Below are positions 1-64,000 of a stretch of 64,000 nt of DNA, one piece after another. A model generated the notes under the pieces. It had not been told where the DNA came from. It was given only the letters and a program-made list of their open reading frames with translations, and made no database searches. A program made the position numbers and the translations under genes. The DNA comes from a virus. Within the stretch, counting starts at the first letter, position 1. Every line of letters begins with the position of its first letter. The stretch covers positions 1 to 64,000 of the IMG/VR virus record IMGVR_UViG_3300042197_002762. One strand, 5' to 3'.

Positions 1-8
1 AACAACAA

Positions 9-392
9 ATGCTTATAAACTCTATTGCTTTAGAGTTTGGAGACTTTGAACCTTTCAACTTTGCAAAAGCAATAGAAGCTACTAAGAAGCATACTTGGAA
101 GGGGGAGAGAATACTTTACTCACAAGCTAAACTTAGAAACTTCCTTATCAATGAAGTCATTATTAGAGTAGAAAAGAGTTACTTTACTCTCAATTGTTCG
201 GTAGGTGCTATGGCCTTTATAGAGAGAATGTCTGATTATGCCTGGATAGAACATGGAGTAGGTACTCTCTTGTTAGCAAGCTGTGAAATAGTTGTAAGGA
301 TTGACTTTGATCTAGCAGGTACTACAATCATGTATCCAGTAATTGATCCAAAGTCAGAACAGATCTTAACTAGAGTTCTAATTGCAGAATAA
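9..392 (+). CDS. Unknown protein, start possibly upstream of window
   Basis: A 127-residue reading frame that begins at the window edge. The ATG at 9 is the first visible, but no stop lies between it and base 1, so the true start may be outside the window. I recognise no family. The protein is mixed alpha/beta in appearance with no membrane segment. It lies 10 nt before the next gene and probably shares its transcript. Function unknown. Confidence 0.6.
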   Translation: MLINSIALEFGDFEPFNFAKAIEATKKHTWKGERILYSQAKLRNFLINEVIIRVEKSYFTLNCSVGAMAFIERMSDYAWIEHGVGTLLLASCEIVVRIDFDLAGTTIMYPVIDPKSEQILTRVLIAE

Positions 393-402
393 AATTTAAG
401 CA

Positions 403-645
403 ATGAAAATTACTAAACAACTTCTTAACACTCCATTCAACTCTCAAATACCTATAGATGTTAGAGTAACAAATGGTTATACAAATGTTGTCCTAGCTCT
501 TTGGAAAGATTCTAACTATTGTGAATCAAATACATATCTTCCCAAGTGGCAAGTAGTTAATGCAGAATATTACAATGCTAACAGAGACAAATATGAAGGA
601 TGGATTGATTTAGAAGATCAATTGCCTCCAAAAGAATTTGCTTGA
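403..645 (+). CDS. Unknown small protein, copy of a domain found again at 3.2-3.4 kb
   Basis: An 80-residue protein of unknown function. From about residue 14 to the end it is nearly identical to the C-terminal half of the 158-residue product of 2950-3426, in both protein and DNA. It is rich in Tyr and Trp and ends in an acidic, proline-containing tail. The stop codon overlaps the -35 box of the following promoter. Duplication within 3 kb suggests a mobile or shuffled domain; no catalytic motif is visible. Confidence 0.65.
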   Translation: MKITKQLLNTPFNSQIPIDVRVTNGYTNVVLALWKDSNYCESNTYLPKWQVVNAEYYNANRDKYEGWIDLEDQLPPKEFA

Positions 646-670
646 TTTGTTCTTAAAGTTCCGATATACT
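642..670 (+). promoter_or_regulatory. Sigma-70-like promoter for gene at 681
   Basis: TTGATT (642-647), 17 bp, TATACT (665-670). The -35 box overlaps the stop codon of the preceding gene. The block GTTCCGATATACT recurs at 872-884 and 2930-2942. The ATG lies 10 nt after the -10 box. Confidence 0.75.
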
Positions 671-680
671 CATAGTTGAA

Positions 681-869
681 ATGAAAACTTCAGAACTCAT
701 TAAACAGCTACAAAAAGCCATGGCAGAACATGGAGATATTGATGTTTGCTTTCGAGATACAACAAAAGGTGCCCGAAATGTTGGTAATGTTTCTACTGCA
801 TATCCTTGGAAAGCTGGACAAATGTTAGTGGATGAGGCTGATTCTGTTTTAATGCTTGATATCGAATAA
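681..869 (+). CDS. Small phage protein, unknown function
   Basis: A 62-residue protein opening with an amphipathic helix (KTSELIKQLQKAMAEHGD) followed by beta-type sequence. This layout, a helix ending in a Gly/Asp/Pro turn then D/E-V-x-V, is common in short phage proteins of unknown role, and the 56-residue product of 13635-13805 is built the same way. The start lies 10 nt after a strong -10 box. Function unknown. Confidence 0.7.
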   Translation: MKTSELIKQLQKAMAEHGDIDVCFRDTTKGARNVGNVSTAYPWKAGQMLVDEADSVLMLDIE

Positions 870-884
870 AAGTTCCGATATACT
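856..884 (+). promoter_or_regulatory. Sigma-70-like promoter
   Basis: TTGATA (856-861), 17 bp, TATACT (879-884), with the conserved GTTCCGA block before the -10. The -35 overlaps the end of the 681-869 gene. The first ATG downstream (892) opens a seven-codon frame coupled to the gene at 912. Confidence 0.75.
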
Positions 885-891
885 TTGAACA

Positions 892-915
892 ATGAGTGAA
901 CAAACAATATTATGA
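892..915 (+). CDS. Seven-codon leader peptide coupled to next gene
   Basis: ATG at 892, 7 nt after the -10 box, opens a seven-codon frame (MSEQTIL) whose TGA overlaps the ATG of the 912 gene as ATGA. The arrangement fits a leader peptide translated from a near-leaderless message that hands ribosomes to the next gene. It is too short to judge by composition and could be chance. Confidence 0.35.
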   Translation: MSEQTIL

Positions 916-1103
916 AACCTACCCAAGAAAACCTAGCTATTCTAAAAAAACTAGGCTTTACCTGTGATGAAATCAAAACTAAAAACCCCCTAGATAGAGA
1001 ATGGTATTCTCTAGACAATGGCTGGGGCTTTCGTTTAGATGCCGTTCCAAGCTTTAAACAGCTATTTAAAAATGCCCTAAAGTGGAACAAAGAAGACTTC
1101 TAA
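912..1103 (+). CDS. Unknown small protein
   Basis: A 63-residue basic protein with several Trp/Tyr residues and one Cys. No family recognised. The ATG overlaps the stop of a seven-codon leader frame. A further TATACT-type -10 box lies just downstream near 1114, without a convincing -35. Function unknown. Confidence 0.65.
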   Translation: MKPTQENLAILKKLGFTCDEIKTKNPLDREWYSLDNGWGFRLDAVPSFKQLFKNALKWNKEDF

Positions 1104-1196
1104 AGGCAAAATAGGGATATACTAGTAGAAAGACCCAAAACAAGGCTAAACCTCTCGTGGGCTTTACCGAATATAACCCCCCCTCAAAAAAATCTC

Positions 1197-1225
1197 TTGA
1201 CCTTCCTAACAAAAACATCTAACAT
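1197..1225 (+). promoter_or_regulatory. Promoter, first copy of a duplicated 50-bp block
   Basis: TTGACC (1197-1202), 17 bp, TAACAT (1220-1225), ATG 9 nt later. The surrounding block from about 1187 through the start codon is repeated almost base for base at 1409-1460. Confidence 0.75.
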
Positions 1226-1234
1226 ATAAAAACT

Positions 1235-1420
1235 ATGAAAAATAAAACTATTAAACTCACAGAGAGAAATTTCGACATTATCTCCGATGCTCTCGAAGAA
1301 TATGTTGTAGGCGACAAATATTCGGGAATCTTTTCTGAAGATGAAGTCGAAGAAACTTTTTACAAAGTTCAAGATCTTTGGGAAAAAGCTATTCAAGAAA
1401 GAGACGAAAAAATCTCTTGA
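1235..1420 (+). CDS. Unknown small acidic protein
   Basis: A 61-residue acidic, helical protein with no recognised family. Its stop codon TGA is part of the -35 box of the next promoter, so this gene and its successor are separate but interlocked units. The promoter and first codons are a near copy of those of the next gene, suggesting that a promoter cassette was duplicated in front of different coding sequences. Confidence 0.65.
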   Translation: MKNKTIKLTERNFDIISDALEEYVVGDKYSGIFSEDEVEETFYKVQDLWEKAIQERDEKIS

Positions 1421-1445
1421 CCTTCCTAACAAAAACATCTAACAT
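1417..1445 (+). promoter_or_regulatory. Promoter, second copy of the duplicated block
   Basis: TTGACC (1417-1422), 17 bp, TAACAT (1440-1445), ATG at 1455. Near-identical to 1197-1225 including flanks. The -35 overlaps the stop codon of the upstream gene. Confidence 0.75.
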
Positions 1446-1454
1446 ATAAAAACT

Positions 1455-1658
1455 ATGAAAAAGAAAAACCAAGTAGTCCTCGTTACTAAAATCGGTATGG
1501 ATCAAATCGATCTCAAAAATGTCAACATCTTTGAGCTTTTCGATGAACTCATGGAGTCTTATTGCGAGGCTGTTCCGCAAAGCAAATACGAAAAGACCCT
1601 CAAGAAAATTGGCGAATGGGTTGACGAAGCCAGAGAGGGTTATGGTATCAAAAAATAA
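1455..1658 (+). CDS. Unknown small protein
   Basis: A 67-residue protein, hydrophobic beta-type at the start and helical and charged toward the end. No family recognised. It is expressed from the second copy of the duplicated promoter and followed by 24 nt before the next gene. Confidence 0.65.
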   Translation: MKKKNQVVLVTKIGMDQIDLKNVNIFELFDELMESYCEAVPQSKYEKTLKKIGEWVDEAREGYGIKK

Positions 1659-1682
1659 CAAAATTAAAACAAAATTAGCATT

Positions 1683-2117
1683 ATGAAGACAGAAAACTAT
1701 TGCAGATGCAGCAAATGCATCGAACAGAAAGAGGAGACCACTCCTGCGAAATCTGAAAACTACTGGCGTGAGCAATACCTGTTCATATACGAAAAGTATC
1801 ACAGGCAGATTGGTGAAAACTCCAAGCAAGCAGATCGAATCGTCCAACTGGAAGCGGCGTTGGACGCCATGGTCGAGGGTGTTGCTCGCAAAACCGACTC
1901 CCAGCAGGCAGAGCGCATCCGCGAGTTGGAAGAGCAACTAAAAGCCGAGCAGGGCGCGAGCCGCGAACTCTACGCCATGTTAGGTCACATCGTGGATTGG
2001 AGTCCCGAACTGCCGTTTTACATGAAGGACCAAAACAAAACGCTGTTCCGAAACGCATTAGCTGCCGCCAGAGAGTTGTTGAGCAAGTGCAGTGGCAAAT
2101 GGGAGGAGGCAGAATGA
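1683..2117 (+). CDS. Coiled-coil protein with N-terminal Cys pair
   Basis: A 144-residue protein. Near the N-terminus is a C-x2-C pair (CRCSKC), then a long charged coiled-coil region (about residues 35-100), and a C-terminal segment around VDWSPELPF that resembles the C-terminal part of the next gene product (VDWNPKVEYW). The two may share a domain by duplication. Its stop overlaps the next ATG as ATGA. Codon use is more GC-rich than the genes on either side. Function unknown. Confidence 0.7.
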   Translation: MKTENYCRCSKCIEQKEETTPAKSENYWREQYLFIYEKYHRQIGENSKQADRIVQLEAALDAMVEGVARKTDSQQAERIRELEEQLKAEQGASRELYAMLGHIVDWSPELPFYMKDQNKTLFRNALAAARELLSKCSGKWEEAE

Positions 2118-2407
2118 GCGACTACAATCATAAATGCCTTGTTCACGAATGCAAAAACCGCATGTGGGGAGGCGAGTTTGTCGGATCATTGTGCAAACCA
2201 TGTTATCTCATGATCGCAACTGGTAATGATTTACCGTCCACGAATTTTATTTCAAAGCTTTTCCGTGAACGCAACCAACTTCGTGAAGCTCTTGAATGTC
2301 TTGTTGACTGGAATCCAAAAGTCGAATACTGGGAACGGGACGAGACTGGATGGAGGTTTGAGGCGGATATGGCGAAGGCGCGGAAAGTGCTGGAGGAGAC
2401 GGAATGA
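2114..2407 (+). CDS. Putative zinc-ribbon protein
   Basis: A 97-residue protein. The ATG at 2114 is preferred over in-frame codons upstream because it overlaps the previous stop (ATGA) and follows GGGAGGAGG, a strong Shine-Dalgarno sequence. Near the N-terminus Cys and His residues are spaced as C-x3-H-x-C then C-x2-C, which could hold one zinc. The C-terminal half resembles the end of the upstream product. Likely a small nucleic-acid or protein-binding factor; function unknown. Confidence 0.65.
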   Translation: MSDYNHKCLVHECKNRMWGGEFVGSLCKPCYLMIATGNDLPSTNFISKLFRERNQLREALECLVDWNPKVEYWERDETGWRFEADMAKARKVLEETE

Positions 2408-2496
2408 GTGAACTACTAATACTATTCTCGCAAGGAGTATTTTATGGCGTTATTGGTGCAATCAGTTATTTGGTTGTTAATAGGATTTTAAAATGA
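2404..2496 (+). CDS. Tiny membrane peptide, 30 residues
   Basis: A 30-codon frame overlapping the genes on both sides by ATGA junctions. The product is almost entirely one hydrophobic segment (LLILFSQGVFYGVIGAISYL) with a basic C-terminus (NRILK), as expected for a single-pass membrane peptide. The precise overlaps at both ends support real translation. It is one of several similar peptides in this window. Confidence 0.55.
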   Translation: MSELLILFSQGVFYGVIGAISYLVVNRILK

Positions 2497-2705
2497 ATAA
2501 AGAAAAGAAAAAAACTAAAATCACTAATTATGATTTACATGATCATAAAAATTACGGATATCTTGAATTTAATGAACCTCCTAAAACTGGCTGGGACTTA
2601 TATATTACTCCAGACTTTACTTTGAACAATGCCAAGCCTGTTAATTGGTTTAATAGAAAGATGCAAGAATTAATTTTAGGATTCAAATGGAAAAGACAAA
2701 AATGA
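2493..2705 (+). CDS. Unknown small basic protein
   Basis: A 70-residue protein starting with a Lys-rich run and ending in a basic, Trp-containing helix. It overlaps its neighbours by ATGA at both ends, so it is translated as part of a coupled chain from 1683 to 2917. No family recognised. Confidence 0.6.
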   Translation: MNKEKKKTKITNYDLHDHKNYGYLEFNEPPKTGWDLYITPDFTLNNAKPVNWFNRKMQELILGFKWKRQK

Positions 2706-2917
2706 AAAGTAATGCATGTATTAGTATCAATAAAAGAACCACTCTTATGTTCTTTTGCTTTAAAGGTCATTATCTAATAATCTATCCCTTTACTCAATTT
2801 CATTTTAATAAAGGTGCAAAGTATTTTAGTTTCTTTATAGGTAAAAGACTCATTGAGATTCATATTGGTCTGTTTGGTATTTGTTTTGGCAAAGAAATAA
2901 CTGAAAGAAAAGCTTGA
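2702..2917 (+). CDS. Unknown aromatic-rich small protein
   Basis: A 71-residue protein very rich in Phe, Ile and Tyr. The ATG at 2702 overlaps the previous stop as ATGA; an earlier ATG at 2687 lies inside the upstream gene and is less likely. The hydrophobic stretches are broken by charges, so it may be a beta-rich or membrane-associated protein. The stop lies at the -35 box of the next promoter. Confidence 0.55.
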   Translation: MKSNACISINKRTTLMFFCFKGHYLIIYPFTQFHFNKGAKYFSFFIGKRLIEIHIGLFGICFGKEITERKA

Positions 2918-2942
2918 GTTGTCCTAAAGGTTCCGATATACT
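2914..2942 (+). promoter_or_regulatory. Sigma-70-like promoter for gene at 2950
   Basis: TTGAGT (2914-2919), 17 bp, TATACT (2937-2942), with the GTTCCGA block seen at 642 and 856. ATG 7 nt downstream, so the transcript should be nearly leaderless. Confidence 0.75.
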
Positions 2943-2949
2943 TGGAACA

Positions 2950-3426
2950 ATGAAAGAAGACTTTAACAAAACTCCGAGAACTGATGCTCTCTTGGACAAT
3001 CAAGAGTTCGACAATGTTGACTATGATACTAGTTGTCAGCAATTGACTGAGCTTTGCAGAGAGCTGGAAAGAGAGCTCAATGAAGCCATGTTAAATGTGA
3101 GGGAGTGTGAGCTAGAGATCAAAGACTTGACTATTAGGGCCATGGAGGCTGAGAAAAGCTTGGCAGGTAAAATAATCTTAGATAGACCATTTGCTCCAAT
3201 GCCTACTGAGAAGAGCTTGAATTCTCAACATCCTATAGATGTAAGAGTAATAAATGGTTATACAAATGTTGTCTTAGCTCTGTGGAAAGATTCTAACTAT
3301 TGTGAATCAAATACATACCTTCCCAAGTGGCAAGTAGTTAATGCAGAATATTACAATGCTAACAGAGACAAATACGAAGGATGGATTGATTTGGAAGATC
3401 AATTGCCTCCGAAAGAATTACAATGA
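2950..3426 (+). CDS. Coiled-coil protein fused to the duplicated C-terminal domain
   Basis: A 158-residue protein. Residues from about 25 to 75 form an acidic coiled coil; the last 70 or so are almost identical to the product of 403-645. The start at 2950 was chosen because an upstream in-frame TTG lies inside the promoter -35 box. This looks like a two-domain protein whose second domain also exists as a stand-alone gene. It overlaps the next gene by ATGA. Function unknown. Confidence 0.7.
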   Translation: MKEDFNKTPRTDALLDNQEFDNVDYDTSCQQLTELCRELERELNEAMLNVRECELEIKDLTIRAMEAEKSLAGKIILDRPFAPMPTEKSLNSQHPIDVRVINGYTNVVLALWKDSNYCESNTYLPKWQVVNAEYYNANRDKYEGWIDLEDQLPPKELQ

Positions 3427-3626
3427 AATACAGAATTAAAGCATATCATTACAAAAATTATTCCAGATATATTCCTCAGTGGAGGTTTCTCTGGTTTTGG
3501 AACAATTTTGATGACAGAATATTTGGCTGTATTGATTTTTCTTCTAAAATAAAAGCACAAAAATTTCTTGATGATTATATTGATAAAGCTAACCCTAAAA
3601 TAGAAAATATACCATATGAAGTATAA
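3423..3626 (+). CDS. Unknown small aromatic protein
   Basis: A 67-residue protein with many Tyr, Trp and Phe residues and a net positive N-terminal half. No family recognised. It overlaps the upstream stop by ATGA and overlaps the next gene by 11 nt, placing it in a coupled chain running to 4232. Confidence 0.6.
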   Translation: MKYRIKAYHYKNYSRYIPQWRFLWFWNNFDDRIFGCIDFSSKIKAQKFLDDYIDKANPKIENIPYEV

Positions 3627-3876
3627 ATTCGTAGAAACACAAGGTTGTACAGCATTTGGCTTTACCATTAATGATAAAGACCTAAATGACATTCCAAAAG
3701 CCGAACAAAAAGAAATCGTCGATTATCTTTGCGAAAAGATGAAAGAAGGTCTTGATGATAGCACAGTCTTGTTTTCAGATATTGTTCGCGCTTTTCAAAC
3801 TTCGGATCATGGAAGCGATAACGAGCCTTGCGATCAGTGCGGCGATACAGTCTATTGGGATATTTGGGAACTATGA
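3616..3876 (+). CDS. Unknown small protein with C-terminal CxxC
   Basis: An 86-residue protein. The C-terminal part has C-D-Q-C-G-D, a possible half zinc knuckle, after an acidic helical middle. No family recognised. It overlaps the 3423 gene by 11 nt and the following gene by ATGA. Confidence 0.6.
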   Translation: MKYKFVETQGCTAFGFTINDKDLNDIPKAEQKEIVDYLCEKMKEGLDDSTVLFSDIVRAFQTSDHGSDNEPCDQCGDTVYWDIWEL

Positions 3877-4232
3877 AAGAAGAAATACCAGAAAGTTTTT
3901 GGGAGGCACTTGTTGAAGTGAAAGATAAAGATATTGAAAATGCTAGAGAATTATTTCTAACTGCGATGGAACTTGCCAAAAAGTATAAAGATGAGCGCGA
4001 TGAATTAAAGCTCGCAATTAACGGCATTTGTGCAAAGCTAGGCACAATTCCAGAAAATGTAGTTGATCTCACAGTGCAAATTTTAAAAGTTCTACGCGAG
4101 CGCGACGAATACAAAATCGGACATGATCGTTACGAAAAATTGCGCCGATTAAATCTGCAACAAATTAAAGAATTGTATTTAAAAAACTTGCGAACTGGTG
4201 AACATTTTGATATACTAGTGGATAAGCTATGA
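3873..4232 (+). CDS. Unknown helical protein
   Basis: A 119-residue, strongly charged and helical protein, probably coiled coil over most of its length. The ATG at 3873 overlaps the preceding stop; an in-frame upstream codon lies inside the neighbouring gene. The end of the gene contains a promoter (4188-4216) for the island downstream. Function unknown. Confidence 0.6.
   Translation: MKEEIPESFWEALVEVKDKDIENARELFLTAMELAKKYKDERDELKLAINGICAKLGTIPENVVDLTVQILKVLRERDEYKIGHDRYEKLRRLNLQQIKELYLKNLRTGEHFDILVDKL
4188..4216 (+). promoter_or_regulatory. Sigma-70-like promoter inside the end of the preceding gene
   Basis: TTGCGA (4188-4193), 17 bp, TATACT (4211-4216). A second possible promoter, TTGCTT at 4236 with TATTAT 18 bp later, sits just before the 4275 start. 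Either could drive the glycosyltransferase gene. Confidence 0.6.
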
Positions 4233-4274
4233 AACTTGCTTAGATTTTATGTAAATATATATTATAATATAAAT

Positions 4275-5777
4275 ATGAAAGAAGTTGTTGATTCTGCGTG
4301 TGTTGAATTTGCTTATGAATTATTATCAGCCTTACCATATGCTTATAGTTTACATTTAAAAGACCGTTTAGAAAAAACAATATCCGCTTACGATACTTCC
4401 TGTTTATATTTTTTTAGTCCAAATCACACAGAAACAGAATGTGAAAGATCATGGGACAATATGACAAAAGCATGGCAATTAAATATACCAAATATTAATA
4501 TCCATAAAAAAGAATTAGACTGGGAGAACTTCGTCCCACCCCCGTTAAAACAACATTATAAAAAAGATTCAATTAAATTTCAAAAAGAAACATTGGTAAT
4601 TTTTAACAGATATAATTACGAATGGCAAGAACCACCAATTAATTTTTTAGATTTAAAAACTCTTTCTACTTTATTTGATTTATTACAAGACGAATATCAA
4701 ATTGTATACATAAATATTAAGGGACATTCGAAATATTATGATAAGAATACTCCAGCTTTGGATTTAGGAGATGAAGAATTATTAAAAAAATACCCTAAAG
4801 TATTAAGTATTAATAATATACTTTCAGAGTATCCCAATTTAACCTATAACGAAGTTCAATGCAAAATTTTTGCTAATTGCGAGAAATATATATCATCAAA
4901 TGGGGGCCAATTAGTCTTATCTGCATATTTTGGTGGAGAAAATATAATTTTTTCAAAAAAAAGCCAAGAACATAAACCCGAAGTAAATTCTTGGCATCGT
5001 TGGTATCATAAATTAGGCGGTGGAATATTTAAACATGTTAAAACTGAACAGGAGTTAATTAAATTAGTTAAAGAAAAATGGGTTGATAAAAAACCATTAA
5101 TAAATATATTAATAAGAACATCAGGTCGCCCCATTTTTTTTAAAAATTGTATAAATTCTATTTATGAACAAACTTATAGTAATTGGAATATAATTGTTAG
5201 CGTAGATGATGAAGATAGCAAAAAATATGTTCAACCAGAAAAATGCTTAATGATTAAATGTGATTATTCCAGATTAAATAATATAGTCAAACAACAGTGG
5301 TCGAGAATCAGTGGTAATAATACAGAAGATTTTGGATATTTTCACAAAGATTTTGGAAAGTTTTTTGTTTATAATTTATATTTAAATGATTTACAAAAAC
5401 AAGTACAAAAAGGTTATTGTTTAATATTAGATGATGATGTTAAATTATTCTCGCCATTTTCATTAAAAAAGATAGTTGATCAAATAACTAGCGATGACCA
5501 GTTATTAATATGGAAAATAAAATTATTTCATAAAATAGTACCATCAAATGAAAATTTTTATAAGCCACCAGTTGTAGGAGATATAGATTCAGCATGTTTT
5601 TGCTTCCATAATAAATACTGTTTAACTTGGAAACCTTTTAAAAGGGGGGATTTTAGAATTTGTAATCAACTTTACAAAAATATTCCAGAAAAAATATTTA
5701 TAGATGATGTTCTTGTCAGATCACAAAGAAATGATGAGGGGGGAATGGGGAGAAGAGATGATTTACCAACAAAATAA
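4275..5777 (+). CDS. Glycosyltransferase, GT-A (family 2-like) C-terminal domain
   Basis: A 500-residue protein. The C-terminal half (from about residue 275) reads as a GT-A glycosyltransferase: INILIRTSGRP, then SIYEQTYSNWNIIVSVDDE, and a metal-binding D-D-D motif in CLILDDDVKLFSP. The N-terminal half is of a different, unrecognised type and may be a second transferase or sugar-binding domain. The ATG at 4275 is preferred over an upstream TTG (4236) that overlaps promoter-like sequence. Expected to add a sugar to a host surface glycan, a phage protein or modified DNA; the acceptor cannot be told. Very AT-rich compared with upstream genes, consistent with recent transfer. Confidence 0.7.
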   Translation: MKEVVDSACVEFAYELLSALPYAYSLHLKDRLEKTISAYDTSCLYFFSPNHTETECERSWDNMTKAWQLNIPNINIHKKELDWENFVPPPLKQHYKKDSIKFQKETLVIFNRYNYEWQEPPINFLDLKTLSTLFDLLQDEYQIVYINIKGHSKYYDKNTPALDLGDEELLKKYPKVLSINNILSEYPNLTYNEVQCKIFANCEKYISSNGGQLVLSAYFGGENIIFSKKSQEHKPEVNSWHRWYHKLGGGIFKHVKTEQELIKLVKEKWVDKKPLINILIRTSGRPIFFKNCINSIYEQTYSNWNIIVSVDDEDSKKYVQPEKCLMIKCDYSRLNNIVKQQWSRISGNNTEDFGYFHKDFGKFFVYNLYLNDLQKQVQKGYCLILDDDVKLFSPFSLKKIVDQITSDDQLLIWKIKLFHKIVPSNENFYKPPVVGDIDSACFCFHNKYCLTWKPFKRGDFRICNQLYKNIPEKIFIDDVLVRSQRNDEGGMGRRDDLPTK

Positions 5778-5821
5778 TTTAAAAATTATTTCTGTTCATT
5801 ATAAAATGGAGCCCGAGCATC

Positions 5822-6532
5822 TTATTTTGACGGCTTGCACTCATTAATTTGTAAATACCTCTTTATTGAACTGATATCAACTGATGTATTAAATATTTTT
5901 GCTAATATTATTCCACAATAAAGTCTAAACTTGTTAATCACTTGTCTCTTGCACTTTTTTTCAAATAAAATTTTGCTGTGTAATACAATATTTATTATAT
6001 TAGAATTTTTGGGAATGTTATGTTGTATAAAATTAAAGTATAAAATATTATAATTAATATTAACGTAATTTTCTTTAAGAGATTCTTCTAATTTTAGCAT
6101 ATTTTCAAAGTTTTTATTATTAAAAATTTCGTCTCTGTAACTTGGTCTATAAAAATAATCCTCATTTATATAAACAAAATATATTTTATTTGAAGAATTG
6201 ATAATCTTTTTAAATCTTTCTATGCGGCGCTCATATTCTTTTATTCCAATTTTTGCATTTTGGTTAAAATGTGCAAAATGAATACCATATTTATTATAAA
6301 ACCTTATTATTTGATCCTTAATATCGGGAATAAAATCTTCAAAATCATTTTCTAAAACTTTCTGAATTTGATCTGGAAAGACAGCAGACCAATCAAACGG
6401 TAATGACATTTTTCGTAAATTAACAAATTGACAACTTAATGCAGACGTGCATCTGTGCCCAAAAGGTACTATATAATAATCTTTATCTGTAATTTTAAAA
6501 TTATTAGGGTTATGTATTATATGAGAAAACAT
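5822..6532 (-). CDS. DUF1796-like putative papain-like protein
   Basis: A 236-residue protein. The N-terminal motif FGHRCTSALSCQFVNLRKMSLPFDW matches the DUF1796 pattern, a small-residue/Cys turn followed some 20 residues on by PFDW, described as a putative papain-like fold and often encoded next to glycosyltransferases. The candidate catalytic Cys is in GHRC. It is the last gene of a minus-strand operon, 2 nt after the methyltransferase. Likely involved in glycan or glycoconjugate modification; substrate unknown. Confidence 0.6.
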   Translation of the reverse strand: MFSHIIHNPNNFKITDKDYYIVPFGHRCTSALSCQFVNLRKMSLPFDWSAVFPDQIQKVLENDFEDFIPDIKDQIIRFYNKYGIHFAHFNQNAKIGIKEYERRIERFKKIINSSNKIYFVYINEDYFYRPSYRDEIFNNKNFENMLKLEESLKENYVNINYNILYFNFIQHNIPKNSNIINIVLHSKILFEKKCKRQVINKFRLYCGIILAKIFNTSVDISSIKRYLQINECKPSK

Positions 6533-6534
6533 AT

Positions 6535-7140
6535 TTAAAATGGCATCCCAATATAATAAGAACGACTAGGAGTTATTTCGCCAACTTTTATTAATTTATG
6601 ATTATTAAATAATTTACGAAGGCTTTTCTCGGTATGAACAAACGGATTCTCTTGTTTAAATAAATTTTCTGCATACCAATATGAACATTTAGAACTATAG
6701 GTAGGTATTCTGTAAATACCTTTAAATTCACCAATTTTAACAATTTCATTTTCAATTCCTTCAAAAGAACTCGTGTTTATTAAGTCGTCAAGAACATGAG
6801 TATCTAATATAAATGGAATATCTTTTAATAATTTATTTAATAATAGTTGTTGTTCTAAAGTAAGATGATATAATAATCCTAATACAAATATTGCGTCTTT
6901 ATCTTTATAATTTTGAATTAAAACATTTTCTAGTTTGAATTTACGTTCCTTACCATCTTTTGGTATCCTATCGCGCGCGTCTATATAAGTAACATCAGCA
7001 TCATATAAACTTTGAGCCATATCTCCAGCCCAACCATTTCCGCAAGCAATATCCGCAACACGGCATTTTTGTGATAGACCGAGAAGATGTAAACATTTTT
7101 CAAATGTTAATTTTCGTAATTGTGGGGTATCGTCGGTCAT
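6535..7140 (-). CDS. SAM-dependent methyltransferase (class I)
   Basis: A 201-residue protein with the glycine-rich SAM-binding motif I (VADIACGNGWAGD, near residue 29), an acidic end of strand 2 (TYIDARD), and a downstream motif DAIFVLGLLYHL typical of class I small-molecule methyltransferases. It starts with an ATGA overlap of the preceding small gene and sits in a glycosylation operon, so a sugar or a sugar-linked group is a plausible substrate. Substrate not determined. Confidence 0.75.
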   Translation of the reverse strand: MTDDTPQLRKLTFEKCLHLLGLSQKCRVADIACGNGWAGDMAQSLYDADVTYIDARDRIPKDGKERKFKLENVLIQNYKDKDAIFVLGLLYHLTLEQQLLLNKLLKDIPFILDTHVLDDLINTSSFEGIENEIVKIGEFKGIYRIPTYSSKCSYWYAENLFKQENPFVHTEKSLRKLFNNHKLIKVGEITPSRSYYIGMPF

Positions 7141-7400
7141 ATTTCTTTTGGCAAATCAGGAAGATTATCTGGTAAATCGCTAAGATCGTCATCTAAGTTA
7201 TCTCCGTAAAGATATTCTTCCACATCTTTACTTGTGGCTTCTGGAGCATCTATAGCACGAATAAATTTTTTAATATCTCCGTGTTTGCATTCCCATTCTA
7301 CATCTGCTTTTAATAACCATGCAGCATGATCAAACATTTTATGATCATCCGCTATTACAACATATCCAAAATCTATTACTATTCGTTGATATTTTTTCAT
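7137..7400 (-). CDS. Unknown acidic small protein, paralogue of 15804-16016
   Basis: An 87-residue acidic protein. Residues 3-60 align with the 70-residue product of 15804-16016: both have a VIDFGYVV/TLDLYYVV strand, then DDH-x3-HA, and end in a V/I-DAP motif followed by an acidic tail. Two copies in different operons on opposite strands suggest a phage family with a general role. No known domain recognised. It overlaps the methyltransferase start by ATGA. Confidence 0.6.
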   Translation of the reverse strand: MKKYQRIVIDFGYVVIADDHKMFDHAAWLLKADVEWECKHGDIKKFIRAIDAPEATSKDVEEYLYGDNLDDDLSDLPDNLPDLPKEI

Positions 7401-7412
7401 TTTTTTTAATTT

Positions 7413-8192
7413 TTAATACGGTAAATTATCTTGCATTTTACATCTTGAGTTATAAATATTAAAAGAATTTAAATTAAGTTTAAATCCATGTATATGTTGA
7501 TACCAATTTTTTCTATTGATTTTATTTAACCACTCAGATTTAGATCTTGTATGTATATGCTTGATCCATACATAATCACTAGAATGTGATAATTGTGGTT
7601 TTCGTGATTTTTTTGGATTTAATGTTTGATGTTCCTCAATACGTCTTCCTTTTTCATCAATATATTTATTTAAACTACTTCCAGCAAAATGAGGATTAAT
7701 ATATGATGTTACAGATTTAGGATTAACTAAAGTTCTTATTTGTCTAGACTCCCAATATTGTTTATATGAAGTAATGGGTACTCTATTCTCAAAAGGCGGA
7801 ATAGCACCATAAAATTTCCAGTATATTGCAAGTCCATCAAAATACCCATGCATTTTCGTCAAAAGATTAATATCTTTAATTATATTATTAGTTTTTGACA
7901 TGTAGTATTCATCAGAATCTATGAATAAAATATAATCATAATAACTATATTTTTTACAAACCGCTGTATATAATTCGGCAAGTATTGGTTTTTTCTGACT
8001 TGTAATTGGTAATATTTTTAAATTTTTAATTTTATTAGATATTTTTTTATCAATATTATTTGAATTAATCATAGTACCATCTAGAAATATTAAAAAATTC
8101 TTAAACCCCATACTTTCATGGTGATCATACCATTCTTCTAAATGGTCTAATTCGCAAGTTAGCATACATATTGCGACATTATAATTTTGCAT
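7413..8192 (-). CDS. Glycosyltransferase, GT92-like (GT-A fold)
   Basis: A 259-residue protein. It begins with a strand and LDHLEEWYDHHESMGFKNFLIF, the signature of the GT92/Glyco_tranf_2_4 group, and carries the metal-binding D-S-D in YILFIDSDEYY and a downstream LAIYWKFYG block. First gene of the minus-strand operon 8192-5822. Acceptor unknown. The ATG lies 7 nt after a TATAAT box. Confidence 0.75.
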   Translation of the reverse strand: MQNYNVAICMLTCELDHLEEWYDHHESMGFKNFLIFLDGTMINSNNIDKKISNKIKNLKILPITSQKKPILAELYTAVCKKYSYYDYILFIDSDEYYMSKTNNIIKDINLLTKMHGYFDGLAIYWKFYGAIPPFENRVPITSYKQYWESRQIRTLVNPKSVTSYINPHFAGSSLNKYIDEKGRRIEEHQTLNPKKSRKPQLSHSSDYVWIKHIHTRSKSEWLNKINRKNWYQHIHGFKLNLNSFNIYNSRCKMQDNLPY

Positions 8193-8199
8193 ATTAAAT

Positions 8200-8205
8200 A
8201 TTATA
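8200..8205 (-). promoter_or_regulatory. -10 box for minus-strand glycosylation operon
   Basis: TATAAT read on the minus strand, 7 nt before the ATG at 8192. No good -35 box is visible at 16-18 bp. It is divergent from the plus-strand promoter at 8235. Confidence 0.5.
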
Positions 8206-8234
8206 TTTTATGTATAGATTTTTTTAAAAAATTA

Positions 8235-8263
8235 TTGCTTTTTCTTAAAATTAATGCTACACT
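8235..8263 (+). promoter_or_regulatory. Promoter for RNA ligase gene
   Basis: TTGCTT (8235-8240), 17 bp, TACACT (8258-8263), ATG 9 nt downstream. Confidence 0.65.
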
Positions 8264-8272
8264 ATTTTAATA

Positions 8273-9271
8273 ATGAAACTCGCTTCAATAGAAACGATTA
8301 GTGAAATAGTTCCACATAGTGGGGCCGATAAACTTGAGATCGCCAAGATTTTGGGCTGGCAATCTATTGTAAAGAAGGGTGAATTCAAAGCTGGGGACAA
8401 GGTTGTATTTGTAGTAATTGATACTATTCTACCAAATGCACCTTGGTCTGAATTTTTGTCCGATAAGAATAATCCAGAAAAACCAATTCGTTTGCGTACG
8501 GTTAAGTTGCGCGGCGAATACTCTCAAGGCCTTGTTCTTCCACTTTCTGTTCTTCCAGAAAATATTCAAGGTTGGCATGAAAGCGCAGATGTTGGTGGGG
8601 CGCTCAACATTAAAAAGTACGAGAAAGAAATTCCTGCACAATTATCTGGAATTGCGTTAGGTGCATTTCCAACCTATATTTGCGCGCAAACCGATGAAGA
8701 TAATGGGCTTTCGTATCCAGATATTGTTAACGAGGTTCTTAAAAATGAATGGATTACCGTGACTCAAAAATTAGATGGTAGTTCTGGAACAATTATTATT
8801 GAGGACAGGATTATTACTCATGTTTGTAGTCGTCGTTTATCACTAAAAGAAACTGAAGAAAATGCTTTTTGGAAAGTTGCTCGCAAACTGAATTTAGATA
8901 AGCTTGATCGTGGTAGATACGTAATCGCTGGTGAGGTTATGGGTTGTGGAATTCAAGGTAATCAACTTAAGCTAAACGAACCAGAAATTTTTGTGTTTCA
9001 AATAAAATATAAAGATTCTTTTTATAATTATTTAGATATGGTATATGAATGCAAGTACAATTTAAATTGTAAATATGTGCCACATATAGAAAATTTTAAT
9101 ACAATAACTCAAAAAGTTAATATTGATATGCTGCAAGATTTGGCAGATAAACAGGTTTTACCATGCGGTAGCCCAGCAGAAGGTATCGTTGTTCGCCCTT
9201 TAGATTATAAAAGTGCTGGTAATGGTCGCCCACTTAGTTTTAAAATCATTAATAGAAACTTTAAAGATTGA
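8273..9271 (+). CDS. RNA ligase, Rnl5 (DraRnl)-like
   Basis: A 332-residue nucleotidyltransferase-superfamily ligase. The adenylated lysine is K166 in KLDGSSG (motif I). Motif III-type sequence is AGEVMGCGIQGNQ, motif IV is EGIVVRP and motif V is SFKIINRNF. An N-terminal OB-like region of about 100 residues precedes the catalytic domain, as in Deinococcus radiodurans RnlA. The family seals 3'-OH/5'-phosphate nicks in RNA or RNA-containing duplexes using ATP. The next gene, a HAD phosphatase, starts inside its stop codon, so the pair may form an RNA-repair module protecting tRNA or phage RNA. Confidence 0.85.
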   Translation: MKLASIETISEIVPHSGADKLEIAKILGWQSIVKKGEFKAGDKVVFVVIDTILPNAPWSEFLSDKNNPEKPIRLRTVKLRGEYSQGLVLPLSVLPENIQGWHESADVGGALNIKKYEKEIPAQLSGIALGAFPTYICAQTDEDNGLSYPDIVNEVLKNEWITVTQKLDGSSGTIIIEDRIITHVCSRRLSLKETEENAFWKVARKLNLDKLDRGRYVIAGEVMGCGIQGNQLKLNEPEIFVFQIKYKDSFYNYLDMVYECKYNLNCKYVPHIENFNTITQKVNIDMLQDLADKQVLPCGSPAEGIVVRPLDYKSAGNGRPLSFKIINRNFKD

Positions 9272-9666
9272 GCAAAGTAATCACAGTTGATTTTGACGAC
9301 ACGCTCGCTGTTACTTCGTCAACAGCTTGGGGTGGAACTACGCTCGTGCCTGTAGAACGTATTGTCAATTTTGTTAAATCAAAAATTGATTCTGGATTTG
9401 AAGTTTACGTTGTTACATTCCGTAATTGGGATAATAAAAAAGAAGTGGTTGACTTTTGTAATCGTCATCGTATTAATATTAAAGATGTCGTTTGCACAGA
9501 GGGGAAAACTAAAACAGAATTTATTAAGAAATTAAATAGTTCTTTACATATTGATGATCATATTGAAACTTGCACACTTCTCACAATGGCCGGAATTGAA
9601 GTCTTGCTTGTTGATTGGAATCAAGAAGAAAATAATCTAATGGCACAATTTTTTAATAAGATATAA
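9268..9666 (+). CDS. HAD-superfamily phosphatase, probable end-healing partner of the ligase
   Basis: A 132-residue HAD-like protein. Motif I is DFDDTL near residue 8, followed by VVTFRN (motif II region), a conserved Lys in TEGKTKTEFIKK, and HIDDHIET near residue 93. The start must be the TTG at 9268, overlapping the ligase stop, because no ATG precedes motif I. The size fits the 3'-phosphatase or 5'(3')-nucleotidase branch. Next to an RNA ligase the likely job is removing a 3'-phosphate before sealing; that is inference. Confidence 0.7.
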   Translation: MSKVITVDFDDTLAVTSSTAWGGTTLVPVERIVNFVKSKIDSGFEVYVVTFRNWDNKKEVVDFCNRHRINIKDVVCTEGKTKTEFIKKLNSSLHIDDHIETCTLLTMAGIEVLLVDWNQEENNLMAQFFNKI

Positions 9667-9723
9667 TAGATGAGTAGATATTTTATAAACTTTGCAAAGA
9701 AGTGACTTTAAATCAAAAATGCC

Positions 9724-10032
9724 ATGAGCACAAAAGAGTTACAAAATAAAATTACCGAATTAACAGAAGAATGGCGTAAATTGGTAGTTAAAGATCACTG
9801 TAAGGATCGTGATTTTCATTTTTATATCAATACTGTTTGGAGTTACGGACAGAAACAAAAGTATCGCGTTGAACACTATGGGTATATCTTTAGAGATATA
9901 GAACAAGAGTTTAATACATACAAAGAAGCGGCACAGTTTTTACTAAATAAAATTACTGAGATGATTAAAATTGAAAAAAACCAAGAAGAGTTTATTCAAG
10001 AAGATGATGAATATTTCTTGACTTTTGATTAA
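9724..10032 (+). CDS. Unknown protein
   Basis: A 102-residue protein with charged helices at both ends and an aromatic beta-type centre. No recognised family. It follows the RNA-repair pair by 57 nt without an obvious promoter. It ends in a highly acidic tail. Confidence 0.6.
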   Translation: MSTKELQNKITELTEEWRKLVVKDHCKDRDFHFYINTVWSYGQKQKYRVEHYGYIFRDIEQEFNTYKEAAQFLLNKITEMIKIEKNQEEFIQEDDEYFLTFD

Positions 10033-10054
10033 AAATTAATTAATATTCAGAAAT

Positions 10055-10351
10055 ATGAAAAAACGTGGTAGAAAAGCTGGTAGTGGTAGTTTCGCACAAG
10101 TATCCTTGGAAGAACTCAATCGAGTTCTCAAACCAAATGCGCGTGTGATTGTTTGGGGTCGTTATGCTCAGATGCTCGGCCTTGATGGTAAAAAAGTCGA
10201 AGCTAAGCATGACACTCTCATTGCTGCCGTTAATGGTGGCACGGCTGAAGTAGAACTTGAGACATTTGGGAACGCGAAACCAGAAAATAAGAAGACTGAA
10301 CCACAAGAAGATCTTGTGCCAAAACCTTCTGTAAAGTTTGAAGTATTTTAA
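10055..10351 (+). CDS. Small basic protein with AT-hook-like N-terminus
   Basis: A 98-residue protein that begins KKRGRKAGSGSF, similar to the AT-hook core R-G-R found in two other proteins of this window (11484-12005 and 58746-59123). The middle is alpha/beta, the end acidic and Pro-rich. Possibly binds the minor groove of AT-rich DNA. The rest of the fold is not recognised. Confidence 0.6.
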   Translation: MKKRGRKAGSGSFAQVSLEELNRVLKPNARVIVWGRYAQMLGLDGKKVEAKHDTLIAAVNGGTAEVELETFGNAKPENKKTEPQEDLVPKPSVKFEVF

Positions 10352-10398
10352 TTAACCACAAAAAATTTTCCGTGTGGTAATAAATTGTAAAAAAGGTC

Positions 10399-10426
10399 TT
10401 GCAAACTGTAAAAATATTGGTAAGAT
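10399..10426 (+). promoter_or_regulatory. Promoter for AAA+ ATPase gene
   Basis: TTGCAA (10399-10404), 16 bp, TAAGAT (10421-10426). The message would carry AAAGGA as Shine-Dalgarno before the ATG at 10436. Upstream, ACCACA and TGTGGT (10354-10377) form a loose inverted repeat. Confidence 0.55.
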
Positions 10427-10435
10427 AAAGGAACT

Positions 10436-11374
10436 ATGAGTTACTTCGATGAAATGATTGGTCAGTCCAAAACCAAAAGCGTTCTTGGTTTCTACATTGA
10501 TGCTTTTGAAAAGACTGAGATACTGCCGCATATGTTTATTGTTGGTCAACGTGGTCAAGGTAAGACTATGCTTGCCACTCAAGTTGCCAAGAATTTGCGT
10601 AGCAAAACTCTTGGCCGCGTAAAGCCTATGTTGACTATCAACTGTTCGACGCTCAAAAACGTGCGACAGTTTATTGAGGATATTGTTCTTCAGTATGTTC
10701 GTGACCAGCATATCACCCTCTTTTTCGATGAGGTTCATGAAATGCCTACTCCAATTCAGACCTGTCTCCTGACAGTTCTCAATCCAAACAAACACAATCT
10801 TAATACTCTTCGTTTCGAGGATTACAATATTGAGTTTGACTTTACCAAGGTGAGCTTTATTTTTGCCACTACTGATCCGCAAAGGGTAATTACTCCGCTC
10901 AAAGACCGTTGCCGTATGATCCACATGGAAGAATACCAATACGATGAATTGGGTCAGATTGTCAAGAATAACAGTGAAGATCTTGAGTTTGATGATGAAA
11001 CCTTGCGTGATATTGCCAGCGTTTGTCGTGGTAATGCGCGTAATGCTACGCTCATGGCTAAAGATAACATTCTACAATTTGCTCGTCGGCACAATGTTTC
11101 ATTTGTTGACATGGGCATTTGGAATCGTATCAAAGGATTACTTGGCATCTTGCCGCTTGGTCTTGAGAATACCGAATTGCAAATTCTTAAAGTTCTTAAA
11201 GAACGTAACATTTGCTCGCTCACAAATATCAGTGCGGTTACTGGATTGTCAACTCAATCCCTCCGCGCCGAGTTTGAGCTTTATCCGCTCAAGCACAATC
11301 TCATGGAGATTGCTCAAGGTGGTCGTCGTTTGACAAAGCAAGGTCGTGAATATCTTGAGGCCATTGGGGAATGA
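10436..11374 (+). CDS. RuvB-like AAA+ ATPase
   Basis: A 312-residue AAA+ protein. It opens like RuvB (FDEMIGQSKTKSVLGFYIDAF), with Walker A GQRGQGKT (37-44), Walker B LFFDEVHE (near 97), sensor 1 FIFATTDP, and an Arg-finger-like PLKDRCRM. The last 70 or so residues form a winged helix ending in L-T-x-Q-G-R-E-Y as in RuvB. Length is close to bacterial RuvB (about 335). Expected to drive branch migration of recombination or replication intermediates. No RuvA or RuvC is encoded nearby. Confidence 0.8.
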   Translation: MSYFDEMIGQSKTKSVLGFYIDAFEKTEILPHMFIVGQRGQGKTMLATQVAKNLRSKTLGRVKPMLTINCSTLKNVRQFIEDIVLQYVRDQHITLFFDEVHEMPTPIQTCLLTVLNPNKHNLNTLRFEDYNIEFDFTKVSFIFATTDPQRVITPLKDRCRMIHMEEYQYDELGQIVKNNSEDLEFDDETLRDIASVCRGNARNATLMAKDNILQFARRHNVSFVDMGIWNRIKGLLGILPLGLENTELQILKVLKERNICSLTNISAVTGLSTQSLRAEFELYPLKHNLMEIAQGGRRLTKQGREYLEAIGE

Positions 11375-11377
11375 TTT

Positions 11378-11449
11378 GTGGAATTAATTATTCTTATGGG
11401 GTGTATGTACCTCGTATACAAGCAGTTAGATAAAAAATCAAAAGCTTGA
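11378..11449 (+). CDS. Tiny membrane peptide, 23 residues (GTG start)
   Basis: A 24-codon frame starting GTG at 11378, just after the ATPase gene. The product is one hydrophobic helix (ELIILMGCMYLVYKQL) with a Lys-rich C-terminus, like the other tiny membrane peptides in this window. Its stop codon TGA lies within the TTGACA of the next promoter, the same interlock seen at 643, 1418 and 2915. An ATG frame of 20 codons in another phase is the alternative. Confidence 0.4.
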   Translation: MELIILMGCMYLVYKQLDKKSKA

Positions 11450-11474
11450 CAAATTGTAAAAATTCACATATATT
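11446..11474 (+). promoter_or_regulatory. Promoter for AT-hook protein gene
   Basis: TTGACA (11446-11451, consensus), 17 bp, TATATT (11469-11474), ATG 9 nt later. Confidence 0.8.
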
Positions 11475-11483
11475 ATATAAATC

Positions 11484-12005
11484 ATGAAAACTGATACAAA
11501 CAAAAAGCTGGTTCATATCAATAATCTGCAACGCGGGGATAAGTTTCAAATTCCTTCGGTGCGCGATACCATGCGCGATATGAAATTTATTTCCTCTACT
11601 GAGACTAGTTCTCTTATCGAGGGGCACAAGCGCGATTCTATTAATGACGCTTGGCGACCATTTCGTATGCACGTTTCCAATGGAGTGATGGTTGAAGTCG
11701 TACAAGAATTTGAGAAAGATCTTATGGAAGAAAACAAACAAAACGCTACTGCTACGGCAGGGCAAAACGAGGCTTCCGCCGCGCCTAAGCGCCGTGGTCG
11801 TCCTTCTAAAACAAAGCTGGCCTTCAATCAACTCAAGGGTGTTGATGGCGAGTTTACGGTGAGGGATGTTGTTGAAAAGAATGACATCAAGGAATACGAA
11901 GTCCACAATTTGATCCGTAGCGCCGTCCAAGGCGGTAAGGTCAAAGTTGTCAAGGAACTCGTTGGTGGGCGCGGTAAGCCCCGCAAGGTCTATCGCCTTG
12001 CCTAA
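11484..12005 (+). CDS. AT-hook DNA-binding protein
   Basis: A 173-residue protein in three parts: an N-terminal beta-rich domain (about 1-75), an Ala-rich linker, and an AT-hook KRRGRPSK near residue 103 followed by a basic helical C-terminal domain that may be a winged helix (FTVRDVVEKNDIKEYEVHNLIRS). It probably binds DNA as a transcription or nucleoid factor. It has its own near-consensus promoter, implying high early expression. Confidence 0.65.
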   Translation: MKTDTNKKLVHINNLQRGDKFQIPSVRDTMRDMKFISSTETSSLIEGHKRDSINDAWRPFRMHVSNGVMVEVVQEFEKDLMEENKQNATATAGQNEASAAPKRRGRPSKTKLAFNQLKGVDGEFTVRDVVEKNDIKEYEVHNLIRSAVQGGKVKVVKELVGGRGKPRKVYRLA

Positions 12006-12022
12006 GTGTAAAGACATGAAAT

Positions 12023-12093
12023 GCCCTTCAAGCATTGTGGCGATGCACGGGTTTTGTAAACCTGAGAGTAGAGTTCAATTCTCTAGTGGGGCT
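12023..12093 (+). tRNA. tRNA-Thr (UGU)
   Basis: Cloverleaf read by eye: acceptor GCCCTTC with GTGGGGC (one T-T mismatch and one G-T pair), D-stem GCAT/ATGC, anticodon stem CGGGT/ACCTG with loop TTTGTAA (anticodon TGT), T-stem TAGAG/CTCTA with loop TTCAATT, discriminator T. No CCA encoded. The acceptor mismatch lowers confidence. Confidence 0.7.
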
Positions 12094-12111
12094 TTTCAAT
12101 CTTAAAAACAC

Positions 12112-12393
12112 ATGATTAGTAAACACGTTCAAGAGCTTCTCGAAATATTTCGGGACAATTATCGTAACATCAAATGTGTCGAATCACAATACGATTCACA
12201 TACTAAACTCGAAATTGAAGTAAGTAATCTCTATCCAGAACAAGATGGGGAAGAAATTTTCGGGCTTTCTAATAGTAAATCTCTAACCACTGATGATTTT
12301 GAATTTGCCACTCTTAAAAAGATTAACGGTAAACAAGTAATTTTTCTTGGTAATTATCGTTTCTTTTTTGAAGATGGCATTTTTCACATATAA
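12112..12393 (+). CDS. Unknown protein between two tRNA genes
   Basis: A 93-residue protein with an N-terminal helix and beta-type remainder. No family recognised. It sits 18 nt after tRNA-Thr and 8 nt before tRNA-Pro, so it is probably co-transcribed with them. Confidence 0.6.
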   Translation: MISKHVQELLEIFRDNYRNIKCVESQYDSHTKLEIEVSNLYPEQDGEEIFGLSNSKSLTTDDFEFATLKKINGKQVIFLGNYRFFFEDGIFHI

Positions 12394-12401
12394 TATTTAT
12401 A

Positions 12402-12475
<74 letters not shown>

Positions 12476-12485
12476 TTTAATAATT

Positions 12486-12962
12486 ATGGAACAAAAAACA
12501 GAAGAAATAAAACAGGAAGCGCCCAAAGAAATAGGTCTTTTTGATAGGGTTCTTGGAAATACCTACGAACAACCTAAAAAAATTGTAGTTAGACTTTCTA
12601 GTCCGGAAATGGGCTTGGGAATTTTTGCCACCGAGGATATACAAGAGGGCGAATTAGTGGAAAGATGTCCGATGATTCAGATGTCATGGAAATCAAAATA
12701 TTTAGGCGATCCTCAAATTTTTAATTATTTATATAGTAATAGTAATTGCCCTTGTGATGATTGCAAAAGACATGGTAATAGCATGTTCATGGTTCTTGGC
12801 TATGGGATGATTTATAATCACAAAGACGAACCTAATACCAAATGGAATTTTAATTTTAAAAATTTAATCGGTGACGTTATTGCTCTAAAGCCTATTAAAG
12901 CTGGTGAAGAAATATTTGTAAGTTATGGACCTAAATATTTTAAAAATAGGAAAAAGATTTAA
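12486..12962 (+). CDS. SET-domain protein (putative lysine methyltransferase)
   Basis: A 158-residue protein. SET motifs in order: LGIFATEDIQEGELVE (N-terminal SET strand), a Cys cluster NCPCDDCKRHG, GMIYNHKDEPNTKW with the NH of the SAM site, and IKAGEEIFVSYG, the C-terminal catalytic Tyr motif. The start at 12486 follows the tRNA; an earlier frame would run through the tRNA gene. SET proteins methylate lysine in histones or other proteins. In a phage the target could be a host ribosomal or RNA polymerase protein or a phage protein; this is not visible. Confidence 0.8.
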   Translation: MEQKTEEIKQEAPKEIGLFDRVLGNTYEQPKKIVVRLSSPEMGLGIFATEDIQEGELVERCPMIQMSWKSKYLGDPQIFNYLYSNSNCPCDDCKRHGNSMFMVLGYGMIYNHKDEPNTKWNFNFKNLIGDVIALKPIKAGEEIFVSYGPKYFKNRKKI

Positions 12963-13033
12963 ATTAGTTATTAATAGTTTAATTTAACCCCCACAACCCC
13001 CCACCGTTACCCACAATAAACCATAAAAATACC

Positions 13034-13062
13034 TTGACTACAGATATAGGATTGTGTATAGT
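13034..13062 (+). promoter_or_regulatory. Promoter for gene at 13069
   Basis: TTGACT (13034-13039), 17 bp, TATAGT (13057-13062), ATG only 6 nt later. Confidence 0.75.
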
Positions 13063-13068
13063 TTAAAT

Positions 13069-13236
13069 ATGATCATTTTAACCAAAAGGGAAGAAAAATT
13101 CTTGCAATGTTTCGCATTTATTGGTAGAATACTCATCATTGCGGACGAGACTGTGAAGATCCTAATGAAGATCTTCCAACAGAGTAAAAATAAGGAAAGA
13201 GCTATACAGAAATATACATATAGATACATAAGGTAA
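13069..13236 (+). CDS. Unknown small basic protein
   Basis: A 55-residue protein, hydrophobic in the first half and Lys/Arg/Tyr-rich at the end. The ATG at 13069 is chosen over an in-frame GTG that overlaps the -10 box. No family recognised. Confidence 0.55.
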   Translation: MIILTKREEKFLQCFAFIGRILIIADETVKILMKIFQQSKNKERAIQKYTYRYIR

Positions 13237-13317
13237 TAAAGATTATATTAGATTGAATAAAAATTAATTAATATAAAAAAAGAACTATCCGATTTATATA
13301 AATAAAACATTTTGAAT

Positions 13318-13497
13318 ATGATTAAAAAATTAATAAATAATCCAAAATATCATTCTATAACAGTTAGAGTAATAAGTTCCTTTATCTTTGCGGTAGTGTT
13401 CTTCCTGATTGCGGCAGGGTTCGAGTTGGCGTATCGGGGAAGTGTAGTCAATCAAATAAGTAAATTGATACATGAAATACTATTCTTTGGAATATAA
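13318..13497 (+). CDS. Small membrane protein
   Basis: A 59-residue protein with a basic N-terminus and one clear membrane segment (SSFIFAVVFFLIAAGFELAY, about residues 20-39) and an amphipathic end. Start taken at ATG 13318; a TTG lies two codons upstream. Function unknown. Confidence 0.55.
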   Translation: MIKKLINNPKYHSITVRVISSFIFAVVFFLIAAGFELAYRGSVVNQISKLIHEILFFGI

Positions 13498-13599
13498 GTT
13501 TTCTATAGGGGTAAATACAAAAAAAGAATACAAAAGTGCCAAATAATGAATTTTAATTAATTAAATAACAATTAAAATTAATTTTTATTAAATTTGTGA

Positions 13600-13628
13600 T
13601 TGACTTTTGGCGAAATAACTAATAGTAT
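13600..13628 (+). promoter_or_regulatory. Promoter for gene at 13635
   Basis: TTGACT (13600-13605), 17 bp containing GCGAAATAA, TAGTAT (13623-13628), ATG 6 nt later. Confidence 0.7.
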
Positions 13629-13634
13629 ACGAAC

Positions 13635-13805
13635 ATGACAGTAAAAGAACTCAAAAAGATTTTAGAGAATGCTCCCGACCATGTCGAGGTAACCGCACTC
13701 AAAGATGGTTACGTTTGTGAGCGCACCGACGTTTGGAGCGCTGGTTACTATGAGGATGAAGATGAAGATGGTAATCCAGTAGAAAGATTTACTATTAATT
13801 GCTAA
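13635..13805 (+). CDS. Small phage protein, unknown function
   Basis: A 56-residue acidic protein. It begins TVKELKKILENAPDHVEVTA, the helix-turn-strand opening common in short phage proteins and also seen in the 681-869 product. The C-terminal part is acidic and aromatic. It lies 6 nt after a -10 box, so the message is probably leaderless. Confidence 0.65.
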   Translation: MTVKELKKILENAPDHVEVTALKDGYVCERTDVWSAGYYEDEDEDGNPVERFTINC

Positions 13806-13861
13806 CTAATATTTGCGAAATAATTAATTGGAAATAACCAAATAATAATATATAATAATTT

Positions 13862-14101
13862 ATGACTAAATATAAAGTAAAAGTAATCCATATCTTTAAT
13901 GAGCTTCTAGAGGTAGAAGCCGAAAGCCCCGAAGCGGCACAACAAAAAGCTGGAGAGATTTTGGTGAAAGATGATTATCAAGGCGCGCCAGCGTACGAAA
14001 CTACTATTCCGCCAGAGAACTGGCCTGTGATTACCGAAGAAGAGTTTAATAAACTAGTAGCCCAACAAGAAAAAGAATCTTCTAATATTATTACTCCTTG
14101 A
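13862..14101 (+). CDS. DpnD/PcfM-like small protein
   Basis: A 79-residue protein opening with KYKVKVIHIFNELLEVEA followed by SPEAAQQKAGEIL, the strand-helix pattern of the DpnD/PcfM group (sometimes near restriction or plasmid genes; molecular role unclear). The middle is Pro-rich and the end acidic and helical. Assignment is by pattern only. Confidence 0.5.
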   Translation: MTKYKVKVIHIFNELLEVEAESPEAAQQKAGEILVKDDYQGAPAYETTIPPENWPVITEEEFNKLVAQQEKESSNIITP

Positions 14102-14261
14102 TTTGTGAATGATATTTTGCGAAATAATTAAATAATAATTGATAATCAATTTGCGAAAGCGAAATTGCGAAATAACGAACGCGAAATAAACAAATAATGA
14201 GTAGTGTACAATTGGGAACATTTTCCCACATTTAAACACGGTCCTTTACTACGTAAAGGGA

Positions 14262-14290
14262 TTGACACTTTGCCCAAGATATCATAACAT
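14262..14290 (+). promoter_or_regulatory. Promoter for UvdE gene
   Basis: TTGACA (14262-14267), 17 bp, TAACAT (14285-14290), ATG 6 nt later. Just upstream, CCTTTAC and GTAAAGG form an inverted repeat (about 14243-14259) that could be an operator or terminator. Confidence 0.8.
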
Positions 14291-14296
14291 AGGGAT

Positions 14297-15208
14297 ATGT
14301 ATAGAACAGGATACTGCTGCATCAACCTGAGCATGGGCGAGAAGTTCCGAACCATGACCCTGGCATGGGCCAACCGGAATAGTGTAGAAGATGTAGAAAT
14401 AAAATGGAATGATATAATAAAACATAATTTTGAATTGTTTTATAAAATTATTAGTTGGAATATTACAAATAATGTTTTTCTTTACCGTATTAGTAGTGAT
14501 TTGGTTCCATTTGCTGATCATGAGCGGTGGGGATATCTTTGGGAAGGCTGGCGCAACACTATAGAGAACCACGGTTTGGTCGGACCCTTGCGCGAAATAA
14601 TTAAACGTTATATTGCGTTAGGTGGGCGCATGACAATCCATCCAGGACAGTTTGTCTCTATTGGAAGTGCGAAAGAAGAAGTCCGAAATAACTCAATCAA
14701 GAACTTGGAATATCATGGTCAGCTCCTGGATTTGCTTGGCCTACCACAGAATCACGATTGTCCAATCAATATTCATGTTAGTAATGGAAGTAAAGATTGT
14801 AATGAGACTGCTATTAATATAAAAAATTCTGTCTCTAAATTATCAAATAGTGTAATTAGTAGATTAGTATTCGAAAACGAACAACATGGCTGCTGGAACC
14901 CTCAAAATTTGCGTAAGCTGTTTCCTCAAATACCCATTACATTTGACTACCATCATTTTAGGCTTAATGATGGTGGGCTTACCCTTGATGAGGCAATTAG
15001 AATTACCAGTGAGTCATGGCCAAATAACGACCCCATCCAGCACTATTCAGAGGGCCGAGACAATCCCGACGATCCAGCACATTCCGACTATATACGGATT
15101 TTACCAGAGAGTCAATTCGACATCGAGGTAGAGGCTAAAGCAAAAGACTTAGCAATAAAAGATTTTCTGTTCGGTAGAAATCAAAAGATTGAGGGAATTT
15201 TATATTAA
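14297..15208 (+). CDS. uvdE: UV damage endonuclease, UvdE family
   Basis: A 303-residue TIM-barrel endonuclease. Family hallmarks in order: GYCCINLSM at the N-terminus, YRISSDLVPFADH, the metal ligand region MTIHPGQF, INIHVSN, LVFENEQHG and FDYHHFRLN. UvdE nicks DNA 5' to UV photoproducts with metal cofactors, starting repair without a glycosylase. Length is normal for the family (about 300). In a phage it would protect incoming or replicating DNA. Expressed from its own near-consensus promoter. Confidence 0.9.
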   Translation: MYRTGYCCINLSMGEKFRTMTLAWANRNSVEDVEIKWNDIIKHNFELFYKIISWNITNNVFLYRISSDLVPFADHERWGYLWEGWRNTIENHGLVGPLREIIKRYIALGGRMTIHPGQFVSIGSAKEEVRNNSIKNLEYHGQLLDLLGLPQNHDCPINIHVSNGSKDCNETAINIKNSVSKLSNSVISRLVFENEQHGCWNPQNLRKLFPQIPITFDYHHFRLNDGGLTLDEAIRITSESWPNNDPIQHYSEGRDNPDDPAHSDYIRILPESQFDIEVEAKAKDLAIKDFLFGRNQKIEGILY

Positions 15209-15214
15209 AGGGGC

Positions 15215-15243
15215 TTGACACCTGCCTGAAGTAGTGGTATATT
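15215..15243 (+). promoter_or_regulatory. Promoter for Api92-like gene
   Basis: TTGACA (15215-15220), 17 bp, TATATT (15238-15243), ATG 8 nt later. Confidence 0.8.
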
Positions 15244-15251
15244 TCCACAGT

Positions 15252-15713
15252 ATGCCAAACGATTGCTACAACTACTTGGAGGCTCCAGATGGAGACCTGT
15301 CACTGATCGCAGACTATATCTCCACCGCCAAACGCGATTGGAGTCCACTGCCCGATACTTTTCTTGATTTCGAAAAGATCGTCCCTATGCCACCTGATGT
15401 CGAGGACTGGTATGGTTGGCGGAATGAGCATTGGGGCACGCGTTCCAACTCTTACGAGGGCCAAGCCCAAGACGAGGGCATCAGTTTCAATACTGCTTGG
15501 AGTCCTCCGGTCGAAGCGATTGTTGCCCTTGCTAAACGTATCGGAAAACCTTTGCGGCTAATCTATGATGAACCGGGCATGGACTTTTGTGGAGAACTCA
15601 TTGTGGATGCAGAGGGCAAACACTGTGATGAAGTTTATTCCCCACGCAAGGATGCGCCTGAACATCTCAAAGAAGATCTGGCCATTGATGAGGATGATGG
15701 ATTCTTTCTATGA
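15252..15713 (+). CDS. Api92/YubB-like ferredoxin-fold protein
   Basis: A 153-residue protein with the pattern of the Api92-like (DUF1281/YubB) family: an N-terminal MPNDCYNYL, FEKIVPMPPDVEDWYGWRNEHWGTRSNS, FNTAWSPPVEAI and IYDEPGMDFCGEL. The family is common on plasmids and phages and has a ferredoxin-like fold; its activity is not established. The ATG at 15252 is preferred because it starts the conserved MPN motif. It overlaps a tiny membrane peptide gene by ATGA. Confidence 0.75.
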   Translation: MPNDCYNYLEAPDGDLSLIADYISTAKRDWSPLPDTFLDFEKIVPMPPDVEDWYGWRNEHWGTRSNSYEGQAQDEGISFNTAWSPPVEAIVALAKRIGKPLRLIYDEPGMDFCGELIVDAEGKHCDEVYSPRKDAPEHLKEDLAIDEDDGFFL

Positions 15714-15802
15714 AAACGTTTATTACTATATTAATTGCTGGGATGTATATCTTATTTATGGGTATGTTTCTGATTGGTGAATTAATCGAAAAGAAAAAAT
15801 AA
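15710..15802 (+). CDS. Tiny membrane peptide, 30 residues
   Basis: A 30-codon frame overlapping the previous stop as ATGA. It encodes a single hydrophobic helix (FITILIAGMYILFMGMFLIG) ending in ELIEKKK. The next ATG follows 1 nt after its stop. Tight spacing and composition support translation; a member of the tiny-membrane-peptide set in this window. Confidence 0.55.
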   Translation: MKTFITILIAGMYILFMGMFLIGELIEKKK

Positions 15803-15803
15803 T

Positions 15804-16016
15804 ATGAAAAAACTTAAGAAAGTAACGCTGGATCTCTACTACGTAGTTGATGCTGAAGACGATCATATGATTAACCATGCCAAGGATTGTCTCTACGAGG
15901 ATATCATGAGCGCGGTCAAGCATGATGAACTCTTCGGCTTGATTCGTGTGGTCGATGCGCCTCCTAACGCTAAAGAGTGCGACATCCCTGAATTCCTTCT
16001 GGAAGAAATAGCGTAA
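15804..16016 (+). CDS. Unknown acidic protein, paralogue of 7137-7400
   Basis: A 70-residue protein that aligns over most of its length with the 87-residue product of 7137-7400 (shared LYYVVDAEDDH-type strand and helix, and VVDAP near the C-terminus). No known domain. Follows the tiny membrane peptide by 1 nt. Confidence 0.65.
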   Translation: MKKLKKVTLDLYYVVDAEDDHMINHAKDCLYEDIMSAVKHDELFGLIRVVDAPPNAKECDIPEFLLEEIA

Positions 16017-16024
16017 ACAACACC

Positions 16025-16053
16025 TTGACAAACACGTCCACAACTGCTAACAT
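16025..16053 (+). promoter_or_regulatory. Promoter upstream of 16073/16168 genes
   Basis: TTGACA (16025-16030), 17 bp, TAACAT (16048-16053). An ATG directly follows the -10 box and would lie upstream of the transcription start, so the first usable start is the GTG at 16073. Confidence 0.75.
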
Positions 16054-16072
16054 ATGAACCCATTTAAACACA

Positions 16073-16165
16073 GTGAAATACGAAGATCCAAAAGACGATA
16101 TCAAACTATATATATGCATGAGCGCAATTGTTTTTATAATTATGATTGTAATTGGAGGTAATTAA
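16073..16165 (+). CDS. Tiny membrane peptide, 30 residues (GTG start)
   Basis: A 30-codon frame with a charged N-terminal ten residues (KYEDPKDDIK) followed by one hydrophobic helix (SAIVFIIMIVIGGN). Its last codons contain GGAGG, the Shine-Dalgarno of the next gene. Length and design match the peptides at 2404 and 15710. The GTG start is inferred from the promoter position. Confidence 0.4.
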   Translation: MKYEDPKDDIKLYICMSAIVFIIMIVIGGN

Positions 16166-16167
16166 AT

Positions 16168-16401
16168 ATGAAAAATGATCCGATTAAATATGCAACTGAC
16201 TCTGTTATTAGGAGTCTCGATACGGTAGAAGAGATCAAAGATGCTCTCAAAGATCTTACTGATTCCTATAAATATCAAATTAATATTTTGAAAGATTTGA
16301 TTAAGGAATACTTCTCTGATCTACAGAGTGACGAGACTCCTCTTGGCGCTATGCGGCGACTCCAAATTCGTAAGCAATTGCTGGAGTTTGCCAACAAATA
16401 G
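16168..16401 (+). CDS. Unknown helical protein
   Basis: A 77-residue, highly helical and charged protein with a probable coiled coil. It has a good Shine-Dalgarno (TTGGAGGT) 9 nt before the ATG, unlike most early genes here. Function unknown. Confidence 0.65.
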   Translation: MKNDPIKYATDSVIRSLDTVEEIKDALKDLTDSYKYQINILKDLIKEYFSDLQSDETPLGAMRRLQIRKQLLEFANK

Positions 16402-16450
16402 TGTAAATAATAATATTCCAAAAGGCACTCGGTTGCCCCAGGAATAACAC

Positions 16451-16546
16451 ATGAATAGAAACCCTATAGAGGAAGAACATATAGCCCCTCTAGTAATAAT
16501 AATAAGTGGATTATTATTTTTGTTTGGTATGGGATTATTTTTATAA
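16451..16546 (+). CDS. Tiny membrane peptide, 31 residues
   Basis: A 31-codon frame with an acidic N-terminus (NRNPIEEEH) and a single hydrophobic helix to the C-terminus (LVIIISGLLFLFGMGLFL). It is followed directly by an intrinsic terminator, which supports its being the last gene of the plus-strand block. Confidence 0.45.
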   Translation: MNRNPIEEEHIAPLVIIISGLLFLFGMGLFL

Positions 16547-16572
16547 TTATATCTTGGGAGGGCTCGTGAAAG

Positions 16573-16605
16573 CTGGCGATCTAGAAATGGGTCGCCAGTT
16601 TTTTT
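16573..16605 (+). terminator. Intrinsic terminator ending the plus-strand early block
   Basis: CTGGCGA (16573-16579) pairs with TCGCCAG (16592-16598), followed by a run of seven T. It marks the end of the plus-strand block before convergent minus-strand tRNA genes. Confidence 0.85.
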
Positions 16606-16659
16606 ATTAAAGGAAAGAGTATTATTATTTAATAAGGGAATTCTTATTAAAGGATGGGG

Positions 16660-16745
16660 AGGAGGGTGTGAGATTCGAACTCACGGAACATTTCTGTTCA
16701 CAAAGGTTCAAGCTTTGCGCGATAAACCAGCTCCGCCAACCCTCC
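16660..16745 (-). tRNA. tRNA-Ser (UGA)
   Basis: Acceptor GGAGGGT/ACCCTCC, anticodon stem CAAAG/CTTTG with loop CTTGAAC (anticodon TGA), long variable arm GAAC/GTTC, T-arm GTGAG/CTCAC with TTCGAAT. The long variable arm confirms class II. Discriminator reads T rather than the usual G. Confidence 0.88.
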
Positions 16746-16749
16746 AAAA

Positions 16750-16823
16750 TAGAGGCGGTAGGAGTCGAACCTACGCTCACATCCTTATCAAAGATGGGTT
16801 TTAACCAGCTAAACTACGCCTCT
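16750..16823 (-). tRNA. tRNA-Ile (GAU)
   Basis: Acceptor AGAGGCG/CGCCTCT, anticodon arm CATCT/GGATG with loop TTGATAA (anticodon GAT), T-loop TTCGACT, discriminator A. Its 5' end overlaps the last codons of the HNH gene by 10 nt. Confidence 0.9.
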
Positions 16824-17305
16824 ATAACACCGTCATGTATTTCTACATGACAGTTAGAACATACTAGTATACACTTTTTTAATTCCTGTTCAATAACATT
16901 CCAAGATAATTTACTAGTATTAGAGCTAATTTCAAAATTCTTTTGGGTAGGGTCTAAATGATGGAATTGTAAAGCCTTTAAGCATTTATTATATCCACAT
17001 TTGCAACATTTTCCGCCAAGTAATTTAACAGCTTTTTCTTTACGATTAGTTCTAAATTGAGACACGTAGCAAGAATTGCATCTAACTGAAGAATTGCCCT
17101 TTTTTCTACTATAAATATATTCTCTATTACAATTACTACAGATACATTTTTTATCAGATTTTTCTATTAGAACTAATTGTTTTGTGTTGTGCTTACCAAA
17201 TGGAGAACATTCAAGGCAATATTTTCTACGGTAAAGATTATGGGTTTTATCACCTATCTTATACCAATTAGGAAATTGTGAACTACATTTTTGACAAATA
17301 GGCAT
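16814..17305 (-). CDS. HNH endonuclease with zinc-ribbon motifs
   Basis: A 163-residue protein. Four Cys-x2-Cys-type pairs are visible (CQKC, CLEC, CSNC and CCKCG), then the HNH core LQFHHLDPTQKNF followed by ILVCSNCHVEIHDG. It is of the zinc-finger HNH type common as free-standing homing endonucleases in phages. It is embedded in a tRNA cluster (between tRNA-Ile and tRNA-Asp) and its last codons overlap tRNA-Ile, as expected if it inserted there. AT-rich compared with neighbours. Confidence 0.85.
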   Translation of the reverse strand: MPICQKCSSQFPNWYKIGDKTHNLYRRKYCLECSPFGKHNTKQLVLIEKSDKKCICSNCNREYIYSRKKGNSSVRCNSCYVSQFRTNRKEKAVKLLGGKCCKCGYNKCLKALQFHHLDPTQKNFEISSNTSKLSWNVIEQELKKCILVCSNCHVEIHDGVIEA

Positions 17306-17366
17306 ACTATTATTTACATGTAGTTTAGATAACTAGACACTATTATGTTATAGCGTCTAAGCAATG

Positions 17367-17440
17367 CGGGGCCGATGGGACTTGAACCCACACTCGACGG
17401 TTCGACAAACCGTTGCTTTAACCGATTAAGCTACGACCCC
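17367..17440 (-). tRNA. tRNA-Asp (GUC)
   Basis: Acceptor GGGGTCG/CGGCCCC, anticodon arm ACGGT/ACCGT with loop TTGTCGA (anticodon GTC), T-loop TTCAAGT, discriminator G as expected for Asp. Confidence 0.9.
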
Positions 17441-17465
17441 GAAACTATATTTACAAACCTGACTT

Positions 17466-17553
17466 ATGCCAAATAATGGCACCACTGATGGGTGCTGCCC
17501 CCACTATCTTCCGCGTGAAAGGCGGACGAGTCTGCTGTTCCTCTTCAGTGGCA
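17466..17553. other. Gene-free stretch 17441-17801: structured element, then repeat and terminator
   Basis: No credible gene lies between tRNA-Asp and the rIIA terminator. From 17466 to 17553 the sequence can form GCACC/GGTGC, TCCGC/GCGGA with loop GTGAAAG, and a closing helix CCACTGA/TCAGTGG, a compact three-helix fold. It could be a small RNA, a processing signal for the tRNA transcript, or a DNA site. It contains CTGATG and CGAGTC but not a complete hammerhead core. Confidence 0.4.
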
Positions 17554-17655
17554 TCTACTCATCAAATAGTATACCACCATATAGACAAATATCAAGAATA
17601 AAACATAGAGAAGTATACCAATCATTTGATATATTACAACTATTTTGATAATTTA

Positions 17656-17734
17656 TGTAAGTTGTTGATTATGAAGTACTTACGCCGCGCCGCCGGGCGC
17701 GCCGCCGTAACCCCTTGATTTTCAACGTGCTACA
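17656..17734. repeat. Composite boundary repeat R1
   Basis: Left half GTAAGT...ACTTAC, GC core CCGCGCCGCCGGGCGCGCC, right half CGTAACCCC...GTGCTACA. First of twelve copies. It lies 68 nt beyond the rIIA stop codon on the minus strand, downstream of the rIIA terminator. Confidence 0.8.
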
Positions 17735-17743
17735 ATTTAATGC

Positions 17744-17780
17744 AAAAAAATGCGGGGCGCAGCACTCGCCACGCCCCGCA
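17744..17780 (-). terminator. Intrinsic terminator after rIIA-like gene
   Basis: On the minus strand TGCGGGGCG pairs with CGCCCCGCA (nine perfect pairs) and is followed by seven T. It is 22 nt past the stop codon at 17802. Confidence 0.85.
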
Positions 17781-17801
17781 CCACCACACCACCACTAACA
17801 A

Positions 17802-20045
17802 TTATACTCCAGCGAGCATGAAGTCGCGGGTCGTAATGTAATCCAAGCAAGCCTCACGATGCTGCTTGTGATTGTCACGATAGGTCTGAAGGTTGTAGGC
17901 ATCAATCGCTTGCAAGACGCGCATGGCGTGAGCAAGTTTGGTTGCTTTGACTTCCATAGCGTCGAGCTTGGCACTACGTTTGGAACGGACGGCAGTAGTC
18001 TTGATGCCAATGTGACCGCAGATGGAATCAATGCAAGACTTGATCGTGGAGTCATTGGTTTGAGCTTGAAGGCTCAAGACTTCTTCCAGCACACGATGCG
18101 TGTTCGGCGCATTGGTCGCGTTGACCATCTTACGGAGTTCGCCGCGCAAGCATTGGTTCCGTGCGACAAAGTGCGTATGGATTTCGTCAGCATATAGAAC
18201 CTCGCCGCAATTAGATTGAGCTTCAATCTCCTTCAACGCATTGGTGAAGAAAGTTTTGAAGTCCATCACCTTACTGGCTTGAGCTTTCTTTAGAGTAGGG
18301 CCATTCTTGATACCGATGATGGTAGGAACAACGATATCCTTGGTCTTGGTCAAGTCAGCAAGCGTCTTGATCTTGGAGCAGCAAGACATAAGAGCAGTAG
18401 GAGACACTTCGCAACCATTGATCTTGCCCATGAACCGCTCAATCTCAACGTAGCAGTATTTCTTGGGGTCGAGATTCTTGAAGTCAACATCTTCCTCCTG
18501 CCAGTAGTCACTCTTGACCTTGTGATAGGACGAGAGATTTTTGGCATTGGGGTCAATCGAAAACACTTTGCTGGTGTGTTTGCTACGATTCGCCATGAGC
18601 GTGTTGCCATTGGCTTTACGAGTTGCGCGAGGCAGGAGAACCTTGGGCAACGTAGCCATGTCAACAATGTCAGCGTCAATCAGTCCGAGATTGTCCATCT
18701 GACGTTTGCGGTCAGCAGCATTGAGAGGCGTGAACACAATCACCTTGCCATCTTTTTGCAGGAACGGAAAGATGTGGTTGATGACTTGGTTCTGAATCTT
18801 CTTTGTGTTCTCAACGATGGTAATGTCATTGTCGAGCGTCACAAGATGAGTCAGTTCTTCGACCTTGCCACCTTTGACTATGTATGCACCACCGATGTAA
18901 CCTTTGCGCGGAGTATAGAGTCTGAATCCCTTGCTATTGGCAAAGTTGATCGTGAAGTCTTTAATGGTCTTGCCGTTATAATCGTAACCATTCTTACCGC
19001 GCATAGCGTTGCACACAACGTAGTAGGGACTATTGAAGTTGTGCATCTCACCAAGCATACGCTTGAACGACCACAGACTTTGTGCGCCCTTGAGTTGCTT
19101 GCTGATGTCAGCAACGAGGAAGTCACGAATGGCAAGGATACGCTTTTTGAGATTCGCAATCGTGCGATCCGTGTATTGCAAACCTTCACGCGAGGCAGCG
19201 ATGTCGCAGTCACCAATGGCAACGTCGAGTTCGATGTCGCAGTTAGTGAGCAAGCGTTCGATCACCGCTTCGTCGGCATTGTTCTCGTCGAGCTTGAGAG
19301 CATCCGAGCTAATGCGGTAAGCGATGTTACCCATGATGGCAAGGGCTTGACGACCATACGAGTTGCGGTCTGCTTTGAGCAAACGCCAATCGCTACCGCT
19401 ATAAAGAGGATTGCGAGTCTCGTAGGTGAAGTCAGCAGCACCACGGACAACAGGCTTGACCTTGAAGTGCTGGAACAAGTTGCGAGCAGTATTGACGAAA
19501 GTTTCGCAGTCGGCAGGTTTTACTGGAATCACAATTTCAACTCCGTTTGCATCCTTGGTAGGAGCAGACGCGAGTTTAGCGATTTGACCGATCTGCGAGG
19601 GATCAATGTAAGCGTTGTAAGTAGTCTTGATGCCGTTGAGATAGCTATTGATGACAAAGTTGTCACCATAGGCAAAAGCGGACTTACTACCAAGACCTAA
19701 CTGCCCGATGAGGGAGTTACTCTTACGCTTCGTTGATTCACCATAAAAGGCGTAAATCTCTTGAATGTCTTGTTCGGAAAGGCCAATGCCGTAGTCACGA
19801 ATCTTGAGTTCAAGAGAGAGACGAGAAGGAAGCGTGACCTCAATCGGACGATTGTGACCAGCTTCGGTGTGTGCGTCCACAGCGTTGCAGGAATACTCGC
19901 GCAAGACTGCAAGAATCTTGTCGGAATACAACTGGTTGCGGAGGACGTTGAAGATGTGAGCAAGACCTTCCTGCTTGATGCCGAAAGACACCGCGCCTTG
20001 AATACCTTGCGTGACAACATTAGCTTTGGGTTGAGTAACGATCAT
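17802..20045 (-). CDS. rIIA: rIIA-like GHKL ATPase
   Basis: A 747-residue protein. Near the N-terminus are GHKL/HATPase motifs: the N-box VLREYSCNAVDAH (about residues 47-59), then KIRDYGIGLS (the D-x-G-x-G ATP-lid motif) and GQLGLGSKSAFAYGD. The rest is long and family-specific, as in T4 rIIA. With the rIIB-like gene just upstream in transcription order it forms the classic pair that, in T4, affects lysis timing and exclusion by lambda Rex; the biochemical role is still unclear. Start set at 20045 (MIVTQPK) because a promoter -10 box ends 22 nt upstream; longer in-frame codons overlap that promoter. Confidence 0.8.
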   Translation of the reverse strand: MIVTQPKANVVTQGIQGAVSFGIKQEGLAHIFNVLRNQLYSDKILAVLREYSCNAVDAHTEAGHNRPIEVTLPSRLSLELKIRDYGIGLSEQDIQEIYAFYGESTKRKSNSLIGQLGLGSKSAFAYGDNFVINSYLNGIKTTYNAYIDPSQIGQIAKLASAPTKDANGVEIVIPVKPADCETFVNTARNLFQHFKVKPVVRGAADFTYETRNPLYSGSDWRLLKADRNSYGRQALAIMGNIAYRISSDALKLDENNADEAVIERLLTNCDIELDVAIGDCDIAASREGLQYTDRTIANLKKRILAIRDFLVADISKQLKGAQSLWSFKRMLGEMHNFNSPYYVVCNAMRGKNGYDYNGKTIKDFTINFANSKGFRLYTPRKGYIGGAYIVKGGKVEELTHLVTLDNDITIVENTKKIQNQVINHIFPFLQKDGKVIVFTPLNAADRKRQMDNLGLIDADIVDMATLPKVLLPRATRKANGNTLMANRSKHTSKVFSIDPNAKNLSSYHKVKSDYWQEEDVDFKNLDPKKYCYVEIERFMGKINGCEVSPTALMSCCSKIKTLADLTKTKDIVVPTIIGIKNGPTLKKAQASKVMDFKTFFTNALKEIEAQSNCGEVLYADEIHTHFVARNQCLRGELRKMVNATNAPNTHRVLEEVLSLQAQTNDSTIKSCIDSICGHIGIKTTAVRSKRSAKLDAMEVKATKLAHAMRVLQAIDAYNLQTYRDNHKQHREACLDYITTRDFMLAGV

Positions 20046-20067
20046 ATTAGTAGTAGGTTGAGTAATC

Positions 20068-20096
20068 AGAATAGCAGCATTTGTGTCGCATGGCAA
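20068..20096 (-). promoter_or_regulatory. Promoter for rIIA-like gene
   Basis: Minus strand TTGCCA (20091-20096), 17 bp, TATTCT (20068-20073); 22-nt leader to the ATG. It lies 20 bp inside repeat R2 relative to the gene. Confidence 0.7.
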
Positions 20097-20115
20097 GAGT
20101 TTTTTTGCAAAAAAA

Positions 20116-20194
20116 TGTAAGTGCCTTAAACTCAACGACTTACACGGCGCGGCGGGGCGCGGCGCTGTAAGTGCCTGGAATTGAACAGGTTACA
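20116..20194. repeat. Composite boundary repeat R2
   Basis: TGTAAGTGCC...ACGACTTACA, core CGGCGCGGCGGGGCGCGGCG, then TGTAAGTGCCTG...CAGGTTACA. It lies between the rIIB terminator and the rIIA promoter. Confidence 0.85.
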
Positions 20195-20211
20195 ACAAAC
20201 ACTATTGGAAC

Positions 20212-20250
20212 AAAAAGTTGGGGGTGAGGCCCACCACAAGCCCCACCCCC
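20212..20250 (-). terminator. Intrinsic terminator after rIIB-like gene
   Basis: On the minus strand GGGGGTG pairs with CACCCCC, followed by AACTTTTTG. It is 19 nt past the stop codon at 20269. Confidence 0.75.
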
Positions 20251-20268
20251 ATGTCGCACCACCGACGA

Positions 20269-21117
20269 CTACCGCTTCCGCATGAAGCGACCTTTCGCAT
20301 CCCTCACATTGTAGTAAGGAGTTTCTTCCGCATCGTAGTTGAATGAGGGGGAATAATCCTCATCATCGGAAGTGAACTCCGTGTTGAGCGGTTTCCGATA
20401 AACCTGCTCAAAGTCCTTGACAACCTCGTAGCGAGCAGTCCGCAACTTCTGGCAGTCACAATCTTTCGGAACCGAAACAACATCCGAAGGATTGATCTTG
20501 ACGATCACCAAGCGCGAGTTGCCACCACCGAAGGTTTTAGCATACTCATAGCTACCAGCATGGAAACCATACGAGCAACCAACATCGGCGTCGTCGCAGA
20601 CAGCGTTGCGCGGCATTTCCAAAACCTCGCCAACACCATTGAAGAACTTGCCACTATGATGATCCATGTAATCCTCGCGGACACTCTTGTAGGCCAAGAA
20701 GTCGCCATCTTCACAGATCGGAAGATGCTTGTGTTCAAGGAACTTGTAAAGCTCCGAAACAGCACGACGAGAAGGATTCGCCATGAGTTTCTCAAGGAAC
20801 TTGGCAAGCGGAGCGAACGGCAAACCATCATCCATGAAGTCGAAGATACGATCCACGACATAGTTGTGCAAGGGTTCACCTTGGTAGTAGATCACGCCAT
20901 CGGCAATCTCGATACCGCCGACATTATCGGCATTGAACTTGCGGGTGATAGACTCTGAAACGTCGAACAGGGAGTCGAGCGTGTCAATGTCTCCAGTAGC
21001 GAGGCAAGTAAGAGCCTCGGTGAAAGACGGATGATTACAAGTCATCGTCTTGGGAGTGCCATCAATTACTGCGGTGATGGACTCGTCGGTTTTGATTAGT
21101 GCGTTTAGTGCTTTCAT
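20269..21117 (-). CDS. rIIB: rIIB-like protein
   Basis: A 282-residue protein. The C-terminal two thirds carry the rIIB signature: PICEDGDFLAYKSVREDYMDHHSGKF, then GEVLEMPRNAVCDD, CSYGFHAGSYEYA, LVIVKINPSDVVSVPKDC and KLRTARYEVV. The N-terminal part (about 1-90) is divergent. It is transcribed first, its end separated from the rIIA gene by a terminator, repeat R2 and a new promoter, so the pair is not a simple operon here. Confidence 0.85.
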   Translation of the reverse strand: MKALNALIKTDESITAVIDGTPKTMTCNHPSFTEALTCLATGDIDTLDSLFDVSESITRKFNADNVGGIEIADGVIYYQGEPLHNYVVDRIFDFMDDGLPFAPLAKFLEKLMANPSRRAVSELYKFLEHKHLPICEDGDFLAYKSVREDYMDHHSGKFFNGVGEVLEMPRNAVCDDADVGCSYGFHAGSYEYAKTFGGGNSRLVIVKINPSDVVSVPKDCDCQKLRTARYEVVKDFEQVYRKPLNTEFTSDDEDYSPSFNYDAEETPYYNVRDAKGRFMRKR

Positions 21118-21125
21118 CGTTTATT

Positions 21126-21154
21126 ATATTATGCGTTTTTGGTCTGATTGTCAA
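21126..21154 (-). promoter_or_regulatory. Promoter for rIIB-like gene
   Basis: Minus strand TTGACA (21149-21154), 17 bp, TAATAT (21126-21131), 8 nt to the ATG. The -35 overlaps the stop region of the upstream gene. Confidence 0.85.
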
Positions 21155-21396
21155 ACTGATTTCTTATCCATTTGGAAAGAAAAATGGCGAACACCAACCA
21201 GCGCGAGAATATCGTGGTTGACCTTGGAAGTCTCGCGCAATACTTTCATGTATTTGGTGAAAATTTGTTTTTTGTTAAGTCCAGCGTCCACCATCAAATC
21301 CCAGAGTTGCTTGTGCATGGCCGTGCCGTAGTGAGCAACGGCGAAAGCCAAGTCCTCATAGCGGCGAACAGAGTAGGTGTCTTTGAGAATCTTCAT
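21151..21396 (-). CDS. Unknown protein
   Basis: An 81-residue basic, mainly helical protein with no recognised family. Its ATG overlaps the stop of the 61-residue gene upstream (ATGA). Its stop codon overlaps the rIIB promoter -35 box. Confidence 0.65.
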   Translation of the reverse strand: MKILKDTYSVRRYEDLAFAVAHYGTAMHKQLWDLMVDAGLNKKQIFTKYMKVLRETSKVNHDILALVGVRHFSFQMDKKSV

Positions 21397-21578
21397 TGTA
21401 GGTCTGTGATTTCGATAGCATTGACGATATACTTCTTGACATTCCCGACAATATCGGGAAACTCAATCAAAAGCGTTTGCTTGTTGTCAAGGTAAGTAAT
21501 CATAGGAACCGAATAGCCTTTTTCGCTCTGGTCGAGCTTTTCAGCAATGCGGTAAATGAGGTCGGTGCTATTTTTCAT
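21393..21578 (-). CDS. Unknown small protein
   Basis: A 61-residue protein with an N-terminal helix and a beta-type remainder. No family recognised. First gene of a two-gene unit; the ATG lies 6 nt after the -10 box. Confidence 0.65.
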   Translation of the reverse strand: MKNSTDLIYRIAEKLDQSEKGYSVPMITYLDNKQTLLIEFPDIVGNVKKYIVNAIEITDLQ

Positions 21579-21584
21579 CCTCTA

Positions 21585-21613
21585 AAGGTATCGCATTTTG
21601 CGATTGGTGTCAA
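21585..21613 (-). promoter_or_regulatory. Promoter for 21578-21151 genes
   Basis: Minus strand TTGACA (21608-21613), 17 bp, TACCTT (21585-21590), 6 nt to the ATG. Confidence 0.75.
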
Positions 21614-21620
21614 GTGTTTT

Positions 21621-21697
21621 TGTAAGTGCCTGGGATTCAAATACTTACGCCGCGCCGCCCCGCGCGCAATTGTAAGTCATTCATTACCAAATAGTTA
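21621..21697. repeat. Composite boundary repeat R3
   Basis: TGTAAGTGCC..., core CCGCGCCGCCCCGCGCGC, right half TGTAAGTCATTC... imperfect. Its right end directly abuts the 3' end of tRNA-Lys. Confidence 0.75.
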
Positions 21698-21769
21698 TGG
21701 AACGGGTGAGGCTCGAACTCACAACCAACGCCTTAAAAGGGCGCTGCTCTACCATTGAGCTACCATTCC
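21698..21769 (-). tRNA. tRNA-Lys (UUU)
   Basis: Acceptor GGAATGG/CCGTTCC, anticodon arm GCGCC/GGCGT with loop CTTTTAA (anticodon TTT), T-loop TTCGAGC, discriminator A. Confidence 0.92.
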
Positions 21770-21777
21770 TCAAATAG

Positions 21778-21850
21778 TGGGGCGAGTAGGATTCGAACCT
21801 ACAACCAATCGATTATGAGCCGACTGCTCTGACCATTGAGCTATCACCCC
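21778..21850 (-). tRNA. tRNA-Met (CAU), elongator-type or Ile2
   Basis: Acceptor GGGGTGA/TCGCCCC with a normal 1-72 pair (so not an initiator), anticodon loop CTCATAA (anticodon CAT), T-loop TTCGAAT, discriminator A. A CAT anticodon could also serve Ile if lysidine-modified; sequence does not settle it. Confidence 0.88.
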
Positions 21851-21933
21851 AGAAATTTAATCAGTCCGTAAATAGCAAACGCCCAGACCAAAATAGTTAC
21901 AGGTAAAGCTACAAATAGAACAATAGATTTCAT
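21844..21933 (-). CDS. Tiny membrane peptide, 29 residues
   Basis: A 29-codon frame that overlaps the stop of the 82-residue gene as ATGA and ends inside the 5' end of tRNA-Met. The product is nearly all hydrophobic (SIVLFVALPVTILVWAFAIY), a single membrane helix. Overlap on both sides suggests selection on the arrangement. Confidence 0.5.
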   Translation of the reverse strand: MKSIVLFVALPVTILVWAFAIYGLIKFLG

Positions 21934-22178
21934 AATTCAAAATATGATTGTTGATATTCAGTTTGTTCTACATCGTAGTCTGGAACCCAGATGTTCTCAT
22001 CGTTATGAGAACGACAAGCCAGTAGCAAATCTGTATGTTCCGTGTAGTCGTGATCGTAATACGGCTGCTCGGAATCTTCGTAATCAACGATTTCCCAAGT
22101 CTTGCCATCGTATTTTACATAGTCACCAATGACGAGCATTTCGCCATCGTAGTCAGCGGGGCAGATGTTTTTACTCAT
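21930..22178 (-). CDS. Unknown acidic protein
   Basis: An 82-residue acidic protein, rich in Asp, Tyr and Glu. The N-terminal half (GDYVKYDGKTWEIVDYE) reads like a small SH3-like barrel as in many phage accessory proteins. No catalytic motif. ATGA overlaps at both ends put it in the 22501-21844 operon. Confidence 0.65.
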   Translation of the reverse strand: MSKNICPADYDGEMLVIGDYVKYDGKTWEIVDYEDSEQPYYDHDYTEHTDLLLACRSHNDENIWVPDYDVEQTEYQQSYFEL

Positions 22179-22501
22179 AGTTTGAATATTGATTCGGGAT
22201 TAGGATAAACTTTTTTGCGTCTAATGTAAAGCCCCCAAAATTTTAGAGCGCGATCTTCGATTTGACAAAAGAGCTTGCCATGATCTAACGTCCCTCCGTA
22301 GAAGTGGCAAACCTCATGGACAACGTAGTAGATGACGAATTTTTCTCCGTGTTTGAACGCCCACTCTGGAATCGAAAACCACCCCTTCGTGGTATAGGCG
22401 CGACCCCGCTTGTTGGGTGTAATTTTGGCCTTGGGTCTAATGGGGAGTCCGAGGAATCTTGCGGTGAGATTTGCGATGGCTTGGATTTCATTTAGTTTCA
22501 T
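22175..22501 (-). CDS. SprT-like metallopeptidase-type protein
   Basis: A 108-residue protein with H62-E63-x-x-H66 in YYVVHEVCHFYGG followed by a third possible ligand in LDHGKLF, the pattern of small SprT/WSS1-like zinc proteases. Such proteins can cleave protein-DNA crosslinks or act on unknown targets. It is shorter than bacterial SprT (about 165) and lacks the C-terminal zinc ribbon. First gene of its operon. Confidence 0.65.
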   Translation of the reverse strand: MKLNEIQAIANLTARFLGLPIRPKAKITPNKRGRAYTTKGWFSIPEWAFKHGEKFVIYYVVHEVCHFYGGTLDHGKLFCQIEDRALKFWGLYIRRKKVYPNPESIFKL

Positions 22502-22512
22502 GGTGTAGCCTT

Positions 22513-22541
22513 ACAGTATGGGATTTTGCGTGTGCGGTCAA
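22513..22541 (-). promoter_or_regulatory. Promoter for SprT-like operon
   Basis: Minus strand TTGACC (22536-22541), 17 bp, TACTGT (22513-22518), 11 nt to the ATG. R4 begins 18 bp upstream. Confidence 0.7.
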
Positions 22542-22559
22542 GATATTTTTTCATTAAAA

Positions 22560-22638
22560 TGTAAGTGCCTGGAAACCAACGAGTTATGCCGCGCGGCGGG
22601 GCGCGGCGGCGTAAGTGCCTGGGAATGAACGACTTACA
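22560..22638. repeat. Composite boundary repeat R4
   Basis: TGTAAGTGCCTGG..., core CCGCGCGGCGGGGCGCGGCG, then CGTAAGTGCCTGGG...GACTTACA. Confidence 0.85.
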
Positions 22639-22659
22639 TAAAAAAGAATTTTTGCAAAG

Positions 22660-22688
22660 AAAAAACTTGACAGGTTGCCCTGTCAAGT
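22660..22688 (-). terminator. Intrinsic terminator after DUF932-like gene
   Basis: On the minus strand ACTTGACAGG pairs with CCTGTCAAGT (ten perfect pairs) around a GCAA tetraloop, followed by a T run. It is 18 nt past the stop codon at 22707. Confidence 0.9.
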
Positions 22689-22706
22689 CTTTCTGAGTTT
22701 GTTCGC

Positions 22707-23486
22707 TTAGGCGAGGACTGCTTCCGCATCCTCAACCCTCGCCAGCGCAACGCCAGCGAGAGGGTCGAGAAGTCCGTGCAGAGAGTCGCTCCGCTTGGGC
22801 AGTGCCAGCACGTTGCCGCGCATGACGTTGGTGAACGAGTTGTGCAAGCCCCACAGGTTGCGTTGCTCTGACCACTCGGCGTGTTCAGGGGTGTGCCACT
22901 GGTCGAGAACGTCCGCCAGTGCCGTCTTGCTGACCGCGCCAACGCGATACGCTTTGGCGATGAGGTCATGCGCCTCAAGGTCGTTGATCGAGCGAGCCTG
23001 ATAAGCCTCGATGCGCTTGGCGTTGTTGCCCCAAGTGTTCAGCAGTTTGCCGAACGCACCGGACAGGAGCATGGGCAGGTCGCGCATGATGAACTTGGTG
23101 TGGCGACGAGCGATCTTGATCTCGTTGTGGAAGGCGAGATTGTCGCAGACGAACGGAGCCGAACCAGCGTTGATGCCAGCAGGGAACGATTTGTCGTGCG
23201 AGTTACGCAGACCGATCACAGTGCCGATGTTCTCCTCTTGCGAGAAGTTGGGGATTCCCGCGACTTGGAACAAGCCGAAGTAGCGGAGACCATTGCGAGC
23301 AAGGGCGTGAGCCTCTTGCGTGATGCTGAGACCAGCGTTGATCACAACCTCGCGCAGACGCTCGACGAGAGCGAAGTGCGGGATGGGCATCCACGTTTCC
23401 GTGGGCGCAGGAGTTGCGATTTGCTGAACTTCAGTGGATTCCACGGCGTGACCGCCGCAGTGCAGTGTTAGGTTTAGGTTTCTCAT
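22707..23486 (-). CDS. DUF932-like phage/plasmid protein
   Basis: A 259-residue protein. The block GLRNSHDKSFPAGINAG followed by FVCDNLAFHNE and a helical C-terminal half fits the DUF932 (YfjQ-like) family found on phages and plasmids, of unknown activity. It has its own promoter and terminator and is flanked by repeats R4 and R5, making it a single-gene module. GC-rich relative to the rest of the window. Confidence 0.6.
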   Translation of the reverse strand: MRNLNLTLHCGGHAVESTEVQQIATPAPTETWMPIPHFALVERLREVVINAGLSITQEAHALARNGLRYFGLFQVAGIPNFSQEENIGTVIGLRNSHDKSFPAGINAGSAPFVCDNLAFHNEIKIARRHTKFIMRDLPMLLSGAFGKLLNTWGNNAKRIEAYQARSINDLEAHDLIAKAYRVGAVSKTALADVLDQWHTPEHAEWSEQRNLWGLHNSFTNVMRGNVLALPKRSDSLHGLLDPLAGVALARVEDAEAVLA

Positions 23487-23494
23487 ACTTCATA

Positions 23495-23523
23495 AGAATA
23501 CGTTGTTTTGCGTGACAGTGCAA
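23495..23523 (-). promoter_or_regulatory. Promoter for DUF932-like gene
   Basis: Minus strand TTGCAC (23518-23523), 17 bp, TATTCT (23495-23500), 8 nt to the ATG. Upstream lies a TTGGCACG block (23574-23581) and R5. Confidence 0.75.
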
Positions 23524-23600
23524 GCGGTTTTTTTGAATTTGATTGAAAATATTTTTATGCCTTTCGGCAAAACTTGGCACGGTTCTTGAATGTGAAAAGT

Positions 23601-23679
23601 CGTAAGGCGTTGATTTTCAACGACTTACGCGGCGCGGCGGGGCGCGCCCTCGTAACCCCATGATTACGAGGGCTTTACG
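23601..23679. repeat. Composite boundary repeat R5
   Basis: Left half CGTAAGGCGTTGA/TCAACGACTTACG is an almost perfect 13-bp inverted repeat. Core GGCGCGGCGGGGCGCGCC. Right half CGTAACCCC...GGGCTTTACG. The stop codon of the 23681-23851 gene abuts it. Confidence 0.9.
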
Positions 23680-23680
23680 C

Positions 23681-23851
23681 CTATTTGAGGAATTTTGCGA
23701 CTTGGATTCGGTTGGCCTTCTTCAGTAGGTCAGTGCGACCCAAGAAACCAGCTTTCTTCCGGCGCGACAAGACAGAGACAACACCAACTTCCTTGCGGAA
23801 GCGAACAGTCTCGCCCTTGTAGTTGTAGATAGCACCTTCGATGAGTTTCAT
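23681..23851 (-). CDS. Small basic protein, unknown
   Basis: A 56-residue basic protein with a beta-type start (GAIYNYKGETVRFRKEVGVVSVL) and a Lys-rich helical end. The ATG at 23851 has a strong Shine-Dalgarno, AAGGAGG, 7 nt upstream, which rules out longer in-frame starts. Second gene after the 74-residue gene. Function unknown. Confidence 0.65.
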   Translation of the reverse strand: MKLIEGAIYNYKGETVRFRKEVGVVSVLSRRKKAGFLGRTDLLKKANRIQVAKFLK

Positions 23852-23867
23852 TATATTTTCCTCCTTT

Positions 23868-24092
23868 CTATTCTTCGTCATCCCCAAACATGGAGTCCCA
23901 CTCTTGGGGAGTGATACCCGTTTTGATGAACTCACGTTCACCAGCGGACAGCATGGGGAAAGCGTCTTGGATGAGCATCCCCGTTTGCCACAGGGTTGCA
24001 CGTTTCCCATACTCCTTGGGGGGGAGAGGGATTTCCATCTGGTTGACTTTGCCAGTGAAGGGAGAACGACGAGTGATAGTGATTTTGTTCAT
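23868..24092 (-). CDS. Unknown small protein
   Basis: A 74-residue protein: a basic beta-type N-terminus (ITITRRSPFTGKVNQMEI) with phage-like small-protein style, then an acidic C-terminus. No recognised family. First of two genes in its unit. Confidence 0.65.
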   Translation of the reverse strand: MNKITITRRSPFTGKVNQMEIPLPPKEYGKRATLWQTGMLIQDAFPMLSAGEREFIKTGITPQEWDSMFGDDEE

Positions 24093-24098
24093 ATTGCT

Positions 24099-24127
24099 AA
24101 TGTATGGGATTTTGAGAAGGATTGCAA
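24099..24127 (-). promoter_or_regulatory. Promoter for 24092-23681 genes
   Basis: Minus strand TTGCAA (24122-24127), 17 bp, TACATT (24099-24104), 6 nt to the ATG. Confidence 0.75.
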
Positions 24128-24130
24128 GGA

Positions 24131-24856
24131 TTATTTTTCAAAAACATACGACCAGTAGCGCGAATCCTGCTTGTCTTGAATCGCGTCCCAATAGAGACAC
24201 CGAGCGATGTAGCAAGGAACATCGTAGGCGCGGCACATACTAATCCAATGCGCTTCGATGTTATCGTAATGTTTTTCGTCTTTAGTTTGGTCGAGTCCGT
24301 AGGCTTGGAACATATGAGTGTCCATGCAGACAACCTCGCACTTGTCGGGATGCATCATTTCCAGAGAGAAGGAAACTTTTGCTTTGCCAAGACCAAGCAC
24401 TTCACCAACAAGCTCGTCACGATGGCCGCGCCAATCGGCGGGAGCGTGAGAGTATTTCGGAATATCTTTCCAGAACTTTTGCTGGAACTGCCACACAAAC
24501 TTTGTGCGATTGTTGTGCAAGCCAACGCCGCTATGCTTGAGCTTGTTGAGAAGAACTTGCTGGTCATGCCACCAATCGAGAGTCTTGATGGCGTTGTAAC
24601 CATTGACGTTGGACTTCCAACTGGTATGGACTGACATAAAAGCAAACAGCCAACGCAACATGGAGTCTTGCGTTCCCTTGGGCGCGATGGAATTCCAGTA
24701 GTTGGTGTATGACACAATGCGCGAGTGGTCGAGAGTGTCAAAGAATTTCTCAACGCGAACGTATTGCGGATTGCGCGTAGGCTTGAGTTCAAGCTCTGGC
24801 TGCACAAGAGCATCAGAGGAGCAACGCATAGGGAGAGGCAGTTGTGTGGTGATCAT
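24131..24856 (-). CDS. HhH-type DNA glycosylase-like protein
   Basis: A 241-residue helical protein. The block RDELVGEVLGLGKAKVSFSLEM (about residues 146-167) looks like the helix-hairpin-helix of the HhH-GPD superfamily, with K160 as possible catalytic Lys, followed by CMDTHMFQAYGL with D179 at the position of the catalytic Asp. This fits a base-excision glycosylase/lyase such as the OGG or EndoIII branch, without the iron-sulfur cysteines. Assignment is by motif only. It has its own promoter. Confidence 0.55.
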   Translation of the reverse strand: MITTQLPLPMRCSSDALVQPELELKPTRNPQYVRVEKFFDTLDHSRIVSYTNYWNSIAPKGTQDSMLRWLFAFMSVHTSWKSNVNGYNAIKTLDWWHDQQVLLNKLKHSGVGLHNNRTKFVWQFQQKFWKDIPKYSHAPADWRGHRDELVGEVLGLGKAKVSFSLEMMHPDKCEVVCMDTHMFQAYGLDQTKDEKHYDNIEAHWISMCRAYDVPCYIARCLYWDAIQDKQDSRYWSYVFEK

Positions 24857-24862
24857 GTTCCA

Positions 24863-24891
24863 AGGATAGCCCTATTTGAAAATTTTGTCAA
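24863..24891 (-). promoter_or_regulatory. Promoter for glycosylase-like gene
   Basis: Minus strand TTGACA (24886-24891), 17 bp, TATCCT (24863-24868), 6 nt to the ATG. R6 begins 17 bp upstream. Confidence 0.8.
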
Positions 24892-24907
24892 CTGGTTTTT
24901 TATAATT

Positions 24908-24975
24908 TGTAAGTGCCTGGAAATGAACGACTTACACGGCGCGGCGGGGCGCGGCGCTGTAAGTGCTTGATAATG
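24908..24975. repeat. Composite boundary repeat R6, fused to tRNA-Cys end
   Basis: TGTAAGTGCCTGG...GACTTACA, core CGGCGCGGCGGGGCGCGGCG, then TGTAAGTGCTTGATAATG. The right hairpin is completed by AGCAC of the tRNA-Cys acceptor end, so the repeat and the tRNA 3' end are merged. Confidence 0.85.
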
Positions 24976-25047
24976 AGCACCTTGCTGGATTCGAACCAGC
25001 GTATAAGAGTTTTGCAGACTCTGGCCTTACCACTTGGCGAAAGGTGC
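24976..25047 (-). tRNA. tRNA-Cys (GCA)
   Basis: Acceptor GCACCTT/AAGGTGC, anticodon arm AGAGT/ACTCT with loop CTGCAAA (anticodon GCA), T-arm CTGG/CCAG with TTCGAAT, discriminator T as required for Cys. Confidence 0.93.
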
Positions 25048-25818
25048 GAAAGTGTTCGGCTGCTCATACTTCCCTCCGTCAACAACCCTTTACGGCCTCG
25101 GGTGGGGCGAATGTGTTGCCACACTCGCAAGCTAACGCGCACCGAACGCGGGTCATGGCGACCATCCTCCTTTGCGGTAATCACTCCGCTTCTTTGGCCC
25201 AAGGATAGGCATCGTGCGTTGATTAGACGCTAGTATGTGTAGATGGCCCTAGACTATAACGGCTTCGGCTTACGTTGCACAACTTTCTTTCTAGACTATG
25301 TTGAGCAAACCATCAAATTATAAAAATGGTGATAGGGAGGCCAGAACTCCCTACCTATGACTCCGTGCCTTCTGGCGGCACCGACATCAAATTGCCTTTC
25401 GGCAACTAGCCCACAAGTTGAACGGAGATGTATCCGCCAGAGCTTGGGAGAATTTCTGAGCTGGAAGTTAATTCTTCTATTTTTGTCTTACGCGTATCCC
25501 ACCCTTCGGGGATGGGTCAGCTCAAATTGATTTCAGCCTCGGAGGGTTTTGTGTAGGACGACAGACCCTTACTTCTGTCCTTCTTTTATTCCGATACTTT
25601 ATTCGGGCTTGTTTTGCAAATTGTAAAAGAACTGCCCAGAGTTGTGATCGATCACAGCTTTATGACTCTTACGAGAGCAATGGGGTCTGGGCGACTCCCT
25701 ATGTTTTTATCTGCCTCGGCGGATGTTTGATTTTCGCTTTCGCGCCACCGCAAAGATCCGGTTAACTTTGCATCTTTTATTTCCGATATTGATTGTCGGG
25801 CAGATTTATTTTTGTGGC
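25048..25818 (-). ncRNA. Large structured noncoding RNA candidate (GOLLD/ROOL-type class)
   Basis: About 770 nt without a convincing gene, lying between an upstream protein gene and tRNA-Cys on the same strand. Pairings found by eye: a three-way junction closed by GCCCAGA (25634-25640) and TCTGGGC (25686-25692) around TGTGATCGATCACA and CTCT/AGAG hairpins; a second junction closed by TGAGCTG (25457-25463) and CAGCTCA (25518-25524) around GAAG/CTTC and CCCACCC/GGG-TGGG; a pseudoknot from CTCCGT (25361-25366) with ACGGAG (25422-25427) and TCTGGCGG (25371-25378) with CCGCCAGA (25434-25441); TAGGGAG/CTCCCTA (25333-25353). On the minus strand two hairpins have GNRA loops: GAAA at 25397-25400 and GCAA near 25117-25120. 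Size, complexity and tRNA linkage recall GOLLD and ROOL RNAs, large phage-associated RNAs often near tRNAs. Exact ends and class are not determined. Confidence 0.65.
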
Positions 25819-26082
25819 TTACGCCACAGATTTTCCAAAGAGCGATACGACTTCCCTATCAACGATCTCGTCGAAGCGGAACCTACGAACACCTTTGCCG
25901 AAGCAGTAGGCGGTGATTCCATTAGCGAACCCATCGAAGGGACGAGAAACGTAGTAGGTATGAACCTCATTGTTTCCGTGATCGGTGTAAGGCCGATATT
26001 TCAGACGATACACAGGATTGGTGAACTGGCCCAGCTTGGAGTCAGCGATTGCGAGTTTGACTTTATTTAGTAGTGCTTTCAT
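25819..26082 (-). CDS. Unknown basic protein, possibly WYL-like
   Basis: An 87-residue protein. Start set at 26082, 6 nt after the -10 box; a longer frame would begin inside the promoter. The C-terminal block VRRFRFDEIVDREV resembles the end of WYL-type domains, which sense ligands or nucleic acids, but the match is short. The stop codon lies in the loop of a TGTGGC/GCCACA hairpin at the edge of the structured RNA region, so it heads the transcript carrying the RNA and tRNA-Cys. Confidence 0.6.
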   Translation of the reverse strand: MKALLNKVKLAIADSKLGQFTNPVYRLKYRPYTDHGNNEVHTYYVSRPFDGFANGITAYCFGKGVRRFRFDEIVDREVVSLFGKSVA

Positions 26083-26088
26083 TTTTAT

Positions 26089-26117
26089 AGAATAAGTCTT
26101 TTTGCGTTCAAAGTCAA
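26089..26117 (-). promoter_or_regulatory. Promoter for 26082 gene, structured RNA and tRNA-Cys
   Basis: Minus strand TTGACT (26112-26117), 17 bp, TATTCT (26089-26094), 6 nt to the ATG. It diverges from the plus-strand promoter at 26162. Confidence 0.8.
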
Positions 26118-26161
26118 CGGGTTTTTTCCAAAAAAAATTTTCACAAATATCCAAAATAGTA

Positions 26162-26190
26162 TTGACAAAATAGCTAAATAGTGATAGGTT
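26162..26190 (+). promoter_or_regulatory. Promoter for plus-strand gene at 26197
   Basis: TTGACA (26162-26167), 17 bp, TAGGTT (26185-26190), 6 nt to the ATG. Confidence 0.6.
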
Positions 26191-26196
26191 AAATAG

Positions 26197-26448
26197 ATGG
26201 ATAGAAATAGTTTACAATTAATAATTAATAATAATAAAGCATTACAAGACTTGGATAGATACTTCAAGGATAGTGGAGAATTGCATCTCATATGTGACAA
26301 AATAGGTAGGGAGCGTGACCCTGAGAACAGGGAACAGCTTATCAGTAAGATGAAGTGGAAGAATAAACAATTTGCAGAATCAATTGTCAAGTTGGCATCG
26401 ATGATAACTACACTAAAGCATAATCCACAAAGTCCTATCGCTCAATGA
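26197..26448 (+). CDS. Unknown helical protein, only plus-strand gene of the block
   Basis: An 83-residue charged helical protein. It is the only rightward gene between 16.6 and 33.9 kb. It ends within the left half of repeat R7, whose left hairpin is incomplete, as if the gene was inserted beside or grew into the repeat. AT-rich codon use unlike its neighbours supports later arrival. Function unknown. Confidence 0.6.
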   Translation: MDRNSLQLIINNNKALQDLDRYFKDSGELHLICDKIGRERDPENREQLISKMKWKNKQFAESIVKLASMITTLKHNPQSPIAQ

Positions 26449-26504
26449 CTTACGACGGGCGGCGGGGCGCGCCGCCGTAAGTGGTTGATGTCCAACGCTT
26501 TACG
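26442..26504. repeat. Composite boundary repeat R7 (left half truncated)
   Basis: Only the distal arm AATGACTTACG of the left hairpin remains; core ACGGGCGGCGGGGCGCGCC and right half CGTAAGTGGTTGA...CAACGCTTTACG are intact. The 26197-26448 gene overlaps the lost part. Confidence 0.8.
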
Positions 26505-26521
26505 CCACTTCCGATTTGGGC

Positions 26522-26555
26522 AAAAAGTCAAACGCCCGTTTGAAGGGGCGTTGAC
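26522..26555 (-). terminator. Intrinsic terminator
   Basis: On the minus strand GTCAACGCCCC pairs with GGGCGTTTGAC (one bulged base), followed by five T. It is 22 nt past the stop codon at 26578. Confidence 0.8.
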
Positions 26556-26577
26556 TATGACACAACTATGACAAAGG

Positions 26578-27036
26578 TTAGTCCTCTGTCTCGCTCACCC
26601 AATCCGGCGCGCCGCCGTCGAGTTGCTGGTAGATGTGCGTTGGAGTTTTGGCGAACAGCATGAAACTTTCGCGTGGGAAAGATTCAAACTCTGCGCGTGC
26701 AGCTTGCGCGGCGTCACGGCGAAACTTTTCGCCATTCGGTTTCTTGTGAAAGCGCGGACGCGCCTTGTATTGTTCGCTCACCGGAGAGTCTTGCCAATTT
26801 GTCATAGTTTCGTATGTCATAGCGCGAAGCATATCCGCTTCCGTGGAGAGGAAGTAGGAGAAGTTATCGGAGAGTTCGTGTAAGTAGCTGCCGAGTTCAC
26901 CGATGCCAGTTGCGCCCCAGTTGAAGAAGCGGTTGAACGTGCGTTCAACTTGTTCGCGTGTTCCGTTGAGGCCGACAGCGATGCCGTTGCCGTATGCGCT
27001 GATGATGATGTTTGCTTGTTCCATTGTGTTTGTCAT
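26578..27036 (-). CDS. Unknown protein
   Basis: A 152-residue protein with an N-terminal beta-type segment (NIIISAYGNGIAVGLNG), a helical middle and an acidic C-terminus. No family recognised. Start at 27036 (MTNTMEQ); a second ATG four codons in is possible. It follows a 44-residue gene by 4 nt. Confidence 0.65.
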   Translation of the reverse strand: MTNTMEQANIIISAYGNGIAVGLNGTREQVERTFNRFFNWGATGIGELGSYLHELSDNFSYFLSTEADMLRAMTYETMTNWQDSPVSEQYKARPRFHKKPNGEKFRRDAAQAARAEFESFPRESFMLFAKTPTHIYQQLDGGAPDWVSETED

Positions 27037-27040
27037 AAAA

Positions 27041-27175
27041 TTAATTTCCGCGAGCGTCGATGTCCTGCCAGTATTTCAGTTCTTGCTCGTCGAGCCAAGC
27101 CTCAAATTCAGAGGCAAACTCGTCGCTTTGGATTTGCGTGGTGAAGTCGTCGTTGATGATGGAGTTCGCTTGCAT
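27041..27175 (-). CDS. Small acidic protein, paralogue of 31568-31780
   Basis: A 44-residue acidic protein. Its first half (DDFTTQIQSDEFASEFE) matches the start of the 70-residue product of 31568-31780 (DDFNTQPQSDEYASEHE); the second halves are unrelated. Both genes begin about 6 nt after a -10 box. Function unknown. Confidence 0.6.
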   Translation of the reverse strand: MQANSIINDDFTTQIQSDEFASEFEAWLDEQELKYWQDIDARGN

Positions 27176-27181
27176 GAGAAA

Positions 27182-27209
27182 AGAATAGCACAGGGGCGCG
27201 AGAGTGCAA
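27182..27209 (-). promoter_or_regulatory. Promoter for 27175 gene
   Basis: Minus strand TTGCAC (27204-27209), 16 bp, TATTCT (27182-27187), 6 nt to the ATG. Preceded by an AAAAAAATC tract like other cassettes. Confidence 0.8.
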
Positions 27210-27242
27210 CGGATTTTTTTGCATTTTTAGAAAGTATTTTTG

Positions 27243-27286
27243 TTGACGATTTCTCAAACGGGCGTTTGAATCCCAAAGTTGGCACG
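27243..27286. promoter_or_regulatory. Palindromic operator and divergent promoter-like cassette (R8 copy)
   Basis: Between the minus-strand promoter and R8 lie GTATTTTTGTTGACG, a 16-bp palindrome TCAAACGGGCGTTTGA (27254-27269) and TTGGCACG (27279-27286). Read rightward, TTGACG and TTGAAT are 17 bp apart and the palindrome overlaps the latter. The same order recurs near 28828-28881, 30105-30131 and 31290-31343. Confidence 0.55.
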
Positions 27287-27305
27287 CTTTCTGCTCCTTG
27301 TTTTG

Positions 27306-27384
27306 CGTAAGTCGTTCATTTTCAAGCACTTACGCTGGCGCGGGGGGCGCGCCGCCGTAAGTCGTTGATTTACAACGCTTTACG
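27306..27384. repeat. Composite boundary repeat R8
   Basis: CGTAAGTCGTTCA...AAGCACTTACG, core GGCGCGGGGGGCGCGCCGCC, CGTAAGTCGTTGA...CAACGCTTTACG. The stop codon of the 27385-27540 gene follows at once. Confidence 0.9.
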
Positions 27385-27540
27385 TTACCGCAATCTATCG
27401 CGCAAGTCGAGGCAACGCTCCCACGCTATGACAAACATTTTCGAGAGTGTCATAAAGCCGTGACGTTCCAATTTTTGCGCGAGGCTGAAGCAACCTTCCG
27501 ACAAGCGGAACAGATTTTTTCGTGCGATTAGGTTTGTCAT
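27385..27540 (-). CDS. Unknown small basic protein
   Basis: A 51-residue helical basic protein (TNLIARKNLFRLSEG start). The ATG at 27540 overlaps the stop of the tiny upstream frame (ATGA), so longer in-frame starts are unlikely. No family recognised. It ends directly against R8. Confidence 0.6.
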   Translation of the reverse strand: MTNLIARKNLFRLSEGCFSLAQKLERHGFMTLSKMFVIAWERCLDLRDRLR

Positions 27541-27608
27541 AGTTTTCCGTTCTGATGAATTGCAAAGGCACACGCAGCCACCACTACAAGCAGGCAGATG
27601 ATTTCCAT
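27537..27608 (-). CDS. Tiny membrane or secreted peptide, 23 residues
   Basis: A 23-codon frame of one hydrophobic segment (EIICLLVVVAACAFAIH) and a polar end, overlapping the next ATG as ATGA. It begins 9 nt after the GP88-like stop. Same design as the other tiny membrane peptides. Confidence 0.45.
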   Translation of the reverse strand: MEIICLLVVVAACAFAIHQNGKL

Positions 27609-27617
27609 AGGGGTTCA

Positions 27618-28301
27618 TTATACACCAACTTGCACCACGAATCCAGAAGTATCGCGGAGAGCTTTGCCCTTTGCTTTGAGTCCGACGATCACACCTTGCG
27701 GATCGAGAAAGCGTAAGTCGCTTTCGTCGCCGTTTATGACAGTCTTGCCGAGGTAGGTTTCGGGCAACTCATTAAAGACAACCGCCACGTTGCCACCAGC
27801 AGCAACAACGGCGTGGACGCGATGCTGATTGTCCTCCTTACGCGAGAAAGTAAGATGATAATTTTTCGGTAGTTCGCCATTCAAAAATTGCATCATGCGC
27901 TGAAGGTTCGGCGTGTAGTCGTAAAACTGAATTGACGGAAAACGCGCCATGTCGATGAGCATATGCCAAGGAAGGTCAGAAAGCACGTTCGGACGCACAG
28001 CAACGGGCATTTTATTTTTAACGCTCCATTTTTCTGCGTTGTGCAATTCCTTATTCATCTGTGCGAGAAACGTGTTGCGCTCGTCGATGAAAAAACGAGA
28101 CTTTGCAAGGCGAGCGTCTTGCACGTTTGAGAAAATGCCCATGCCCGAAGTGTCGAGACAAGCGGCCTCGCATCCTGCCGAGCGATGCGGACAGAATTGT
28201 TTTCCGCTTTTGCCAGCGGGAGAGAGTGACAGGCCGTAAGTGCGCCAGCCGAGTTTCTCGCCTTTTTTGATTTTGGTGTTGTTGGTGCTGAGTAGTTTCA
28301 T
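27618..28301 (-). CDS. GP88-family protein
   Basis: A 227-residue protein with the distinctive pattern of the mycobacteriophage gp88-like family: LSLSPAGKSGKQFCPHRSAGCEAACLDTSGMG with conserved Cys, VAVRPNVLSDLPW, IQFYDYTPNLQRM, LPKNYHLTFSRKEDN, GGNVAVVF, GDESDLRFLDPQGVIVGLKAKGKA and SGFVV. The Cys cluster suggests a metal or iron-sulfur site; the activity is not established. Start at 28301 gives the usual family opening. Confidence 0.8.
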   Translation of the reverse strand: MKLLSTNNTKIKKGEKLGWRTYGLSLSPAGKSGKQFCPHRSAGCEAACLDTSGMGIFSNVQDARLAKSRFFIDERNTFLAQMNKELHNAEKWSVKNKMPVAVRPNVLSDLPWHMLIDMARFPSIQFYDYTPNLQRMMQFLNGELPKNYHLTFSRKEDNQHRVHAVVAAGGNVAVVFNELPETYLGKTVINGDESDLRFLDPQGVIVGLKAKGKALRDTSGFVVQVGV

Positions 28302-28326
28302 GGTGATGATTTTTGCAGATTTTAAG

Positions 28327-28566
28327 TTAGAGGGCAAGAGCTTTTTTCACCCTTGCGATGTCGCGCTTACTGTGCGTGTAGAGTTTCGCGTCGATGCTTT
28401 CCAGATTGGAGAGCAAACGATAGGCGGCGATTTTTTCGCGTGCGTTACGGCGCGCAAACTTTGAGACGATGCTGTTGCGGTCGCGCAAGCTGTTCGTGAT
28501 GTCCTTTTGAAGCGCAACACGCGCATGAATGAGGGCTTCGTAGAGTTCGCGTTTGGTGATGTTCAT
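28327..28566 (-). CDS. Unknown basic helical protein
   Basis: A 79-residue Arg/Lys-rich helical protein, possibly nucleic-acid binding. No family recognised. Upstream TTGCAA and a weak -10 (GAAAAT) overlap the end of the previous gene, so it may have its own promoter. Confidence 0.65.
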   Translation of the reverse strand: MNITKRELYEALIHARVALQKDITNSLRDRNSIVSKFARRNAREKIAAYRLLSNLESIDAKLYTHSKRDIARVKKALAL

Positions 28567-28604
28567 ATTTTTATTTTCTCCGATTTTGAGTTAGGTTGCA
28601 AGGA

Positions 28605-28760
28605 TTATTTTTCGAGAAGTGCCGCAAGCTGTTTGCGAAGCTTGCCCAAGTGATTGAGGAGGACAGTCGTTTGATCGTCGAGCATAGGATCGAGAAGATC
28701 CTCCGCCACTTGTTCGATTTTTGCGGTGAGGGTTTGGATTTGGATTTCTTTCTCTGTCAT
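28605..28760 (-). CDS. Small coiled-coil protein
   Basis: A 51-residue helical protein with heptad-like Leu/Ile spacing (EIQIQTLTAKIEQVAEDLL). ATG 6 nt after the -10 box, so the message is leaderless. No family recognised. Confidence 0.6.
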   Translation of the reverse strand: MTEKEIQIQTLTAKIEQVAEDLLDPMLDDQTTVLLNHLGKLRKQLAALLEK

Positions 28761-28766
28761 GCTTAC

Positions 28767-28794
28767 AATGTATCACAGCCGCGTAAAAATGCAA
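28767..28794 (-). promoter_or_regulatory. Promoter for 28760 gene
   Basis: Minus strand TTGCAT (28789-28794), 16 bp, TACATT (28767-28772), 6 nt to the ATG. Confidence 0.75.
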
Positions 28795-28827
28795 CGATTT
28801 TTTTTCAATTCCGTAAAAGTATTTTTG

Positions 28828-28881
28828 TTGACACTTTTTCAAACAGGCGTTTGAACCACTATGACATTCATTGTTGGCACG
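28828..28881. promoter_or_regulatory. Operator/divergent promoter-like cassette (R9 copy)
   Basis: Rightward TTGACA (28828-28833), 17 bp, TTGAAC; palindrome TCAAACAGGCGTTTGA (28839-28854, one mismatch) over the -10 position; TTGGCACG at 28874-28881 with CTGC in the -12 position. Confidence 0.5.
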
Positions 28882-28900
28882 GTTCCTGCGCACTATGTTG

Positions 28901-28979
28901 CGTAAGTCGCTGATATCCAAGCACTTACGCCGCGCGGCGGGGCGCGCCGCCGTAAGTCGTTGATTATTAGTGCTTTACG
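28901..28979. repeat. Composite boundary repeat R9
   Basis: CGTAAGTCGCTGA...AAGCACTTACG, core CCGCGCGGCGGGGCGCGCCG, CGTAAGTCGTTGA...GTGCTTTACG. The last codons and TAA of the 28967-29110 gene lie inside its right half. Confidence 0.9.
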
Positions 28980-29110
28980 ATGTAGTCGCTGATCTGGCCG
29001 TTAGCCGCCATGCGCTCAAGCCATGTGGAAGTATTGTAGTGCCACAGGCTCATGGCGAGCAGTGAAACAGGCGTTTGAATTCCGAGCAGTTGTTTTATCC
29101 AGTTTGTCAT
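28967..29110 (-). CDS. Unknown small protein ending in the repeat
   Basis: A 47-residue protein with a Trp-containing hydrophobic centre (LLGIQTPVSLLAMSLWHY). The final residues and stop come from repeat R9. No family recognised. Confidence 0.55.
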   Translation of the reverse strand: MTNWIKQLLGIQTPVSLLAMSLWHYNTSTWLERMAANGQISDYIVKH

Positions 29111-29114
29111 AGTG

Positions 29115-29300
29115 TTATGACACCGATTCTTCGTCGGTGCCGAGAATTTTTTCCATGCGCTCTTTCAGTAGCGTATAGACAAGGTGCGCGTCATGCACAG
29201 CGTCAACGCAGTCTTTCCGCATACCTTCCATGAGGAAGTCTTTTGCAAAGAAGCGAACGCCATTTGATTCAAGGGCTTTTTGTATGTTGGGCGTGATCAT
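29115..29300 (-). CDS. Unknown small protein
   Basis: A 61-residue helical protein with a C-terminal acidic tail. The ATG overlaps the upstream stop (ATGA). No family recognised. Confidence 0.6.
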   Translation of the reverse strand: MITPNIQKALESNGVRFFAKDFLMEGMRKDCVDAVHDAHLVYTLLKERMEKILGTDEESVS

Positions 29301-29497
29301 GATTCAGAATCATCGAGGAACATTCCGTCGAAAGCAAGAGGTTTTTCCAGATGGTCAAACATGGTGTTGACATCTTTTTGCAGTTCCTTCTTTTCGTGCA
29401 AGTTGAGGCAAGCTGTCAAAAGCATTACCAGAATGAGGATGAAGGTTGAGAGAGACATTACATAGGCAATGCTGTCGAATGTGATGTATTTTTTCAT
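29297..29497 (-). CDS. Small membrane protein
   Basis: A 66-residue protein: a short basic start (KKYITFDS), one membrane helix (IAYVMSLSTFILILVMLLTA, about residues 10-29) and a charged C-terminal helix. A Cys follows the hydrophobic stretch but not in a clean lipobox. Start at 29497 follows the tiny membrane peptide by 4 nt. Function unknown. Confidence 0.55.
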   Translation of the reverse strand: MKKYITFDSIAYVMSLSTFILILVMLLTACLNLHEKKELQKDVNTMFDHLEKPLAFDGMFLDDSES

Positions 29498-29501
29498 GTA
29501 A

Positions 29502-29591
29502 TTATTTTTTTCGGGAATCAGCCCAGAGGATGAGGAACGCGCAAGCGGAAGGGAAGATGCACAGGTAAAAGAGTGGAACCCAGATTGACAT
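29502..29591 (-). CDS. Tiny membrane peptide, 29 residues
   Basis: A 29-codon frame of one hydrophobic helix (WVPLFYLCIFPSACAFLILW) with a basic end (DSRKK). It is 3 nt downstream of the 71-residue gene and 4 nt upstream of the next ATG. Same design as the other tiny peptides. Confidence 0.5.
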   Translation of the reverse strand: MSIWVPLFYLCIFPSACAFLILWADSRKK

Positions 29592-29594
29592 AGT

Positions 29595-29810
29595 TTATTT
29601 ATATGATCCAACAGGGATGTTGGGCGTTGCAGAGTAGACCGCTTCCAGAAAACGACTTTCATCAAAGCGCGGATTCTGTTCGGTGAAGTATTTCGCAAAG
29701 TCCAAGGCGAGGACTTCGACAGCTTCGTATTCTCCGATGGGAGCGTGTTGTTTTTCAGCGAGACGCTTGCCCAAGATTTTTGCGATGGCCTCGAATTGTT
29801 TTTTTGTCAT
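29595..29810 (-). CDS. Unknown small protein
   Basis: A 71-residue protein with helices rich in Lys, Glu and Ala. Start at 29810, 6 nt after a weak -10 box; a longer frame overlaps the promoter. No family recognised. Confidence 0.6.
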   Translation of the reverse strand: MTKKQFEAIAKILGKRLAEKQHAPIGEYEAVEVLALDFAKYFTEQNPRFDESRFLEAVYSATPNIPVGSYK

Positions 29811-29816
29811 GGTGTT

Positions 29817-29845
29817 ATTGTGGTTTGTTTTGTGGTTAGGGTCAA
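29817..29845 (-). promoter_or_regulatory. Promoter for 29810 gene
   Basis: Minus strand TTGACC (29840-29845), 17 bp, CACAAT (29817-29822), 6 nt to the ATG. Confidence 0.55.
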
Positions 29846-29857
29846 GAGATTTTTTCA

Positions 29858-30037
29858 CTACCAGCGGTTGCGGTAGCGGTCGAGCCTTTCGGCGCGGTTC
29901 ATGCGCTCGATCTCACGCTCGTAAGCGTCAGGGTTGATCTTGTAGGCAGGATCTTCACGATCAATGCCGAGTGGGAGGTCGAGGGTTGCTTCGCGTTCTT
30001 CGTCGCGCCAGCTTCTGGTGTATCCGTTTCTGTTCAT
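29858..30037 (-). CDS. Small Arg/Asp-rich protein
   Basis: A 59-residue highly charged protein with no hydrophobic core, possibly disordered or nucleic-acid binding. ATG 6 nt after the -10 box. No family recognised. Confidence 0.6.
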   Translation of the reverse strand: MNRNGYTRSWRDEEREATLDLPLGIDREDPAYKINPDAYEREIERMNRAERLDRYRNRW

Positions 30038-30043
30038 GTATAC

Positions 30044-30071
30044 AGAATAGCACAGGGCCGCGAAAATGCAA
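30044..30071 (-). promoter_or_regulatory. Promoter for 30037 gene
   Basis: Minus strand TTGCAT (30066-30071), 16 bp, TATTCT (30044-30049), 6 nt to the ATG. The spacer (CGCGG...CTGTGC) resembles those at 27182 and 32175. Confidence 0.8.
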
Positions 30072-30104
30072 CGATTTTTTTTGCGATTGTTGAAAGTATT
30101 TTTG

Positions 30105-30131
30105 TTGACGTTTCGGCAAACGAGTGTTTGA
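30105..30131. promoter_or_regulatory. Operator/divergent promoter-like cassette (R10 copy)
   Basis: Rightward TTGACG (30105-30110), 17 bp, TTGAAA, with a degraded palindrome GCAAACGAGTGTTTGA (30116-30131). This copy lacks the TTGGCACG block. Confidence 0.4.
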
Positions 30132-30162
30132 AAAAAAGACTATGACAAAGAGTGTCATAATG

Positions 30163-30240
30163 CACAAGTCACTGATATTCAAGCACTTACGCTCGCGCGC
30201 GGGGCGCGCCGTCGTAAGTCGTTGATATTCAACGCTTTAC
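30163..30240. repeat. Composite boundary repeat R10
   Basis: Left arm degraded (CACAAGTC) but AAGCACTTACG is kept; core CTCGCGCGCGGGGCGCGCC; right CGTAAGTCGTTGA...CAACGCTTTAC. The stop codon of the 30237 gene lies in its last bases. Confidence 0.85.
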
Positions 30241-30392
30241 TCGTCAGACCAACCGCGAAAAAACTTCGCCTTGCGCGCGAATTTTTTCTTGACACGCATG
30301 GCGAACGAAGGCTTGCAAGTTGTCTTGCGAACACTTCGCTCTATCGCGCGCGCGAGTGGGCGCGTGTCGATTGTCATAATGATTTTGCTCAT
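30237..30392 (-). CDS. Small basic protein, paralogue of 32360-32536
   Basis: A 51-residue very basic protein. The N-terminal half (IDTRPLARAIERSVRKT) matches the 58-residue product of 32360-32536 (IDTKPLAQAIDKSVHRT), while the C-terminal half here is basic and soluble instead of membrane-spanning. Ends inside R10. Confidence 0.6.
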   Translation of the reverse strand: MSKIIMTIDTRPLARAIERSVRKTTCKPSFAMRVKKKFARKAKFFRGWSDE

Positions 30393-30393
30393 G

Positions 30394-30624
30394 TTAGTTG
30401 ACTCCGTAAGAAAACTTTTTGTCGCGCAGTTGCTGAACCTCACGCGCCAGAACGAGGTTCGTTCCACACAAGAGATTCAGTTTGTGCTCGTGCATGGTGA
30501 TGGTGTGCAAGGCTTGTGCCAGCAGTTCTTTCAACTGTGTCATATCAGCCTCCTGCGCCTGGATAGTTTTTTCATGCTTGATGAGAGTCTCCAGCGATTT
30601 TATGATGCCGTCTTGGTTTGTCAT
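30394..30624 (-). CDS. Coiled-coil protein
   Basis: A 76-residue helical protein (IIKSLETLIKHEKTIQAQEA) with a probable coiled coil over most of its length. Start at 30624 (MTNQDG). It ends just before the next ATG. Function unknown. Confidence 0.6.
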   Translation of the reverse strand: MTNQDGIIKSLETLIKHEKTIQAQEADMTQLKELLAQALHTITMHEHKLNLLCGTNLVLAREVQQLRDKKFSYGVN

Positions 30625-30628
30625 AGTG

Positions 30629-30790
30629 TTAGTGTTTAGGCTTGGGTTCGGGGCGAGCACACGGATCGTTGCGGTGACGCTCCTCGGCGTAGCCGAAAAG
30701 GATGTCGAACGCTTGTTCGGGTGTGAGGTTATCTTCGGGTTCGTCGAAGTTCCAGACTTCGGGCCAGCCAGTTGTGGTGTTTTCTGTCAT
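30629..30790 (-). CDS. Small acidic protein
   Basis: A 53-residue acidic protein with a Pro/Lys-rich C-terminus. Start at 30790, 6 nt after a TATACT box; longer frames run back through the promoter and the upstream gene. No family recognised. Confidence 0.6.
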   Translation of the reverse strand: MTENTTTGWPEVWNFDEPEDNLTPEQAFDILFGYAEERHRNDPCARPEPKPKH

Positions 30791-30796
30791 ATTGAA

Positions 30797-30825
30797 AGTA
30801 TAGGAGATGCTTACTCCAAAGGCAA
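30797..30825 (-). promoter_or_regulatory. Promoter for 30790 gene
   Basis: Minus strand TTGCCT (30820-30825), 17 bp, TATACT (30797-30802), 6 nt to the ATG. The -35 lies in the end of the upstream gene. Confidence 0.8.
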
Positions 30826-31014
30826 GCAAATTGTGGACTGGATCGCCAACCCGCACAGGTGCGAGTAGTCGTAACCTTTTTGGTCGAGAGTTTTTTTCAT
30901 CTGTTCGATGCGGCGCGTGGCCTTATTGATCGCCGTGCGAAGCGTGGCCGCTTCGATTTCGATGATGACCGGAAGCTCTCCGGTCTTGGTGAAGGTGATG
31001 ACGTATGGTTTCAT
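30811..31014 (-). CDS. Unknown small protein
   Basis: A 67-residue protein with a beta-type start (PYVITFTKTGELPVIIEIEA) and a basic helix, the style of many small phage proteins. Its end overlaps the next promoter. A TTGACT box sits at the right distance upstream, but the -10 is poor. Confidence 0.6.
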   Translation of the reverse strand: MKPYVITFTKTGELPVIIEIEAATLRTAINKATRRIEQMKKTLDQKGYDYSHLCGLAIQSTICLPLE

Positions 31015-31045
31015 GGTTAGAATTTTAGCAGGTTAGTGGTGAGAG

Positions 31046-31222
31046 TCAAGCGATTTTCTTGACCGCTACCTTCCAGTAGGGGAAGTAAAGCCCCAAGTAG
31101 CGAGCGGTGATTTGCACACCATCTTTGCACCAGATGGTGCGTTTGTTGTTTTGCGAGACGAAGGGGATGCCCTTCATGGCGTTGAGGACGATTTCCTTTT
31201 TGTGGGTTCCTTTTGTTATCAT
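31046..31222 (-). CDS. Unknown small basic protein
   Basis: A 58-residue basic protein with a C-terminal aromatic beta-type segment (ARYLGLYFPYWKVAVKK). Start at 31222, 6 nt after the -10. No family recognised. Confidence 0.6.
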   Translation of the reverse strand: MITKGTHKKEIVLNAMKGIPFVSQNNKRTIWCKDGVQITARYLGLYFPYWKVAVKKIA

Positions 31223-31228
31223 GCTTAC

Positions 31229-31256
31229 ACTATACCACAGATCGCGCAAAACGCAA
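31229..31256 (-). promoter_or_regulatory. Promoter for 31222 gene
   Basis: Minus strand TTGCGT (31251-31256), 16 bp, TATAGT (31229-31234), 6 nt to the ATG. Confidence 0.75.
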
Positions 31257-31289
31257 GGGATTTTTTTGCGATTAGCGAAAGTATTTTTG

Positions 31290-31343
31290 TTGACGTTTTG
31301 TCAAACGGACGTTTGAATCACTATGACATTCATTGTTGGCACG
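31290..31343. promoter_or_regulatory. Operator/divergent promoter-like cassette (R11 copy)
   Basis: Rightward TTGACG (31290-31295), 17 bp, TTGAAT; palindrome TCAAACGGACGTTTGA (31301-31316); TTGGCACG at 31336-31343. Confidence 0.5.
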
Positions 31344-31362
31344 GTTCATGAGCAGCATATTG

Positions 31363-31441
31363 CGTAAGTCGCTGATTATCAAGCACTTACGACGGGCGGC
31401 GGGGCGCGCCGTCGTAAGTCGTTGAATACCAAGGGTTTATG
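31363..31441. repeat. Composite boundary repeat R11
   Basis: CGTAAGTCGCTGA...AAGCACTTACG, core ACGGGCGGCGGGGCGCGCC, then CGTAAGTCGTTGA with a degraded right arm (GGGTTTATG). Confidence 0.85.
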
Positions 31442-31458
31442 CAACATGGGATTTGGGC

Positions 31459-31490
31459 AAATTGAAACGCCCGTTTAGAACGGGCGTTTC
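31459..31490 (-). terminator. Perfect 12-bp hairpin, probable terminator
   Basis: GAAACGCCCGTT and AACGGGCGTTTC form a perfect 12-bp stem with a 3-nt loop (31464-31490). On the minus strand AATTT follows, a weak T tract. It resembles the terminator at 26522 and shares its GGGCAAA flank. It lies about 80 nt past the 31568 stop codon, in a gene-free stretch (31223-31567) that otherwise holds the promoter cassette and R11. Confidence 0.55.
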
Positions 31491-31567
31491 GCTTCCTCAT
31501 CGTTTATTCCCGCGTCATGGAGACACGCATCGAAACGTTCGGAAAGTTATGACACAGCTATGACAAA

Positions 31568-31780
31568 CTAGTTGTCCCAGCCCTCCTGCTCGCCCCAATC
31601 CGCGAGGTCGTCGAGGCCCGACCCATCACCAGGCCATTGGCCCTCGCACCCATCGTAGGGTTGCGGTTCGGGTTCCTGCTCGACGGCAGGCTCTGCCGCG
31701 AACGTGCCGTGAGCCTCCTCATGCTCGCTGGCGTATTCGTCGGATTGCGGTTGCGTGTTGAAGTCGTCGGTGATGTTCAT
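31568..31780 (-). CDS. Acidic protein, paralogue of 27041-27175
   Basis: A 70-residue acidic Glu/Pro/Gly-rich protein. The N-terminal block DDFNTQPQSDEYASEHE matches the 44-residue product of 27041-27175; the rest is a low-complexity acidic tail with Trp residues. Possibly a DNA mimic or disordered binder; inference only. Confidence 0.6.
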   Translation of the reverse strand: MNITDDFNTQPQSDEYASEHEEAHGTFAAEPAVEQEPEPQPYDGCEGQWPGDGSGLDDLADWGEQEGWDN

Positions 31781-31786
31781 AGTGTT

Positions 31787-31815
31787 AGGATATGATGAGT
31801 TGAGGTTAATGGCAA
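31787..31815 (-). promoter_or_regulatory. Promoter for 31780 gene
   Basis: Minus strand TTGCCA (31810-31815), 17 bp, TATCCT (31787-31792), 6 nt to the ATG. Confidence 0.75.
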
Positions 31816-31823
31816 GAGATTTT

Positions 31824-32168
31824 TTATGCAGCCAAGGCAGGGCGCACACGGAACACAAGCTGTAGCCTTTCGGGGTGAACCTTGCCAGCGACGAAAGCCG
31901 CAAGACTATCGCTGTCAAAGTTGAAGCGCGAGAGAGGATGAGAGTTAGCCCAGCGCAATCCATCGGGCAAGCCGAGGTCGATGAGTTGCTGCACCTCTGC
32001 GTTAGAGGGCACAGAGTAGGGCGACCAGCCGAGAGTGGCGATGGTCTTGCCAGACTCGACGCTGACGAGCTCATGCCAGAGTTTAGTGCAATCGCCATCG
32101 AAGTCCTCCGAGACGACGAGCGTGCAAAGGGTTCCGTTGACGTTGAATTGTGTTTCTTTATCTTTCAT
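31824..32168 (-). CDS. Unknown protein
   Basis: A 114-residue protein with an N-terminal beta-type domain (TQFNVNGTLCTLVVSEDFDG) and a mixed C-terminus. Start at 32168, 6 nt after the -10; a longer frame runs through the promoter. No family recognised. Confidence 0.65.
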   Translation of the reverse strand: MKDKETQFNVNGTLCTLVVSEDFDGDCTKLWHELVSVESGKTIATLGWSPYSVPSNAEVQQLIDLGLPDGLRWANSHPLSRFNFDSDSLAAFVAGKVHPERLQLVFRVRPALAA

Positions 32169-32174
32169 GCTTAT

Positions 32175-32202
32175 AGAATAGCACAGCGCGCGGAAAATGC
32201 AA
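32175..32202 (-). promoter_or_regulatory. Promoter for 32168 gene
   Basis: Minus strand TTGCAT (32197-32202), 16 bp, TATTCT (32175-32180), 6 nt to the ATG. TTGGCACG occurs upstream at 32259-32266, without the palindrome. Confidence 0.8.
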
Positions 32203-32285
32203 CGATTTTTTTTGCGATTGTGCAAAGTATTTTTGTTGATGAAAAAAAGTTTTGGGAGTTGGCACGCTTCATGAATGTGTGTTTG

Positions 32286-32364
32286 CGTAAGTCGTTCATT
32301 ATCAAGCACTTACGTTTCGCGGCGGGGCGCGCCGGCGTAAGTCGTTGAACGACAACAACTTACA
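32286..32364. repeat. Composite boundary repeat R12
   Basis: CGTAAGTCGTTCA...AAGCACTTACG, core TTCGCGGCGGGGCGCGCCGG, CGTAAGTCGTTG...CAACAACTTACA. The stop codon of the 32360 gene lies inside its right arm. Confidence 0.9.
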
Positions 32365-32536
32365 GAGAACAGATCGTGCGCCAGACAATCACCACAGCAA
32401 GGCCCACAAGTGCGCCTTCTATGACATTGATGATTGCCTTTGTCATAATGTGCTTTGTCATAGTGCGGTGAACGCTCTTGTCGATTGCTTGTGCAAGCGG
32501 CTTGGTGTCGATTGCGAGTGGTATTTTCTTTGTCAT
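32360..32536 (-). CDS. Small membrane protein, paralogue of 30237-30392
   Basis: A 58-residue protein. N-terminal IDTKPLAQAIDKSVHRT is shared with the 30237-30392 product, and a C-terminal membrane helix follows (IINVIEGALVGLAVVIVW). Stop codon supplied by R12. Function unknown. Confidence 0.6.
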   Translation of the reverse strand: MTKKIPLAIDTKPLAQAIDKSVHRTMTKHIMTKAIINVIEGALVGLAVVIVWRTICSL

Positions 32537-32540
32537 AATG

Positions 32541-32768
32541 TTAGCAAGGCGCGCCGCCATAGCAGGGCGCATCTTCGTTTGCGAGGATCTCACAAACAAT
32601 GTCATAGAGTCCTTGGTTTGCTTCAAAGCTCTCTTGCGAGACTTCGTAGCCGTCTCTCCACATGGCAAAACCAGAGAGTTGCAATTGATCGGCATGATCG
32701 AACTCATACTCTGTGCAGAGGTAGTATTCGCAGCCTTGGTAAGTGAAGTAGTCTTCGTATGTGTTCAT
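32541..32768 (-). CDS. Unknown acidic protein with Cys
   Basis: A 75-residue acidic protein with many Tyr and four Cys. Start at 32768 (MNTYEDYF). It begins 1 nt after the stop of the 60-residue gene. No family recognised. Confidence 0.6.
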   Translation of the reverse strand: MNTYEDYFTYQGCEYYLCTEYEFDHADQLQLSGFAMWRDGYEVSQESFEANQGLYDIVCEILANEDAPCYGGAPC

Positions 32769-32769
32769 G

Positions 32770-32952
32770 TTATTCTTTTCCCAAGTATTCAGCGACTTGA
32801 GAAGGTGTTGCAACCTTCAGAGTGCGCGTGTAGAACAGGCCCATCTTACCATGATGATGAGCGTGAGTCTTGTCGCCTTCGTTGCGAATGACGCGGTAGA
32901 CTGTTGCGCCGCTCACCCAGAGCTGGCCTTTTTGTGGTGTTTTATTTTTCAT
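32770..32952 (-). CDS. Unknown small basic protein
   Basis: A 60-residue protein with an SH3-like beta start (KGQLWVSGATVYRVIRNEGD) and three consecutive His. ATG 6 nt after the -10. Possibly a small nucleic-acid binder. Confidence 0.6.
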   Translation of the reverse strand: MKNKTPQKGQLWVSGATVYRVIRNEGDKTHAHHHGKMGLFYTRTLKVATPSQVAEYLGKE

Positions 32953-32958
32953 GCTTTT

Positions 32959-32986
32959 AATGTATCAGAGTTGAGGAAAAAGTCAA
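32959..32986 (-). promoter_or_regulatory. Promoter for 32952 gene
   Basis: Minus strand TTGACT (32981-32986), 16 bp, TACATT (32959-32964), 6 nt to the ATG. Confidence 0.75.
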
Positions 32987-32995
32987 GGGATTTTT

Positions 32996-33178
32996 TTACT
33001 TTCTCACAAGTTTTTTTTCCCATACCAGAGCATCAACCCTGTGGAACTTTACCTCGTAGGAGCCTTTAGCAGTCCAACCCTTGAACACACGGAGGTTTAA
33101 CCCTCCGAACGTGCAGACCGCTTTGTTGCGAGCGGCATAAGCGTTGATGTCGGTGCTGGTGTAGTATTTCTTTTTCAT
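32996..33178 (-). CDS. Unknown small basic protein
   Basis: A 60-residue basic protein, alpha then beta-type (GLNLRVFKGWTAKGSYEVKF). First gene of the minus-strand early block. ATG 6 nt after the -10. No family recognised. Confidence 0.6.
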   Translation of the reverse strand: MKKKYYTSTDINAYAARNKAVCTFGGLNLRVFKGWTAKGSYEVKFHRVDALVWEKKLVRK

Positions 33179-33184
33179 GCTTAC

Positions 33185-33212
33185 AATGTAGCACAGATGC
33201 GGGAAAAAGCAA
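33185..33212 (-). promoter_or_regulatory. First promoter of the minus-strand early block
   Basis: Minus strand TTGCTT (33207-33212), 16 bp, TACATT (33185-33190), 6 nt to the ATG. Upstream is TATTTTTGTTGACA as in the other cassettes but no R repeat. Confidence 0.75.
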
Positions 33213-33905
33213 GGGATTTTTTTACTATTTTGAAAATTATTTTTGTTGACAATCCCCCCCTATTTTTGAAAAAATTCGAACGTTCGTTTTATTTTTTAGG
33301 GCCGGGGGGGTGAAATTTCAATCTCCTGAATATTTATTTTAATTAATTTAATTTAACCTGTCTTACTCTATATGTATATTCTATCTATTCTCTTTATATA
33401 TACCCCCCTGCCCTTTTCTAAAAACAATACGACTATTGTATTCAATATATACAAATCAATTTGAAAATTTGGCGGGGTATTTTTCTTTTTATTAATTTAA
33501 TTTAACCAGTTACTCTTATTCTTACTATTATATATAATTCCTATACATATTCCTATAGTAATGTATAAGTTTGGGGGGTATTTCTATATATATGTACCCC
33601 CTGCCCTTTTTTAAAACTTTGGGGATAAAATAATAATTATAATAATAATCAAATCAAAAAAAATCGGGGGCTATATTTTTTCTGTAATTTTAATTTAACT
33701 ATGGTCACAATAATGTCACTTGATTATTCTACATATTACTGTAATATAATGGTATGAAAGGGGGTTTTCTAAATGATATCACTAGGCATGATTATCACAA
33801 TAATCAATTTCAAATTTATACTTATTGGGTATATCGCAATGCTTACAGAATTTTTTCCCAGCAGCACTCGTTAATGAATGTTGCTAGGCAATGGTTTTGT
33901 TTAAG
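33213..33905. repeat. Gene-free AT-rich spacer with two imperfect direct repeats
   Basis: About 690 nt with no credible gene. Runs of C or G (CCCCCCC, GGGGGGG) interrupt very AT-rich DNA. Two blocks, about 33341-33425 and 33491-33620, share ATTAATTTAATTTAACC at the left, pyrimidine-rich TCTTACTCT-type sequence, then TATATA, CCCCC, TGCCCTTTT and TAAAA at the right; a third partial copy is near 33690. CGAACGTTCG at about 33277 is a perfect 10-bp palindrome. The spacer separates the minus-strand early block from the next island. Confidence 0.6.
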
Positions 33906-34304
33906 TTAAGGATTATACAGTAAAACATTTTCTGCATATTCAGCCCAAAGTACTTTACTCATTGGGTGCATAAGTTGTACTATTTTATATGGATCATATA
34001 TTGGGTATTGACTTAATTGATAACTGGCAAACGCTGGATCATATACATATGTACTATTTTTATAGACATATAACGTAACAGCATGCCCAGATTTTGCCCC
34101 TTTCAATTTATACAAAAGAATCTTTGCCCAAACATTAGATTCATTTAATATATTTTGGGCTTCAATTGCGTATTGATACTGAATCGCATAAATCAAACAC
34201 CCGTTATTAAGAATGATATCTTCTTTTTCTGGTTTTGTGGAATAATTCGGAATAATACCCAAAACTATTACAAAAATTAATAATAAATAAAATGTTTTTA
34301 CCAC
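33906..34304 (-). CDS. Secreted papain-like or transglutaminase-like protein
   Basis: A 132-residue protein with an N-terminal signal peptide or anchor (FYLLLIFVIVLGIIP, residues 5-19). The mature part has C36 at the head of a helix (NNGCLIYAIQYQYAIE), H74 in KSGHAVTLYVY and D89 in TYVYDPAF, the order and spacing of a Cys-His-Asp triad in C39, papain-like or transglutaminase-like small domains. Likely acts outside the cytoplasm, on host envelope proteins or a competing phage, but this is inference. AT-rich and without close neighbours on its strand. Confidence 0.55.
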   Translation of the reverse strand: MVKTFYLLLIFVIVLGIIPNYSTKPEKEDIILNNGCLIYAIQYQYAIEAQNILNESNVWAKILLYKLKGAKSGHAVTLYVYKNSTYVYDPAFASYQLSQYPIYDPYKIVQLMHPMSKVLWAEYAENVLLYNP

Positions 34305-34358
34305 AAATTAAATTACACAAACATTTTTATTTTTTATATAATCATATACAGTTTAAAT

Positions 34359-35180
34359 ATGAAAATTGTTTTTAGCTACATTCATAGTTCAATAGATAAA
34401 CCCATGGATTTAAACATGGCTAGACTCTCATTATATTTTATAAAAAAACTTAATTATCCTACATGTATATATTTAGATCAAAAAAATTTTAATAAATTTG
34501 ATAATTTAAAATATGATGAAAAAATTTTATTAGACCAGTCAATTTTAGATAAGTTACCATCAAATGTTTGGTCATTAGGTAAATTATTAGTTTTTTCGCA
34601 AATTAAAGAGCCTTTTATTCATATAGATTTTGATTTATTCTGTATGCAAGATAATTTTAAATATTTTTTAAATGAAAAATTTTTAGCTTTTCATGAAGAA
34701 CCATGGACAGACTTTGATATATATGAGACCGATATAAAACATGCTTTTTCTCAAATCGAACTTCTTAAAAATCAAAATATTAATGATATTAAAGTTTATA
34801 ATTGCGCCGCAGTTGGCGGCAATGCTATTCCAGAGATAAATAAATCTGCCCAATTGGTTTTAGAATATGCAATAAAAAATAAAGATTATTTTTTAAAGAG
34901 AGATGAATTTTATAATAGTATATGGAGTGTTTCCGTATTCTTTGAACAACTTCTATTTATGAATCTTGTTAAGAAATTATTATCAAGTGATGTTACCTGC
35001 ATATTAGATGAAAAAACAAGTACAGAAAAACACCAACCTCTTTTAAATTTATGCGATAAGATAGGAGTTGATTTTATAGTCGAAGAAATGGCAAGAAAAA
35101 ATATTATCCATCTTTGGGGATCAAAAGAAAAATTTCTAAAAAACTTTTATCTACTATTACAATCTAGAAAAATTAATTAA
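34359..35180 (+). CDS. Putative glycosyltransferase (GT-A-like)
   Basis: A 273-residue protein with FIHIDFDLF (a D-x-D-type metal site near residue 88) after an N-terminal nucleotide-binding-like half, and VYNCAAVGGN downstream, similar to the N-x-A-x-x-G-G of small polysaccharide transferases. Convergent with and overlapping the next gene by 24 nt. Substrate unknown. Very AT-rich. Confidence 0.6.
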   Translation: MKIVFSYIHSSIDKPMDLNMARLSLYFIKKLNYPTCIYLDQKNFNKFDNLKYDEKILLDQSILDKLPSNVWSLGKLLVFSQIKEPFIHIDFDLFCMQDNFKYFLNEKFLAFHEEPWTDFDIYETDIKHAFSQIELLKNQNINDIKVYNCAAVGGNAIPEINKSAQLVLEYAIKNKDYFLKRDEFYNSIWSVSVFFEQLLFMNLVKKLLSSDVTCILDEKTSTEKHQPLLNLCDKIGVDFIVEEMARKNIIHLWGSKEKFLKNFYLLLQSRKIN

Positions 35181-35945
35181 AGCTTGTTTGCTTCTCATGG
35201 CGTGTACAATTGCTGGCTGTACAATAATTTTTTCATAGGTCATGTAAGAAGTATATTCCCATTTCCTATTTTCAGGGATAACATCTTTAAAATTATCGGT
35301 CCAATCGCTGGCCCAATAATCTGTAAAATTTTCTAAAAATCTATCTTCAACTCTTGGTGACATTAGATGAGAAAGATATGCAATAGATACTTCTTCTGGC
35401 ACAATAATGTTATAATGTCTTAACTTATTATGAAATTCATAAGCTAAAATATTAGCTTGATCAATAAATTCTTTCTGACATATCCAAAATCCCCCATTGC
35501 TATTCCTAATTTCTTTAGAAAGCACTCCATTTTTACGCATGAAAGTTTCCATTATATGATTTGGCACTTGCCACCAGTCTGGTCTTTTCGTTTTAGTAGA
35601 ATTAATTGGGCTTTCTAAAAAGGAGTGCCAAGGACTATCTTGAATTACGTCCAGCGGCGATATCTCAGGCTTTCTTACAAAATAATGGTCAGCATCAATA
35701 AAAACAAAATAATCATAATCTAATTTTTTAATTTCATGTTTTAAATATTCAAATTTAAAAAATTGTAATTTGTCTAAATTAATATTTTTATTTAGCCTAA
35801 AATTGAAACAATTATTTATCGGCTTTTCAGTAAAAGCATAAAAATCTTCTTTTATTCCCACTTCTCGCGCAGAATTAATCATGGATTGCGCTATATAATC
35901 ATAATCACCCCAAGAAATAGTCCAATAACAAATTTTTTTATTCAT
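35157..35945 (-). CDS. Glycosyltransferase (GT-A-like)
   Basis: A 262-residue protein. It starts ICYWTISWGDYDYIAQSMIN, has the metal site in YFVFIDADHYFVRKP and an acceptor-site block NSNGGFWICQ. It fits the GT-A transferases that act on polysaccharide or LPS. It overlaps the 35942-36979 gene by 4 nt (ATGA), so the two are translated together. Confidence 0.65.
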   Translation of the reverse strand: MNKKICYWTISWGDYDYIAQSMINSAREVGIKEDFYAFTEKPINNCFNFRLNKNINLDKLQFFKFEYLKHEIKKLDYDYFVFIDADHYFVRKPEISPLDVIQDSPWHSFLESPINSTKTKRPDWWQVPNHIMETFMRKNGVLSKEIRNSNGGFWICQKEFIDQANILAYEFHNKLRHYNIIVPEEVSIAYLSHLMSPRVEDRFLENFTDYWASDWTDNFKDVIPENRKWEYTSYMTYEKIIVQPAIVHAMRSKQALINFSRL

Positions 35946-36979
35946 ATATTTTTAAAAACGTTTTCCCATAAAGATAATTGTGAATTTTTATTAGCCCAGA
36001 TTGTTTCTGCCATTATTTTTGAGTTATATCCCAGTGTATTTAATAAATCATTATCATTATATAGCTTTAATATATATTCATAGCATTCTTCTACAGTGTT
36101 ATATACATAGCCTGTTCTTTCATGCCAAATCATATTAGGAAAATTCCCTTCATTAGGAACTATACAGGGGATTCCCAATAGTTGCGCTTCAACAATAGAC
36201 CTTGATTGATTTTCTGTATAATTGTGGTGACAAGTGAATACGTATAAATCTAACTGCGACAAAAACTCTATAATATTTTCTTGATTCTCATTTAGAACTT
36301 CGAAGTTTTCTCCAAAATTAAACCAACTATATTTTTGTTTTAATTTATCATCCCACCCCATAAATCTAAAATGAACATTAGGGATATTTATTTTTTTATA
36401 AAAAAGCGGGAAATTCTCACTATATTTTGTCCATTCCGCCCTTGACAATTTACCAATTACAAATTTATCTTTTAGATAAGATTTTTTATTGATGCTTTGA
36501 TATTTAGATGAATTAAAATAATTGGGAATAATATAATTTTTAACTTGACTAAAAAGTGGATTTACTTTTACTAAACGCTTTTGATGAAAATCACTAGTGA
36601 ATATAGCGGCATTAACAAGTCCATTTTCTATAGCCGCACCTTCTTCTTTAGAAGACCACATCATATCATTAGACCATATAAATTTTAGCCCAATATTTTT
36701 TATTTTTTCTAATTTCCAAGAATCTTGGAAAATTCTGAAGTTACAAAAAGCTATAGCGTACCCATTACTTTTAGTGGGTAGTGTATCCCACGTAAGAACT
36801 TTAACATTATTTTTATTTAAAAAATCAATATGATCTTGATCTTTTAAACGAAATTTATCGTTTGGAATACAAAATAAATTATACTTATTAGATTCCGCAA
36901 ATAATTCGATTAAGTCTTTTAATCTAGTATCAGCACCCCCAAGATTAGACGGCCACTGAAAAAAATAAATATTTTCCAT
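35942..36979 (-). CDS. Glycosyltransferase family 4-like (GT-B fold)
   Basis: A 345-residue protein. The C-terminal half has FVIGKLSRAEWTKY, then ENQSRSIVEAQLLGIPCIVPNEGNFPNMI with the E-x7-E-type nucleotide-sugar site, and WHERTGYVY, all standard for GT4 retaining transferases. The N-terminal half is the acceptor-binding domain. First gene of a two-gene operon with the GT-A enzyme. Confidence 0.8.
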   Translation of the reverse strand: MENIYFFQWPSNLGGADTRLKDLIELFAESNKYNLFCIPNDKFRLKDQDHIDFLNKNNVKVLTWDTLPTKSNGYAIAFCNFRIFQDSWKLEKIKNIGLKFIWSNDMMWSSKEEGAAIENGLVNAAIFTSDFHQKRLVKVNPLFSQVKNYIIPNYFNSSKYQSINKKSYLKDKFVIGKLSRAEWTKYSENFPLFYKKINIPNVHFRFMGWDDKLKQKYSWFNFGENFEVLNENQENIIEFLSQLDLYVFTCHHNYTENQSRSIVEAQLLGIPCIVPNEGNFPNMIWHERTGYVYNTVEECYEYILKLYNDNDLLNTLGYNSKIMAETIWANKNSQLSLWENVFKNI

Positions 36980-37000
36980 TATCGTTAATTATAACGATAA
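36979..37000 (-). promoter_or_regulatory. Palindrome over the -10 of the glycosyltransferase operon
   Basis: TTATCGTTA and TAACGATAA form 9-bp perfect arms with a 4-bp spacer, enclosing a TATA-type -10 box read leftward and ending at the ATG. Such placement would let a repressor block the start. Confidence 0.5.
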
Positions 37001-37019
37001 TTTTTAAGAATGTAAAGTA

Positions 37020-37424
37020 TTATTTAATTTTAATTTGTTTTGTCCTAGCCTGTTCGGCTTTTTGGGCGGAGATCTTGAGTACACCATGGTCAAGTTCAGC
37101 TTCAATTGTATTTGTGTCTAAAGTTGAAGGAATACTTACTGAATGATAAAACTTAAGATTATCTTGTTCCGCACTAATATGTAAAACATTATTTTCAGCA
37201 GAAAGTTTAATATTCTCTTTACGAAAACGTGGAAGTTCAACTTCTAAGTTATAAGAATCCTTATTTTGTTCTTTAAAACCCAACATATTAGAAAAACTAT
37301 ATTTTGGACTTGTTACAATATTGAAACTATTTGATAATGTAGGCCATAGATGGTTTATATCATCAATAAAGTCCCAAGTTTCCAAAGTGTTATTTAAAGG
37401 TATAAGAGAATAGTTTAAATTCAT
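37020..37424 (-). CDS. Small heat-shock protein, Hsp20/alpha-crystallin family
   Basis: A 134-residue protein. The alpha-crystallin domain covers about residues 50-130: YNLEVELPRFRKENIKLSAENNVLHISAEQ, then FYHSVSIPSTLDTNTIEAELDHGVLKISAQK, with the G-V-L motif. Length is typical. Phage Hsp20 proteins are ATP-independent holdases thought to help folding of virion proteins. Expressed alone on the minus strand, convergent with no neighbour. Confidence 0.9.
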   Translation of the reverse strand: MNLNYSLIPLNNTLETWDFIDDINHLWPTLSNSFNIVTSPKYSFSNMLGFKEQNKDSYNLEVELPRFRKENIKLSAENNVLHISAEQDNLKFYHSVSIPSTLDTNTIEAELDHGVLKISAQKAEQARTKQIKIK

Positions 37425-37507
37425 AGTGAGAAATTAGACTCACAGTTTTTACATTCGTTCAAAAAAATTTTTAATCAGGTAAAATAAAAGTGTCCTATAT
37501 TTACTAA

Positions 37508-37513
37508 GTGTAA
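37508..37513 (+). promoter_or_regulatory. GTGTAA late-promoter candidate
   Basis: AAGTGTAA 17 nt before the PhoH-like start. The same hexamer precedes several late genes (38260, 39433, 42714, 47825, 55181). Confidence 0.45.
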
Positions 37514-37529
37514 ATAATAATGTTCTTTC

Positions 37530-38258
37530 ATGAAGTCTAAAAAAGAAAAACCTCGTGACGTTTCTCCGTATACGGAGAAGAAAAAAACAAAATTAATTAA
37601 TATTGATCTCAATATTAGAGAATTACCATGGACAGATAAACAAAAAGAGTTTATAAAACTGGCTAATGATAAAAACACCAAAGTAATTATTACTAAAGGT
37701 GTTGCTGGGACTAGTAAAACACTTCTTGCTGTATATTGCTCTCTACAAAAAATAAGGGATAAAAAAATTAGCGAAATTTATTATAGCCGCGTTCCTGTAG
37801 AGGCTTCTGTTCACGGTATTGGATATATTAAAGGAACATCAGAAGAAAAGATGTCTCCCTATACACATCCGATGGTTGACAAATTAAATGAATTATTAAT
37901 AGAGCCACATGTTAAAGCACTCATGGCCGATGAAAGAATAGTTGGTATTCCTTTGGGATTTTTACGCGGGTTAAATATTTCAAACGCTGCTTTTATTATG
38001 GATGAAGCTCAAAATTGTCGCATCGAAGATTTTCTTCTTGTAATGACGCGCATGGCGAAATTTTCAACTCTATTTATTTGTGGTGATGCTCAACAGTCAG
38101 ATATTAAACAGAGTGGATTTAATAAAGTATTTGATATGTTCAACAGTGAAGAAGCCAAAAAACATGGTATTCATACTTTTGAATTTGGCAAAGAAGATAT
38201 TGTTCGTTCGGAAATTCTTTCTTATATTATAGAACAATTTGAAAAATCTAAAAAATAA
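37530..38258 (+). CDS. phoH: PhoH-like ATPase
   Basis: A 242-residue P-loop protein. Walker A is GVAGTSKT (57-64), Walker B is AAFIMDEAQNC, and LFICGDAQQSD is the downstream sensor-like motif, all as in the PhoH family (superfamily 1 helicase-related). Found in many phages; proposed to act in RNA or phosphate-linked metabolism but the role is unsettled. First gene of the late plus-strand block. Confidence 0.85.
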   Translation: MKSKKEKPRDVSPYTEKKKTKLINIDLNIRELPWTDKQKEFIKLANDKNTKVIITKGVAGTSKTLLAVYCSLQKIRDKKISEIYYSRVPVEASVHGIGYIKGTSEEKMSPYTHPMVDKLNELLIEPHVKALMADERIVGIPLGFLRGLNISNAAFIMDEAQNCRIEDFLLVMTRMAKFSTLFICGDAQQSDIKQSGFNKVFDMFNSEEAKKHGIHTFEFGKEDIVRSEILSYIIEQFEKSKK

Positions 38259-38259
38259 A

Positions 38260-38265
38260 GTGTAA
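38260..38265 (+). promoter_or_regulatory. GTGTAA late-promoter candidate
   Basis: AAAGTGTAA directly after the PhoH stop, 8 nt before the start of the GH5-like gene. Confidence 0.4.
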
Positions 38266-38273
38266 ATTTTGTA

Positions 38274-39407
38274 ATGAGTTTAACTTTTACGAAAAATGGC
38301 GCGAATCAAATAGATTTTAAAGGCGAAGGCGATAAAAAAAATCTATTAAATCCTGATTTTCAAATTCCAGCATTAACGATTGAAAACGGGGTGTTAAAGT
38401 TAAATGGTAATACTTTTTCGGGCATCGGTGTTAATCATCATAGACTTGTACAAGAAAGAGTATTAGCAGATCCTCAAAATTTTTCCTACCTAAACGGGAT
38501 AACGCAACTCGCTCTTTTTAAGATTCCTTTTGCTCGTGTGGGTTTAAATTTCTATCCAATAGATGCAAATATTTTCTTTAATGACCGAAATAAATATTAT
38601 GAAAGGATTGATGGTTTAATAGATTTATTTTCTAAATGCAACATAGGTTTGATACTTGTATTTTCTTGGCGTCATTATACTTTTTGTGATATCGCTGGAG
38701 AAAATGTTGACCAACTAGGAAATCCAAATAGTCTTACCAGGGCATTATTAAGAGAATTTGTCTCTGAAGTAGTTAATAGATATAAAACTTCTAGAATCGT
38801 ATGGGCGTGGGAAATGGGGAATGAGTGGAATTTATCTGCGGATTTGCCTAATGCGACAAATCATTTACCCCCGACAAACACTTCACAAGGCAATCCTTCA
38901 ACTAGAGACCCTGTAAGAGATATTCTTGTTACAGATGATATGCTGTCAACAATGATTGATATAGGTACACTTGTTAAGTCCTTGGACCCCAAGAGACCGC
39001 TTAGTACAGGACATTCTTTATCAAGAGATAGTCAATGGCATCAAGACCAATGGCAAAGAGGTTTTATCCCAATCCAAAATGCTTGGGATGATGATTCCCC
39101 AGAAGAAGCTGAAATAATGGCTATAAGGCATTGCCCAGATCCTTATGATTTATTCAGCGCCCATGTTTATCCATACAATTATCCTAAACTGGAAGAGTTT
39201 GCGGGATATGCTACAAATATGGAAAAACCACTGTTTGTGGGAGAGTTTGGAACAAGTGTTGCTGAAGAAGCAGATTTTGGAGCGGTATTATCAACTGTGA
39301 AAACATATGCTCCGATTTCAGCCTTATGGACTTATGATAGACCCTCTGATACATTTAATGTTTCGACAACAAATAGTAGAAAATGGATGTTCCAAGCTAT
39401 TTTATAA
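38274..39407 (+). CDS. GH5-like glycoside hydrolase
   Basis: A 377-residue TIM-barrel glycosidase. Family 5/clan GH-A signs: N-terminal LKLNGNTFSGIGVNHH, acid/base E184 in WAWEMGNEWN, SAHVYPY, and nucleophile E324 in PLFVGEFGTS, then LWTYDR. The family cleaves beta-linked polysaccharides such as mannan or cellulose. No signal peptide; lying among virion genes it may be a tail-associated depolymerase that clears a host or biofilm glycan. The exact substrate is unknown. Confidence 0.75.
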   Translation: MSLTFTKNGANQIDFKGEGDKKNLLNPDFQIPALTIENGVLKLNGNTFSGIGVNHHRLVQERVLADPQNFSYLNGITQLALFKIPFARVGLNFYPIDANIFFNDRNKYYERIDGLIDLFSKCNIGLILVFSWRHYTFCDIAGENVDQLGNPNSLTRALLREFVSEVVNRYKTSRIVWAWEMGNEWNLSADLPNATNHLPPTNTSQGNPSTRDPVRDILVTDDMLSTMIDIGTLVKSLDPKRPLSTGHSLSRDSQWHQDQWQRGFIPIQNAWDDDSPEEAEIMAIRHCPDPYDLFSAHVYPYNYPKLEEFAGYATNMEKPLFVGEFGTSVAEEADFGAVLSTVKTYAPISALWTYDRPSDTFNVSTTNSRKWMFQAIL

Positions 39408-39432
39408 AATCGGAGTGATCATAATAAATAAA

Positions 39433-39438
39433 GTGTAA
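39433..39438 (+). promoter_or_regulatory. GTGTAA late-promoter candidate
   Basis: AAAGTGTAA followed by GTTATAAATG, the last three bases being the start codon of the 39448 gene. Confidence 0.45.
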
Positions 39439-39447
39439 TAGTTATAA

Positions 39448-40491
39448 ATGGCTATTAGAAATATAATACAAAAAGCAGAACAGGAATATCCTCCAGTTGT
39501 TGGTGGGGTATCTGGGGATTTATCTATTTATTATACGAAAGATAACCCAAGCGGGTTTATTACCACTGGCGATTTGGTAGACTTAGAATTAAGAATCGCT
39601 GGAGATATTGTTTATACCACTGGAAATCAAACAGTTAGTGGCATTAAAGATTTCACCTCTCGTCCTACCGTTAATACAGTTCCAGTTTTATTAAGCGGAG
39701 AAGTTAATACTGTCATTAGCGGCGTATTTTTTACAGCAGAAGTCAATATTAAAAATGATAATGGTTCTACAATATTTAAAGGGCAACCAGTTTATGTGTC
39801 TAGCGCTGCTGGCACAAATATTTTAGTCAAATTGGCAAGTAATACCGGAGAAGCAACATCCTCTAAAACTTTTGGACTCGTTAATCAGTCGAGTTTAGCG
39901 CAAAATGCAAATGGGACTGTTGTTACAGAAGGTTTGCTCCAAAATGTAAATACTTCTGCGGCTGGAAATGAAGGCGATCCAATCTGGCTGGGCACAACTG
40001 GTGATTTAATTTATGGTTTAACTAATAAACCAAAAGCCCCAAATCATCTTGTTTATCTTGGCGTTGTTACAAAAAAACACGCAACGCAGGGTGAAATTTT
40101 TGTTCATATTCAAAATGGTTTTGAAATTGACGAATTGCATGATGTTAGAATCATTAATAAACAAAATAGGGACGTAATTATTTATAACAGTGGTAGTGGA
40201 TTATGGCTTAATAGACAACTTAATATAAATGATATTTCTGGCTCAAATAATATTGTTTATACCACTGGCGACCAAACCATTAGTGGAAACAAAACATTTC
40301 AAGCCAATGAATATAATTTTGATGGCGCAGATATTTCTATTTATGGCGGCGGAACTTTTGAAGTCAACGCTTCAGTTGAAACAAAAGGAATCCCAAAAGA
40401 CTTGGGTGGAGTGAGTGGCCTTCAAGTAATGACAACTGGGGCTTACAATTCTGGCATTCCACTTTCTGGCGTGGTTTATATTCTAATCTAA
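39448..40491 (+). CDS. Virion structural protein, tail fibre or head fibre type
   Basis: A 347-residue beta-rich protein. It contains two copies of a VYTTGxQTxSGxK motif (about residues 52 and 270), shared with the products of 49756 and 50800, and a central domain (about 95-230) rich in Gly, Thr and Val (GQPVYVSSAAGTN, GLVNQSSLAQNANGTVVTEG) of the type found in exposed phage fibre and capsid proteins. Probably part of the particle surface. Its stop overlaps the next ATG. Confidence 0.6.
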   Translation: MAIRNIIQKAEQEYPPVVGGVSGDLSIYYTKDNPSGFITTGDLVDLELRIAGDIVYTTGNQTVSGIKDFTSRPTVNTVPVLLSGEVNTVISGVFFTAEVNIKNDNGSTIFKGQPVYVSSAAGTNILVKLASNTGEATSSKTFGLVNQSSLAQNANGTVVTEGLLQNVNTSAAGNEGDPIWLGTTGDLIYGLTNKPKAPNHLVYLGVVTKKHATQGEIFVHIQNGFEIDELHDVRIINKQNRDVIIYNSGSGLWLNRQLNINDISGSNNIVYTTGDQTISGNKTFQANEYNFDGADISIYGGGTFEVNASVETKGIPKDLGGVSGLQVMTTGAYNSGIPLSGVVYILI

Positions 40492-40745
40492 TGAGACTCG
40501 ACCAAGCAACGGACATTAAATATAATGGAATTTCGGCTAAACAGGTTTATTATAATAATAACTTAATCTGGCCGCAAATTTCTATTGTTAGCGGTCTTTT
40601 CTGGGATTTTGTGGCAAGCCCATCTGGAAAAACATTAACCGCATTCAATGTTCATTTTGAAAATGGCGGTGTCACCGCCGATTGGGGTGATGGAAGTTCC
40701 CAAATCTTAACTTCTAGTGTAAACTATAACAAAACATTCTCTTAA
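40491..40745 (+). CDS. Small PKD-like surface protein
   Basis: An 84-residue protein. The C-terminal half, FWDFVASPSGKTLTAFNVHF followed by ADWGDGSSQ, resembles a PKD-type beta sandwich and aligns with the end of the 52410-53048 product (FWDFTSNPAGKELSGFSVSF). It stops 1 nt before the leucine-rich-repeat gene, in a different frame. In many bacterial surface proteins these two domains are one chain. Confidence 0.6.
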   Translation: MRLDQATDIKYNGISAKQVYYNNNLIWPQISIVSGLFWDFVASPSGKTLTAFNVHFENGGVTADWGDGSSQILTSSVNYNKTFS

Positions 40746-40746
40746 T

Positions 40747-41820
40747 ATGGCTGGAATTAGTTTAATATTACAAAATAATCCAACTGTCACACAAATTAAT
40801 TGTGGTACAAGTTCTCCTAAACTCGGTGGCACTATAGACCTTTCTGCTTTTCCTAATTTGCAACAGTTCAGATGTGAGAATCATAATATTACTAATATAT
40901 CGGGTTATGGTAATAATGTCATAACTGCACTTCAAATTCAAACAAATCTTTTATCTGGATCTTTTTTAAACTTAACAGGCTTAAATCAAGTGCAAGTTCT
41001 TTGGATATACAATAATCAGTATAGTGGTTCTTTTCCAACTGGTTTTGCCAATTTAACAAGTTTGGTAAATTTTCGTTGTGAAGCAAATAGATTGACAGGT
41101 TCTATTCCTAGTTTGTCTACATTTCCAGGTTTGCGCTATTTTCAATGTCATAATCAACAAGGAACTACAAAATTAACTGGACCAATTCCTGTTCTTACTG
41201 GGTGTCCAATACTTCAAGAATTCCAATGTCATACAAATCAAATAGGAGGAACTCTTCCTGAAATATCTGGATTAAATAGTTTGCAGTTGTTTCATTGCTC
41301 CGCTCAAGCAGCACCAGGAGGAATAACAGGCTTTTTTCCTGTTTTAAATAACCCAGCTTTAAGAGAGTTTAGAATAGATAATAACTTGGTATCAGGAACC
41401 ATACCCTCTTTAAATAATATCCCCAATATTCAATTATTTTCATGTTTTCAAAATCGCTTAACTGGATCTATCCCAAATTTATCACAATTGACAAGTTTAA
41501 GAGCTTTTTGGGCTTATAATCAGGGGGGGGCAACTAAATTAACAAATTTTGATGGCGGTAGTGTTTCCAATACTTTAGGAGATTTTAGAGCAGATAGTAA
41601 TCAATTATCTTCTACTGCGGTAAATTCAATCTTGGCGGCTTTTGTGGCGGCTGGCAGAACAACTGGAAATGCAACGGGAATAACTCCAGGTTTCTCACTC
41701 TGCACATTAAATTTAGGCGGAGCATCAACTACAAATTTTAGACCAACTGGTCAGGGGGTTAATGATGTACAAACCCTGAGGGATCGTGGTTGGATCGTTA
41801 CAACAGGAACAAGAGTATGA
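40747..41820 (+). CDS. Leucine-rich-repeat protein
   Basis: A 357-residue protein made of about 11 leucine-rich repeats of the form L-x-x-F-x-C/A-x-x-N-x-L-x-G-x-I-P (for example LVNFRCEANRLTGSIPSLS). The LxGxIP signature is that of plant-type and bacterial BspA-like LRR proteins that bind ligands on surfaces. Between virion genes it may be a receptor-binding or adhesive subunit. It follows the PKD-like protein by 1 nt. Confidence 0.75.
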   Translation: MAGISLILQNNPTVTQINCGTSSPKLGGTIDLSAFPNLQQFRCENHNITNISGYGNNVITALQIQTNLLSGSFLNLTGLNQVQVLWIYNNQYSGSFPTGFANLTSLVNFRCEANRLTGSIPSLSTFPGLRYFQCHNQQGTTKLTGPIPVLTGCPILQEFQCHTNQIGGTLPEISGLNSLQLFHCSAQAAPGGITGFFPVLNNPALREFRIDNNLVSGTIPSLNNIPNIQLFSCFQNRLTGSIPNLSQLTSLRAFWAYNQGGATKLTNFDGGSVSNTLGDFRADSNQLSSTAVNSILAAFVAAGRTTGNATGITPGFSLCTLNLGGASTTNFRPTGQGVNDVQTLRDRGWIVTTGTRV

Positions 41821-42083
41821 TTAAAATATATTCAAATCAAGAAAGGCCAGATGTGATTCCAATGGTAGATGGAATTGTAACATCTGAAACCGAATGGTGG
41901 ATGATTTATGACGCAAATACATTACAAGTGCTTGTACCACCACTTCAATGCGCTGGTGGAACTTCTTGTGTATATACAATGGTTATAACCGACACGCGAG
42001 AAGAAATAGATCAGTATATCCAAGATAATGGTTTAATTCTTCCACCCGATCCATACAATTCTTTTACCGATAATATTGAATAA
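41817..42083 (+). CDS. Unknown protein downstream of LRR gene
   Basis: An 88-residue protein with TEWWMIYDANTLQVLVPPLQ and a Cys-containing loop. The ATG overlaps the LRR stop (ATGA). Possibly a small virion accessory or chaperone for the LRR protein. Overlaps the convergent metallopeptidase-like gene by 20 nt. Confidence 0.55.
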   Translation: MIKIYSNQERPDVIPMVDGIVTSETEWWMIYDANTLQVLVPPLQCAGGTSCVYTMVITDTREEIDQYIQDNGLILPPDPYNSFTDNIE

Positions 42084-42654
42084 CCTTTTCTGGTATATTT
42101 AAATATTCTCGATAAGATTTTAATATTCTGTTTGGGCAAAATTCCTGAACTTTTTTATATTTCCTATTGTCGTCGGGCCATTTGCCGTATTTATACAGGA
42201 AAGCATATTTATATATAATTGCATTTGCACTTTGGGCATACTTTTTATGGTCGAATAGTTTGTTATTTTTTATAATATTTGTGGCGCATTTTTCACAATT
42301 TATTTCTAGTTCCATTAAAGCTTCTAATTCTTTTTTATATTTTTGTGGTTTTGAAATAATTTGAGAATATGTTACATCGTAATCACAGAACTTATTCCAT
42401 AATCGAGAATCATCTCTCCACTGTATAAAATGGCAATATTCATGTATTAAAACACCAAACCATTCATCTTCTGCTAAATTACCCTTGGCAACTTTAATAA
42501 TTGGATCGTCATTTGAATCCATATAAAAAAGTCCAGAACATTTGCTCTTACCACCACAATAATTTCCTTTTAATAATATAATTCTACCATCAAGAGATTC
42601 GATATCTTCTTTGATGATATCGAACACCTTGGAATTGATTAAAGACGACATCAA
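42064..42654 (-). CDS. Zinc metallopeptidase-like protein, antisense within the late block
   Basis: A 196-residue protein with H71-E72-x-x-H75 in GVLIHEYCHFIQWRDDS and a downstream acidic helix (LEALMELEINCEKCATN) that could supply the third ligand, a gluzincin-like layout. It is the only leftward gene in the late block from 37.5 kb to the right edge. AT-rich. Substrate unknown. Confidence 0.6.
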   Translation of the reverse strand: MMSSLINSKVFDIIKEDIESLDGRIILLKGNYCGGKSKCSGLFYMDSNDDPIIKVAKGNLAEDEWFGVLIHEYCHFIQWRDDSRLWNKFCDYDVTYSQIISKPQKYKKELEALMELEINCEKCATNIIKNNKLFDHKKYAQSANAIIYKYAFLYKYGKWPDDNRKYKKVQEFCPNRILKSYREYLNIPEKVIQYYR

Positions 42655-42713
42655 TGGTTATTTACACACATATATTTATAAAATGTTTATAGAAGAGATT
42701 TTAGAATTTTTTT

Positions 42714-42719
42714 GTGTAA
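42714..42719 (+). promoter_or_regulatory. GTGTAA late-promoter candidate
   Basis: TTGTGTAAACCTATAAAA upstream of the 42739 start: hexamer GTGTAA with a TATAAA box 4 nt later. Confidence 0.45.
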
Positions 42720-42738
42720 ACCTATAAAATACTAGTGT

Positions 42739-43143
42739 ATGAAATATTTTTGCTCCAAATGTGGCAAGACCACTGAATATAATTTTGAACTTCCAAAATT
42801 CTGTGCTTTTTGCGGACAATCTTTTGCAAGCAAGTCATCTTCTCCTAAAGCAGAAGAAAAAGGAAATAAATTTTTAAATGAATTAAAATTAAAGAAAAAT
42901 ATAAACTCTGTAGAAATTGAAGAAGAGGAATCTTATATTTCAGAAAGTAATATTGATTTTAAAAAAGTAAAACCCAGTTTTAAAGTAGATGTTTATCAAT
43001 CCAAAGGTGAATCTTTTGGTAGCTTGATAGATAATCCATCCGCGCCAATAGAATTTCAAAATCAACATAGTCCAGAAACAAAAACCAGGGAAGAAATTTT
43101 AGCCGAATTCCAAAGAGAAGCTGGCTCGTTAAGATCTGAATAA
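42739..43143 (+). CDS. Zinc-ribbon protein
   Basis: A 134-residue protein. N-terminal zinc ribbon C-x2-C-x18-C-x2-C (FCSKCGKT...FCAFCGQSF); the rest is charged and probably disordered with an acidic stretch. Immediately upstream of the sigma factor gene and likely co-transcribed; it could be a transcription partner. Function unknown. Confidence 0.65.
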   Translation: MKYFCSKCGKTTEYNFELPKFCAFCGQSFASKSSSPKAEEKGNKFLNELKLKKNINSVEIEEEESYISESNIDFKKVKPSFKVDVYQSKGESFGSLIDNPSAPIEFQNQHSPETKTREEILAEFQREAGSLRSE

Positions 43144-43148
43144 TTTAT

Positions 43149-43859
43149 ATGCCACGAAAGAAAAAAGGCATTCCCAGACCTTCTTTTGAAGATTCTATAG
43201 ATGTTATTAATTCTGAAATTCAAAAACGTAAACATCGTTGGCACCTTACCGCGATAGCTTGGATGGATTTTGAAGATGTGGCGCAAAGACTGCGGATACA
43301 CATTTATAAAAAATGGGATAAATGGGATCCTGCGCGCCCCATGCGCCCTTGGCTAAACCAAGTCATTAATCACCAAATGACGAACATGTTAAGAAACCAT
43401 TATTCTAATTTTTCGCGCCCGTGTTTAAAGTGTCCATTTAATACAGGAGAATATGGTTGTTCTATTTATGGATCACAAAACAATTCTTGCAAAGATTACG
43501 CCAAATGGGAGAAAAGTAAAAAATCCGCATATGATGTAAAATTTCCATTAAGTATACATAGTCCAAATCATGATAATCCCGAAACAACTTTAGAAAATGT
43601 TTTACATGATACTGAGAATTCCATGGATATAGAAAATTTAATGCCTCTTTTTCACGAAGTTATGAAAAAACATTTGAGTATAATTGAATGGAAAGTTTAT
43701 GATTTTATGTTTTTACAGCACCTAGAAGAAGCCGAAGTCGCCAAGAAAATGGGGTATAAACTAAGTTTAAAAGAAGGGCGGCCAGCTTATAGACAGATTA
43801 GTAAAATTAAATCTAAAATTTTACAAAAAGCGCGCGAAGTTGTAAGGGAGGTTTTATAA
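43149..43859 (+). CDS. Phage sigma factor, ECF-like
   Basis: A 236-residue protein. Region 2-like: MDFEDVAQRLRIHIYKKWDKWDPARPMRPWLNQVINHQMTNMLRNHY (about residues 38-84), with the conserved aromatic/basic DNA-melting helix. Region 4-like helix-turn-helix: IIEWKVYDFMFLQHLEEAEVAKKMGY and a basic recognition helix (about 178-232). A Cys-rich insert (CLKCPFNTGEYGC) lies between. It probably directs host RNA polymerase to late promoters, possibly the GTGTAA boxes, as T4 gp55 does for its late promoters. Confidence 0.7.
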   Translation: MPRKKKGIPRPSFEDSIDVINSEIQKRKHRWHLTAIAWMDFEDVAQRLRIHIYKKWDKWDPARPMRPWLNQVINHQMTNMLRNHYSNFSRPCLKCPFNTGEYGCSIYGSQNNSCKDYAKWEKSKKSAYDVKFPLSIHSPNHDNPETTLENVLHDTENSMDIENLMPLFHEVMKKHLSIIEWKVYDFMFLQHLEEAEVAKKMGYKLSLKEGRPAYRQISKIKSKILQKAREVVREVL

Positions 43860-44971
43860 TGGAAGAAATTCTCACATTAGAGCAGCAAAATAGATTAAAG
43901 GAATTTTTGCAAAAAAATCCCGAAGCTACTCTTACAGAAATAACTGCTTACACATATAATAATGAAAATATAGATAGCCGCAGTAAAGAAGGGCGTATTC
44001 TAAAACAATATTTACTAGATAATAATATTGAATATAAAAATCGCTCTGTCTTTCAACGGGACCGTGTTTCGTTAACAAAAGAACATGAAGAATTTATAAA
44101 AAATAATTATAAAAATCAGCATTATCTAGACATGGCAAAAATTTTATTTAAAAATAATAATTTAACCCATCTGAGTCTCGAATCGCGCGAAGTTAACAAA
44201 TACGTTAATAAACTCCAAAAGGCTGATCCTACATATTTGGATATGACAACTTATGTTCCTAAAGAATCAGAGACTTCAGCGCAAAGTCATATTGGAGAAT
44301 ATTTTCCACCGCGCCGTATGGATCAAACTTTATACAGAATTAATAAGTATCTTAATTTAGGATGGGAAGACAAGAAATTAAAAGCAGTTCAGACTAAACA
44401 GGTTGAAATGTTACAAAGGTATTTAAATACTTTTAGTTTTTGTTATCAAATTAATACTTATCGTCGTGAAGATGATCGTAAATTATTTGAAGATGCTTTT
44501 ATTCGTTATACTTATGATAAAGAAGATTTAACACAAGAAGAGTTAGATCAATTTATTACTCTTTGCACAGAGGTTGTTACGGCTTCTACAATTTTACAAC
44601 AAGTTGAGGATTTGCGTCAATTATTACGTCAAGCATCTGAAGAGGATGAGGGGCGGAATATTAAAATGAGTCTTAATGAAGCGATTAGTAGCTTACAGAC
44701 TGAATACAACCAATGTCGTAATAGACAAAATAAATTATATAAATCACTTGTAGATGACCGTTCTAAAAAAATACAGGAACGTAAACAAGAAAATGCTAGT
44801 ATTCTCAATCTAGTTCAAGCATGGAAAGACGAGGAGCGTCGTAAAAGTATTATTCATTTGGCAGAAGCACAAAAACAAAATCTTGAAGAAGAAGCTAAAC
44901 GTTTATCATCTATGGACGAATTAAAAGCTGTTATCCGTGGAATTGATATAGATGAAATGGTTCATAGTTAA
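43859..44971 (+). CDS. Unknown protein, possible small terminase or packaging factor
   Basis: A 370-residue helical protein with a C-terminal coiled coil (about 265-350). The N-terminal 130 residues contain two helix-rich, possibly HTH segments (ATLTEITAYTYNN, DMAKILFKN). Its place, two genes before the large terminase, and the HTH-plus-coiled-coil layout suggest a DNA-recognition packaging subunit, but the length is unusual and no family is recognised. Good Shine-Dalgarno (GGGAGG). The ATG follows directly on the sigma factor stop (TAATGG). Confidence 0.45.
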   Translation: MEEILTLEQQNRLKEFLQKNPEATLTEITAYTYNNENIDSRSKEGRILKQYLLDNNIEYKNRSVFQRDRVSLTKEHEEFIKNNYKNQHYLDMAKILFKNNNLTHLSLESREVNKYVNKLQKADPTYLDMTTYVPKESETSAQSHIGEYFPPRRMDQTLYRINKYLNLGWEDKKLKAVQTKQVEMLQRYLNTFSFCYQINTYRREDDRKLFEDAFIRYTYDKEDLTQEELDQFITLCTEVVTASTILQQVEDLRQLLRQASEEDEGRNIKMSLNEAISSLQTEYNQCRNRQNKLYKSLVDDRSKKIQERKQENASILNLVQAWKDEERRKSIIHLAEAQKQNLEEEAKRLSSMDELKAVIRGIDIDEMVHS

Positions 44972-44982
44972 TATAATATATT

Positions 44983-45918
44983 ATGAATAAGAACAAAATA
45001 TACTTAAAATGTAAAGTTTGTGGCGAAGAATTTAATTATTTTGCCGAACTACAAAAACATTTAAGAAATTATCATAAGCTTTCTTGTAAAACTTATTTTG
45101 AAACTTATTGGAAACGCATTGATCGTTTTGATGGTAAAAAATTAGAATATAAATCTTTTGATCAATACGTAACGTGTGATTTTGTTGATAAAAAAAACTA
45201 TAAAAATTGGCTAAAGACTCTTTCAAAAGAAGAGTGTGCCGATTATTTTAAAAGTAAATTAGACCAATATTGTGATTTAAAGAGCTTAGAAACTGCCCCT
45301 GGTCAAGTCGAGGCTCAAAGTATTAATTGTTTGTTGCCAGTAAGTACGATGGAAATTTTTTCTGGAACTAATTATAATAATTTATGTAGAAAAGCTGGAT
45401 TATATTCTAGATTTAATTATGAAATTCCAGACGAGATTCCTTGGACCCCAATTCCACAAATTATTGTAGACAGTCGTGAACAAAAGCCATTTAGTTTTGA
45501 AGAACATACTTTGATTGAATCTAAATTGGAGTATGGTGATTATTCCTTACATCCTAATAATAAATTAGCTGTTGAACGTAAAAGCTTAAGCGATTTGTAT
45601 GGAACATTGAGCGGTGGCCGTGAGAGATTTGAGCGCGAAATTCAAAAAGCTAAAAAACTAGGGGGTTATATTGTAGTTGTTGTAGAATCAACGCTTAACA
45701 ATATGATGTACCAAAAACAAAAATTTGGCAAAGCTTCTGGTGAATTTATTGCACATAATATGAGAAAATTATTACGTCAATATGATAATCTTCAATTTGT
45801 TTTTTGTGATGGGCGCGAAGAAGCAAAAGATAAAACATTACATATCCTAGGAATGAATGAAGAAGCATGTAAAATAGATTTACAATATTACTTTGATACA
45901 AAATGGCCCTTATTGTAG
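44983..45918 (+). CDS. ERCC4/XPF-type nuclease with C2H2-like finger
   Basis: A 311-residue protein. N-terminal zinc finger LKCKVCGEEFNYFAELQKHLRNYH (C-x2-C-x12-H-x4-H). The ERCC4 nuclease domain starts near residue 160 with IIVDSREQKPFSF, followed by EYGDYSL, AVERKSLSDL, and RERFEREIQK, matching the V-D-x-R-E ... E-R-K catalytic motif. The family cleaves branched DNA. Next to the terminase it may trim branched replicative DNA before packaging. Overlaps the terminase gene by 16 nt. Confidence 0.8.
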   Translation: MNKNKIYLKCKVCGEEFNYFAELQKHLRNYHKLSCKTYFETYWKRIDRFDGKKLEYKSFDQYVTCDFVDKKNYKNWLKTLSKEECADYFKSKLDQYCDLKSLETAPGQVEAQSINCLLPVSTMEIFSGTNYNNLCRKAGLYSRFNYEIPDEIPWTPIPQIIVDSREQKPFSFEEHTLIESKLEYGDYSLHPNNKLAVERKSLSDLYGTLSGGRERFEREIQKAKKLGGYIVVVVESTLNNMMYQKQKFGKASGEFIAHNMRKLLRQYDNLQFVFCDGREEAKDKTLHILGMNEEACKIDLQYYFDTKWPLL

Positions 45919-47807
45919 GAAATCAAAAAAAATCTAAACCATTAGCTAACGTTAATAAAGAGCTACTTAAACTAAAGGGCGATTTAACTGACGAAGAGGC
46001 CAGGGTTAGTCTTGCCAAGTTTCTAAGATATAATCTTGGTTTTACTACAGAGTTGTCAATGGGTTTAACATTAGAAGCTTATCAAGAATTAACACTCAAT
46101 TCTTTTTTTAATAGAAATTATTGCATGCTAGTTTGGGGTCGTGGTGGAGCTAAAAGTTTTTGCGCTGCAATCTATTGTATTCTTAAATGTATGTTAGAGC
46201 CTGGAACTAAAATACTTATTGCGTCTATTAACTTTCGTACTAGCCGCCGTGTTTTTAATGAAATTGAAAAATTTTTAGCATCTCCAGGTGCTGCTTTAGC
46301 TCGACAATGTTTTGGTTTAAAAAGTAAACGAAATGACCAATATGAATGGCAAATTAATGGAGGTAGCATAACTGCGATTCCATTAACTGGAGAAAAAATT
46401 CGTGGTATTCGTGCTAACGTGCTTATTCTAGACGAGTTCCTACTTTTACCTCCAGATATTATTGATAATGTTCTTATTCCATTCTTAAGTTCGCCACGAG
46501 ATGTTGGCGAAAGAATTCGTATTAGAAAATTAGAAGAAGAATTAATAAGAAAAGGATTATTACATCCCGATAATAGACATATATTTGAAAATACATCACA
46601 AATGTTATGTTTAAGTTCTGCAAGTTATACCTTCGAACATTTATTTCGTGTCTATCAACAATGGTCACATTTAATAGAACATCCAGAAGAACAAGAATCT
46701 AAAGAGGGCGAATTGCCTGGAACATACTTTGTTTCGCAATTAAGTTACGAAGCCTTACCTCAACATATGGTGGATCAGGGCGCAATTCAAGTAGCTAAAA
46801 GTGGCGGAAGTTCACATCATTCGTTCTTAAGAGAATACTGTGCGCGTTTTATTGATGGCGGCGATAGTTATTTTTCTCCTAAAAAAATGCATGAATGTAC
46901 AATTCCAGATGGTGAATATCCAACCACTAAAGTTGTAGGAGATGTTGACAAAAAATATATTCTAGCAATTGACCCTAACTTTTCATCTTCTAAAGTTGCC
47001 GACTATTTCGCCATGAGTCTTATTGAACTTGACGAAGAAAAGAAGCAAGGGGTATTAGTTCATGGATACCAAGCTGCTGGATCATCTTTACAAGATCACA
47101 TCAAATATTTTTATTATTTATATAAAAACTTTAATATTGCTTTAATTATTATTGACCATGCTGGCGCGGATACATTTATTGATGCAGTTAATAATTCTCA
47201 ATTTTTTAAAGACATGAATCGTAAAATTGGATTTGTAGATTTTGAATCTGATAAAGAAAACGAGGATTATAGTAAAATGTTAAAAGATTGTGCTAGGCAA
47301 TACAATAAAGATTTTGGAAGTATTTGTATTAAACAATATTTTACAAGTTTCTTCTTGGGTCGTGCAAACTCATATTTACAAACCTGTATTGACCATAAAA
47401 AGATCTGGTTTGCCTCGCGCGCGAGTAATCATCCCGATATTTTAGAGAATATTTTTACAATGAATTTACCGATGGAATATATTTACCCAAGGGGTATCGG
47501 AGACAAAGCTGACAATGAATTTGAAACTAAAAAGCTAACTGTGAGAGAATTTATAGAAGAACAGGATTTTATCGTTCAAGACACTAAAGATCAATGTGCC
47601 AATGTTGAAGTTACCACAACATCTAGAGGTACTCAGAGTTTTGACCTACCATCACATTTGAGAAAATCCACAAGTATAAACAGGGCTAGAAAAGATAACT
47701 ATACTACTCTTATGTTAGGAAATTGGGGCGTTAAAGCTTATTTTGATATAATGGCTCCAGAAAATTTTGCAAAGAAGAATACGGAATTTGTTGCAGAATT
47801 AATCTAA
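45903..47807 (+). CDS. terL: Terminase large subunit
   Basis: A 634-residue packaging motor. ATPase Walker A GRGGAKS (79-85), Walker B VLILDEFLLL, coupling motif region LCLSSASY. The RNase-H-like nuclease domain has YILAIDPNFSSSKVADYFA, ALIIIDHAGADTF and a late Asp in the C-terminal part. It cuts and pumps concatemeric DNA into proheads. Length is within the usual range (450-700). Confidence 0.92.
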   Translation: MALIVGNQKKSKPLANVNKELLKLKGDLTDEEARVSLAKFLRYNLGFTTELSMGLTLEAYQELTLNSFFNRNYCMLVWGRGGAKSFCAAIYCILKCMLEPGTKILIASINFRTSRRVFNEIEKFLASPGAALARQCFGLKSKRNDQYEWQINGGSITAIPLTGEKIRGIRANVLILDEFLLLPPDIIDNVLIPFLSSPRDVGERIRIRKLEEELIRKGLLHPDNRHIFENTSQMLCLSSASYTFEHLFRVYQQWSHLIEHPEEQESKEGELPGTYFVSQLSYEALPQHMVDQGAIQVAKSGGSSHHSFLREYCARFIDGGDSYFSPKKMHECTIPDGEYPTTKVVGDVDKKYILAIDPNFSSSKVADYFAMSLIELDEEKKQGVLVHGYQAAGSSLQDHIKYFYYLYKNFNIALIIIDHAGADTFIDAVNNSQFFKDMNRKIGFVDFESDKENEDYSKMLKDCARQYNKDFGSICIKQYFTSFFLGRANSYLQTCIDHKKIWFASRASNHPDILENIFTMNLPMEYIYPRGIGDKADNEFETKKLTVREFIEEQDFIVQDTKDQCANVEVTTTSRGTQSFDLPSHLRKSTSINRARKDNYTTLMLGNWGVKAYFDIMAPENFAKKNTEFVAELI

Positions 47808-47824
47808 TAAAATATCAGATTTTA

Positions 47825-47830
47825 GTGTAA
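47825..47830 (+). promoter_or_regulatory. GTGTAA late-promoter candidate for portal
   Basis: TTAGTGTAATAAACTG followed by TTATAATAATTTATGG; GTGTAA is 20 nt before the portal ATG. Confidence 0.45.
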
Positions 47831-47849
47831 TAAACTGTTATAATAATTT

Positions 47850-49754
47850 ATGGCACGAAATATTAATAAAAATATTAAATTCCCAGAGCCGCAGGTAATT
47901 GAAGGATCTATTAAGTCAAAAGACACTATAGAAGTCAAAGCTAGTCGCGGAGAAGTGAATACATCAGTAAGAAGAAATAGAGCTTCTACAATTTCAAGAA
48001 CTGATAAGTATGCGAATATTGAAGGTGGGGTTATTCCTTTTATTTATGGTGGTGGTTATGGAAAATATACCTCAAATATAAGTATTAAAGATACTATTAT
48101 TTTGTGTCAAAAAGCTTATTACAATTTTTCTATTTTTAGAAATACTATTGATTTAATGACCGAATTTAGCTGTTCACCTATTTATTTTACTGGTGGGAAT
48201 GAACAGTCTCGTAAATTTTTCCAAGCATGGGGTGATAGAGTAAATTTGTGGAAACTACAAGACATGTTTTTTAGAGAATTTTTCCGTAGTGGTAATGTAT
48301 TTCTTTATAAATTAAATGCACAGTTTACAAAACAAGACATGCGCGTGCTTTCAGATTTAATTACTACAGAAGCCCGTGCTGGTGAAATTCCTGTTCGTTA
48401 TATTATGTTGAATCCTGCTGATATTCAAGCACTTGGATCAGCTTCATTTATTACTCCTCAATATGTTAAAGTCTTAAATGATTTTGAAATGAAAGTTTTA
48501 ACAAATCCTGATAATGAACAGGATAAACAATTAGCTGAAAAAGTTAAAAATTTAAAAGATTTAAAACAAACTGGCGGAATTACTCCAACAAATCAATATA
48601 TGATTTTTGAATTAGAGCCAGAAAGATTTGTACCCGTTTTTTATAAAAAACAAGATTATGAACCATTTAGCGTACCAATGGGCTTCCCAGTTCTCGAAGA
48701 TATTAACTGGAAGCAAGAACTTAAAAACATGGATATGGCAATCAGCCGTACCATACAGCAAGCAGTCCTGTTGGTTACAATGGGAAATGATGAAGTCGGT
48801 ATGCCTACCAAAGAACAAATAGGAACATTAAGAAAAATTTTTGAAAATGAAAGTGTAGGTCGTATTTTAGTAACTGATTATACAACAAACATTAAATTTA
48901 TTATTCCAGAAATTAGTAATATTTTAGATCCTAAAAAATATGAAGTTGTAGATCGTGACATTCGTTATGGTCTTAATAACGTTCTTTTTGGTGAAGAAAA
49001 ATATGCTAATACAAATACTAAGATAGAAGTATTTCTTTCTAGACTTAAACATGCTCGTGAAACATTCATGCATGATTTTCTTTTACCAGAAATGAAAAAA
49101 ATTGGTAAAAATCTCGGGTTTAAAAATTTGCCAGTAGCACGTTTTAAAGATGCTGATTTTAAAAATGATATGAACCTAACGAGAATTTATTCTCGTTTAA
49201 TTGAGCTTGGAGTTCTTACTCCAGAAGAAGGTGTTACAGCAATTGAAACTGGTCGCTTACCATTACCAGAGGAAAGCGTTGAATCTCAAAAAGATTTCAA
49301 AAAATTGCAAGAAGAAGGTTTATATCAACCTTTATTGAATAAAGGTCAACAACAAGCTGCTGGTCGTCCTGCTGGAACTGGAACCCCACAAACAACTAAA
49401 GCACCAAGAACTGCTCCAAGTGTTCAAGCCGCAGAAGAAAAATCAAAAATTAATGCGGATCTTGTAGCAAAAAATCTAGTTAAATTTGATAATTTGGTTG
49501 AAGCTGTTGAAAACACATTAAAAGAAAAATATAGCCGTAAAAGATTATCAAAAGAACAAAAAGATATTATTCAAACAATTGCAGAAACGATTGCCACAAA
49601 TGAAAAACCAAAAGATTGGTTAAATAAAATTAATGATTATATTAATGAACCAGTGCAATTAAATGTAAACATGGAACAAGTTAATAAGATTGCTGAAGAA
49701 TATGGGTTAGACTATAAAACAGCAATTTTACTTTATCATAGTAAAATAGAATAA
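47850..49754 (+). CDS. Portal protein
   Basis: A 634-residue protein directly after the terminase. Portal-like features: an N-terminal basic segment, the CQKAYYNFSIFRNTIDLMTEF and FRSGNVFLYKL blocks with the pattern of dodecameric portal wing and stem, and a helical C-terminal part with KTA at the end. Forms the head vertex ring for DNA entry. Identified mainly by position, size and these blocks. Confidence 0.8.
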   Translation: MARNINKNIKFPEPQVIEGSIKSKDTIEVKASRGEVNTSVRRNRASTISRTDKYANIEGGVIPFIYGGGYGKYTSNISIKDTIILCQKAYYNFSIFRNTIDLMTEFSCSPIYFTGGNEQSRKFFQAWGDRVNLWKLQDMFFREFFRSGNVFLYKLNAQFTKQDMRVLSDLITTEARAGEIPVRYIMLNPADIQALGSASFITPQYVKVLNDFEMKVLTNPDNEQDKQLAEKVKNLKDLKQTGGITPTNQYMIFELEPERFVPVFYKKQDYEPFSVPMGFPVLEDINWKQELKNMDMAISRTIQQAVLLVTMGNDEVGMPTKEQIGTLRKIFENESVGRILVTDYTTNIKFIIPEISNILDPKKYEVVDRDIRYGLNNVLFGEEKYANTNTKIEVFLSRLKHARETFMHDFLLPEMKKIGKNLGFKNLPVARFKDADFKNDMNLTRIYSRLIELGVLTPEEGVTAIETGRLPLPEESVESQKDFKKLQEEGLYQPLLNKGQQQAAGRPAGTGTPQTTKAPRTAPSVQAAEEKSKINADLVAKNLVKFDNLVEAVENTLKEKYSRKRLSKEQKDIIQTIAETIATNEKPKDWLNKINDYINEPVQLNVNMEQVNKIAEEYGLDYKTAILLYHSKIE

Positions 49755-49755
49755 T

Positions 49756-50796
49756 ATGGCTAAAAGTTTAATCAGAAAAAATCAGTTGCATCCAGATGTC
49801 GGTGACTTAGTAAGTGGTTATGGATCTGGATATTTCGTCACATTTGATGACTTAGATTTTATTTTAGATAATTATCAACCGACTGTTGAGCTTACTGGTC
49901 AAAATGTTGTGTACACAACAGGCGATCAAATAATAAGTGGTCAAAAAACTTTTAATTCAAGACCTATTTTTAATGGGTCTGGTTTAGCAACTACTGGTGA
50001 ATTAGGAGGCTCAACATCTTTTAACGGTAATCGCCAGATTACTGCTAATGTAGTTGGATTTAAAGACTTAATTCCTGGTGGTAATGATGTTGTTACTTTT
50101 TTAAATAATGTTTTTTATCCTTTTATTTCAGGATCCATTACTCTAAATAGTTTCCCAATACAAGAATTAGGAAAGCCTGTAGTATCAATAAATTTTGTTG
50201 GAACAATTACTACTGGAAGTTTAAGATTAAATCAATTTACAAATGTAGAAGGTTTTGTTAATGATGTTGGTCGTTTGCCATTATTAATACCAGTTGTTCA
50301 AAATTTTAGTTGGGGTGTTACTGTTAATTTAAATAATACTTCTAATAATGTTTATATAAAGGCAACTGGAGTAAACCAAGCAGGATCTCCAATTCAAATA
50401 CAAAGTAATATTCAAAGTATTATATTTGAAGCCCCAACTTTTGCTGGTTCTGGAATAGATAATTTACAAAATAATCCAGCTAATATGAAAACTGTTCTTT
50501 CTGGACAAAATTTCCTTGGCGGTAATAATGGGAAAACAGTTATGCAGGAGCCATCTTCTTTTCAAGTTCAAGTTTATACAAATAATAGTTGGTTCTACAT
50601 TGTATATCCAAGCGGATGGGGCGCTTTATCAAGAATTGCAAACCCCCAATTGGGCGACTTTAATATTAATACAGATTTTACTCAAGGTTTTGTTACTTTG
50701 ACTTTAGATAATAATGTGACTACACACCCTTATCGTTATTATAAAAGAACTTTACCGACAACATTAACAAATTACCCTGTAATATATTACTTTTAA
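49756..50796 (+). CDS. Virion fibre-like protein
   Basis: A 346-residue beta-rich protein with Asn/Gly/Thr bias. A motif NVVYTTGDQIISGQKTF (about residue 50) is shared with 39448 and 50800 products. The C-terminal half is repeat-like beta structure. Probably a tail or head fibre subunit. Starts 1 nt after the portal gene. Confidence 0.6.
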   Translation: MAKSLIRKNQLHPDVGDLVSGYGSGYFVTFDDLDFILDNYQPTVELTGQNVVYTTGDQIISGQKTFNSRPIFNGSGLATTGELGGSTSFNGNRQITANVVGFKDLIPGGNDVVTFLNNVFYPFISGSITLNSFPIQELGKPVVSINFVGTITTGSLRLNQFTNVEGFVNDVGRLPLLIPVVQNFSWGVTVNLNNTSNNVYIKATGVNQAGSPIQIQSNIQSIIFEAPTFAGSGIDNLQNNPANMKTVLSGQNFLGGNNGKTVMQEPSSFQVQVYTNNSWFYIVYPSGWGALSRIANPQLGDFNINTDFTQGFVTLTLDNNVTTHPYRYYKRTLPTTLTNYPVIYYF

Positions 50797-50799
50797 TTT

Positions 50800-52410
50800 A
50801 TGGCATTCCAATTAGCAACGAATTTAGAAATGGGCGCAAAAGTTCCATTAGATACTAGATCAGTAGTATCTAATATAGGAGAAAGAGATTCTATTACTCA
50901 AGTTTATCCAGGATTGACGGTTTATGTTACTGGTGAGAATAAATATTATTATTATAATACTAATAACTCCTGGGTAGAATTCGGATCTTCTCAAAATTTA
51001 AATAACCTTGTTTATGTAACTGGCGATCAAACAATTAGTGGAAATAAACAATTTTCTGGGGTTGTTATTTCTCCATTTTTAACAACTCGACTCGCAAGCG
51101 TTCCTAAATCTCCGACTTTTACACTTTTGACTGGCGCTGGTGGAACTATCACTGGAACAAGGCATGGTATTCCATTTACTACTTCTTCGCAAGATCAAGA
51201 AGCTTTGTCAAATTTTATAAATTCTCAATCATGGGTTATATCAGGTAGAAATGGTTCTGGACCTTACAATTTATTAACCCCAAATTTAATTAATACGACT
51301 GGTTTCATTGATATCCCGGTTGCTTCTGGAAATAATTTTATATATGCATTTACGACATTTAATGTAGATGATAAATTAAAAAAAATAGAAAAAAGTGGTA
51401 TTTTTGCATTACTAAGTGGAGAAAAAGTTGGCATTGGAACTATAACGCCAACAGAAAAATTACATGTTATCGGCAATTTGAAATTAGATGGAGAATTACA
51501 AGGTTCTAAAGATTTTAATTTCGAAATGCCATTACAAAATTTAGGACCACAAGTAGCTGGAGGGTTAAAATTAATTGGTGGTAATTTTACTGGTTCTCAA
51601 TATTTTGGAGAACATATTTTTATATCAGGCGGTAATGGCAATTCTATTGGGGGTCATATCGTACTTCAAGGGGGCCGTGGAGCCGTATTGTCTGGAGAAG
51701 TTGCTGGGTGGGGTGATTATTTTAGATTTAATGGTATCCCAATTATTGATCAATTTGGTAGAGTAATTGCCCCAGATGTTTTAACAAATAGAAATGACAT
51801 TATTGTAAATCGTAATATTTTTAGGATATTAAATACTGGACGTGGTAATATTTTTGGCGGGGAGATTATTCTTTCTGGTGGTTCTGCCACTGGTGCAGGA
51901 ACTCCAAATATTGGTGGTCCAATTCGATTTATAGGTGGTTCTGGCGTAGCAGGAATTAGTGGATTTTTTGAATTTAAGGGTGAATCAATTACTTTCAATG
52001 AAAATAAATTTTTAGTACAAAAAAATGGAGATATTTCGGGTAGATCTCTTTCGTGTATTGAACGACCAATCGCAAATGGAACCGGAGTTCTTTTAAGTGG
52101 TGAAGCGGTTGCGCCTTTAGTTGATATAAATAATATTACTGGTAATTTTATATTTAATAATTCATTTAATGCAAAATTGTTAACTATTAATGCGGCCCAA
52201 AATATAACTGGAACCGTACCAACAGGATTCCCTACGGGTTATAATGTATCTTTTGTACAAATGGGTAATGGTCAATTATTTATTACTGGTAGTGGCGGGG
52301 CAATAGTAAGACAACGTTTGAATTTATTTAGAACAGCTGGTCAGTATGGAATTGCTTCACTGCTTCATCATAGTGGTAATCAATTCATATTATACGGAGA
52401 TCTTATCTAA
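50800..52410 (+). CDS. Large fibre or tailspike-type structural protein
   Basis: A 536-residue beta-rich protein. It carries LVYVTGDQTISGNKQFSG (about residue 70), KVGIGTITPTEKLHVIGNLKLDG (about 207-229), a pattern typical of trimeric phage fibres, and glycine-rich beta-helix-like repeats (GGEIILSGGSATGAGTPNIG). Likely a receptor-binding or adhesive appendage. The start follows by 3 nt. Confidence 0.65.
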   Translation: MAFQLATNLEMGAKVPLDTRSVVSNIGERDSITQVYPGLTVYVTGENKYYYYNTNNSWVEFGSSQNLNNLVYVTGDQTISGNKQFSGVVISPFLTTRLASVPKSPTFTLLTGAGGTITGTRHGIPFTTSSQDQEALSNFINSQSWVISGRNGSGPYNLLTPNLINTTGFIDIPVASGNNFIYAFTTFNVDDKLKKIEKSGIFALLSGEKVGIGTITPTEKLHVIGNLKLDGELQGSKDFNFEMPLQNLGPQVAGGLKLIGGNFTGSQYFGEHIFISGGNGNSIGGHIVLQGGRGAVLSGEVAGWGDYFRFNGIPIIDQFGRVIAPDVLTNRNDIIVNRNIFRILNTGRGNIFGGEIILSGGSATGAGTPNIGGPIRFIGGSGVAGISGFFEFKGESITFNENKFLVQKNGDISGRSLSCIERPIANGTGVLLSGEAVAPLVDINNITGNFIFNNSFNAKLLTINAAQNITGTVPTGFPTGYNVSFVQMGNGQLFITGSGGAIVRQRLNLFRTAGQYGIASLLHHSGNQFILYGDLI

Positions 52411-53048
52411 TGTTTGGAAATTATGCAGCGCAAGCTGGTGTTATTGCTGGTAAAAATTTTGCATCAGTCAATATAGAATGGGATTTTAATAATGTATTAG
52501 TATTAGGATTTGATCCGTTCCCCTCTAATATTAATGATAGACCTAGAATTAATACCTGGAGATCTGATAGTACAAATTTAAATTATATGTCTGGTGGTCG
52601 TTATGTATTCTATCCACCTTTTTCTCCGACTGGGCAAGTTTTTGAACCGTGGGGCGATAGAAATACTGGAAGCGCGAATATTAACCTCCCATTGGCTGGT
52701 AATACATTTGCGGGGGTAGATGTTTTTATTCCTAGCGGCGTTGGCGTTACTTTTGAACCGCCAATGGGTCCCAATAGTTGGCAAAAAGTAGGAACGATTC
52801 CTAATGAAGATCAATATCAATATGTATTAAAAAATGGTACAAATCCAGCATTACGAGTATTATTAAATTATACTGGTTTAACGAGTTTCTGGGATTTTAC
52901 ATCTAATCCTGCTGGTAAAGAATTAAGCGGCTTCTCAGTTTCTTTCACAAGTCCTGGAAATAGTGGTGTTGTAATTGCTTACTGGAATGATGGAACTGCT
53001 CCGACCAAGATGACAAATGGCGCAACCTTTTCTCACACTTTTAATTAA
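52410..53048 (+). CDS. Surface protein with C-terminal PKD-like domain
   Basis: A 212-residue protein. The C-terminal 60 residues (LTSFWDFTSNPAGKELSGFS...NDGTAPTK...FSHTF) match the PKD-like domain of the 40491 gene product. The N-terminal part is Asn/Gly/Pro-rich and beta-type. Its ATG overlaps the end of the preceding fibre gene. Likely part of the same surface structure. Confidence 0.55.
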   Translation: MFGNYAAQAGVIAGKNFASVNIEWDFNNVLVLGFDPFPSNINDRPRINTWRSDSTNLNYMSGGRYVFYPPFSPTGQVFEPWGDRNTGSANINLPLAGNTFAGVDVFIPSGVGVTFEPPMGPNSWQKVGTIPNEDQYQYVLKNGTNPALRVLLNYTGLTSFWDFTSNPAGKELSGFSVSFTSPGNSGVVIAYWNDGTAPTKMTNGATFSHTFN

Positions 53049-53078
53049 AATTAAATTATTTAAGTGTACATATATAAT

Positions 53079-53345
53079 ATGAAGTATTTTTTAATAATCA
53101 TATTAGCTTTTGGAACAGGCTGTGCGAGTCTTAAAAATAAAGACGTACCGCCACCATCAGTTTCTACCGCAAAAGTTGTAGAGTCTTTGGAAGAAACAAA
53201 ATCTGAGCTGGCAAAAGCTGGCGAAAGTAATACAAAAGTTGCGGCTAACATTGATAAAGCCCTTTCTTTAGCAGAAAGACTTGAAAAACTTTTGGAAGAA
53301 ATTGAAAAAGCGTCAAATAAAAATATTGTAAAGGAGCAAAAATGA
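53079..53345 (+). CDS. Small lipoprotein, possible outer spanin
   Basis: An 88-residue protein. Signal peptide with lipobox: KYFLIIILAFGTGCAS, Cys at about residue 15. The mature part is helical and charged (coiled-coil-like). Small lipoproteins in lysis cassettes are often o-spanins, which span the periplasm in Gram-negative lysis; that role is inferred from position. Start at 53079; an upstream in-frame ATG overlaps the GTGTA box. Confidence 0.6.
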   Translation: MKYFLIIILAFGTGCASLKNKDVPPPSVSTAKVVESLEETKSELAKAGESNTKVAANIDKALSLAERLEKLLEEIEKASNKNIVKEQK

Positions 53346-53863
53346 AAAAATTATTATTAATATTATGCTTGTTTAGTTTTGCGACAACAGGGTTTGGTCA
53401 ATTTTGGAAACCAAAACCAAAGCCCACTCCAGTCCCAGTTCGTGTAGCAGAACCAGTTCAATCTCCAATGAATAATTTACAAGAAGCGCGCAAAATTATT
53501 AAAGAATTGAATGAGGAATTAACCGTCGCAAAATCAGAAAACGCTAAATTAAAAACAAATTTAGCTAATGCGAATAAAACAGTTGAGGAAGCAGAAAAGA
53601 ATGTTTCCATAGTGCAAAAACAAGCTGATTTACTCAAAGAATGGGGTGTTCAAAAACAACAAGAAGCTTTTGAATGGCTTGAGAAATATAATAATGCAGT
53701 TAAGCGTTATCATCGTTTAAAATGGATTGCTGCAATTATTGCTGCTGCGGGTGGCGTTTTATTAGGATTGCAATTCATGGCGTTTGCTCCACCACCATAT
53801 AATTTATTTATTCCAATCGGCGGCGCTGGATTATTCGGCGCACTAGTTTGGTTCTTTTTATAA
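53342..53863 (+). CDS. Secreted coiled-coil membrane protein, lysis region
   Basis: A 173-residue protein with an N-terminal signal peptide (KKLLLILCLFSFATTGFG), a Pro/Lys-rich linker, a long coiled coil (about 45-125) and two C-terminal membrane helices (WIAAIIAAAGGVLLGLQF; PIGGAGLFGALVWFFL). Overlaps the lipoprotein gene by 4 nt and has Shine-Dalgarno AAAGGAG. It could be the partner of the lipoprotein in disrupting the envelope. Not a standard holin. Function inferred. Confidence 0.6.
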   Translation: MKKLLLILCLFSFATTGFGQFWKPKPKPTPVPVRVAEPVQSPMNNLQEARKIIKELNEELTVAKSENAKLKTNLANANKTVEEAEKNVSIVQKQADLLKEWGVQKQQEAFEWLEKYNNAVKRYHRLKWIAAIIAAAGGVLLGLQFMAFAPPPYNLFIPIGGAGLFGALVWFFL

Positions 53864-53868
53864 AAATT

Positions 53869-53988
53869 ATGGATAAGATAACAGAATATTATGAAAAAAC
53901 GGTTGCTTGGATTCAAGCAAATCCTGGCAAGGCTACCTTAATTGGGATATTTGTTGCTGGCTTATTAGTTGGCGCAATATTATTTTAA
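53869..53988 (+). CDS. Small membrane protein, 39 residues
   Basis: A 39-codon frame. The C-terminal half is one hydrophobic helix with small residues (ATLIGIFVAGLLVGAILF), the N-terminal half amphipathic. Sits between lysis genes with TAATG coupling to the next. Possibly a pinholin-like or antiholin-like peptide. Confidence 0.55.
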   Translation: MDKITEYYEKTVAWIQANPGKATLIGIFVAGLLVGAILF

Positions 53989-54464
53989 TGTGGCAAAATT
54001 TAAAACATATTGCGAATAATGCGGCAGCTTTTTTAAGCTCTAGTAAAATTCCGCCTGGAACGCCCATCGAATTACAAGATTCGTTACGGAATCAAAATCA
54101 TTTTAAATCCAAAAAATTTTTCTTAGCATTTTCTTCTTTTATTGGATTGTTGGCTTTTTATTTGTTATCAGTGGGGATTTTATTTTTATTACCAAGTAAA
54201 AATGAATTGATTTCTGGTTATGTAACAATCTTTACAAAAACAATCGAGATTGTTGCAATAATAGTTGCCTCTTATATTGGCGTTCAAGCTGCTATTGATT
54301 TTAAATATGGAAGTTCTTCAAATACAAATTTAGATTCTATATTGACATCTGAGCAAAGAGAAGAAAAAATTATTGAAGAACAAACTGTAGTATACGCAGA
54401 AAAATACAAAAATGATCCATCATACGCACCACTAGATTGGGTATTTGAACAAGGGGTAGAATAA
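53988..54464 (+). CDS. Holin-like membrane protein
   Basis: A 158-residue protein. Two membrane helices (FLAFSSFIGLLAFYLLSVGILFLL, about 46-69; IEIVAIIVASYIGVQAAI, about 88-105) with a polar loop and a long acidic cytoplasmic tail. Start set at the ATG at 53988 (TAATG with the upstream stop); an earlier frame would overlap that gene. Next to the endolysin, it is the best holin candidate. Confidence 0.6.
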   Translation: MWQNLKHIANNAAAFLSSSKIPPGTPIELQDSLRNQNHFKSKKFFLAFSSFIGLLAFYLLSVGILFLLPSKNELISGYVTIFTKTIEIVAIIVASYIGVQAAIDFKYGSSSNTNLDSILTSEQREEKIIEEQTVVYAEKYKNDPSYAPLDWVFEQGVE

Positions 54465-54465
54465 T

Positions 54466-55161
54466 ATGAAAGTTTTACAAAAAGGTGATGTGAGTGAAGA
54501 AGTAAAACAATGGCAATTGTTTTTGCAAAGTGCTGGTTATAAAATTCCTTATGTTGATGGCGCGTTCGGTCCAGCTACAGAAAGAGAAACATTAAAATTT
54601 CAAGCTAAAAATGGTTTAAAACCAGATGGCGTTGTTGGCCCAAAAACTTGGAAATTTGTTACCACTGTTTCTAATAACACGCCGCTTTCTCAGCGTTGGC
54701 CAAAACAAGATTATACAAGTATGGTTAATTTTTATGGGCCTGTGGGGGAGAATACAACATCTTTAGAAATACCGTATCCAATGAAACTAGCTTGGGATAA
54801 GGGTACGACAATTAAAAAATTTACATGTCACCAAAAATGTGCAAAGAGTTTTTATAATGTTTTTGAAAAAGTATTAAAAACATATGGAGGTAAAGAAATT
54901 GAAAGATTAGGTTTAAATCTATTTGGCGGATGCCTCAACGTTAGAAAAATGCGCGGCGGTAATTCTTGGAGTACCCATTCTTGGTCTTGCGCGATAGATA
55001 TTGATCCCGATAGAAACCAGTTAAGATGGGGAAAAGACCGTGCAAAAATGGCACATCCTGATTTTAATAATTATTGGAAATTTGTTGAAGAAGAAGGCGG
55101 CGTTAGTTTAGGGCGTGAAAGAAATATGGATTTCCAACATTGGCAATTTGCAAGATTATAA
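54466..55161 (+). CDS. Endolysin: peptidoglycan-binding domain plus M15 (VanY-like) peptidase
   Basis: A 231-residue protein. N-terminal PG-binding_1 domain (about 1-68: GDVSEEVKQWQLFLQSAGY, VDGAFGPATERETLKFQ, GLKPDGVVGPKTW). C-terminal zinc peptidase of the M15/VanY type: GNSWSTHSWSCAIDIDPDRN with H and D ligands, and FQHWQF with the final His. It cuts peptide links in peptidoglycan. No signal peptide, so it depends on a holin. Confidence 0.88.
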   Translation: MKVLQKGDVSEEVKQWQLFLQSAGYKIPYVDGAFGPATERETLKFQAKNGLKPDGVVGPKTWKFVTTVSNNTPLSQRWPKQDYTSMVNFYGPVGENTTSLEIPYPMKLAWDKGTTIKKFTCHQKCAKSFYNVFEKVLKTYGGKEIERLGLNLFGGCLNVRKMRGGNSWSTHSWSCAIDIDPDRNQLRWGKDRAKMAHPDFNNYWKFVEEEGGVSLGRERNMDFQHWQFARL

Positions 55162-55180
55162 TAATAAATTATAAAATTAA

Positions 55181-55186
55181 GTGTAA
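55181..55186 (+). promoter_or_regulatory. GTGTAA late-promoter candidate for capsid operon
   Basis: TTAAGTGTAATTATTTTATAATATAAAAATG: GTGTAA then TATAAT, ending at the ATG of the protease/scaffold gene. Confidence 0.5.
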
Positions 55187-55204
55187 TTATTTTATAATAT
55201 AAAA

Positions 55205-56938
55205 ATGCCAATATACGAAGATATTCCAGTTGAAAATATTGATAAAAACATTGGGTTTGATTTATCAGATCTTCTTTTTTCATTCACTAGGCCAATTTCA
55301 TTATGCGCGATGCAAATTAATAAATGTGAAAATGATAAAATTATTGTTGGTAGCAAACTCAAAAATGTTGCCCTCTTAGAAGAACAAAGTGTAAATTTAC
55401 AAATGGATGCAATGAAAGATTTTAAATACTCAATTAAATTTGACGGAATAATTGTACAAGCGATGATTTCCTCCGATGAAGATAAATATTTAGCAGTCGC
55501 CTCAGTAGATCAATTAAAAGAATATCTTCCCAAAAATGTTGATCTTGATGTTAACCGCGATTTAATGGGCGTTGCCTTTGATGCTTTCGTTGTTAATCGT
55601 GGAAATAAAAATGGTCACATAATTAGCACTGATGTCGCGCTTGCGATGGTTGAGAATTTTATTAATAAACCATTTAATATAGAACATAATCGTAAAGTTG
55701 TGGTTGGTGTTTGTACTGGCTATGGTTTTAGCGAATTCGGTAGTAGTAAGCCATTAACTCTTGAAGAAGTAAAAGCTATGAAAGATCCTTTCAATGTAGT
55801 TCTTTCTGGCTATGTATGGAAAATTGTAAATCCAGAATTTGCTTCAGAGCTTGTTGAAAGTAGCGACCCATCTTCCAATAAATATCTTTCGGTAAGCGCA
55901 AGTTGGGAGCTTGGATTTAACGAATTTAATGTTGCTAAAGGTAATAAGAATTTAGCTGATGCAACTATTATAGAAAAAGAAGAAGAAATTGTAGAATTAA
56001 AAGATCGCCTTAAAGTCTTTGGTGGTAATGGGTATACAGAAGATGGCGAAATCGTTCTTTTAAATCTTCAAGGTAATGTTCTTCCTTTAGGTATCGGTTT
56101 TACAAATACTCCTGCCGCTGAAGTTAGCGGTGTTGTAATTTCTTACGACAAACCAAAAGACGAAGAGGCTGTAAAAGCCGTTGAGGACACCCAAGAAGAA
56201 GAAAACGTTGAATCTTCTGAAATTAAAATGAATAAAAAAAGTGTCCAAGAAGAAAATAATAATGTAAAAAATAATATGCAACTAAAAAATATTGATGATA
56301 TTACGGAAGATTCCATTAAGGAAGTTGCTGCAAGTCAAGTTCGTGAATTTATTTCGAACCGCATTGCAGACCTTGCTAAAGAATGGCAATCGAAAGTTGA
56401 AGAAAAAGAAACAGCACTTAAAGCCGCTGAAGATCAAATTGCTGAATTAAAAACCAGCCTTGAATCAATTAAAGCCGATAGTGAAAAAGTAAAAGAAGAA
56501 TTCACAAAGATTCAAGAAGACCTCAAAGCAAAAGAAATTGAAGCCAATTTCCAACGCCGCATGGCCTTGCTTGATGAAGAATTTGATCTTACTGATGAAG
56601 ATCGTAGTATCATCGCAGAAGATTTAAACGCCATTGAGAATGATGAACAATTCGAAAAATGGTATAAGAAGTTCTCTACATTCGCAGCCGCAAAGAAAAA
56701 AATGGCTAAAGCCGAAAAGAAAGAAGACTACAAAAAAGAAGAAATGAAAGACGAAGAGAAAATGAAAGAAGAAAAAGCTTCGGAAGTAGTCGCTAGCGAA
56801 CAAAAAACTGTAGAAGAAGTAATTTCGGGTGCAGAGGTAAAGGAAGAAGTTCTTCCAAACGCTTCCTCTCCTCAAGAAGTATCGTTGGTTGATAAAATCA
56901 GCGCTGCTTTCAATAAAAACAGCGTAAAAATTAAATAA
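55205..56938 (+). CDS. Prohead protease fused to scaffold
   Basis: A 577-residue protein. The N-terminal half (about 1-245) resembles phage prohead protease or core proteins, with NKPFNIEHNRKVVVGVCTGYG carrying a possible catalytic His and SASWELGFNEF. The C-terminal half (about 380-577) is a long Lys/Glu-rich coiled coil like a scaffolding protein. Such fusions process the capsid while templating its assembly. The active-site Ser is not clear from motifs. Confidence 0.6.
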   Translation: MPIYEDIPVENIDKNIGFDLSDLLFSFTRPISLCAMQINKCENDKIIVGSKLKNVALLEEQSVNLQMDAMKDFKYSIKFDGIIVQAMISSDEDKYLAVASVDQLKEYLPKNVDLDVNRDLMGVAFDAFVVNRGNKNGHIISTDVALAMVENFINKPFNIEHNRKVVVGVCTGYGFSEFGSSKPLTLEEVKAMKDPFNVVLSGYVWKIVNPEFASELVESSDPSSNKYLSVSASWELGFNEFNVAKGNKNLADATIIEKEEEIVELKDRLKVFGGNGYTEDGEIVLLNLQGNVLPLGIGFTNTPAAEVSGVVISYDKPKDEEAVKAVEDTQEEENVESSEIKMNKKSVQEENNNVKNNMQLKNIDDITEDSIKEVAASQVREFISNRIADLAKEWQSKVEEKETALKAAEDQIAELKTSLESIKADSEKVKEEFTKIQEDLKAKEIEANFQRRMALLDEEFDLTDEDRSIIAEDLNAIENDEQFEKWYKKFSTFAAAKKKMAKAEKKEDYKKEEMKDEEKMKEEKASEVVASEQKTVEEVISGAEVKEEVLPNASSPQEVSLVDKISAAFNKNSVKIK

Positions 56939-56958
56939 ATAGAAAGAAATAAAATATT

Positions 56959-57495
56959 ATGGCAAATTTAAAACCATTCAGAGACTATGATGAGCATGAT
57001 GTTATTAACCTTTTTGCTGTAAACTCAGCTTCCTTAAATAAAGGAACTGTAGTTGTAGCAAATGGTAATGGCGTTGATCTCAAAAATAATCTTAGTTTAG
57101 ATAACCTTTCTCAATACGGAAACACTCTTTCCGCACAATTCAATGTTCCTTGGACCGTTAGCGCTGCACCTTCGGGTACTGCCAAAGGCCAAATCGTTGG
57201 ATTATTGCTCAAAGACGTTCGTTCTGTAGACGAGAATGGAGAACAGTTACTTTTCAGACCACGCAAGGCCGCAGAGATGGATGTCATCGTAAGTGGTCAA
57301 GCTTGCCCAATTTTAACAAAAGGGCTTGTACTTGTGAATGGTATTGTTGGAACCCCAGGAGTTGGAAGCGGCGCTGCTGTTTCTGATGCTGGGAACGGTG
57401 ATCTTAAAGTTGTATCTTATGCAAACGCAACAGTTGGTAAATTCCTTGGTCCTAAAAATGATGAAGGATATGCCCTCTTAAAGGTAGAACTCTAA
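56959..57495 (+). CDS. Head decoration or stabilising protein
   Basis: A 178-residue beta-type protein between the scaffold and the major capsid gene, the usual place for head decoration (gpD-like) proteins. Motifs such as LNKGTVVVANGNGVDL and GKFLGPKNDEGYALLKVEL fit beta-tulip-like decoration proteins. Position is the main support. Followed by an AT-rich gap and the capsid gene. Confidence 0.6.
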   Translation: MANLKPFRDYDEHDVINLFAVNSASLNKGTVVVANGNGVDLKNNLSLDNLSQYGNTLSAQFNVPWTVSAAPSGTAKGQIVGLLLKDVRSVDENGEQLLFRPRKAAEMDVIVSGQACPILTKGLVLVNGIVGTPGVGSGAAVSDAGNGDLKVVSYANATVGKFLGPKNDEGYALLKVEL

Positions 57496-57520
57496 TAAAA
57501 AAAATAAAGAAATAAAAAAT

Positions 57521-58645
57521 ATGAAAATTCAATTTGATAAAAACCCAGAGCAAATCGAGCTTATCAAAGCTCTTGCTTCAGATAACAAAACTGTAGCTAT
57601 GGAAGCCCAAGACGCTTTCGCAGCTTTCATCAGTGAAGTTATCCAGCAAGTTCTTTTACAAGCTGGTTCCGCTCCTATGATTTACAGAGACGTAGAATTT
57701 GATGAAGATGATTCACCTTCGATTCCTCTTGATCTTTACTATGGTCTTAATGAAGGGCACATCAGCGTATGGAGCCAAACTGTTGGTGGCGGATTGCCAA
57801 CCAATTTCGTACAAGGTATGCAAGAAATGAAAATCAACACCTATCGTCTTGATAGTGCGATTTCCATGGACAAGCGCTATGTACGTAGAGCACGCTTAGA
57901 CGTTGTTGCTGCTGGTTTAGAACGTATGGCCAATGAAATTCTTATTAAACAAGAACGTAATGCTTGGGCTGTTATTCTTAAGCTTTTAGCTGACGCTACA
58001 ACTAATGGTAGTAAACATGTTTTCCGTACCGGAACAGCTGGAACTTTCCAACTCGACGACATGAACAAATTATGGACATTGGTTCGTAGATTAAACACTG
58101 CTTACACAGGTGGAACTCCACAAGGTTTACAAAGCCGTGGATTAACAGACATCTTCGTAAGTCCAGAAATCAAAGAACAAATTCGTGCATTCGCTTATCA
58201 GCCAATGAATACACGCGCCGGAACAGTTGCTACAAGTGGTGCTACCGCAGTACCTCTTCCTGACAGCATCCGTGAAGATATCTATCGTGCCGCTGGTACG
58301 AACGAAATCTTCGGCGTAACAATTCATGAATTGCTCGAACTCGGTGAAGGCCGTAAATACAATGACTTGTTCGATACCTTTGCTGGTTCGACACAATTCA
58401 ATACTTATGGTCAAGCTGGTGGAACAACTTTCACAAGCGCAACCGATGAATTAATTCTTGGTATTGATGCTAGCCGTAACGCTTTCTTGCGCCCAGTCGC
58501 AATTCAAAGCGAAAGCCGTGGTCAAGTCAAGGTTCTTCCTGACGATCAATTCTTGGCTCGTAGCCAAAAAGTTGGTTTCTACAGTTTCGTAGAAGAAGGC
58601 CGCGTAGCCGTTGACGCTCGTGCAGCTGTTGGTTTAATTGTATAA
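57521..58645 (+). CDS. Major capsid protein
   Basis: A 374-residue protein followed by a strong terminator. It contains features of HK97-fold capsid proteins: an N-terminal helical arm, a long E-loop-like region (PLDLYYGLNEGHISVWSQTVGG), a helix with RRARLDVVAAGLERMANE, and a beta-rich A-domain. Codon use is more biased to strong codons than neighbours, as for a highly expressed gene. Confidence 0.8.
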   Translation: MKIQFDKNPEQIELIKALASDNKTVAMEAQDAFAAFISEVIQQVLLQAGSAPMIYRDVEFDEDDSPSIPLDLYYGLNEGHISVWSQTVGGGLPTNFVQGMQEMKINTYRLDSAISMDKRYVRRARLDVVAAGLERMANEILIKQERNAWAVILKLLADATTNGSKHVFRTGTAGTFQLDDMNKLWTLVRRLNTAYTGGTPQGLQSRGLTDIFVSPEIKEQIRAFAYQPMNTRAGTVATSGATAVPLPDSIREDIYRAAGTNEIFGVTIHELLELGEGRKYNDLFDTFAGSTQFNTYGQAGGTTFTSATDELILGIDASRNAFLRPVAIQSESRGQVKVLPDDQFLARSQKVGFYSFVEEGRVAVDARAAVGLIV

Positions 58646-58670
58646 TTAAACTTAATAGTTTAAAAATTAA

Positions 58671-58699
58671 GGGCCACCCGCAAGGGTGGCTCTTTTTTT
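58671..58699 (+). terminator. Intrinsic terminator after the capsid gene
   Basis: GCCACCC (58673-58679), GCAA tetraloop, GGGTGGC (58684-58690), then TCTTTTTTT. Confidence 0.95.
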
Positions 58700-58745
58700 G
58701 TAAAAAAATTAGATTATTTTTATATTAAATGTAATAATATTTAAG

Positions 58746-59123
58746 ATGAATACTCAAGTTAAAAAGAAAAGGGGTCGCCCATCCAAAAAAGATATGCTTC
58801 AAATTCATGGAAAAGAAGAAAAAACTGTTAAACAACCATCTTCTTTAGATGAAATTTTAGGCGAAACTCTTTCAATATACACAGCTACAAGTTCCGAACA
58901 ATATCGTGGACAATTGGCTGAAATGAACATGACGGACTTACAGTCTCATGCTTACAAAATCGGTCTTATGCCAACACCAGATCGTAAAGTTCTTACGGAT
59001 CGTTTAGTTCAAGAATTCATTAAATGGAATTCAAGATATGGAAGTAATGTTATTGAAGGTGATATCAAATCTATTGATGACTTAGATGCTAGAGCCCGAA
59101 AGATCTTAAGAGAAGGCGCTTAA
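58746..59123 (+). CDS. AT-hook and SAP-like protein of the head-tail region
   Basis: A 125-residue protein. It opens with an AT-hook-like KKKRGRPSKKD and has a SAP-like helix pair MNMTDLQSHAYKIGLMPTPDRKVLTDRLVQEF. Both suggest DNA contact, possibly a head completion protein near the portal. An AATGTAATAATA box lies just upstream. Confidence 0.6.
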   Translation: MNTQVKKKRGRPSKKDMLQIHGKEEKTVKQPSSLDEILGETLSIYTATSSEQYRGQLAEMNMTDLQSHAYKIGLMPTPDRKVLTDRLVQEFIKWNSRYGSNVIEGDIKSIDDLDARARKILREGA

Positions 59124-59142
59124 TTCTTGTGTAAAATAATAT

Positions 59143-59676
59143 GTGAACTGTACATATTCTTTTTCTCAATTTATAAATAGCGTATATAACGATTTAGGTA
59201 ATCCTGTGTCTTATCCATCAAGTCGTTTATCTGGATGGTTTTTAGATAGCTCAAATGCGGGAAAATTAAATAACTTAATTGGTACGCACATTTCTGGGGT
59301 TTGTTTTCAAAATTCTTCTGGAACAATTACTGGTTATGGTTTAATGCCAGAACCATCTTCTGATCAATATTCTATTTATAAGATGATATTCGACTGTGAA
59401 TATTTTAAAAGTGAAGCAAGATCTGTAGCGGCTAGATCTATAACTGTTGGAAATGACTGGACAGATTTAAAAGAGGGAGACAGTACTATTAAAAAAATTA
59501 ATAAGAATGAAATATCGAAGAACTTACGAGGGTTAGCTCAAGATTGTAAAGCTGAATTAGATAAAGCCGTAAAAATGTATCTTAAATATAATGCAATTCC
59601 TGATCAAGTTGTTGGAGATGATACGCAAGGCGTGTCTCATTATATAATTCAAGAATATCAAAGAACCCTAAATTAA
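59143..59676 (+). CDS. Head-tail connector region protein
   Basis: A 177-residue protein with a GTG start at 59143; no ATG is available in frame upstream of the conserved region. Helical, acidic C-terminal half. A GTGTAAAA box lies 12 nt before. Its position after the capsid suggests a connector or completion protein. Family not recognised. Confidence 0.55.
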   Translation: MNCTYSFSQFINSVYNDLGNPVSYPSSRLSGWFLDSSNAGKLNNLIGTHISGVCFQNSSGTITGYGLMPEPSSDQYSIYKMIFDCEYFKSEARSVAARSITVGNDWTDLKEGDSTIKKINKNEISKNLRGLAQDCKAELDKAVKMYLKYNAIPDQVVGDDTQGVSHYIIQEYQRTLN

Positions 59677-59677
59677 T

Positions 59678-60109
59678 ATGCCAAGTCTTGTATCAAATGA
59701 AGAAAAATTAGCATGGGGAAATGAATTTAATAATATTCATGATACATTCGCGCGGCCAGTTACTGCTTGGAAAACTCCAGAACGTGTAGTTGTGTCTAGC
59801 GATCCAAATTATAATTTTTTATATAATGATCAGGAATCTATAGAGGTAACCTATATTCCTATTAGTGGTACTTTTGATTGTCGTATACAATGGAAAGACC
59901 CATCTAAAATGATGGGCTGGCCAGAAATTCGTGAAGAAGTGCGTGGTAATATTTGTAGAATAAAAGCTAAAAAAGATTTTGTAGATTTTATTAGTGATGC
60001 TGAAAAAATTGAGATTGACGGTCGTCCAGTCCAAGCCCTTGGCACTAACAGGCCACACGGACTTTTTAATATAGATTTTTATACTATGTTTTTTAAGGAG
60101 AGCGAATAA
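59678..60109 (+). CDS. Head-tail connector region protein
   Basis: A 143-residue beta-rich protein (ESIEVTYIPISGTFDCRIQWKDP) starting 1 nt after the preceding gene. Typical size for a head closure or stopper protein, but no family is recognised. Its stop overlaps the next ATG (TAATGG). Confidence 0.55.
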   Translation: MPSLVSNEEKLAWGNEFNNIHDTFARPVTAWKTPERVVVSSDPNYNFLYNDQESIEVTYIPISGTFDCRIQWKDPSKMMGWPEIREEVRGNICRIKAKKDFVDFISDAEKIEIDGRPVQALGTNRPHGLFNIDFYTMFFKESE

Positions 60110-60690
60110 TGGCTGGCACAATAAATAAAAAATTAATAGATAAAGAAATTTTTAACAGTCGTGCTGTCAAAAAAATGGTTCGAGATATGGTAAAAGTAGA
60201 AGTTGAAAAAGAGAAAGCTTTATTTCGCTCAGAATTTGAGTCACACCCAGTAACACAAGAAATTGAAGGTGGGGAAAGTGCTTCTAATATTTCTGGTACT
60301 CTTGGTGGTTATGGAAATCTATTTTCTTTTTTAGGCTTTAATAGAGGCGCAAACCCAACGACTCCTGTTAAAATTTTAATTAAAAAAATCTTACTAGATC
60401 GTAAAGTGCAAAGTACTAAAAATGGTTTTAAAATAAATGTGAATGTTCCATCTAAAGATGAATTCGGCGCGGTGGCACGATTGCCTTGGGAAGGCGGTCG
60501 GAGTTGGTTATTAGATATGGAACGGGGCATATCAGGTTTAGGTTCCTTTTTATATGGACGTTTTGAAGCTTCACGCTCTGGCGGCGGTATACAAAGTAAA
60601 TATAAATATTCTAATCGCGTATTTCGTCCTGTAAAATATTTTAGCCAAATGTATGTAAAATTTCTTAAAAGATTGTCATCAATAAAATGA
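60109..60690 (+). CDS. Tail completion region protein
   Basis: A 193-residue basic protein; N-terminal helix, then a Gly-rich segment and a basic C-terminus. Strong Shine-Dalgarno (AAGGAG). It resembles neck or tail completion proteins in size and place. Overlaps the next gene by ATGA. Confidence 0.55.
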   Translation: MAGTINKKLIDKEIFNSRAVKKMVRDMVKVEVEKEKALFRSEFESHPVTQEIEGGESASNISGTLGGYGNLFSFLGFNRGANPTTPVKILIKKILLDRKVQSTKNGFKINVNVPSKDEFGAVARLPWEGGRSWLLDMERGISGLGSFLYGRFEASRSGGGIQSKYKYSNRVFRPVKYFSQMYVKFLKRLSSIK

Positions 60691-61850
60691 AAGCAACTTA
60701 CATAACAAATTTAATGTCAAGTTTTTATTTATGGTTAGACCATGAAATTTTAACTCGTGGAGAAGCTTTTATAAATTATAGTGGTAAACTATATAACTCT
60801 CCAGATCCGAATTTTCCAACAAATTCAGTTTATAGCGCGCCATTTCGTCAATGGGTATATGATAGTAGCGTTCCAAATGCCAATATTCCTTCTGGAGTTT
60901 TTGTGAATGGAAATTATCTCAATCGTGGGACAAGTGGTTTAAATATTGATTTTAATAAGGGGCGCGTGATTTTAAATAGCGGTATTAATTCTAATAATAT
61001 TACAACCAGTTATAGTTTAAAAGAATATAATATATATTATACGGATGAACGTGAAGAAAAATTACTTTTCGAAAAAGCTTATAATGTTACTCCTAAAGTA
61101 ACACAAGTAACTGGGGGTTTAGGTTATTTAGATACCCCATATCCATGTATATTTATCAAACATCGTATGGGAGAAAATATCCCATTCGCTTTTGGTGGTG
61201 AAGAGTCTACAGAGACAATGATTCGCTGTATAGTATTAGCATCGAATAGTTTTTCATTAGATGGTCTTATTTCTATTTTAAGTGATAGTGCCAGAAAAGT
61301 TTTTCCTGTATTTAGTTCTGAAGATTTTCCGTTTAATTATTTTGGAGATTTTAAATTAAGTAATAATTTTAATTATTCTAATTTATGTAAAAATCAACAA
61401 TCAAATAGTCTTGTATATATTGATCGCGTCACAGTTTCAAAATTAGATGAGATTGATAATGCGAAAATTAATAAAAAATGTGTGGCCGCTATTGTGGATT
61501 TTGAATTGTCAGATTTAAGATTCCCAAGAATTTATGATCAGGTTTCTGAACAAGTTTCTCCAGGTTTACTTTCAAGTGTTAATGTTCAAAATGGGGGCTG
61601 GGGTAATTTAAATGGAACGTTTAATTATACCACTTTATTTCAAGGCAAGCCTTATTATAATAAGGATGGTGTTAGTAGTTGGTTTATAGCGTGGTTTGAA
61701 AACCAATGGAATATTTTTGATTTTTCAGAAAATGGTCTAGATGCGATTTATTGGAGTCCAGAAGATGTGCTATATCCATGGATGGTAAAAACTTGGTTTA
61801 CGATTAATAGCGCTTATTTACCAGTTCCTAAAGTAAATCAAATTATTTAA
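60687..61850 (+). CDS. Structural protein upstream of tail tube
   Basis: A 387-residue protein rich in Asn, Tyr and Ser. No family recognised. Its position between completion proteins and the tail tube suggests a tail terminator or baseplate-type structural role. ATGA overlap with the preceding gene. Confidence 0.5.
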   Translation: MKATYITNLMSSFYLWLDHEILTRGEAFINYSGKLYNSPDPNFPTNSVYSAPFRQWVYDSSVPNANIPSGVFVNGNYLNRGTSGLNIDFNKGRVILNSGINSNNITTSYSLKEYNIYYTDEREEKLLFEKAYNVTPKVTQVTGGLGYLDTPYPCIFIKHRMGENIPFAFGGEESTETMIRCIVLASNSFSLDGLISILSDSARKVFPVFSSEDFPFNYFGDFKLSNNFNYSNLCKNQQSNSLVYIDRVTVSKLDEIDNAKINKKCVAAIVDFELSDLRFPRIYDQVSEQVSPGLLSSVNVQNGGWGNLNGTFNYTTLFQGKPYYNKDGVSSWFIAWFENQWNIFDFSENGLDAIYWSPEDVLYPWMVKTWFTINSAYLPVPKVNQII

Positions 61851-61900
61851 TAATTAAATTTATAGAGTGTCTTTAATAAAAATGTAATGTAATTATAAGT

Positions 61901-63007
61901 ATGGCAAGAAATAGAACAATTTACCAAGTATTAGCTCTTTATGCAAGTCAAGTTACAGCCGTAACAGGAATGCAAACAGGAGTAAATGATGTCAAACAGC
62001 TCTCTCGTGTTCAAAATTTTGATGAAGATTTTACACGTAACTTCACGGACGTTAACCAATTCGGTAACTTAGCCGCTATTGACCGTATCGAAACTGAAAA
62101 TCCAGATGTTACAGCCAGTTTTTCTTATTATGTTACAAATGGTCAAAATGAAAAATTCTTAGGTTTAAATGTTTATCCAAGTGGTACAGCTGAAGCCAAT
62201 TTACGTTCTTGTATTTCCGGATTGCTTACAAAAGCGACTGATGAAAAAAATTACTACCTCTTAATTGCTGACGAAGGTAATGATGCTGCTGGATATGCTG
62301 GGGCAACTACTGGCGTCATTGGAGTTGGAAATGGATTCTTAACATCTTATAGCGTAAACGCTGCTGTGGGTGAAATTGCAACCGCAGAAATTGAGGTTGA
62401 AGGTTTGAATATTCGTGTGTACGGAAACGCAACTGGAACCCCAGTAATCCCAGCTGTTAACCCAGTTGATGGATCAAATGTTACTGGTAGTTTCTTTAAG
62501 CTTCCACAAGCTACAGCTATTACAGGTGCTGGAATTCCAACGGCCTTACAACCTGGAGATATCGTATTCAATCTTCCAGCCGATAGCACAATTGGTTTTA
62601 CAGAAACAGACTTGAAAGTTCAAGATTTTACTCTTTCTTTCGATCTTGCCCGTACTCCTTTACAAAAACTTGGTAACCGTTTTGCGTTCTCTCGTGAAAT
62701 TGATTTTCCAGTTACAGCTACGTTAGAAGTTAATGCTGAAGTCGGTGATCTTAAAGATGGCAACTTATCTGATATCCTTTGTAGCGAAACTCTTAAAAAC
62801 TTCTCGATCTTGATGAAAGAGCCTGGTTGTGGAGCAACAAAGCCCACAGCAATTGCATATGTTTTTAAAGGCGCAAAACTAGTTTCACAAAGCTTCTCAA
62901 GTGCTATCGGTGATAATGCTACAATGACAGCCACCTATGAAGTTCAATTATCTGGCCCACAAGACACAGAAAAAGGTATCTTCATTTCTGGTAGTATTTT
63001 ATCATAA
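61901..63007 (+). CDS. Major tail tube protein
   Basis: A 368-residue beta-rich protein after the connector genes and before a strong terminator, the usual place of the tube protein. It has TASFSYYVTNGQNEKFLGLNVY, a mid Gly/Thr/Pro-rich loop (TGTPVIPAVNPVDG) and a tube-like C-terminus. Long for a siphovirus tube protein, perhaps with an extra surface domain in the middle. No sheath-like gene is visible in the window, so contractile or non-contractile is open. Confidence 0.7.
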   Translation: MARNRTIYQVLALYASQVTAVTGMQTGVNDVKQLSRVQNFDEDFTRNFTDVNQFGNLAAIDRIETENPDVTASFSYYVTNGQNEKFLGLNVYPSGTAEANLRSCISGLLTKATDEKNYYLLIADEGNDAAGYAGATTGVIGVGNGFLTSYSVNAAVGEIATAEIEVEGLNIRVYGNATGTPVIPAVNPVDGSNVTGSFFKLPQATAITGAGIPTALQPGDIVFNLPADSTIGFTETDLKVQDFTLSFDLARTPLQKLGNRFAFSREIDFPVTATLEVNAEVGDLKDGNLSDILCSETLKNFSILMKEPGCGATKPTAIAYVFKGAKLVSQSFSSAIGDNATMTATYEVQLSGPQDTEKGIFISGSILS

Positions 63008-63032
63008 GTTAAATTATTCATAAAAAAATTAA

Positions 63033-63060
63033 TGGGCACTTTCGGGTGCCCATTTTTTTT
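63033..63060 (+). terminator. Intrinsic terminator after tail tube gene
   Basis: TGGGCAC (63033-63039) pairs with GTGCCCA (63046-63052) followed by eight T. Confidence 0.95.
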
Positions 63061-63099
63061 GTTTGGTGTAATTGTTTGTAGGTAAAAGGTTTGTAAAGG

Positions 63100-63324
63100 A
63101 TGAATATTGATTTAAATGATCTAGTTAAAGGTTTCGTCTATAGAGACGTTAAAAAATTATATTTAAGTTTTTTATATTCTTTAGAAGATCTTAAAAGCCA
63201 AGATAAAATCAGTGATGATGAATTCCAGAGAATGCGTAAACGTGTTCTTGATTATGGAAATAATTGTTACAGAAATATAGAAGAAGAATTAGATAATTTT
63301 GATTTTAAACTAAAAGAAAAATAA
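63100..63324 (+). CDS. Small helical protein after tail tube
   Basis: A 74-residue helical protein with acidic coiled-coil C-terminus, in the position of a tail assembly chaperone. GTGTAA box at 63065. Family not recognised. Confidence 0.55.
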   Translation: MNIDLNDLVKGFVYRDVKKLYLSFLYSLEDLKSQDKISDDEFQRMRKRVLDYGNNCYRNIEEELDNFDFKLKEK

Positions 63325-63333
63325 TATAAATAT

Positions 63334-64000
63334 ATGAATAAATGGTTATACGAATTTGATGCAAAGAATATTATAAAAAAAGATGATGGTTCACAAGAAA
63401 CTATTATTAAGAAGTTTGCATTATTAAAACCAAATCGTCGTCTGCGCGAAGATGGCGAACTTTTTTACGCCGCTGAAACATCGCGTTTTGCCAAAGCTGG
63501 CGTTTTACCAAAAGCTGCATGGGGAACAATTCTTTCAAACGGTGGTGGTAGTATTAGTGATCAGGAACGTGAAGAATATGGTAAGTTACTTTTGAAATTC
63601 CGTGATTTATCTTTTGAATTACAAACTATTTTAATTAAAGGTGAAGGTGAAAGAACTGAAGCCGAAAAACTTCGTTCAGAAGAATTAATTAATAATCTCG
63701 AAGATATACGTAAAGATATTCAAAATTTTGAAGCTTCACAAATTTCTATTTTTGAAAATACGGCTGAAGCAAAAGCTCGTAATCGTACAATTCTTTGGTG
63801 GGTTATGAATCTTTCTTACGAAAAAGACGGGGAAAATTATAAACCAATTTTTAAAGGAGAAAACTTCGAAGAAAAACTTCTTGAATATGATGGTTTCGAA
63901 GAAGATGAAAATAAATACGAATTTTTATTATCAGTAATTAGAAGAGTAATGTATTTAACTACACTTTGGTTTTTAGGGCGTGTAGATTCCGCAGACGATT
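63334..64000 (+). CDS. Unknown protein, runs off the right edge
   Basis: At least 222 residues, open to base 64000. Starts KWLYEFDAKNIIKKDD; helical middle with charged repeats. Its location after the tail tube suggests a tail assembly chaperone or tail protein. Not classified. Confidence 0.55.
   Translation, partial: MNKWLYEFDAKNIIKKDDGSQETIIKKFALLKPNRRLREDGELFYAAETSRFAKAGVLPKAAWGTILSNGGGSISDQEREEYGKLLLKFRDLSFELQTILIKGEGERTEAEKLRSEELINNLEDIRKDIQNFEASQISIFENTAEAKARNRTILWWVMNLSYEKDGENYKPIFKGENFEEKLLEYDGFEEDENKYEFLLSVIRRVMYLTTLWFLGRVDSADD

Follow-up and report, generated by a model that had tools for sequence, protein, structure and literature searches.

A rigid element of 77 bp occurs in twelve gapless copies (R1-R12), all in register, in the 64,000-nt window, that is, the whole stretch of viral DNA analysed here, where it marks the boundaries of transcription units. 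We consider it probable that this is an IHF-type boundary element, similar to RIB/RIP, which is located at the 3' ends of transcription units and doubles as a recombination joint.

Each copy consists of the palindrome GTAA-N4-TTGA-N3-TCAA-N4-TTAC, a core of 23 bp and the palindrome again, with four opposed GTAA-N4-TTGA half-sites (a-d), two on each side of the core. The spacing (N15/N23/N15) is fixed and 59 aligned copies show no indel, which corrects the length of 60-80 bp given in an earlier note on this DNA. The twelve repeats claimed there are real: a strict pattern of arms and core has nine matches in the window and none in 100 dinucleotide shuffles. Their confinement to 17.6-32.4 kb of the window also holds for the whole record of 178,478 bp, in which a scan for the core pattern and the palindrome found no further copies. 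All twelve lie within an island of ∼48% GC (17.6-33.3 kb), while the rest of the genome has ∼28-37%. Both subtypes that had been described are present, one with a GCC motif (R2-R4 and R6) and one comprising R8-R12, and the core of R3 is oriented opposite to that of the remaining eleven copies. The same element is found in ∼35 other contigs of uncultured phages, among which the core sequence varies by lineage and the arms are kept. Searches by blastn against 50,697 phage records gave no phage homologues, the RIIA-like and terminase relatives of the phage are distant, and a match to the AT core in Fulvivirga was dismissed as chance. Among Rfam families, nothing except tRNAs was found at 15-35 kb.

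Table 1. Coordinates of the repeats and of neighbouring terminators and promoter sequences in the window.
Feature	Position	Strand	Context
R1	17657..17733	-	preceded by RIIA-like gene with its terminator; final boundary within the island
R2 (GCC subtype)	20117..20193	-	RIIB-like gene and terminator on one side, RIIA-like promoter on the other
R3 (GCC subtype)	21622..21698	-	after tRNA-Met/tRNA-Lys
R4 (GCC subtype)	22561..22637	-	after DUF932 gene and its terminator
R5	23602..23678	-	immediately after minus-strand ORF ending at 23681
R6 (GCC subtype)	24909..24985	-	overlaps 3' end of tRNA-Cys
R7	26427..26503	-	convergent neighbours: plus ORF 26197-26448, minus ORF 26578-27036
R8	27307..27383	-	g11 on one side, g9 promoter on the other
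R9	28902..28978	-	covers stop codon of ORF 28967-29110
R10	30164..30240	-	covers stop codon of g2 (30237)
R11	31364..31440	-	after terminator 31482-31468
R12	32287..32363	-	first copy in direction of transcription
Intrinsic terminator	17749..17782	-	gap between RIIA-like stop and R1
Intrinsic terminator	20219..20251	-	gap between RIIB-like stop and R2
Intrinsic terminator ACTTGACAGG-GCAA-CCTGTCAAGT-T6	22665..22688	-	gap between DUF932 stop and R4
Intrinsic terminator	26531..26552	-	gap between ORF 26578-27036 and R7
Intrinsic terminator	31468..31482	-	upstream of R11 in gene sense
Promoter unit	28746..28896	-	after R9 in gene sense

The positions of the copies, in the window as well as in the relatives, bear out that the repeats mark transcription-unit boundaries (Table 1). 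According to the earlier note, each copy separates a minus-strand 3' end from the promoter that follows, and this applies to 11 of the 12, which have the 3' end of a minus-strand gene or tRNA on one side and the next promoter on the other; by reading of the sequence, an early promoter directly adjoins the repeat in 11 of 12 copies. The statement fails for R7, which is located between convergent genes, since a plus-strand ORF that is kept in the relatives as g36 ends inside it. The promoter unit following R9 comprises a CGTGCCAA motif, a TCAAACnnnnGTTTGA palindrome and TTGCAT-N17-TACATT, followed by N6-ATG; units of this type recur beside R8 and R11 and in part beside R10 and R12. A sigma-54 reading of the plus-strand TTGGCACG was rejected, as the -12 GC is absent, by reading, beside R5, R11 and R12.

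What the element is made of points to a DNA-binding protein. The half-site GTAA-N4-TTGA is the reverse complement of the IHF consensus WATCAA-N4-TTR, and the half-sites match this consensus, WATCAANNNNTTR, and are arranged in dyad symmetry (r = 0.992 for a against the reverse complement of d, r = 0.997 for the reverse complement of b against c). Among 123 unique copies, at least eight of the nine consensus positions are matched by b in 113, by c in 99, by d in 83 and by a in 66, whereas no shuffled element reaches this level. Exact IHF sites number 9 in the 924 bp of repeats as compared with 32 in the remaining 177.5 kb, and the consensus columns carry more information (1.41 bits) than the N columns (0.76 bits); in R2, R4 and R7, good matches are limited to one or two per copy. 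The proposed role as a protein-binding site is thus supported, in the sense of a likeness to IHF sites. It is most likely that IHF of the host, or a close protein of the HU/IHF type, binds and sharply bends both palindromes; a search for HU or IHF encoded by the phage itself found none.

Alternatively, the half-sites might be bound by another dimeric DNA-binding protein, for example a regulator of the phage or a nucleoid protein; the likeness to IHF sites would then be a convergence, with the roles as boundary and joint left standing. This is possible, if rather doubtful. It could account for columns 22-23 (AC), 27 and 50-51, which are conserved to a degree that the IHF consensus does not explain, for the spacing of palindrome centres, which is 50 bp in 171 pairs and takes the next most frequent value in only 6, and for the asymmetry between half-sites b and c. 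In the latter, the N columns 20/58 and 21/57 keep to a strict rule of non-pairing, which would not be expected from IHF: columns 20 and 58 are paired in 13 of 123 copies where ∼52 are expected, and the inner half-sites nearly always differ there. However, the W at column 14, the R at column 26 and the N4 spacer are exactly as the IHF consensus requires, and the same palindrome is found in the oriT regions of one plasmid family, for which an IHF site has been reported at this place. Plasmid BPP5P1 has the identical palindrome GTAAGTCGTTGAAAATCAACGACTTAC in its oriT region, and with one difference the 27-bp sequence is present in the oriT of the IncW plasmid R7K, where it adjoins the relaxase hairpin. 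According to PMC4814116, the inverted repeat IR3 in the oriT of R388 is the IHF site, and, judged by position and consensus, the R7K palindrome would correspond to this published IR3, R388 being related to R7K.

The palindromes could also be read at the level of RNA, as a hairpin between early genes that would terminate transcription, shield mRNA 3' ends or be a target of cleavage by RNase III. Single-strand folding indeed predicts one long imperfect hairpin (a with d, b with c, and the core) in ∼81% of copies, and the idea of two separate hairpins per element was dropped; 128 copies, against 31, have a core that is C-rich when read in gene sense. But compensatory changes are not in excess, the share of paired cells in the two candidate folds (73.4% and 73.9%) lying below that of shuffles (74.7% and 77.1%); RNAalifold found no consensus structure, and substitutions track the symmetry of the DNA half-sites rather than sense-strand wobble. 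Five boundaries (R1, R2, R4, R7 and R11) have a separate intrinsic terminator in the stretch from stop codon to repeat, and where a boundary contains a gap, such terminators precede the repeat in 15 of 48 cases (mean of shuffles 0.2) in a strict test with shuffle control that superseded a looser one, positive in 46 of 50 gaps. Most copies have no U tract after the repeat. Given the pairing below shuffles, the missing RNAalifold consensus and the terminators at five boundaries, a hairpin or terminator role is unlikely, and the RNA-level reading as a whole is improbable; the stabilisation of RNA 3' ends that had been suggested finds no support for the same reasons.

Comparison of the repeat halves among relatives shows how the element behaves when neighbouring genes change. 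With the same upstream and a different downstream gene the left half scores 0.84 and the right half 0.72, and with the same downstream and a different upstream gene 0.70 and 0.77, as compared with 0.84 and 0.83 for both neighbours the same and 0.70 and 0.72 for neither the same; the genes were labelled by a simple clustering of ORFs and the copies share descent, which makes the effective sample sizes lower than the pair counts. Thus the left half tracks the gene upstream and the right half the one downstream, and the switch falls within the core (statistic 0.195, compared with a maximum of 0.068 in 60 label permutations). Cassette breakpoints therefore lie inside the repeat, in or beside the core. 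In addition, a cassette of g37 plus repeat between g11 and g9 is cleanly present or absent among relatives. The earlier proposal of recombination joints for cassette shuffling is supported by these observations, and the check it had named, whether genes are swapped at the repeats in related phages, places the breakpoints inside the repeats.

Homologous or homeologous recombination is the probable route of exchange, and the phage encodes RecA-like and RuvB-like domains. A site-specific, integron-like recombination site, in which the core would be the crossover and the asymmetry between b and c would give direction, we regard as very unlikely. It would fit the crossovers in the core, the common orientation of all cassettes, the position at which the inner half-sites nearly always differ and the gain and loss of single-gene cassettes of gene plus repeat. 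Yet tyrosine and serine recombinases and Y1 transposases (PF00589, PF00239, PF01797) are absent from the 13 records searched, the cassettes carry promoters and several genes, the order of the backbone genes is largely stable, and the core is not constant between lineages. Just as remote is a phage-borne system of directional cassettes, in which an unrecognised recombinase would act on asymmetric joints of 77 bp, bent by IHF, to capture and swap early cassettes in a single orientation, the non-pairing rule being the code for direction.

Taken as a DNA-level boundary element, four IHF-like half-sites around a GC-rich core would be bound and bent at both palindromes by the host IHF or HU/IHF-type protein, and the resulting nucleoprotein structure might separate the 3' end of one early unit from the promoter of the next, by analogy with IHF-binding RIB/RIP repeats, which are located at the 3' termini of transcription units in bacteria. 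As all these boundaries carry the same element, it also provides the joint for gain, loss and exchange of cassettes. If this reading is right, one repeated element would be both transcription-unit boundary and breakpoint of cassette exchange, a concrete molecular joint for phage mosaicism that can be read in dozens of genomes. It would also suggest that large phages place host IHF at early unit boundaries, making IHF an organiser of phage-genome domains, and it might help in predicting hosts, namely bacteria with IHF.

Several known systems share part of this design. In T4-type phages, mobile regulatory cassettes of promoter and stem-loop were reportedly described by Arbiol et al. in 2010. The likeness to them that had been noted stands for the layout and the shuffling, with repeat and early promoter between small early genes and joints in the repeat, but not for a selected stem-loop, against which pair counts and RNAalifold speak; moreover, this phage, which has a DNA polymerase III alpha, is not demonstrably T4-type. 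The R box at the outer ends of integron attC sites is GTTRRRY / RYYYAAC; by inspection, the outer ends of our element read GTAA...TTAC. Arrays of attC, some of them phage-borne (PMC9892861), likewise consist of directional cassettes, each of which has an imperfect palindrome at its 3' end, but the cassettes described here have no integrase, contain promoters and keep a fixed element length, and attC was rejected as no IntI-type tyrosine recombinase was found in the 13 records. REP/RAYT was rejected as well, on the absence of the Y1 transposase from these records. Mycobacteriophage stoperators and SAS/ESAS repeats (PMC3203893) are also dispersed intergenic phage repeats, and the inverted repeat of ESAS is conserved along with particular genes, but ESAS is located at gene starts and is a lone inverted repeat of 17 bp, whose spacer varies. 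In the IR3 (ibs) of the IncW/R388 oriT, too, a palindrome of 27 bp, nearly identical to ours, adjoins an inverted repeat rich in GC, although it is a single copy next to the relaxase nic site and lacks a second palindrome. The RIB/RIP repeats (IHF-binding BIMEs) of enterobacteria (Boccard and Prentki, 1993, as cited in PMC3733652) bind IHF and are, like our element, palindromic repeats at transcription-unit 3' ends; for the phage element, the strong and enriched consensus match suggests that it may bind IHF as well. In contrast to them, the alignment of 59 copies shows no consistent GTAG tag of REP modules, and it is the palindromes of the phage element that provide the IHF-like sites, of which each copy has four, in a fixed 77-bp, phage-borne unit.

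A repeat search of the window returned one family of twelve copies in register (R1-R12), and a mechanical scan resolved each of them as a 77-bp element, which bears out the number of repeats claimed in an earlier note made from the sequence alone. The strict arm-plus-core pattern has nine matches in the window, and 100 shuffles produced none. As that note had also stated for the window, copies are confined to one island (17.6-33.3 kb): neither the core pattern nor a palindrome scan covering the complete 178,478-bp record turned up any outside it. The island has a GC content of 46-48%, compared with 28-37% for the rest of the genome; its genes lie mostly on the minus strand, and the repeat-dense loci of relatives are likewise GC-rich. 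Two pattern scans of viral contigs added about 35 further contigs with the element, and in L015 (12244-12660) and L018 (2684-3100) three copies stand in tandem with a spacing of 170 bp.

Positions of the twelve 77-bp repeats in the window, from the mechanical scan
Repeat	Start	Length (bp)
R1	17657	77
R2	20117	77
R3	21622	77
R4	22561	77
R5	23602	77
R6	24909	77
R7	26427	77
R8	27307	77
R9	28902	77
R10	30164	77
R11	31364	77
R12	32287	77

Each element is built from two copies of the palindrome GTAA-N4-TTGA-N3-TCAA-N4-TTAC on either side of a 23-bp core, with half-sites named a, b, c and d in order. Fifty-nine copies align without gaps over 77 columns, 11 of them invariant. The arms and their 15/23/15 spacing are constant across contigs and the core varies by lineage, being an AT-rich palindrome in three contigs; in one contig (L034) the palindromes are also present at other spacings. 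Read in one direction, the half-site profiles are nearly alike, with r = 0.992 for the outer pair and r = 0.997 for the inner pair, whose half-sites are the stronger.

The single-strand fold predicted for the repeats is mostly one long imperfect hairpin and not the two-hairpin structure attributed to them earlier, and neither fold is backed by evolution, since paired cells fall below shuffled values for both (two hairpins, 73.4% vs 74.7%; long hairpin, 73.9% vs 77.1%), compensatory changes are not in excess for either, and RNAalifold returned no structure for the element. Substitutions track the symmetry of the DNA half-sites, not sense-strand wobble. Only one long-range dependency is strong, and it is negative: pairing between columns 20 and 58 is seen in 13 of 123 copies, against about 52 expected from permutation (minimum 34). 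Of the four core groups, three show this non-pairing rule strongly and one weakly or not at all; the rule may act against a long perfect palindrome or make the element directional.

Reverse-complemented, the half-site reads as the IHF consensus, WATCAANNNNTTR: W (A or T) at column 14, ATCAA at columns 15-19, the free N positions at columns 20-23, an invariant TT at columns 24-25 and R (A or G) at column 26. Scored with this consensus, 8 or 9 of the 9 consensus letters are present in half-site b of 113, c of 99, d of 83 and a of 66 among 123 unique, mutually related copies; shuffled elements never reach this score. The repeats hold 9.7 exact IHF sites per kb and the remainder of the genome 0.18, a difference in density of about 54-fold. 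R2, R4 and R7 have few good sites, and conservation exceeds the consensus at columns 22-23, 27 and 50-51. Judged from these matches, the element would be bound by IHF and could serve to bend DNA and insulate; no HU or IHF gene was detectable in the phages, so that a host protein would be needed.

A blast search of plasmids with the consensus 77-mer gave weak matches (E 0.05-0.2) that turned out to be informative. Plasmid BPP5P1 (16/16 arm letters) and the IncW plasmid R7K (15/16) have the same 27-bp palindrome in their oriT regions, adjoining the relaxase hairpin and nic site. For R388, of the same plasmid family, the oriT inverted repeats IR3, IR2 and IR4 are reported to be the sites of IHF, relaxase and TrwA, respectively (PMC4814116). 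Because it lies next to IR2 and matches the IHF consensus, the plasmid palindrome would correspond to IR3 as described there.

Eleven of the twelve repeats in the window lie between the end of a minus-strand gene or tRNA and a promoter, the position proposed earlier for all of them; the exception, R7, stands between convergent genes. At R1, R2, R4, R7 and R11 an intrinsic terminator separates the repeat from the stop codon, and over all labelled loci a strict terminator occurs in 15 of 48 gaps (shuffled mean 0.2). Such boundaries have the order terminator, repeat, promoter; elsewhere repeat and stop codon overlap, and R6 shares bases with the 3' end of tRNA-Cys.

The motif CGTGCCAA is common to R5, R8, R9, R11 and R12 (23.5, 27.2, 28.8, 31.3 and 32.2 kb), where it stands between repeat and promoter, and several of them also have TCAAACnnnnGTTTGA; a role as operator or activator site is likely. 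A unit of about 190 bp comprising repeat and promoter is duplicated, with 82% identity between R9 and R11. Many cassette-first genes (20.0-33.2 kb, minus strand) have a -35/-10 pair with TANNNT and then exactly N6 + ATG, which predicts leaderless mRNAs; a Shine-Dalgarno motif is missing from most genes of the phage. A tRNA-like sequence between tRNA-Asp and R1 (17477-17557, minus strand), with an odd T arm and, by eye, the anticodon TTC, was not called by ARAGORN.

Clustering of the inter-repeat genes from all loci revealed a common backbone order, with repeats at the same boundaries. Some cassettes, however, are gained or lost, each with one repeat (most clearly gene cluster g37 plus a repeat, between clusters g11 and g9). 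Comparing repeats in different genomes, with copies related to one another, those with the same upstream and a different downstream gene have left halves that reach the similarity of fully orthologous repeats (0.84), with right halves at background (0.72); with the same downstream and a different upstream gene, it is the right halves whose similarity rises (0.77), the left halves being at background (0.70). For the main group, the switch is located in the core (statistic 0.195, above all 60 label permutations; maximum 0.068). These chimeric, gene-linked halves indicate that cassette exchange breaks inside the repeat, in line with the recombination joints for cassette shuffling suggested earlier. 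When two copies from one genome are compared, their longest stretch of identity measures 13 bp in the median and is located in the core more often than elsewhere. Minimal homology for RecA or Red recombination is reported as about 30 bp, but phage enzymes tolerate diverged sequence (PMC2327257), which makes homeologous exchange in the core a plausible pathway. The phage encodes RecA-like and RuvB-like proteins; searches of 13 records for tyrosine recombinases, serine recombinases and Y1 transposases found none.

The RuvB-like and RecA-like proteins, DNA polymerase III alpha, DnaB, a subtilase and a class II ribonucleotide reductase of the phage were noted at 10436-11374 of the window and in L054-L059. 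The terminase is no more than a distant relative of those of cultured phages. On the plus strand at 38-62 kb, a motif rich in TGTAAT, which may be a late promoter, often precedes structural genes.

The results speak for an IHF-type boundary element that works at the DNA level, stands at the ends of transcription units and is also a recombination joint. Its anatomy and distribution, the lack of RNA covariation and the chimeric halves are direct observations; binding of IHF, bending, insulation and the route of recombination are inferred. It would act like the RIB/RIP repeats, IHF-binding BIMEs of enterobacteria, but lacks the REP modules that define them. The likeness to the mobile regulatory cassettes of T4, drawn in the earlier note, extends to the way of working but not to their defining selected stem-loop.

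Follow-up and report, generated by a model that had tools for sequence, protein, structure and literature searches.

Comparative sequence evidence for a conserved, modular non-coding RNA beside tRNA-Cys in a virus record

To our knowledge, the function of GOLLD, ROOL and similar large structured phage RNAs has gone unexplained for years. GOLLD is encoded by phages near tRNAs, extends over several hundred nucleotides, and consists of a constant and a variable part with pseudoknots and kissing loops, and ROOL is found in a phage setting near tRNA islands and also contains pseudoknots and kissing loops (PMC12286853). Pseudo-ToxI of phage PhiTE is a phage-borne mimic of an RNA antitoxin, whose pseudoknotted units can serve as decoys in trans (PMC3475682).

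The window analyzed here is a stretch of 64,000 nt, positions 1 to 64,000 of IMGVR_UViG_3300042197_002762 (178,478 bases for the whole virus record), and contains eight tRNA genes. A preliminary description placed a candidate large ornate RNA of about 770 nt at 25048-25818, free of credible genes and lying between tRNA-Cys and a promoter-bearing gene on the same strand. This setting was confirmed, and the ORFs within 25048-25818 are short, overlap on both strands, and are not credible as genes. Comparison with relatives indicates that the minus strand of 25806-25054 almost certainly encodes a conserved structured non-coding RNA. In the homologues, however, it consists of separate domains rather than one 770-nt fold. 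The feature begins at 25806 and continues to tRNA-Cys, and about 770 nt does not hold as the size of the class because the length of the locus among relatives ranges from about 590 to 850 nt.

Judged from its sequence, the array resembles GOLLD and ROOL in setting and in its constant-plus-variable layout, yet appears to be a different RNA. It shares with GOLLD a length of several hundred nucleotides, a position in a virus record next to a tRNA (tRNA-Cys), constant and variable parts, pseudoknots, and kissing loops. In contrast, its constant part, the core, is only about 117 nt long and also occurs stand-alone, and its domains turn over between close relatives. GOLLD has a conserved 3′ part and a variable 5′ part. 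In the array, the core is accompanied by variable modules on both sides, and the near-3′ module M11 is missing in two relatives (L013 and L014). The phage and tRNA setting, pseudoknots, and kissing loops are likewise common to the array and ROOL, but size and organization differ. The phage-borne, pseudoknotted units of pseudo-ToxI provide a lead for function only: the array domains are larger, mostly of different kinds, and match no ToxI-type family in Rfam. The uniform tandem of short pseudoknots of a type III antitoxin was not found, as only M1 and M2 are related and the rest differ.

Searches with Rfam models support this distinction. A cmsearch with GOLLD (RF02032) over 11 records at E values up to 10 gave nothing at the locus (best score elsewhere 7.7 bits, cut-off 150). 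A cmscan of 24880-26160 against all Rfam families, ROOL included, at E values up to 5 returned the tRNA and two chance matches over it. With Rfam 15 at relaxed thresholds, the window, six relatives, and the contigs L019, L035, and L067 gave tRNAs and chance matches far below the gathering scores. No description of this RNA was found in the open literature, and absence from Rfam is not proof that it has never been described. The earlier suggestion of a divergent GOLLD or ROOL is thus not supported, whereas its alternative, a tRNA-linked large phage RNA of a new class, is supported by the covariation among homologues and the lack of an Rfam match. Two resemblances were discarded: AUAGUC strings similar to the S element of group I introns have no visible partner motif and no Rfam match, and GGAAGCAGCC in L067, which recalls the signal recognition particle RNA, is not retained in relatives.

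The array is flanked upstream by the gene of an 87-aa protein (82-95% amino acid identity in relatives), which has no Pfam or PHROG match. The TTGACT-17-TATTCT site before this gene, also present in L014, is the presumed transcript start and would drive the array RNA. The palindrome beyond tRNA-Cys is a possible end of the transcription unit. It is one of nine GC-rich palindromes of the form CTTACG...GCGGGGCGCG...CGTAAG in window 20125-32341 (others are at 26449-26481, 28924-28956, and 31386-31418), mostly with a constant length of 33 bp, spaced about 1-1.5 kb apart, apparently intergenic, and present in relatives too; they are of the REP-like or terminator type. Elsewhere in the window, 17802-21117 encodes RIIA-like and RIIB-like proteins that are only distantly related to those of known phages, and a Cys/His-rich frame of 163 aa between tRNA-Ile and tRNA-Asp (16814-17305) looks by eye like an HNH-type endonuclease.

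Related viral contigs were fetched through the flanking proteins, and seven that span the intergenic region and are distinct there (L006, L007, L009, L012, L013, L014, and L015) were compared with the window. Alignment and all-against-all comparison revealed conserved blocks joined by AU-rich linkers. The order in the window is M1-M3-M2-M6-core-M10-M11, comprising six compact domains and the larger M11 (Table 1). As read from the alignments, L006, L007, L013, and L015 have M1, M2, and M4 plus various others, L009 is devoid of M1, M3, and M6, the L012 array begins with M4, and L014 retains M1, M5, and the core. The core is the sole module found in every relative, and the other domains are gained and lost. 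Because phages with about 90% identity in their flanking proteins carry different domain sets, we regard the array as modular.

Table 1. Positions of the array modules, core elements, and flanking features in the window.
Feature	Position	Strand	Description
Palindrome, 33 bp	24931-24963	minus	GC-rich; 3′ of tRNA-Cys
tRNA-Cys (GCA)	24975-25047	minus	adjoins the RNA array
M11	25054-25233	minus	several hairpins, pseudoknot UCCUU/AAGGA; directly 5′ of tRNA-Cys
M10	25242-25314	minus	outer stem GAUGG/CCAUC, inner stem UUGCUCAAC/GUUGUGCAA
Core RNA	25334-25450	minus	P1, invariant apical part GCGGAUACAUCUCCGUU, P2, GAUGUCGG, P3, P4
P4 stem	within 25352-25334	minus	followed by U run; terminator-like by scoring
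P4 loop UUCUGGC	25340-25346	minus	half of predicted kissing pair; CUUAACA in L067
P3 loop GCCAGAA	25370-25376	minus	other half of predicted kissing pair; UGUUAAG in L067
P2 GNRA hairpin	25407-25390	minus	GAAA or GCAA loop in close relatives
P1	25450-25443/25417-25410	minus	helix capped by invariant apical loop
M6	25458-25523	minus	three-way junction, outer stem GAGCUG/CAGCUC
M2	25533-25610	minus	M1 homologue; pseudoknot AGGGU/ACCCU
12-mer AGTTCTTTTACA	25622-25633	minus	RNA strand; once per array, 9/9 arrays
M3	25632-25700	minus	GCCCAGA/UCUGGGC with interleaved GGG/CCC pseudoknot
M1	25709-25806	minus	closing stem AUCUGCC/GGCAGAU, hairpins CCGA/UCGG and GCAAAG/CUUUGC
Small gene, 87 aa	25819-26082	minus	upstream of array in all close relatives
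Promoter-like site TTGACT-17-TATTCT	26117-26089	minus	before 87-aa gene; 9/12 consensus matches

Stems or pseudoknots of M2, M3, M4, M6, and M10 are kept via double changes; for M3, M4, M6, and M10, two or three sequences per module provide the compensatory changes. The M3 stem reads GCCCCGA/UCGGGGC in L007, the outer stem of M6 reads GGGCUG/CAGCCC in L006 and GGGUUG/CAACCC in L015, and the inner stem of M10 reads CUACUAACC/GGUUAGUAG in L012. Two three-way junctions had been proposed earlier; such a junction finds support only in M6. M1 and M2 are homologous modules, both with a loop pseudoknot, the sequence of which differs. In M1, the loop of the GCAAAG/CUUUGC hairpin pairs with AUCCG (CGGAU/AUCCG), and the pseudoknot of M2 becomes GCGU/ACGC in L006. 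Both modules are confined to close relatives, and a scan for their motif found the same phage group plus chance matches only. The 12-mer AGTTCTTTTACA is flanked by different modules in different arrays, L067 included, and might mark a site of exchange or processing.

Each strand folds more stably than its dinucleotide shuffles (z of -3.3 for minus and -3.7 for plus, 20 shuffles each); therefore, the folding energy alone gives no choice of strand. Among the kept pairs, many are of the G-U type when the minus strand is read and would be A-C mismatches on the plus strand. Based on these pairs and on the GNRA loops of the minus strand (GAAA and GCAA), which had been described previously along with perfect hairpins that are also present, the RNA was assigned to the minus strand, the same as that of tRNA-Cys and the upstream gene.

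The core was also found by pattern scans of IMG/VR, which miss more distant members, in three further viral contigs. Near the locus, L019 has no protein similar to those of the window phage, L035 has a few small ones, and L067 has one. Throughout 11 records, there is one core per record. In L019 and L035, it stands alone, without the other modules, and follows small ORFs. P1 has eight positions, which keep an identical register throughout the four lineages and of which 7 or 8 pair in each (CUCCCAAG/CUUGUGGG, CUAACAGG/CCUGUUGG, CUGUUAUU/ACUAACAG, and UUCGUAGU/ACUACAAG), and the P2 stem varies by double changes. P3 is GUGCC-GCCAGAA-GGCAC, and P4 is a longer hairpin. Their loops are complementary over 7 bases (GCCAGAA x UUCUGGC) and over 6 in L019. 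In L067, the entire kissing pair is swapped for another with full complementarity, and the P4 stem is changed too; within the sequence comparison, we consider this replacement the strongest single piece of evidence. The linkers of 11-15 nt are long enough to span a stacked kissing helix, and the kiss is therefore probably formed within one molecule, but it could alternatively form between molecules. The invariant strings of the core are GCGGA, UCUCCGUU, and GAUGUCGG, and GCGGAUAYAUCUCCGUU is also given as invariant. An additional short pseudoknot could arise from pairing of ACAUC with GAUGU, although L009 and L012 have one mismatch in it.

The pseudoknot of the preliminary description fared less well. 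Both strings of TCTGGCGG/CCGCCAGA exist, but their pairing is unsupported across lineages. It is available only in close relatives and, with wobble, in L019, and it cannot form in L035, which has AACTTGCGG, or in L067, which has TCCTAGCGG together with CTATGTTAAGA in place of CCGCCAGA. Its 3′ half coincides with hairpin P3, including the loop that would kiss the P4 loop. Because it is impossible in L035 and L067, we treat this pairing as a single-sequence artefact or an alternative state of some lineages. In L019 and L067, five of the six pairs of the second helix, CTCCGT/ACGGAG, are retained, but the helix is lost in L035 and is unproven.

The covariance model R1 was built from the close relatives plus L019. 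L035 and L067 were withheld from it, and it recovers them at 2.7e-17 and 5.7e-11, respectively (E-values rough). In alignment A5, 7 pairs show double changes, compared with a mean of 1.9 after shuffling (0 of 500 shuffles reach 7). The core alignment with L035 and L067 (A6) gives 20 pairs against a shuffled mean of 6.7, a count slightly affected by one spurious row (L013, minus strand). These controls ignore the kinship of the eight close phages, and the four-lineage comparison is independent of them. The helix strings of the core, M11, and the other modules were picked manually, and a script was then used to check them. A DNA similarity search of 50,697 phage records plus plasmids gave tRNA and chance matches only, an exact-pattern scan of bacterial genomes gave 7 chance matches, and R1 found nothing in 1,183 sampled bacterial genomes from three phyla under strict filters that could miss weak members. 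The L067 contig has a stretch with ten tRNAs in 12.7 kb and, at 7886-8899, a frame that by eye resembles adenylosuccinate synthetase, as in phages making modified purines.

M11 covaries in its hairpins and small pseudoknot (12 pairs against a shuffled mean of 4.9), and model R2, built without the window, finds the M11 of the window at 1.5e-12. In L067, M11 lies directly before tRNA-Asn, downstream of the core and AGTTCTTTTACA. It is missing in L019 and L035 as well as in L013 and L014. Because L012 keeps M11 while having lost tRNA-Cys, and tRNA-Cys of L013 begins no more than about 15 nt after the core, on its strand, neither M11 nor the core is simply a tRNA leader. A coding frame in the M11 region was rejected, since it gives a Cys-rich peptide in the window and a different peptide in L006/L007, and the sequence changes track hairpin pairing. 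A hammerhead-like CUGAUGA in M11 of relatives is missing in the window and has no stem II.

In our model, the transcript would start at the promoter of the 87-aa gene and run through tRNA-Cys. Where a tRNA is present, cleavage there by RNase P would define the 3′ end and leave a stable RNA. The core would serve as the constant domain, in which the 7-bp kissing interaction holds P3 and P4 together. The exchangeable domains would be binding heads for host or rival factors, and during infection the RNA would be a trans-acting scaffold or decoy of modular design. The domains appear to be independent of the tRNA because M11 persists in L012 and the core stands alone in L019 and L035. We consider this whole model, from independently folding domains on a tRNA-linked transcript through RNase P release to the trans-acting scaffold or decoy, about evenly balanced. 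The trans-acting role by itself is plausible but falls somewhat short of an even chance. More tentatively, the locus might be the RNA counterpart of a phage accessory-gene island, in which self-folding domains are added to and removed from a constant kissing-loop core, each of them directed at its own host or rival factor, and AGTTCTTTTACA marks where the exchange takes place.

A multimeric ornate particle of the GOLLD/ROOL type, without common descent, is unlikely. The P3 and P4 loops would then pair between molecules to build a ring or cage, possibly with variable domains or the tRNA inside, which would suit the conservation of two mutually complementary 7-nt loops as a pair and the tRNA-rich phage setting with a conserved and a variable part, as in GOLLD (PMC12286853). 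However, free domain turnover and the solitary core of L019 and L035 are hard to fit to a rigid particle, and the linker permits an intramolecular kiss.

It is also improbable that the core is a cis-acting 3′-end element, protecting the mRNA 3′ end of the preceding small gene or terminating at P4 and its U run, while M11 shapes the tRNA precursor. P4 with its U run does look like a terminator, and the core could end the transcript instead of sitting inside it. The cores of L019 and L035, starting within about 20 nt of a stop codon and accompanied by no other modules, would fit such an element as well as a trans-acting RNA, and M11 abuts the tRNA. A terminator, however, would cut off tRNA-Cys in L013, the genes upstream in the different lineages have no family match in common, and the invariant GCGGAUAYAUCUCCGUU and GAUGUCGG would be needless for termination.

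The invariant unpaired bases might bind a ligand or protein that selects between the P3-P4 kiss and TCTGGCGG/CCGCCAGA, as in a riboswitch or attenuator controlling readthrough past P4. Both of these mutually exclusive pairings are possible in close relatives and L019, but the alternative is missing in L035 and L067, and there is no consistent regulated feature downstream (a fresh promoter-like sequence in L035, a second terminator-like hairpin in L019), making this highly improbable. A chance fold of intergenic sequence, or cryptic coding, is scarcely credible: symmetric inverted repeats would also make both strands beat shuffles, but the compensatory changes in nearly every module and the cross-lineage model matches contradict it.

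Read as a modular RNA with a constant core, the locus would represent another, smaller system beside GOLLD and ROOL. Since its core is defined, mutants of most helices can be designed from the compensatory changes, and deletion variants of most domains exist in nature, the function should be testable one domain at a time. Should the domains prove to be decoys or binding heads, they would constitute a phage RNA accessory repertoire comparable to small anti-host proteins.
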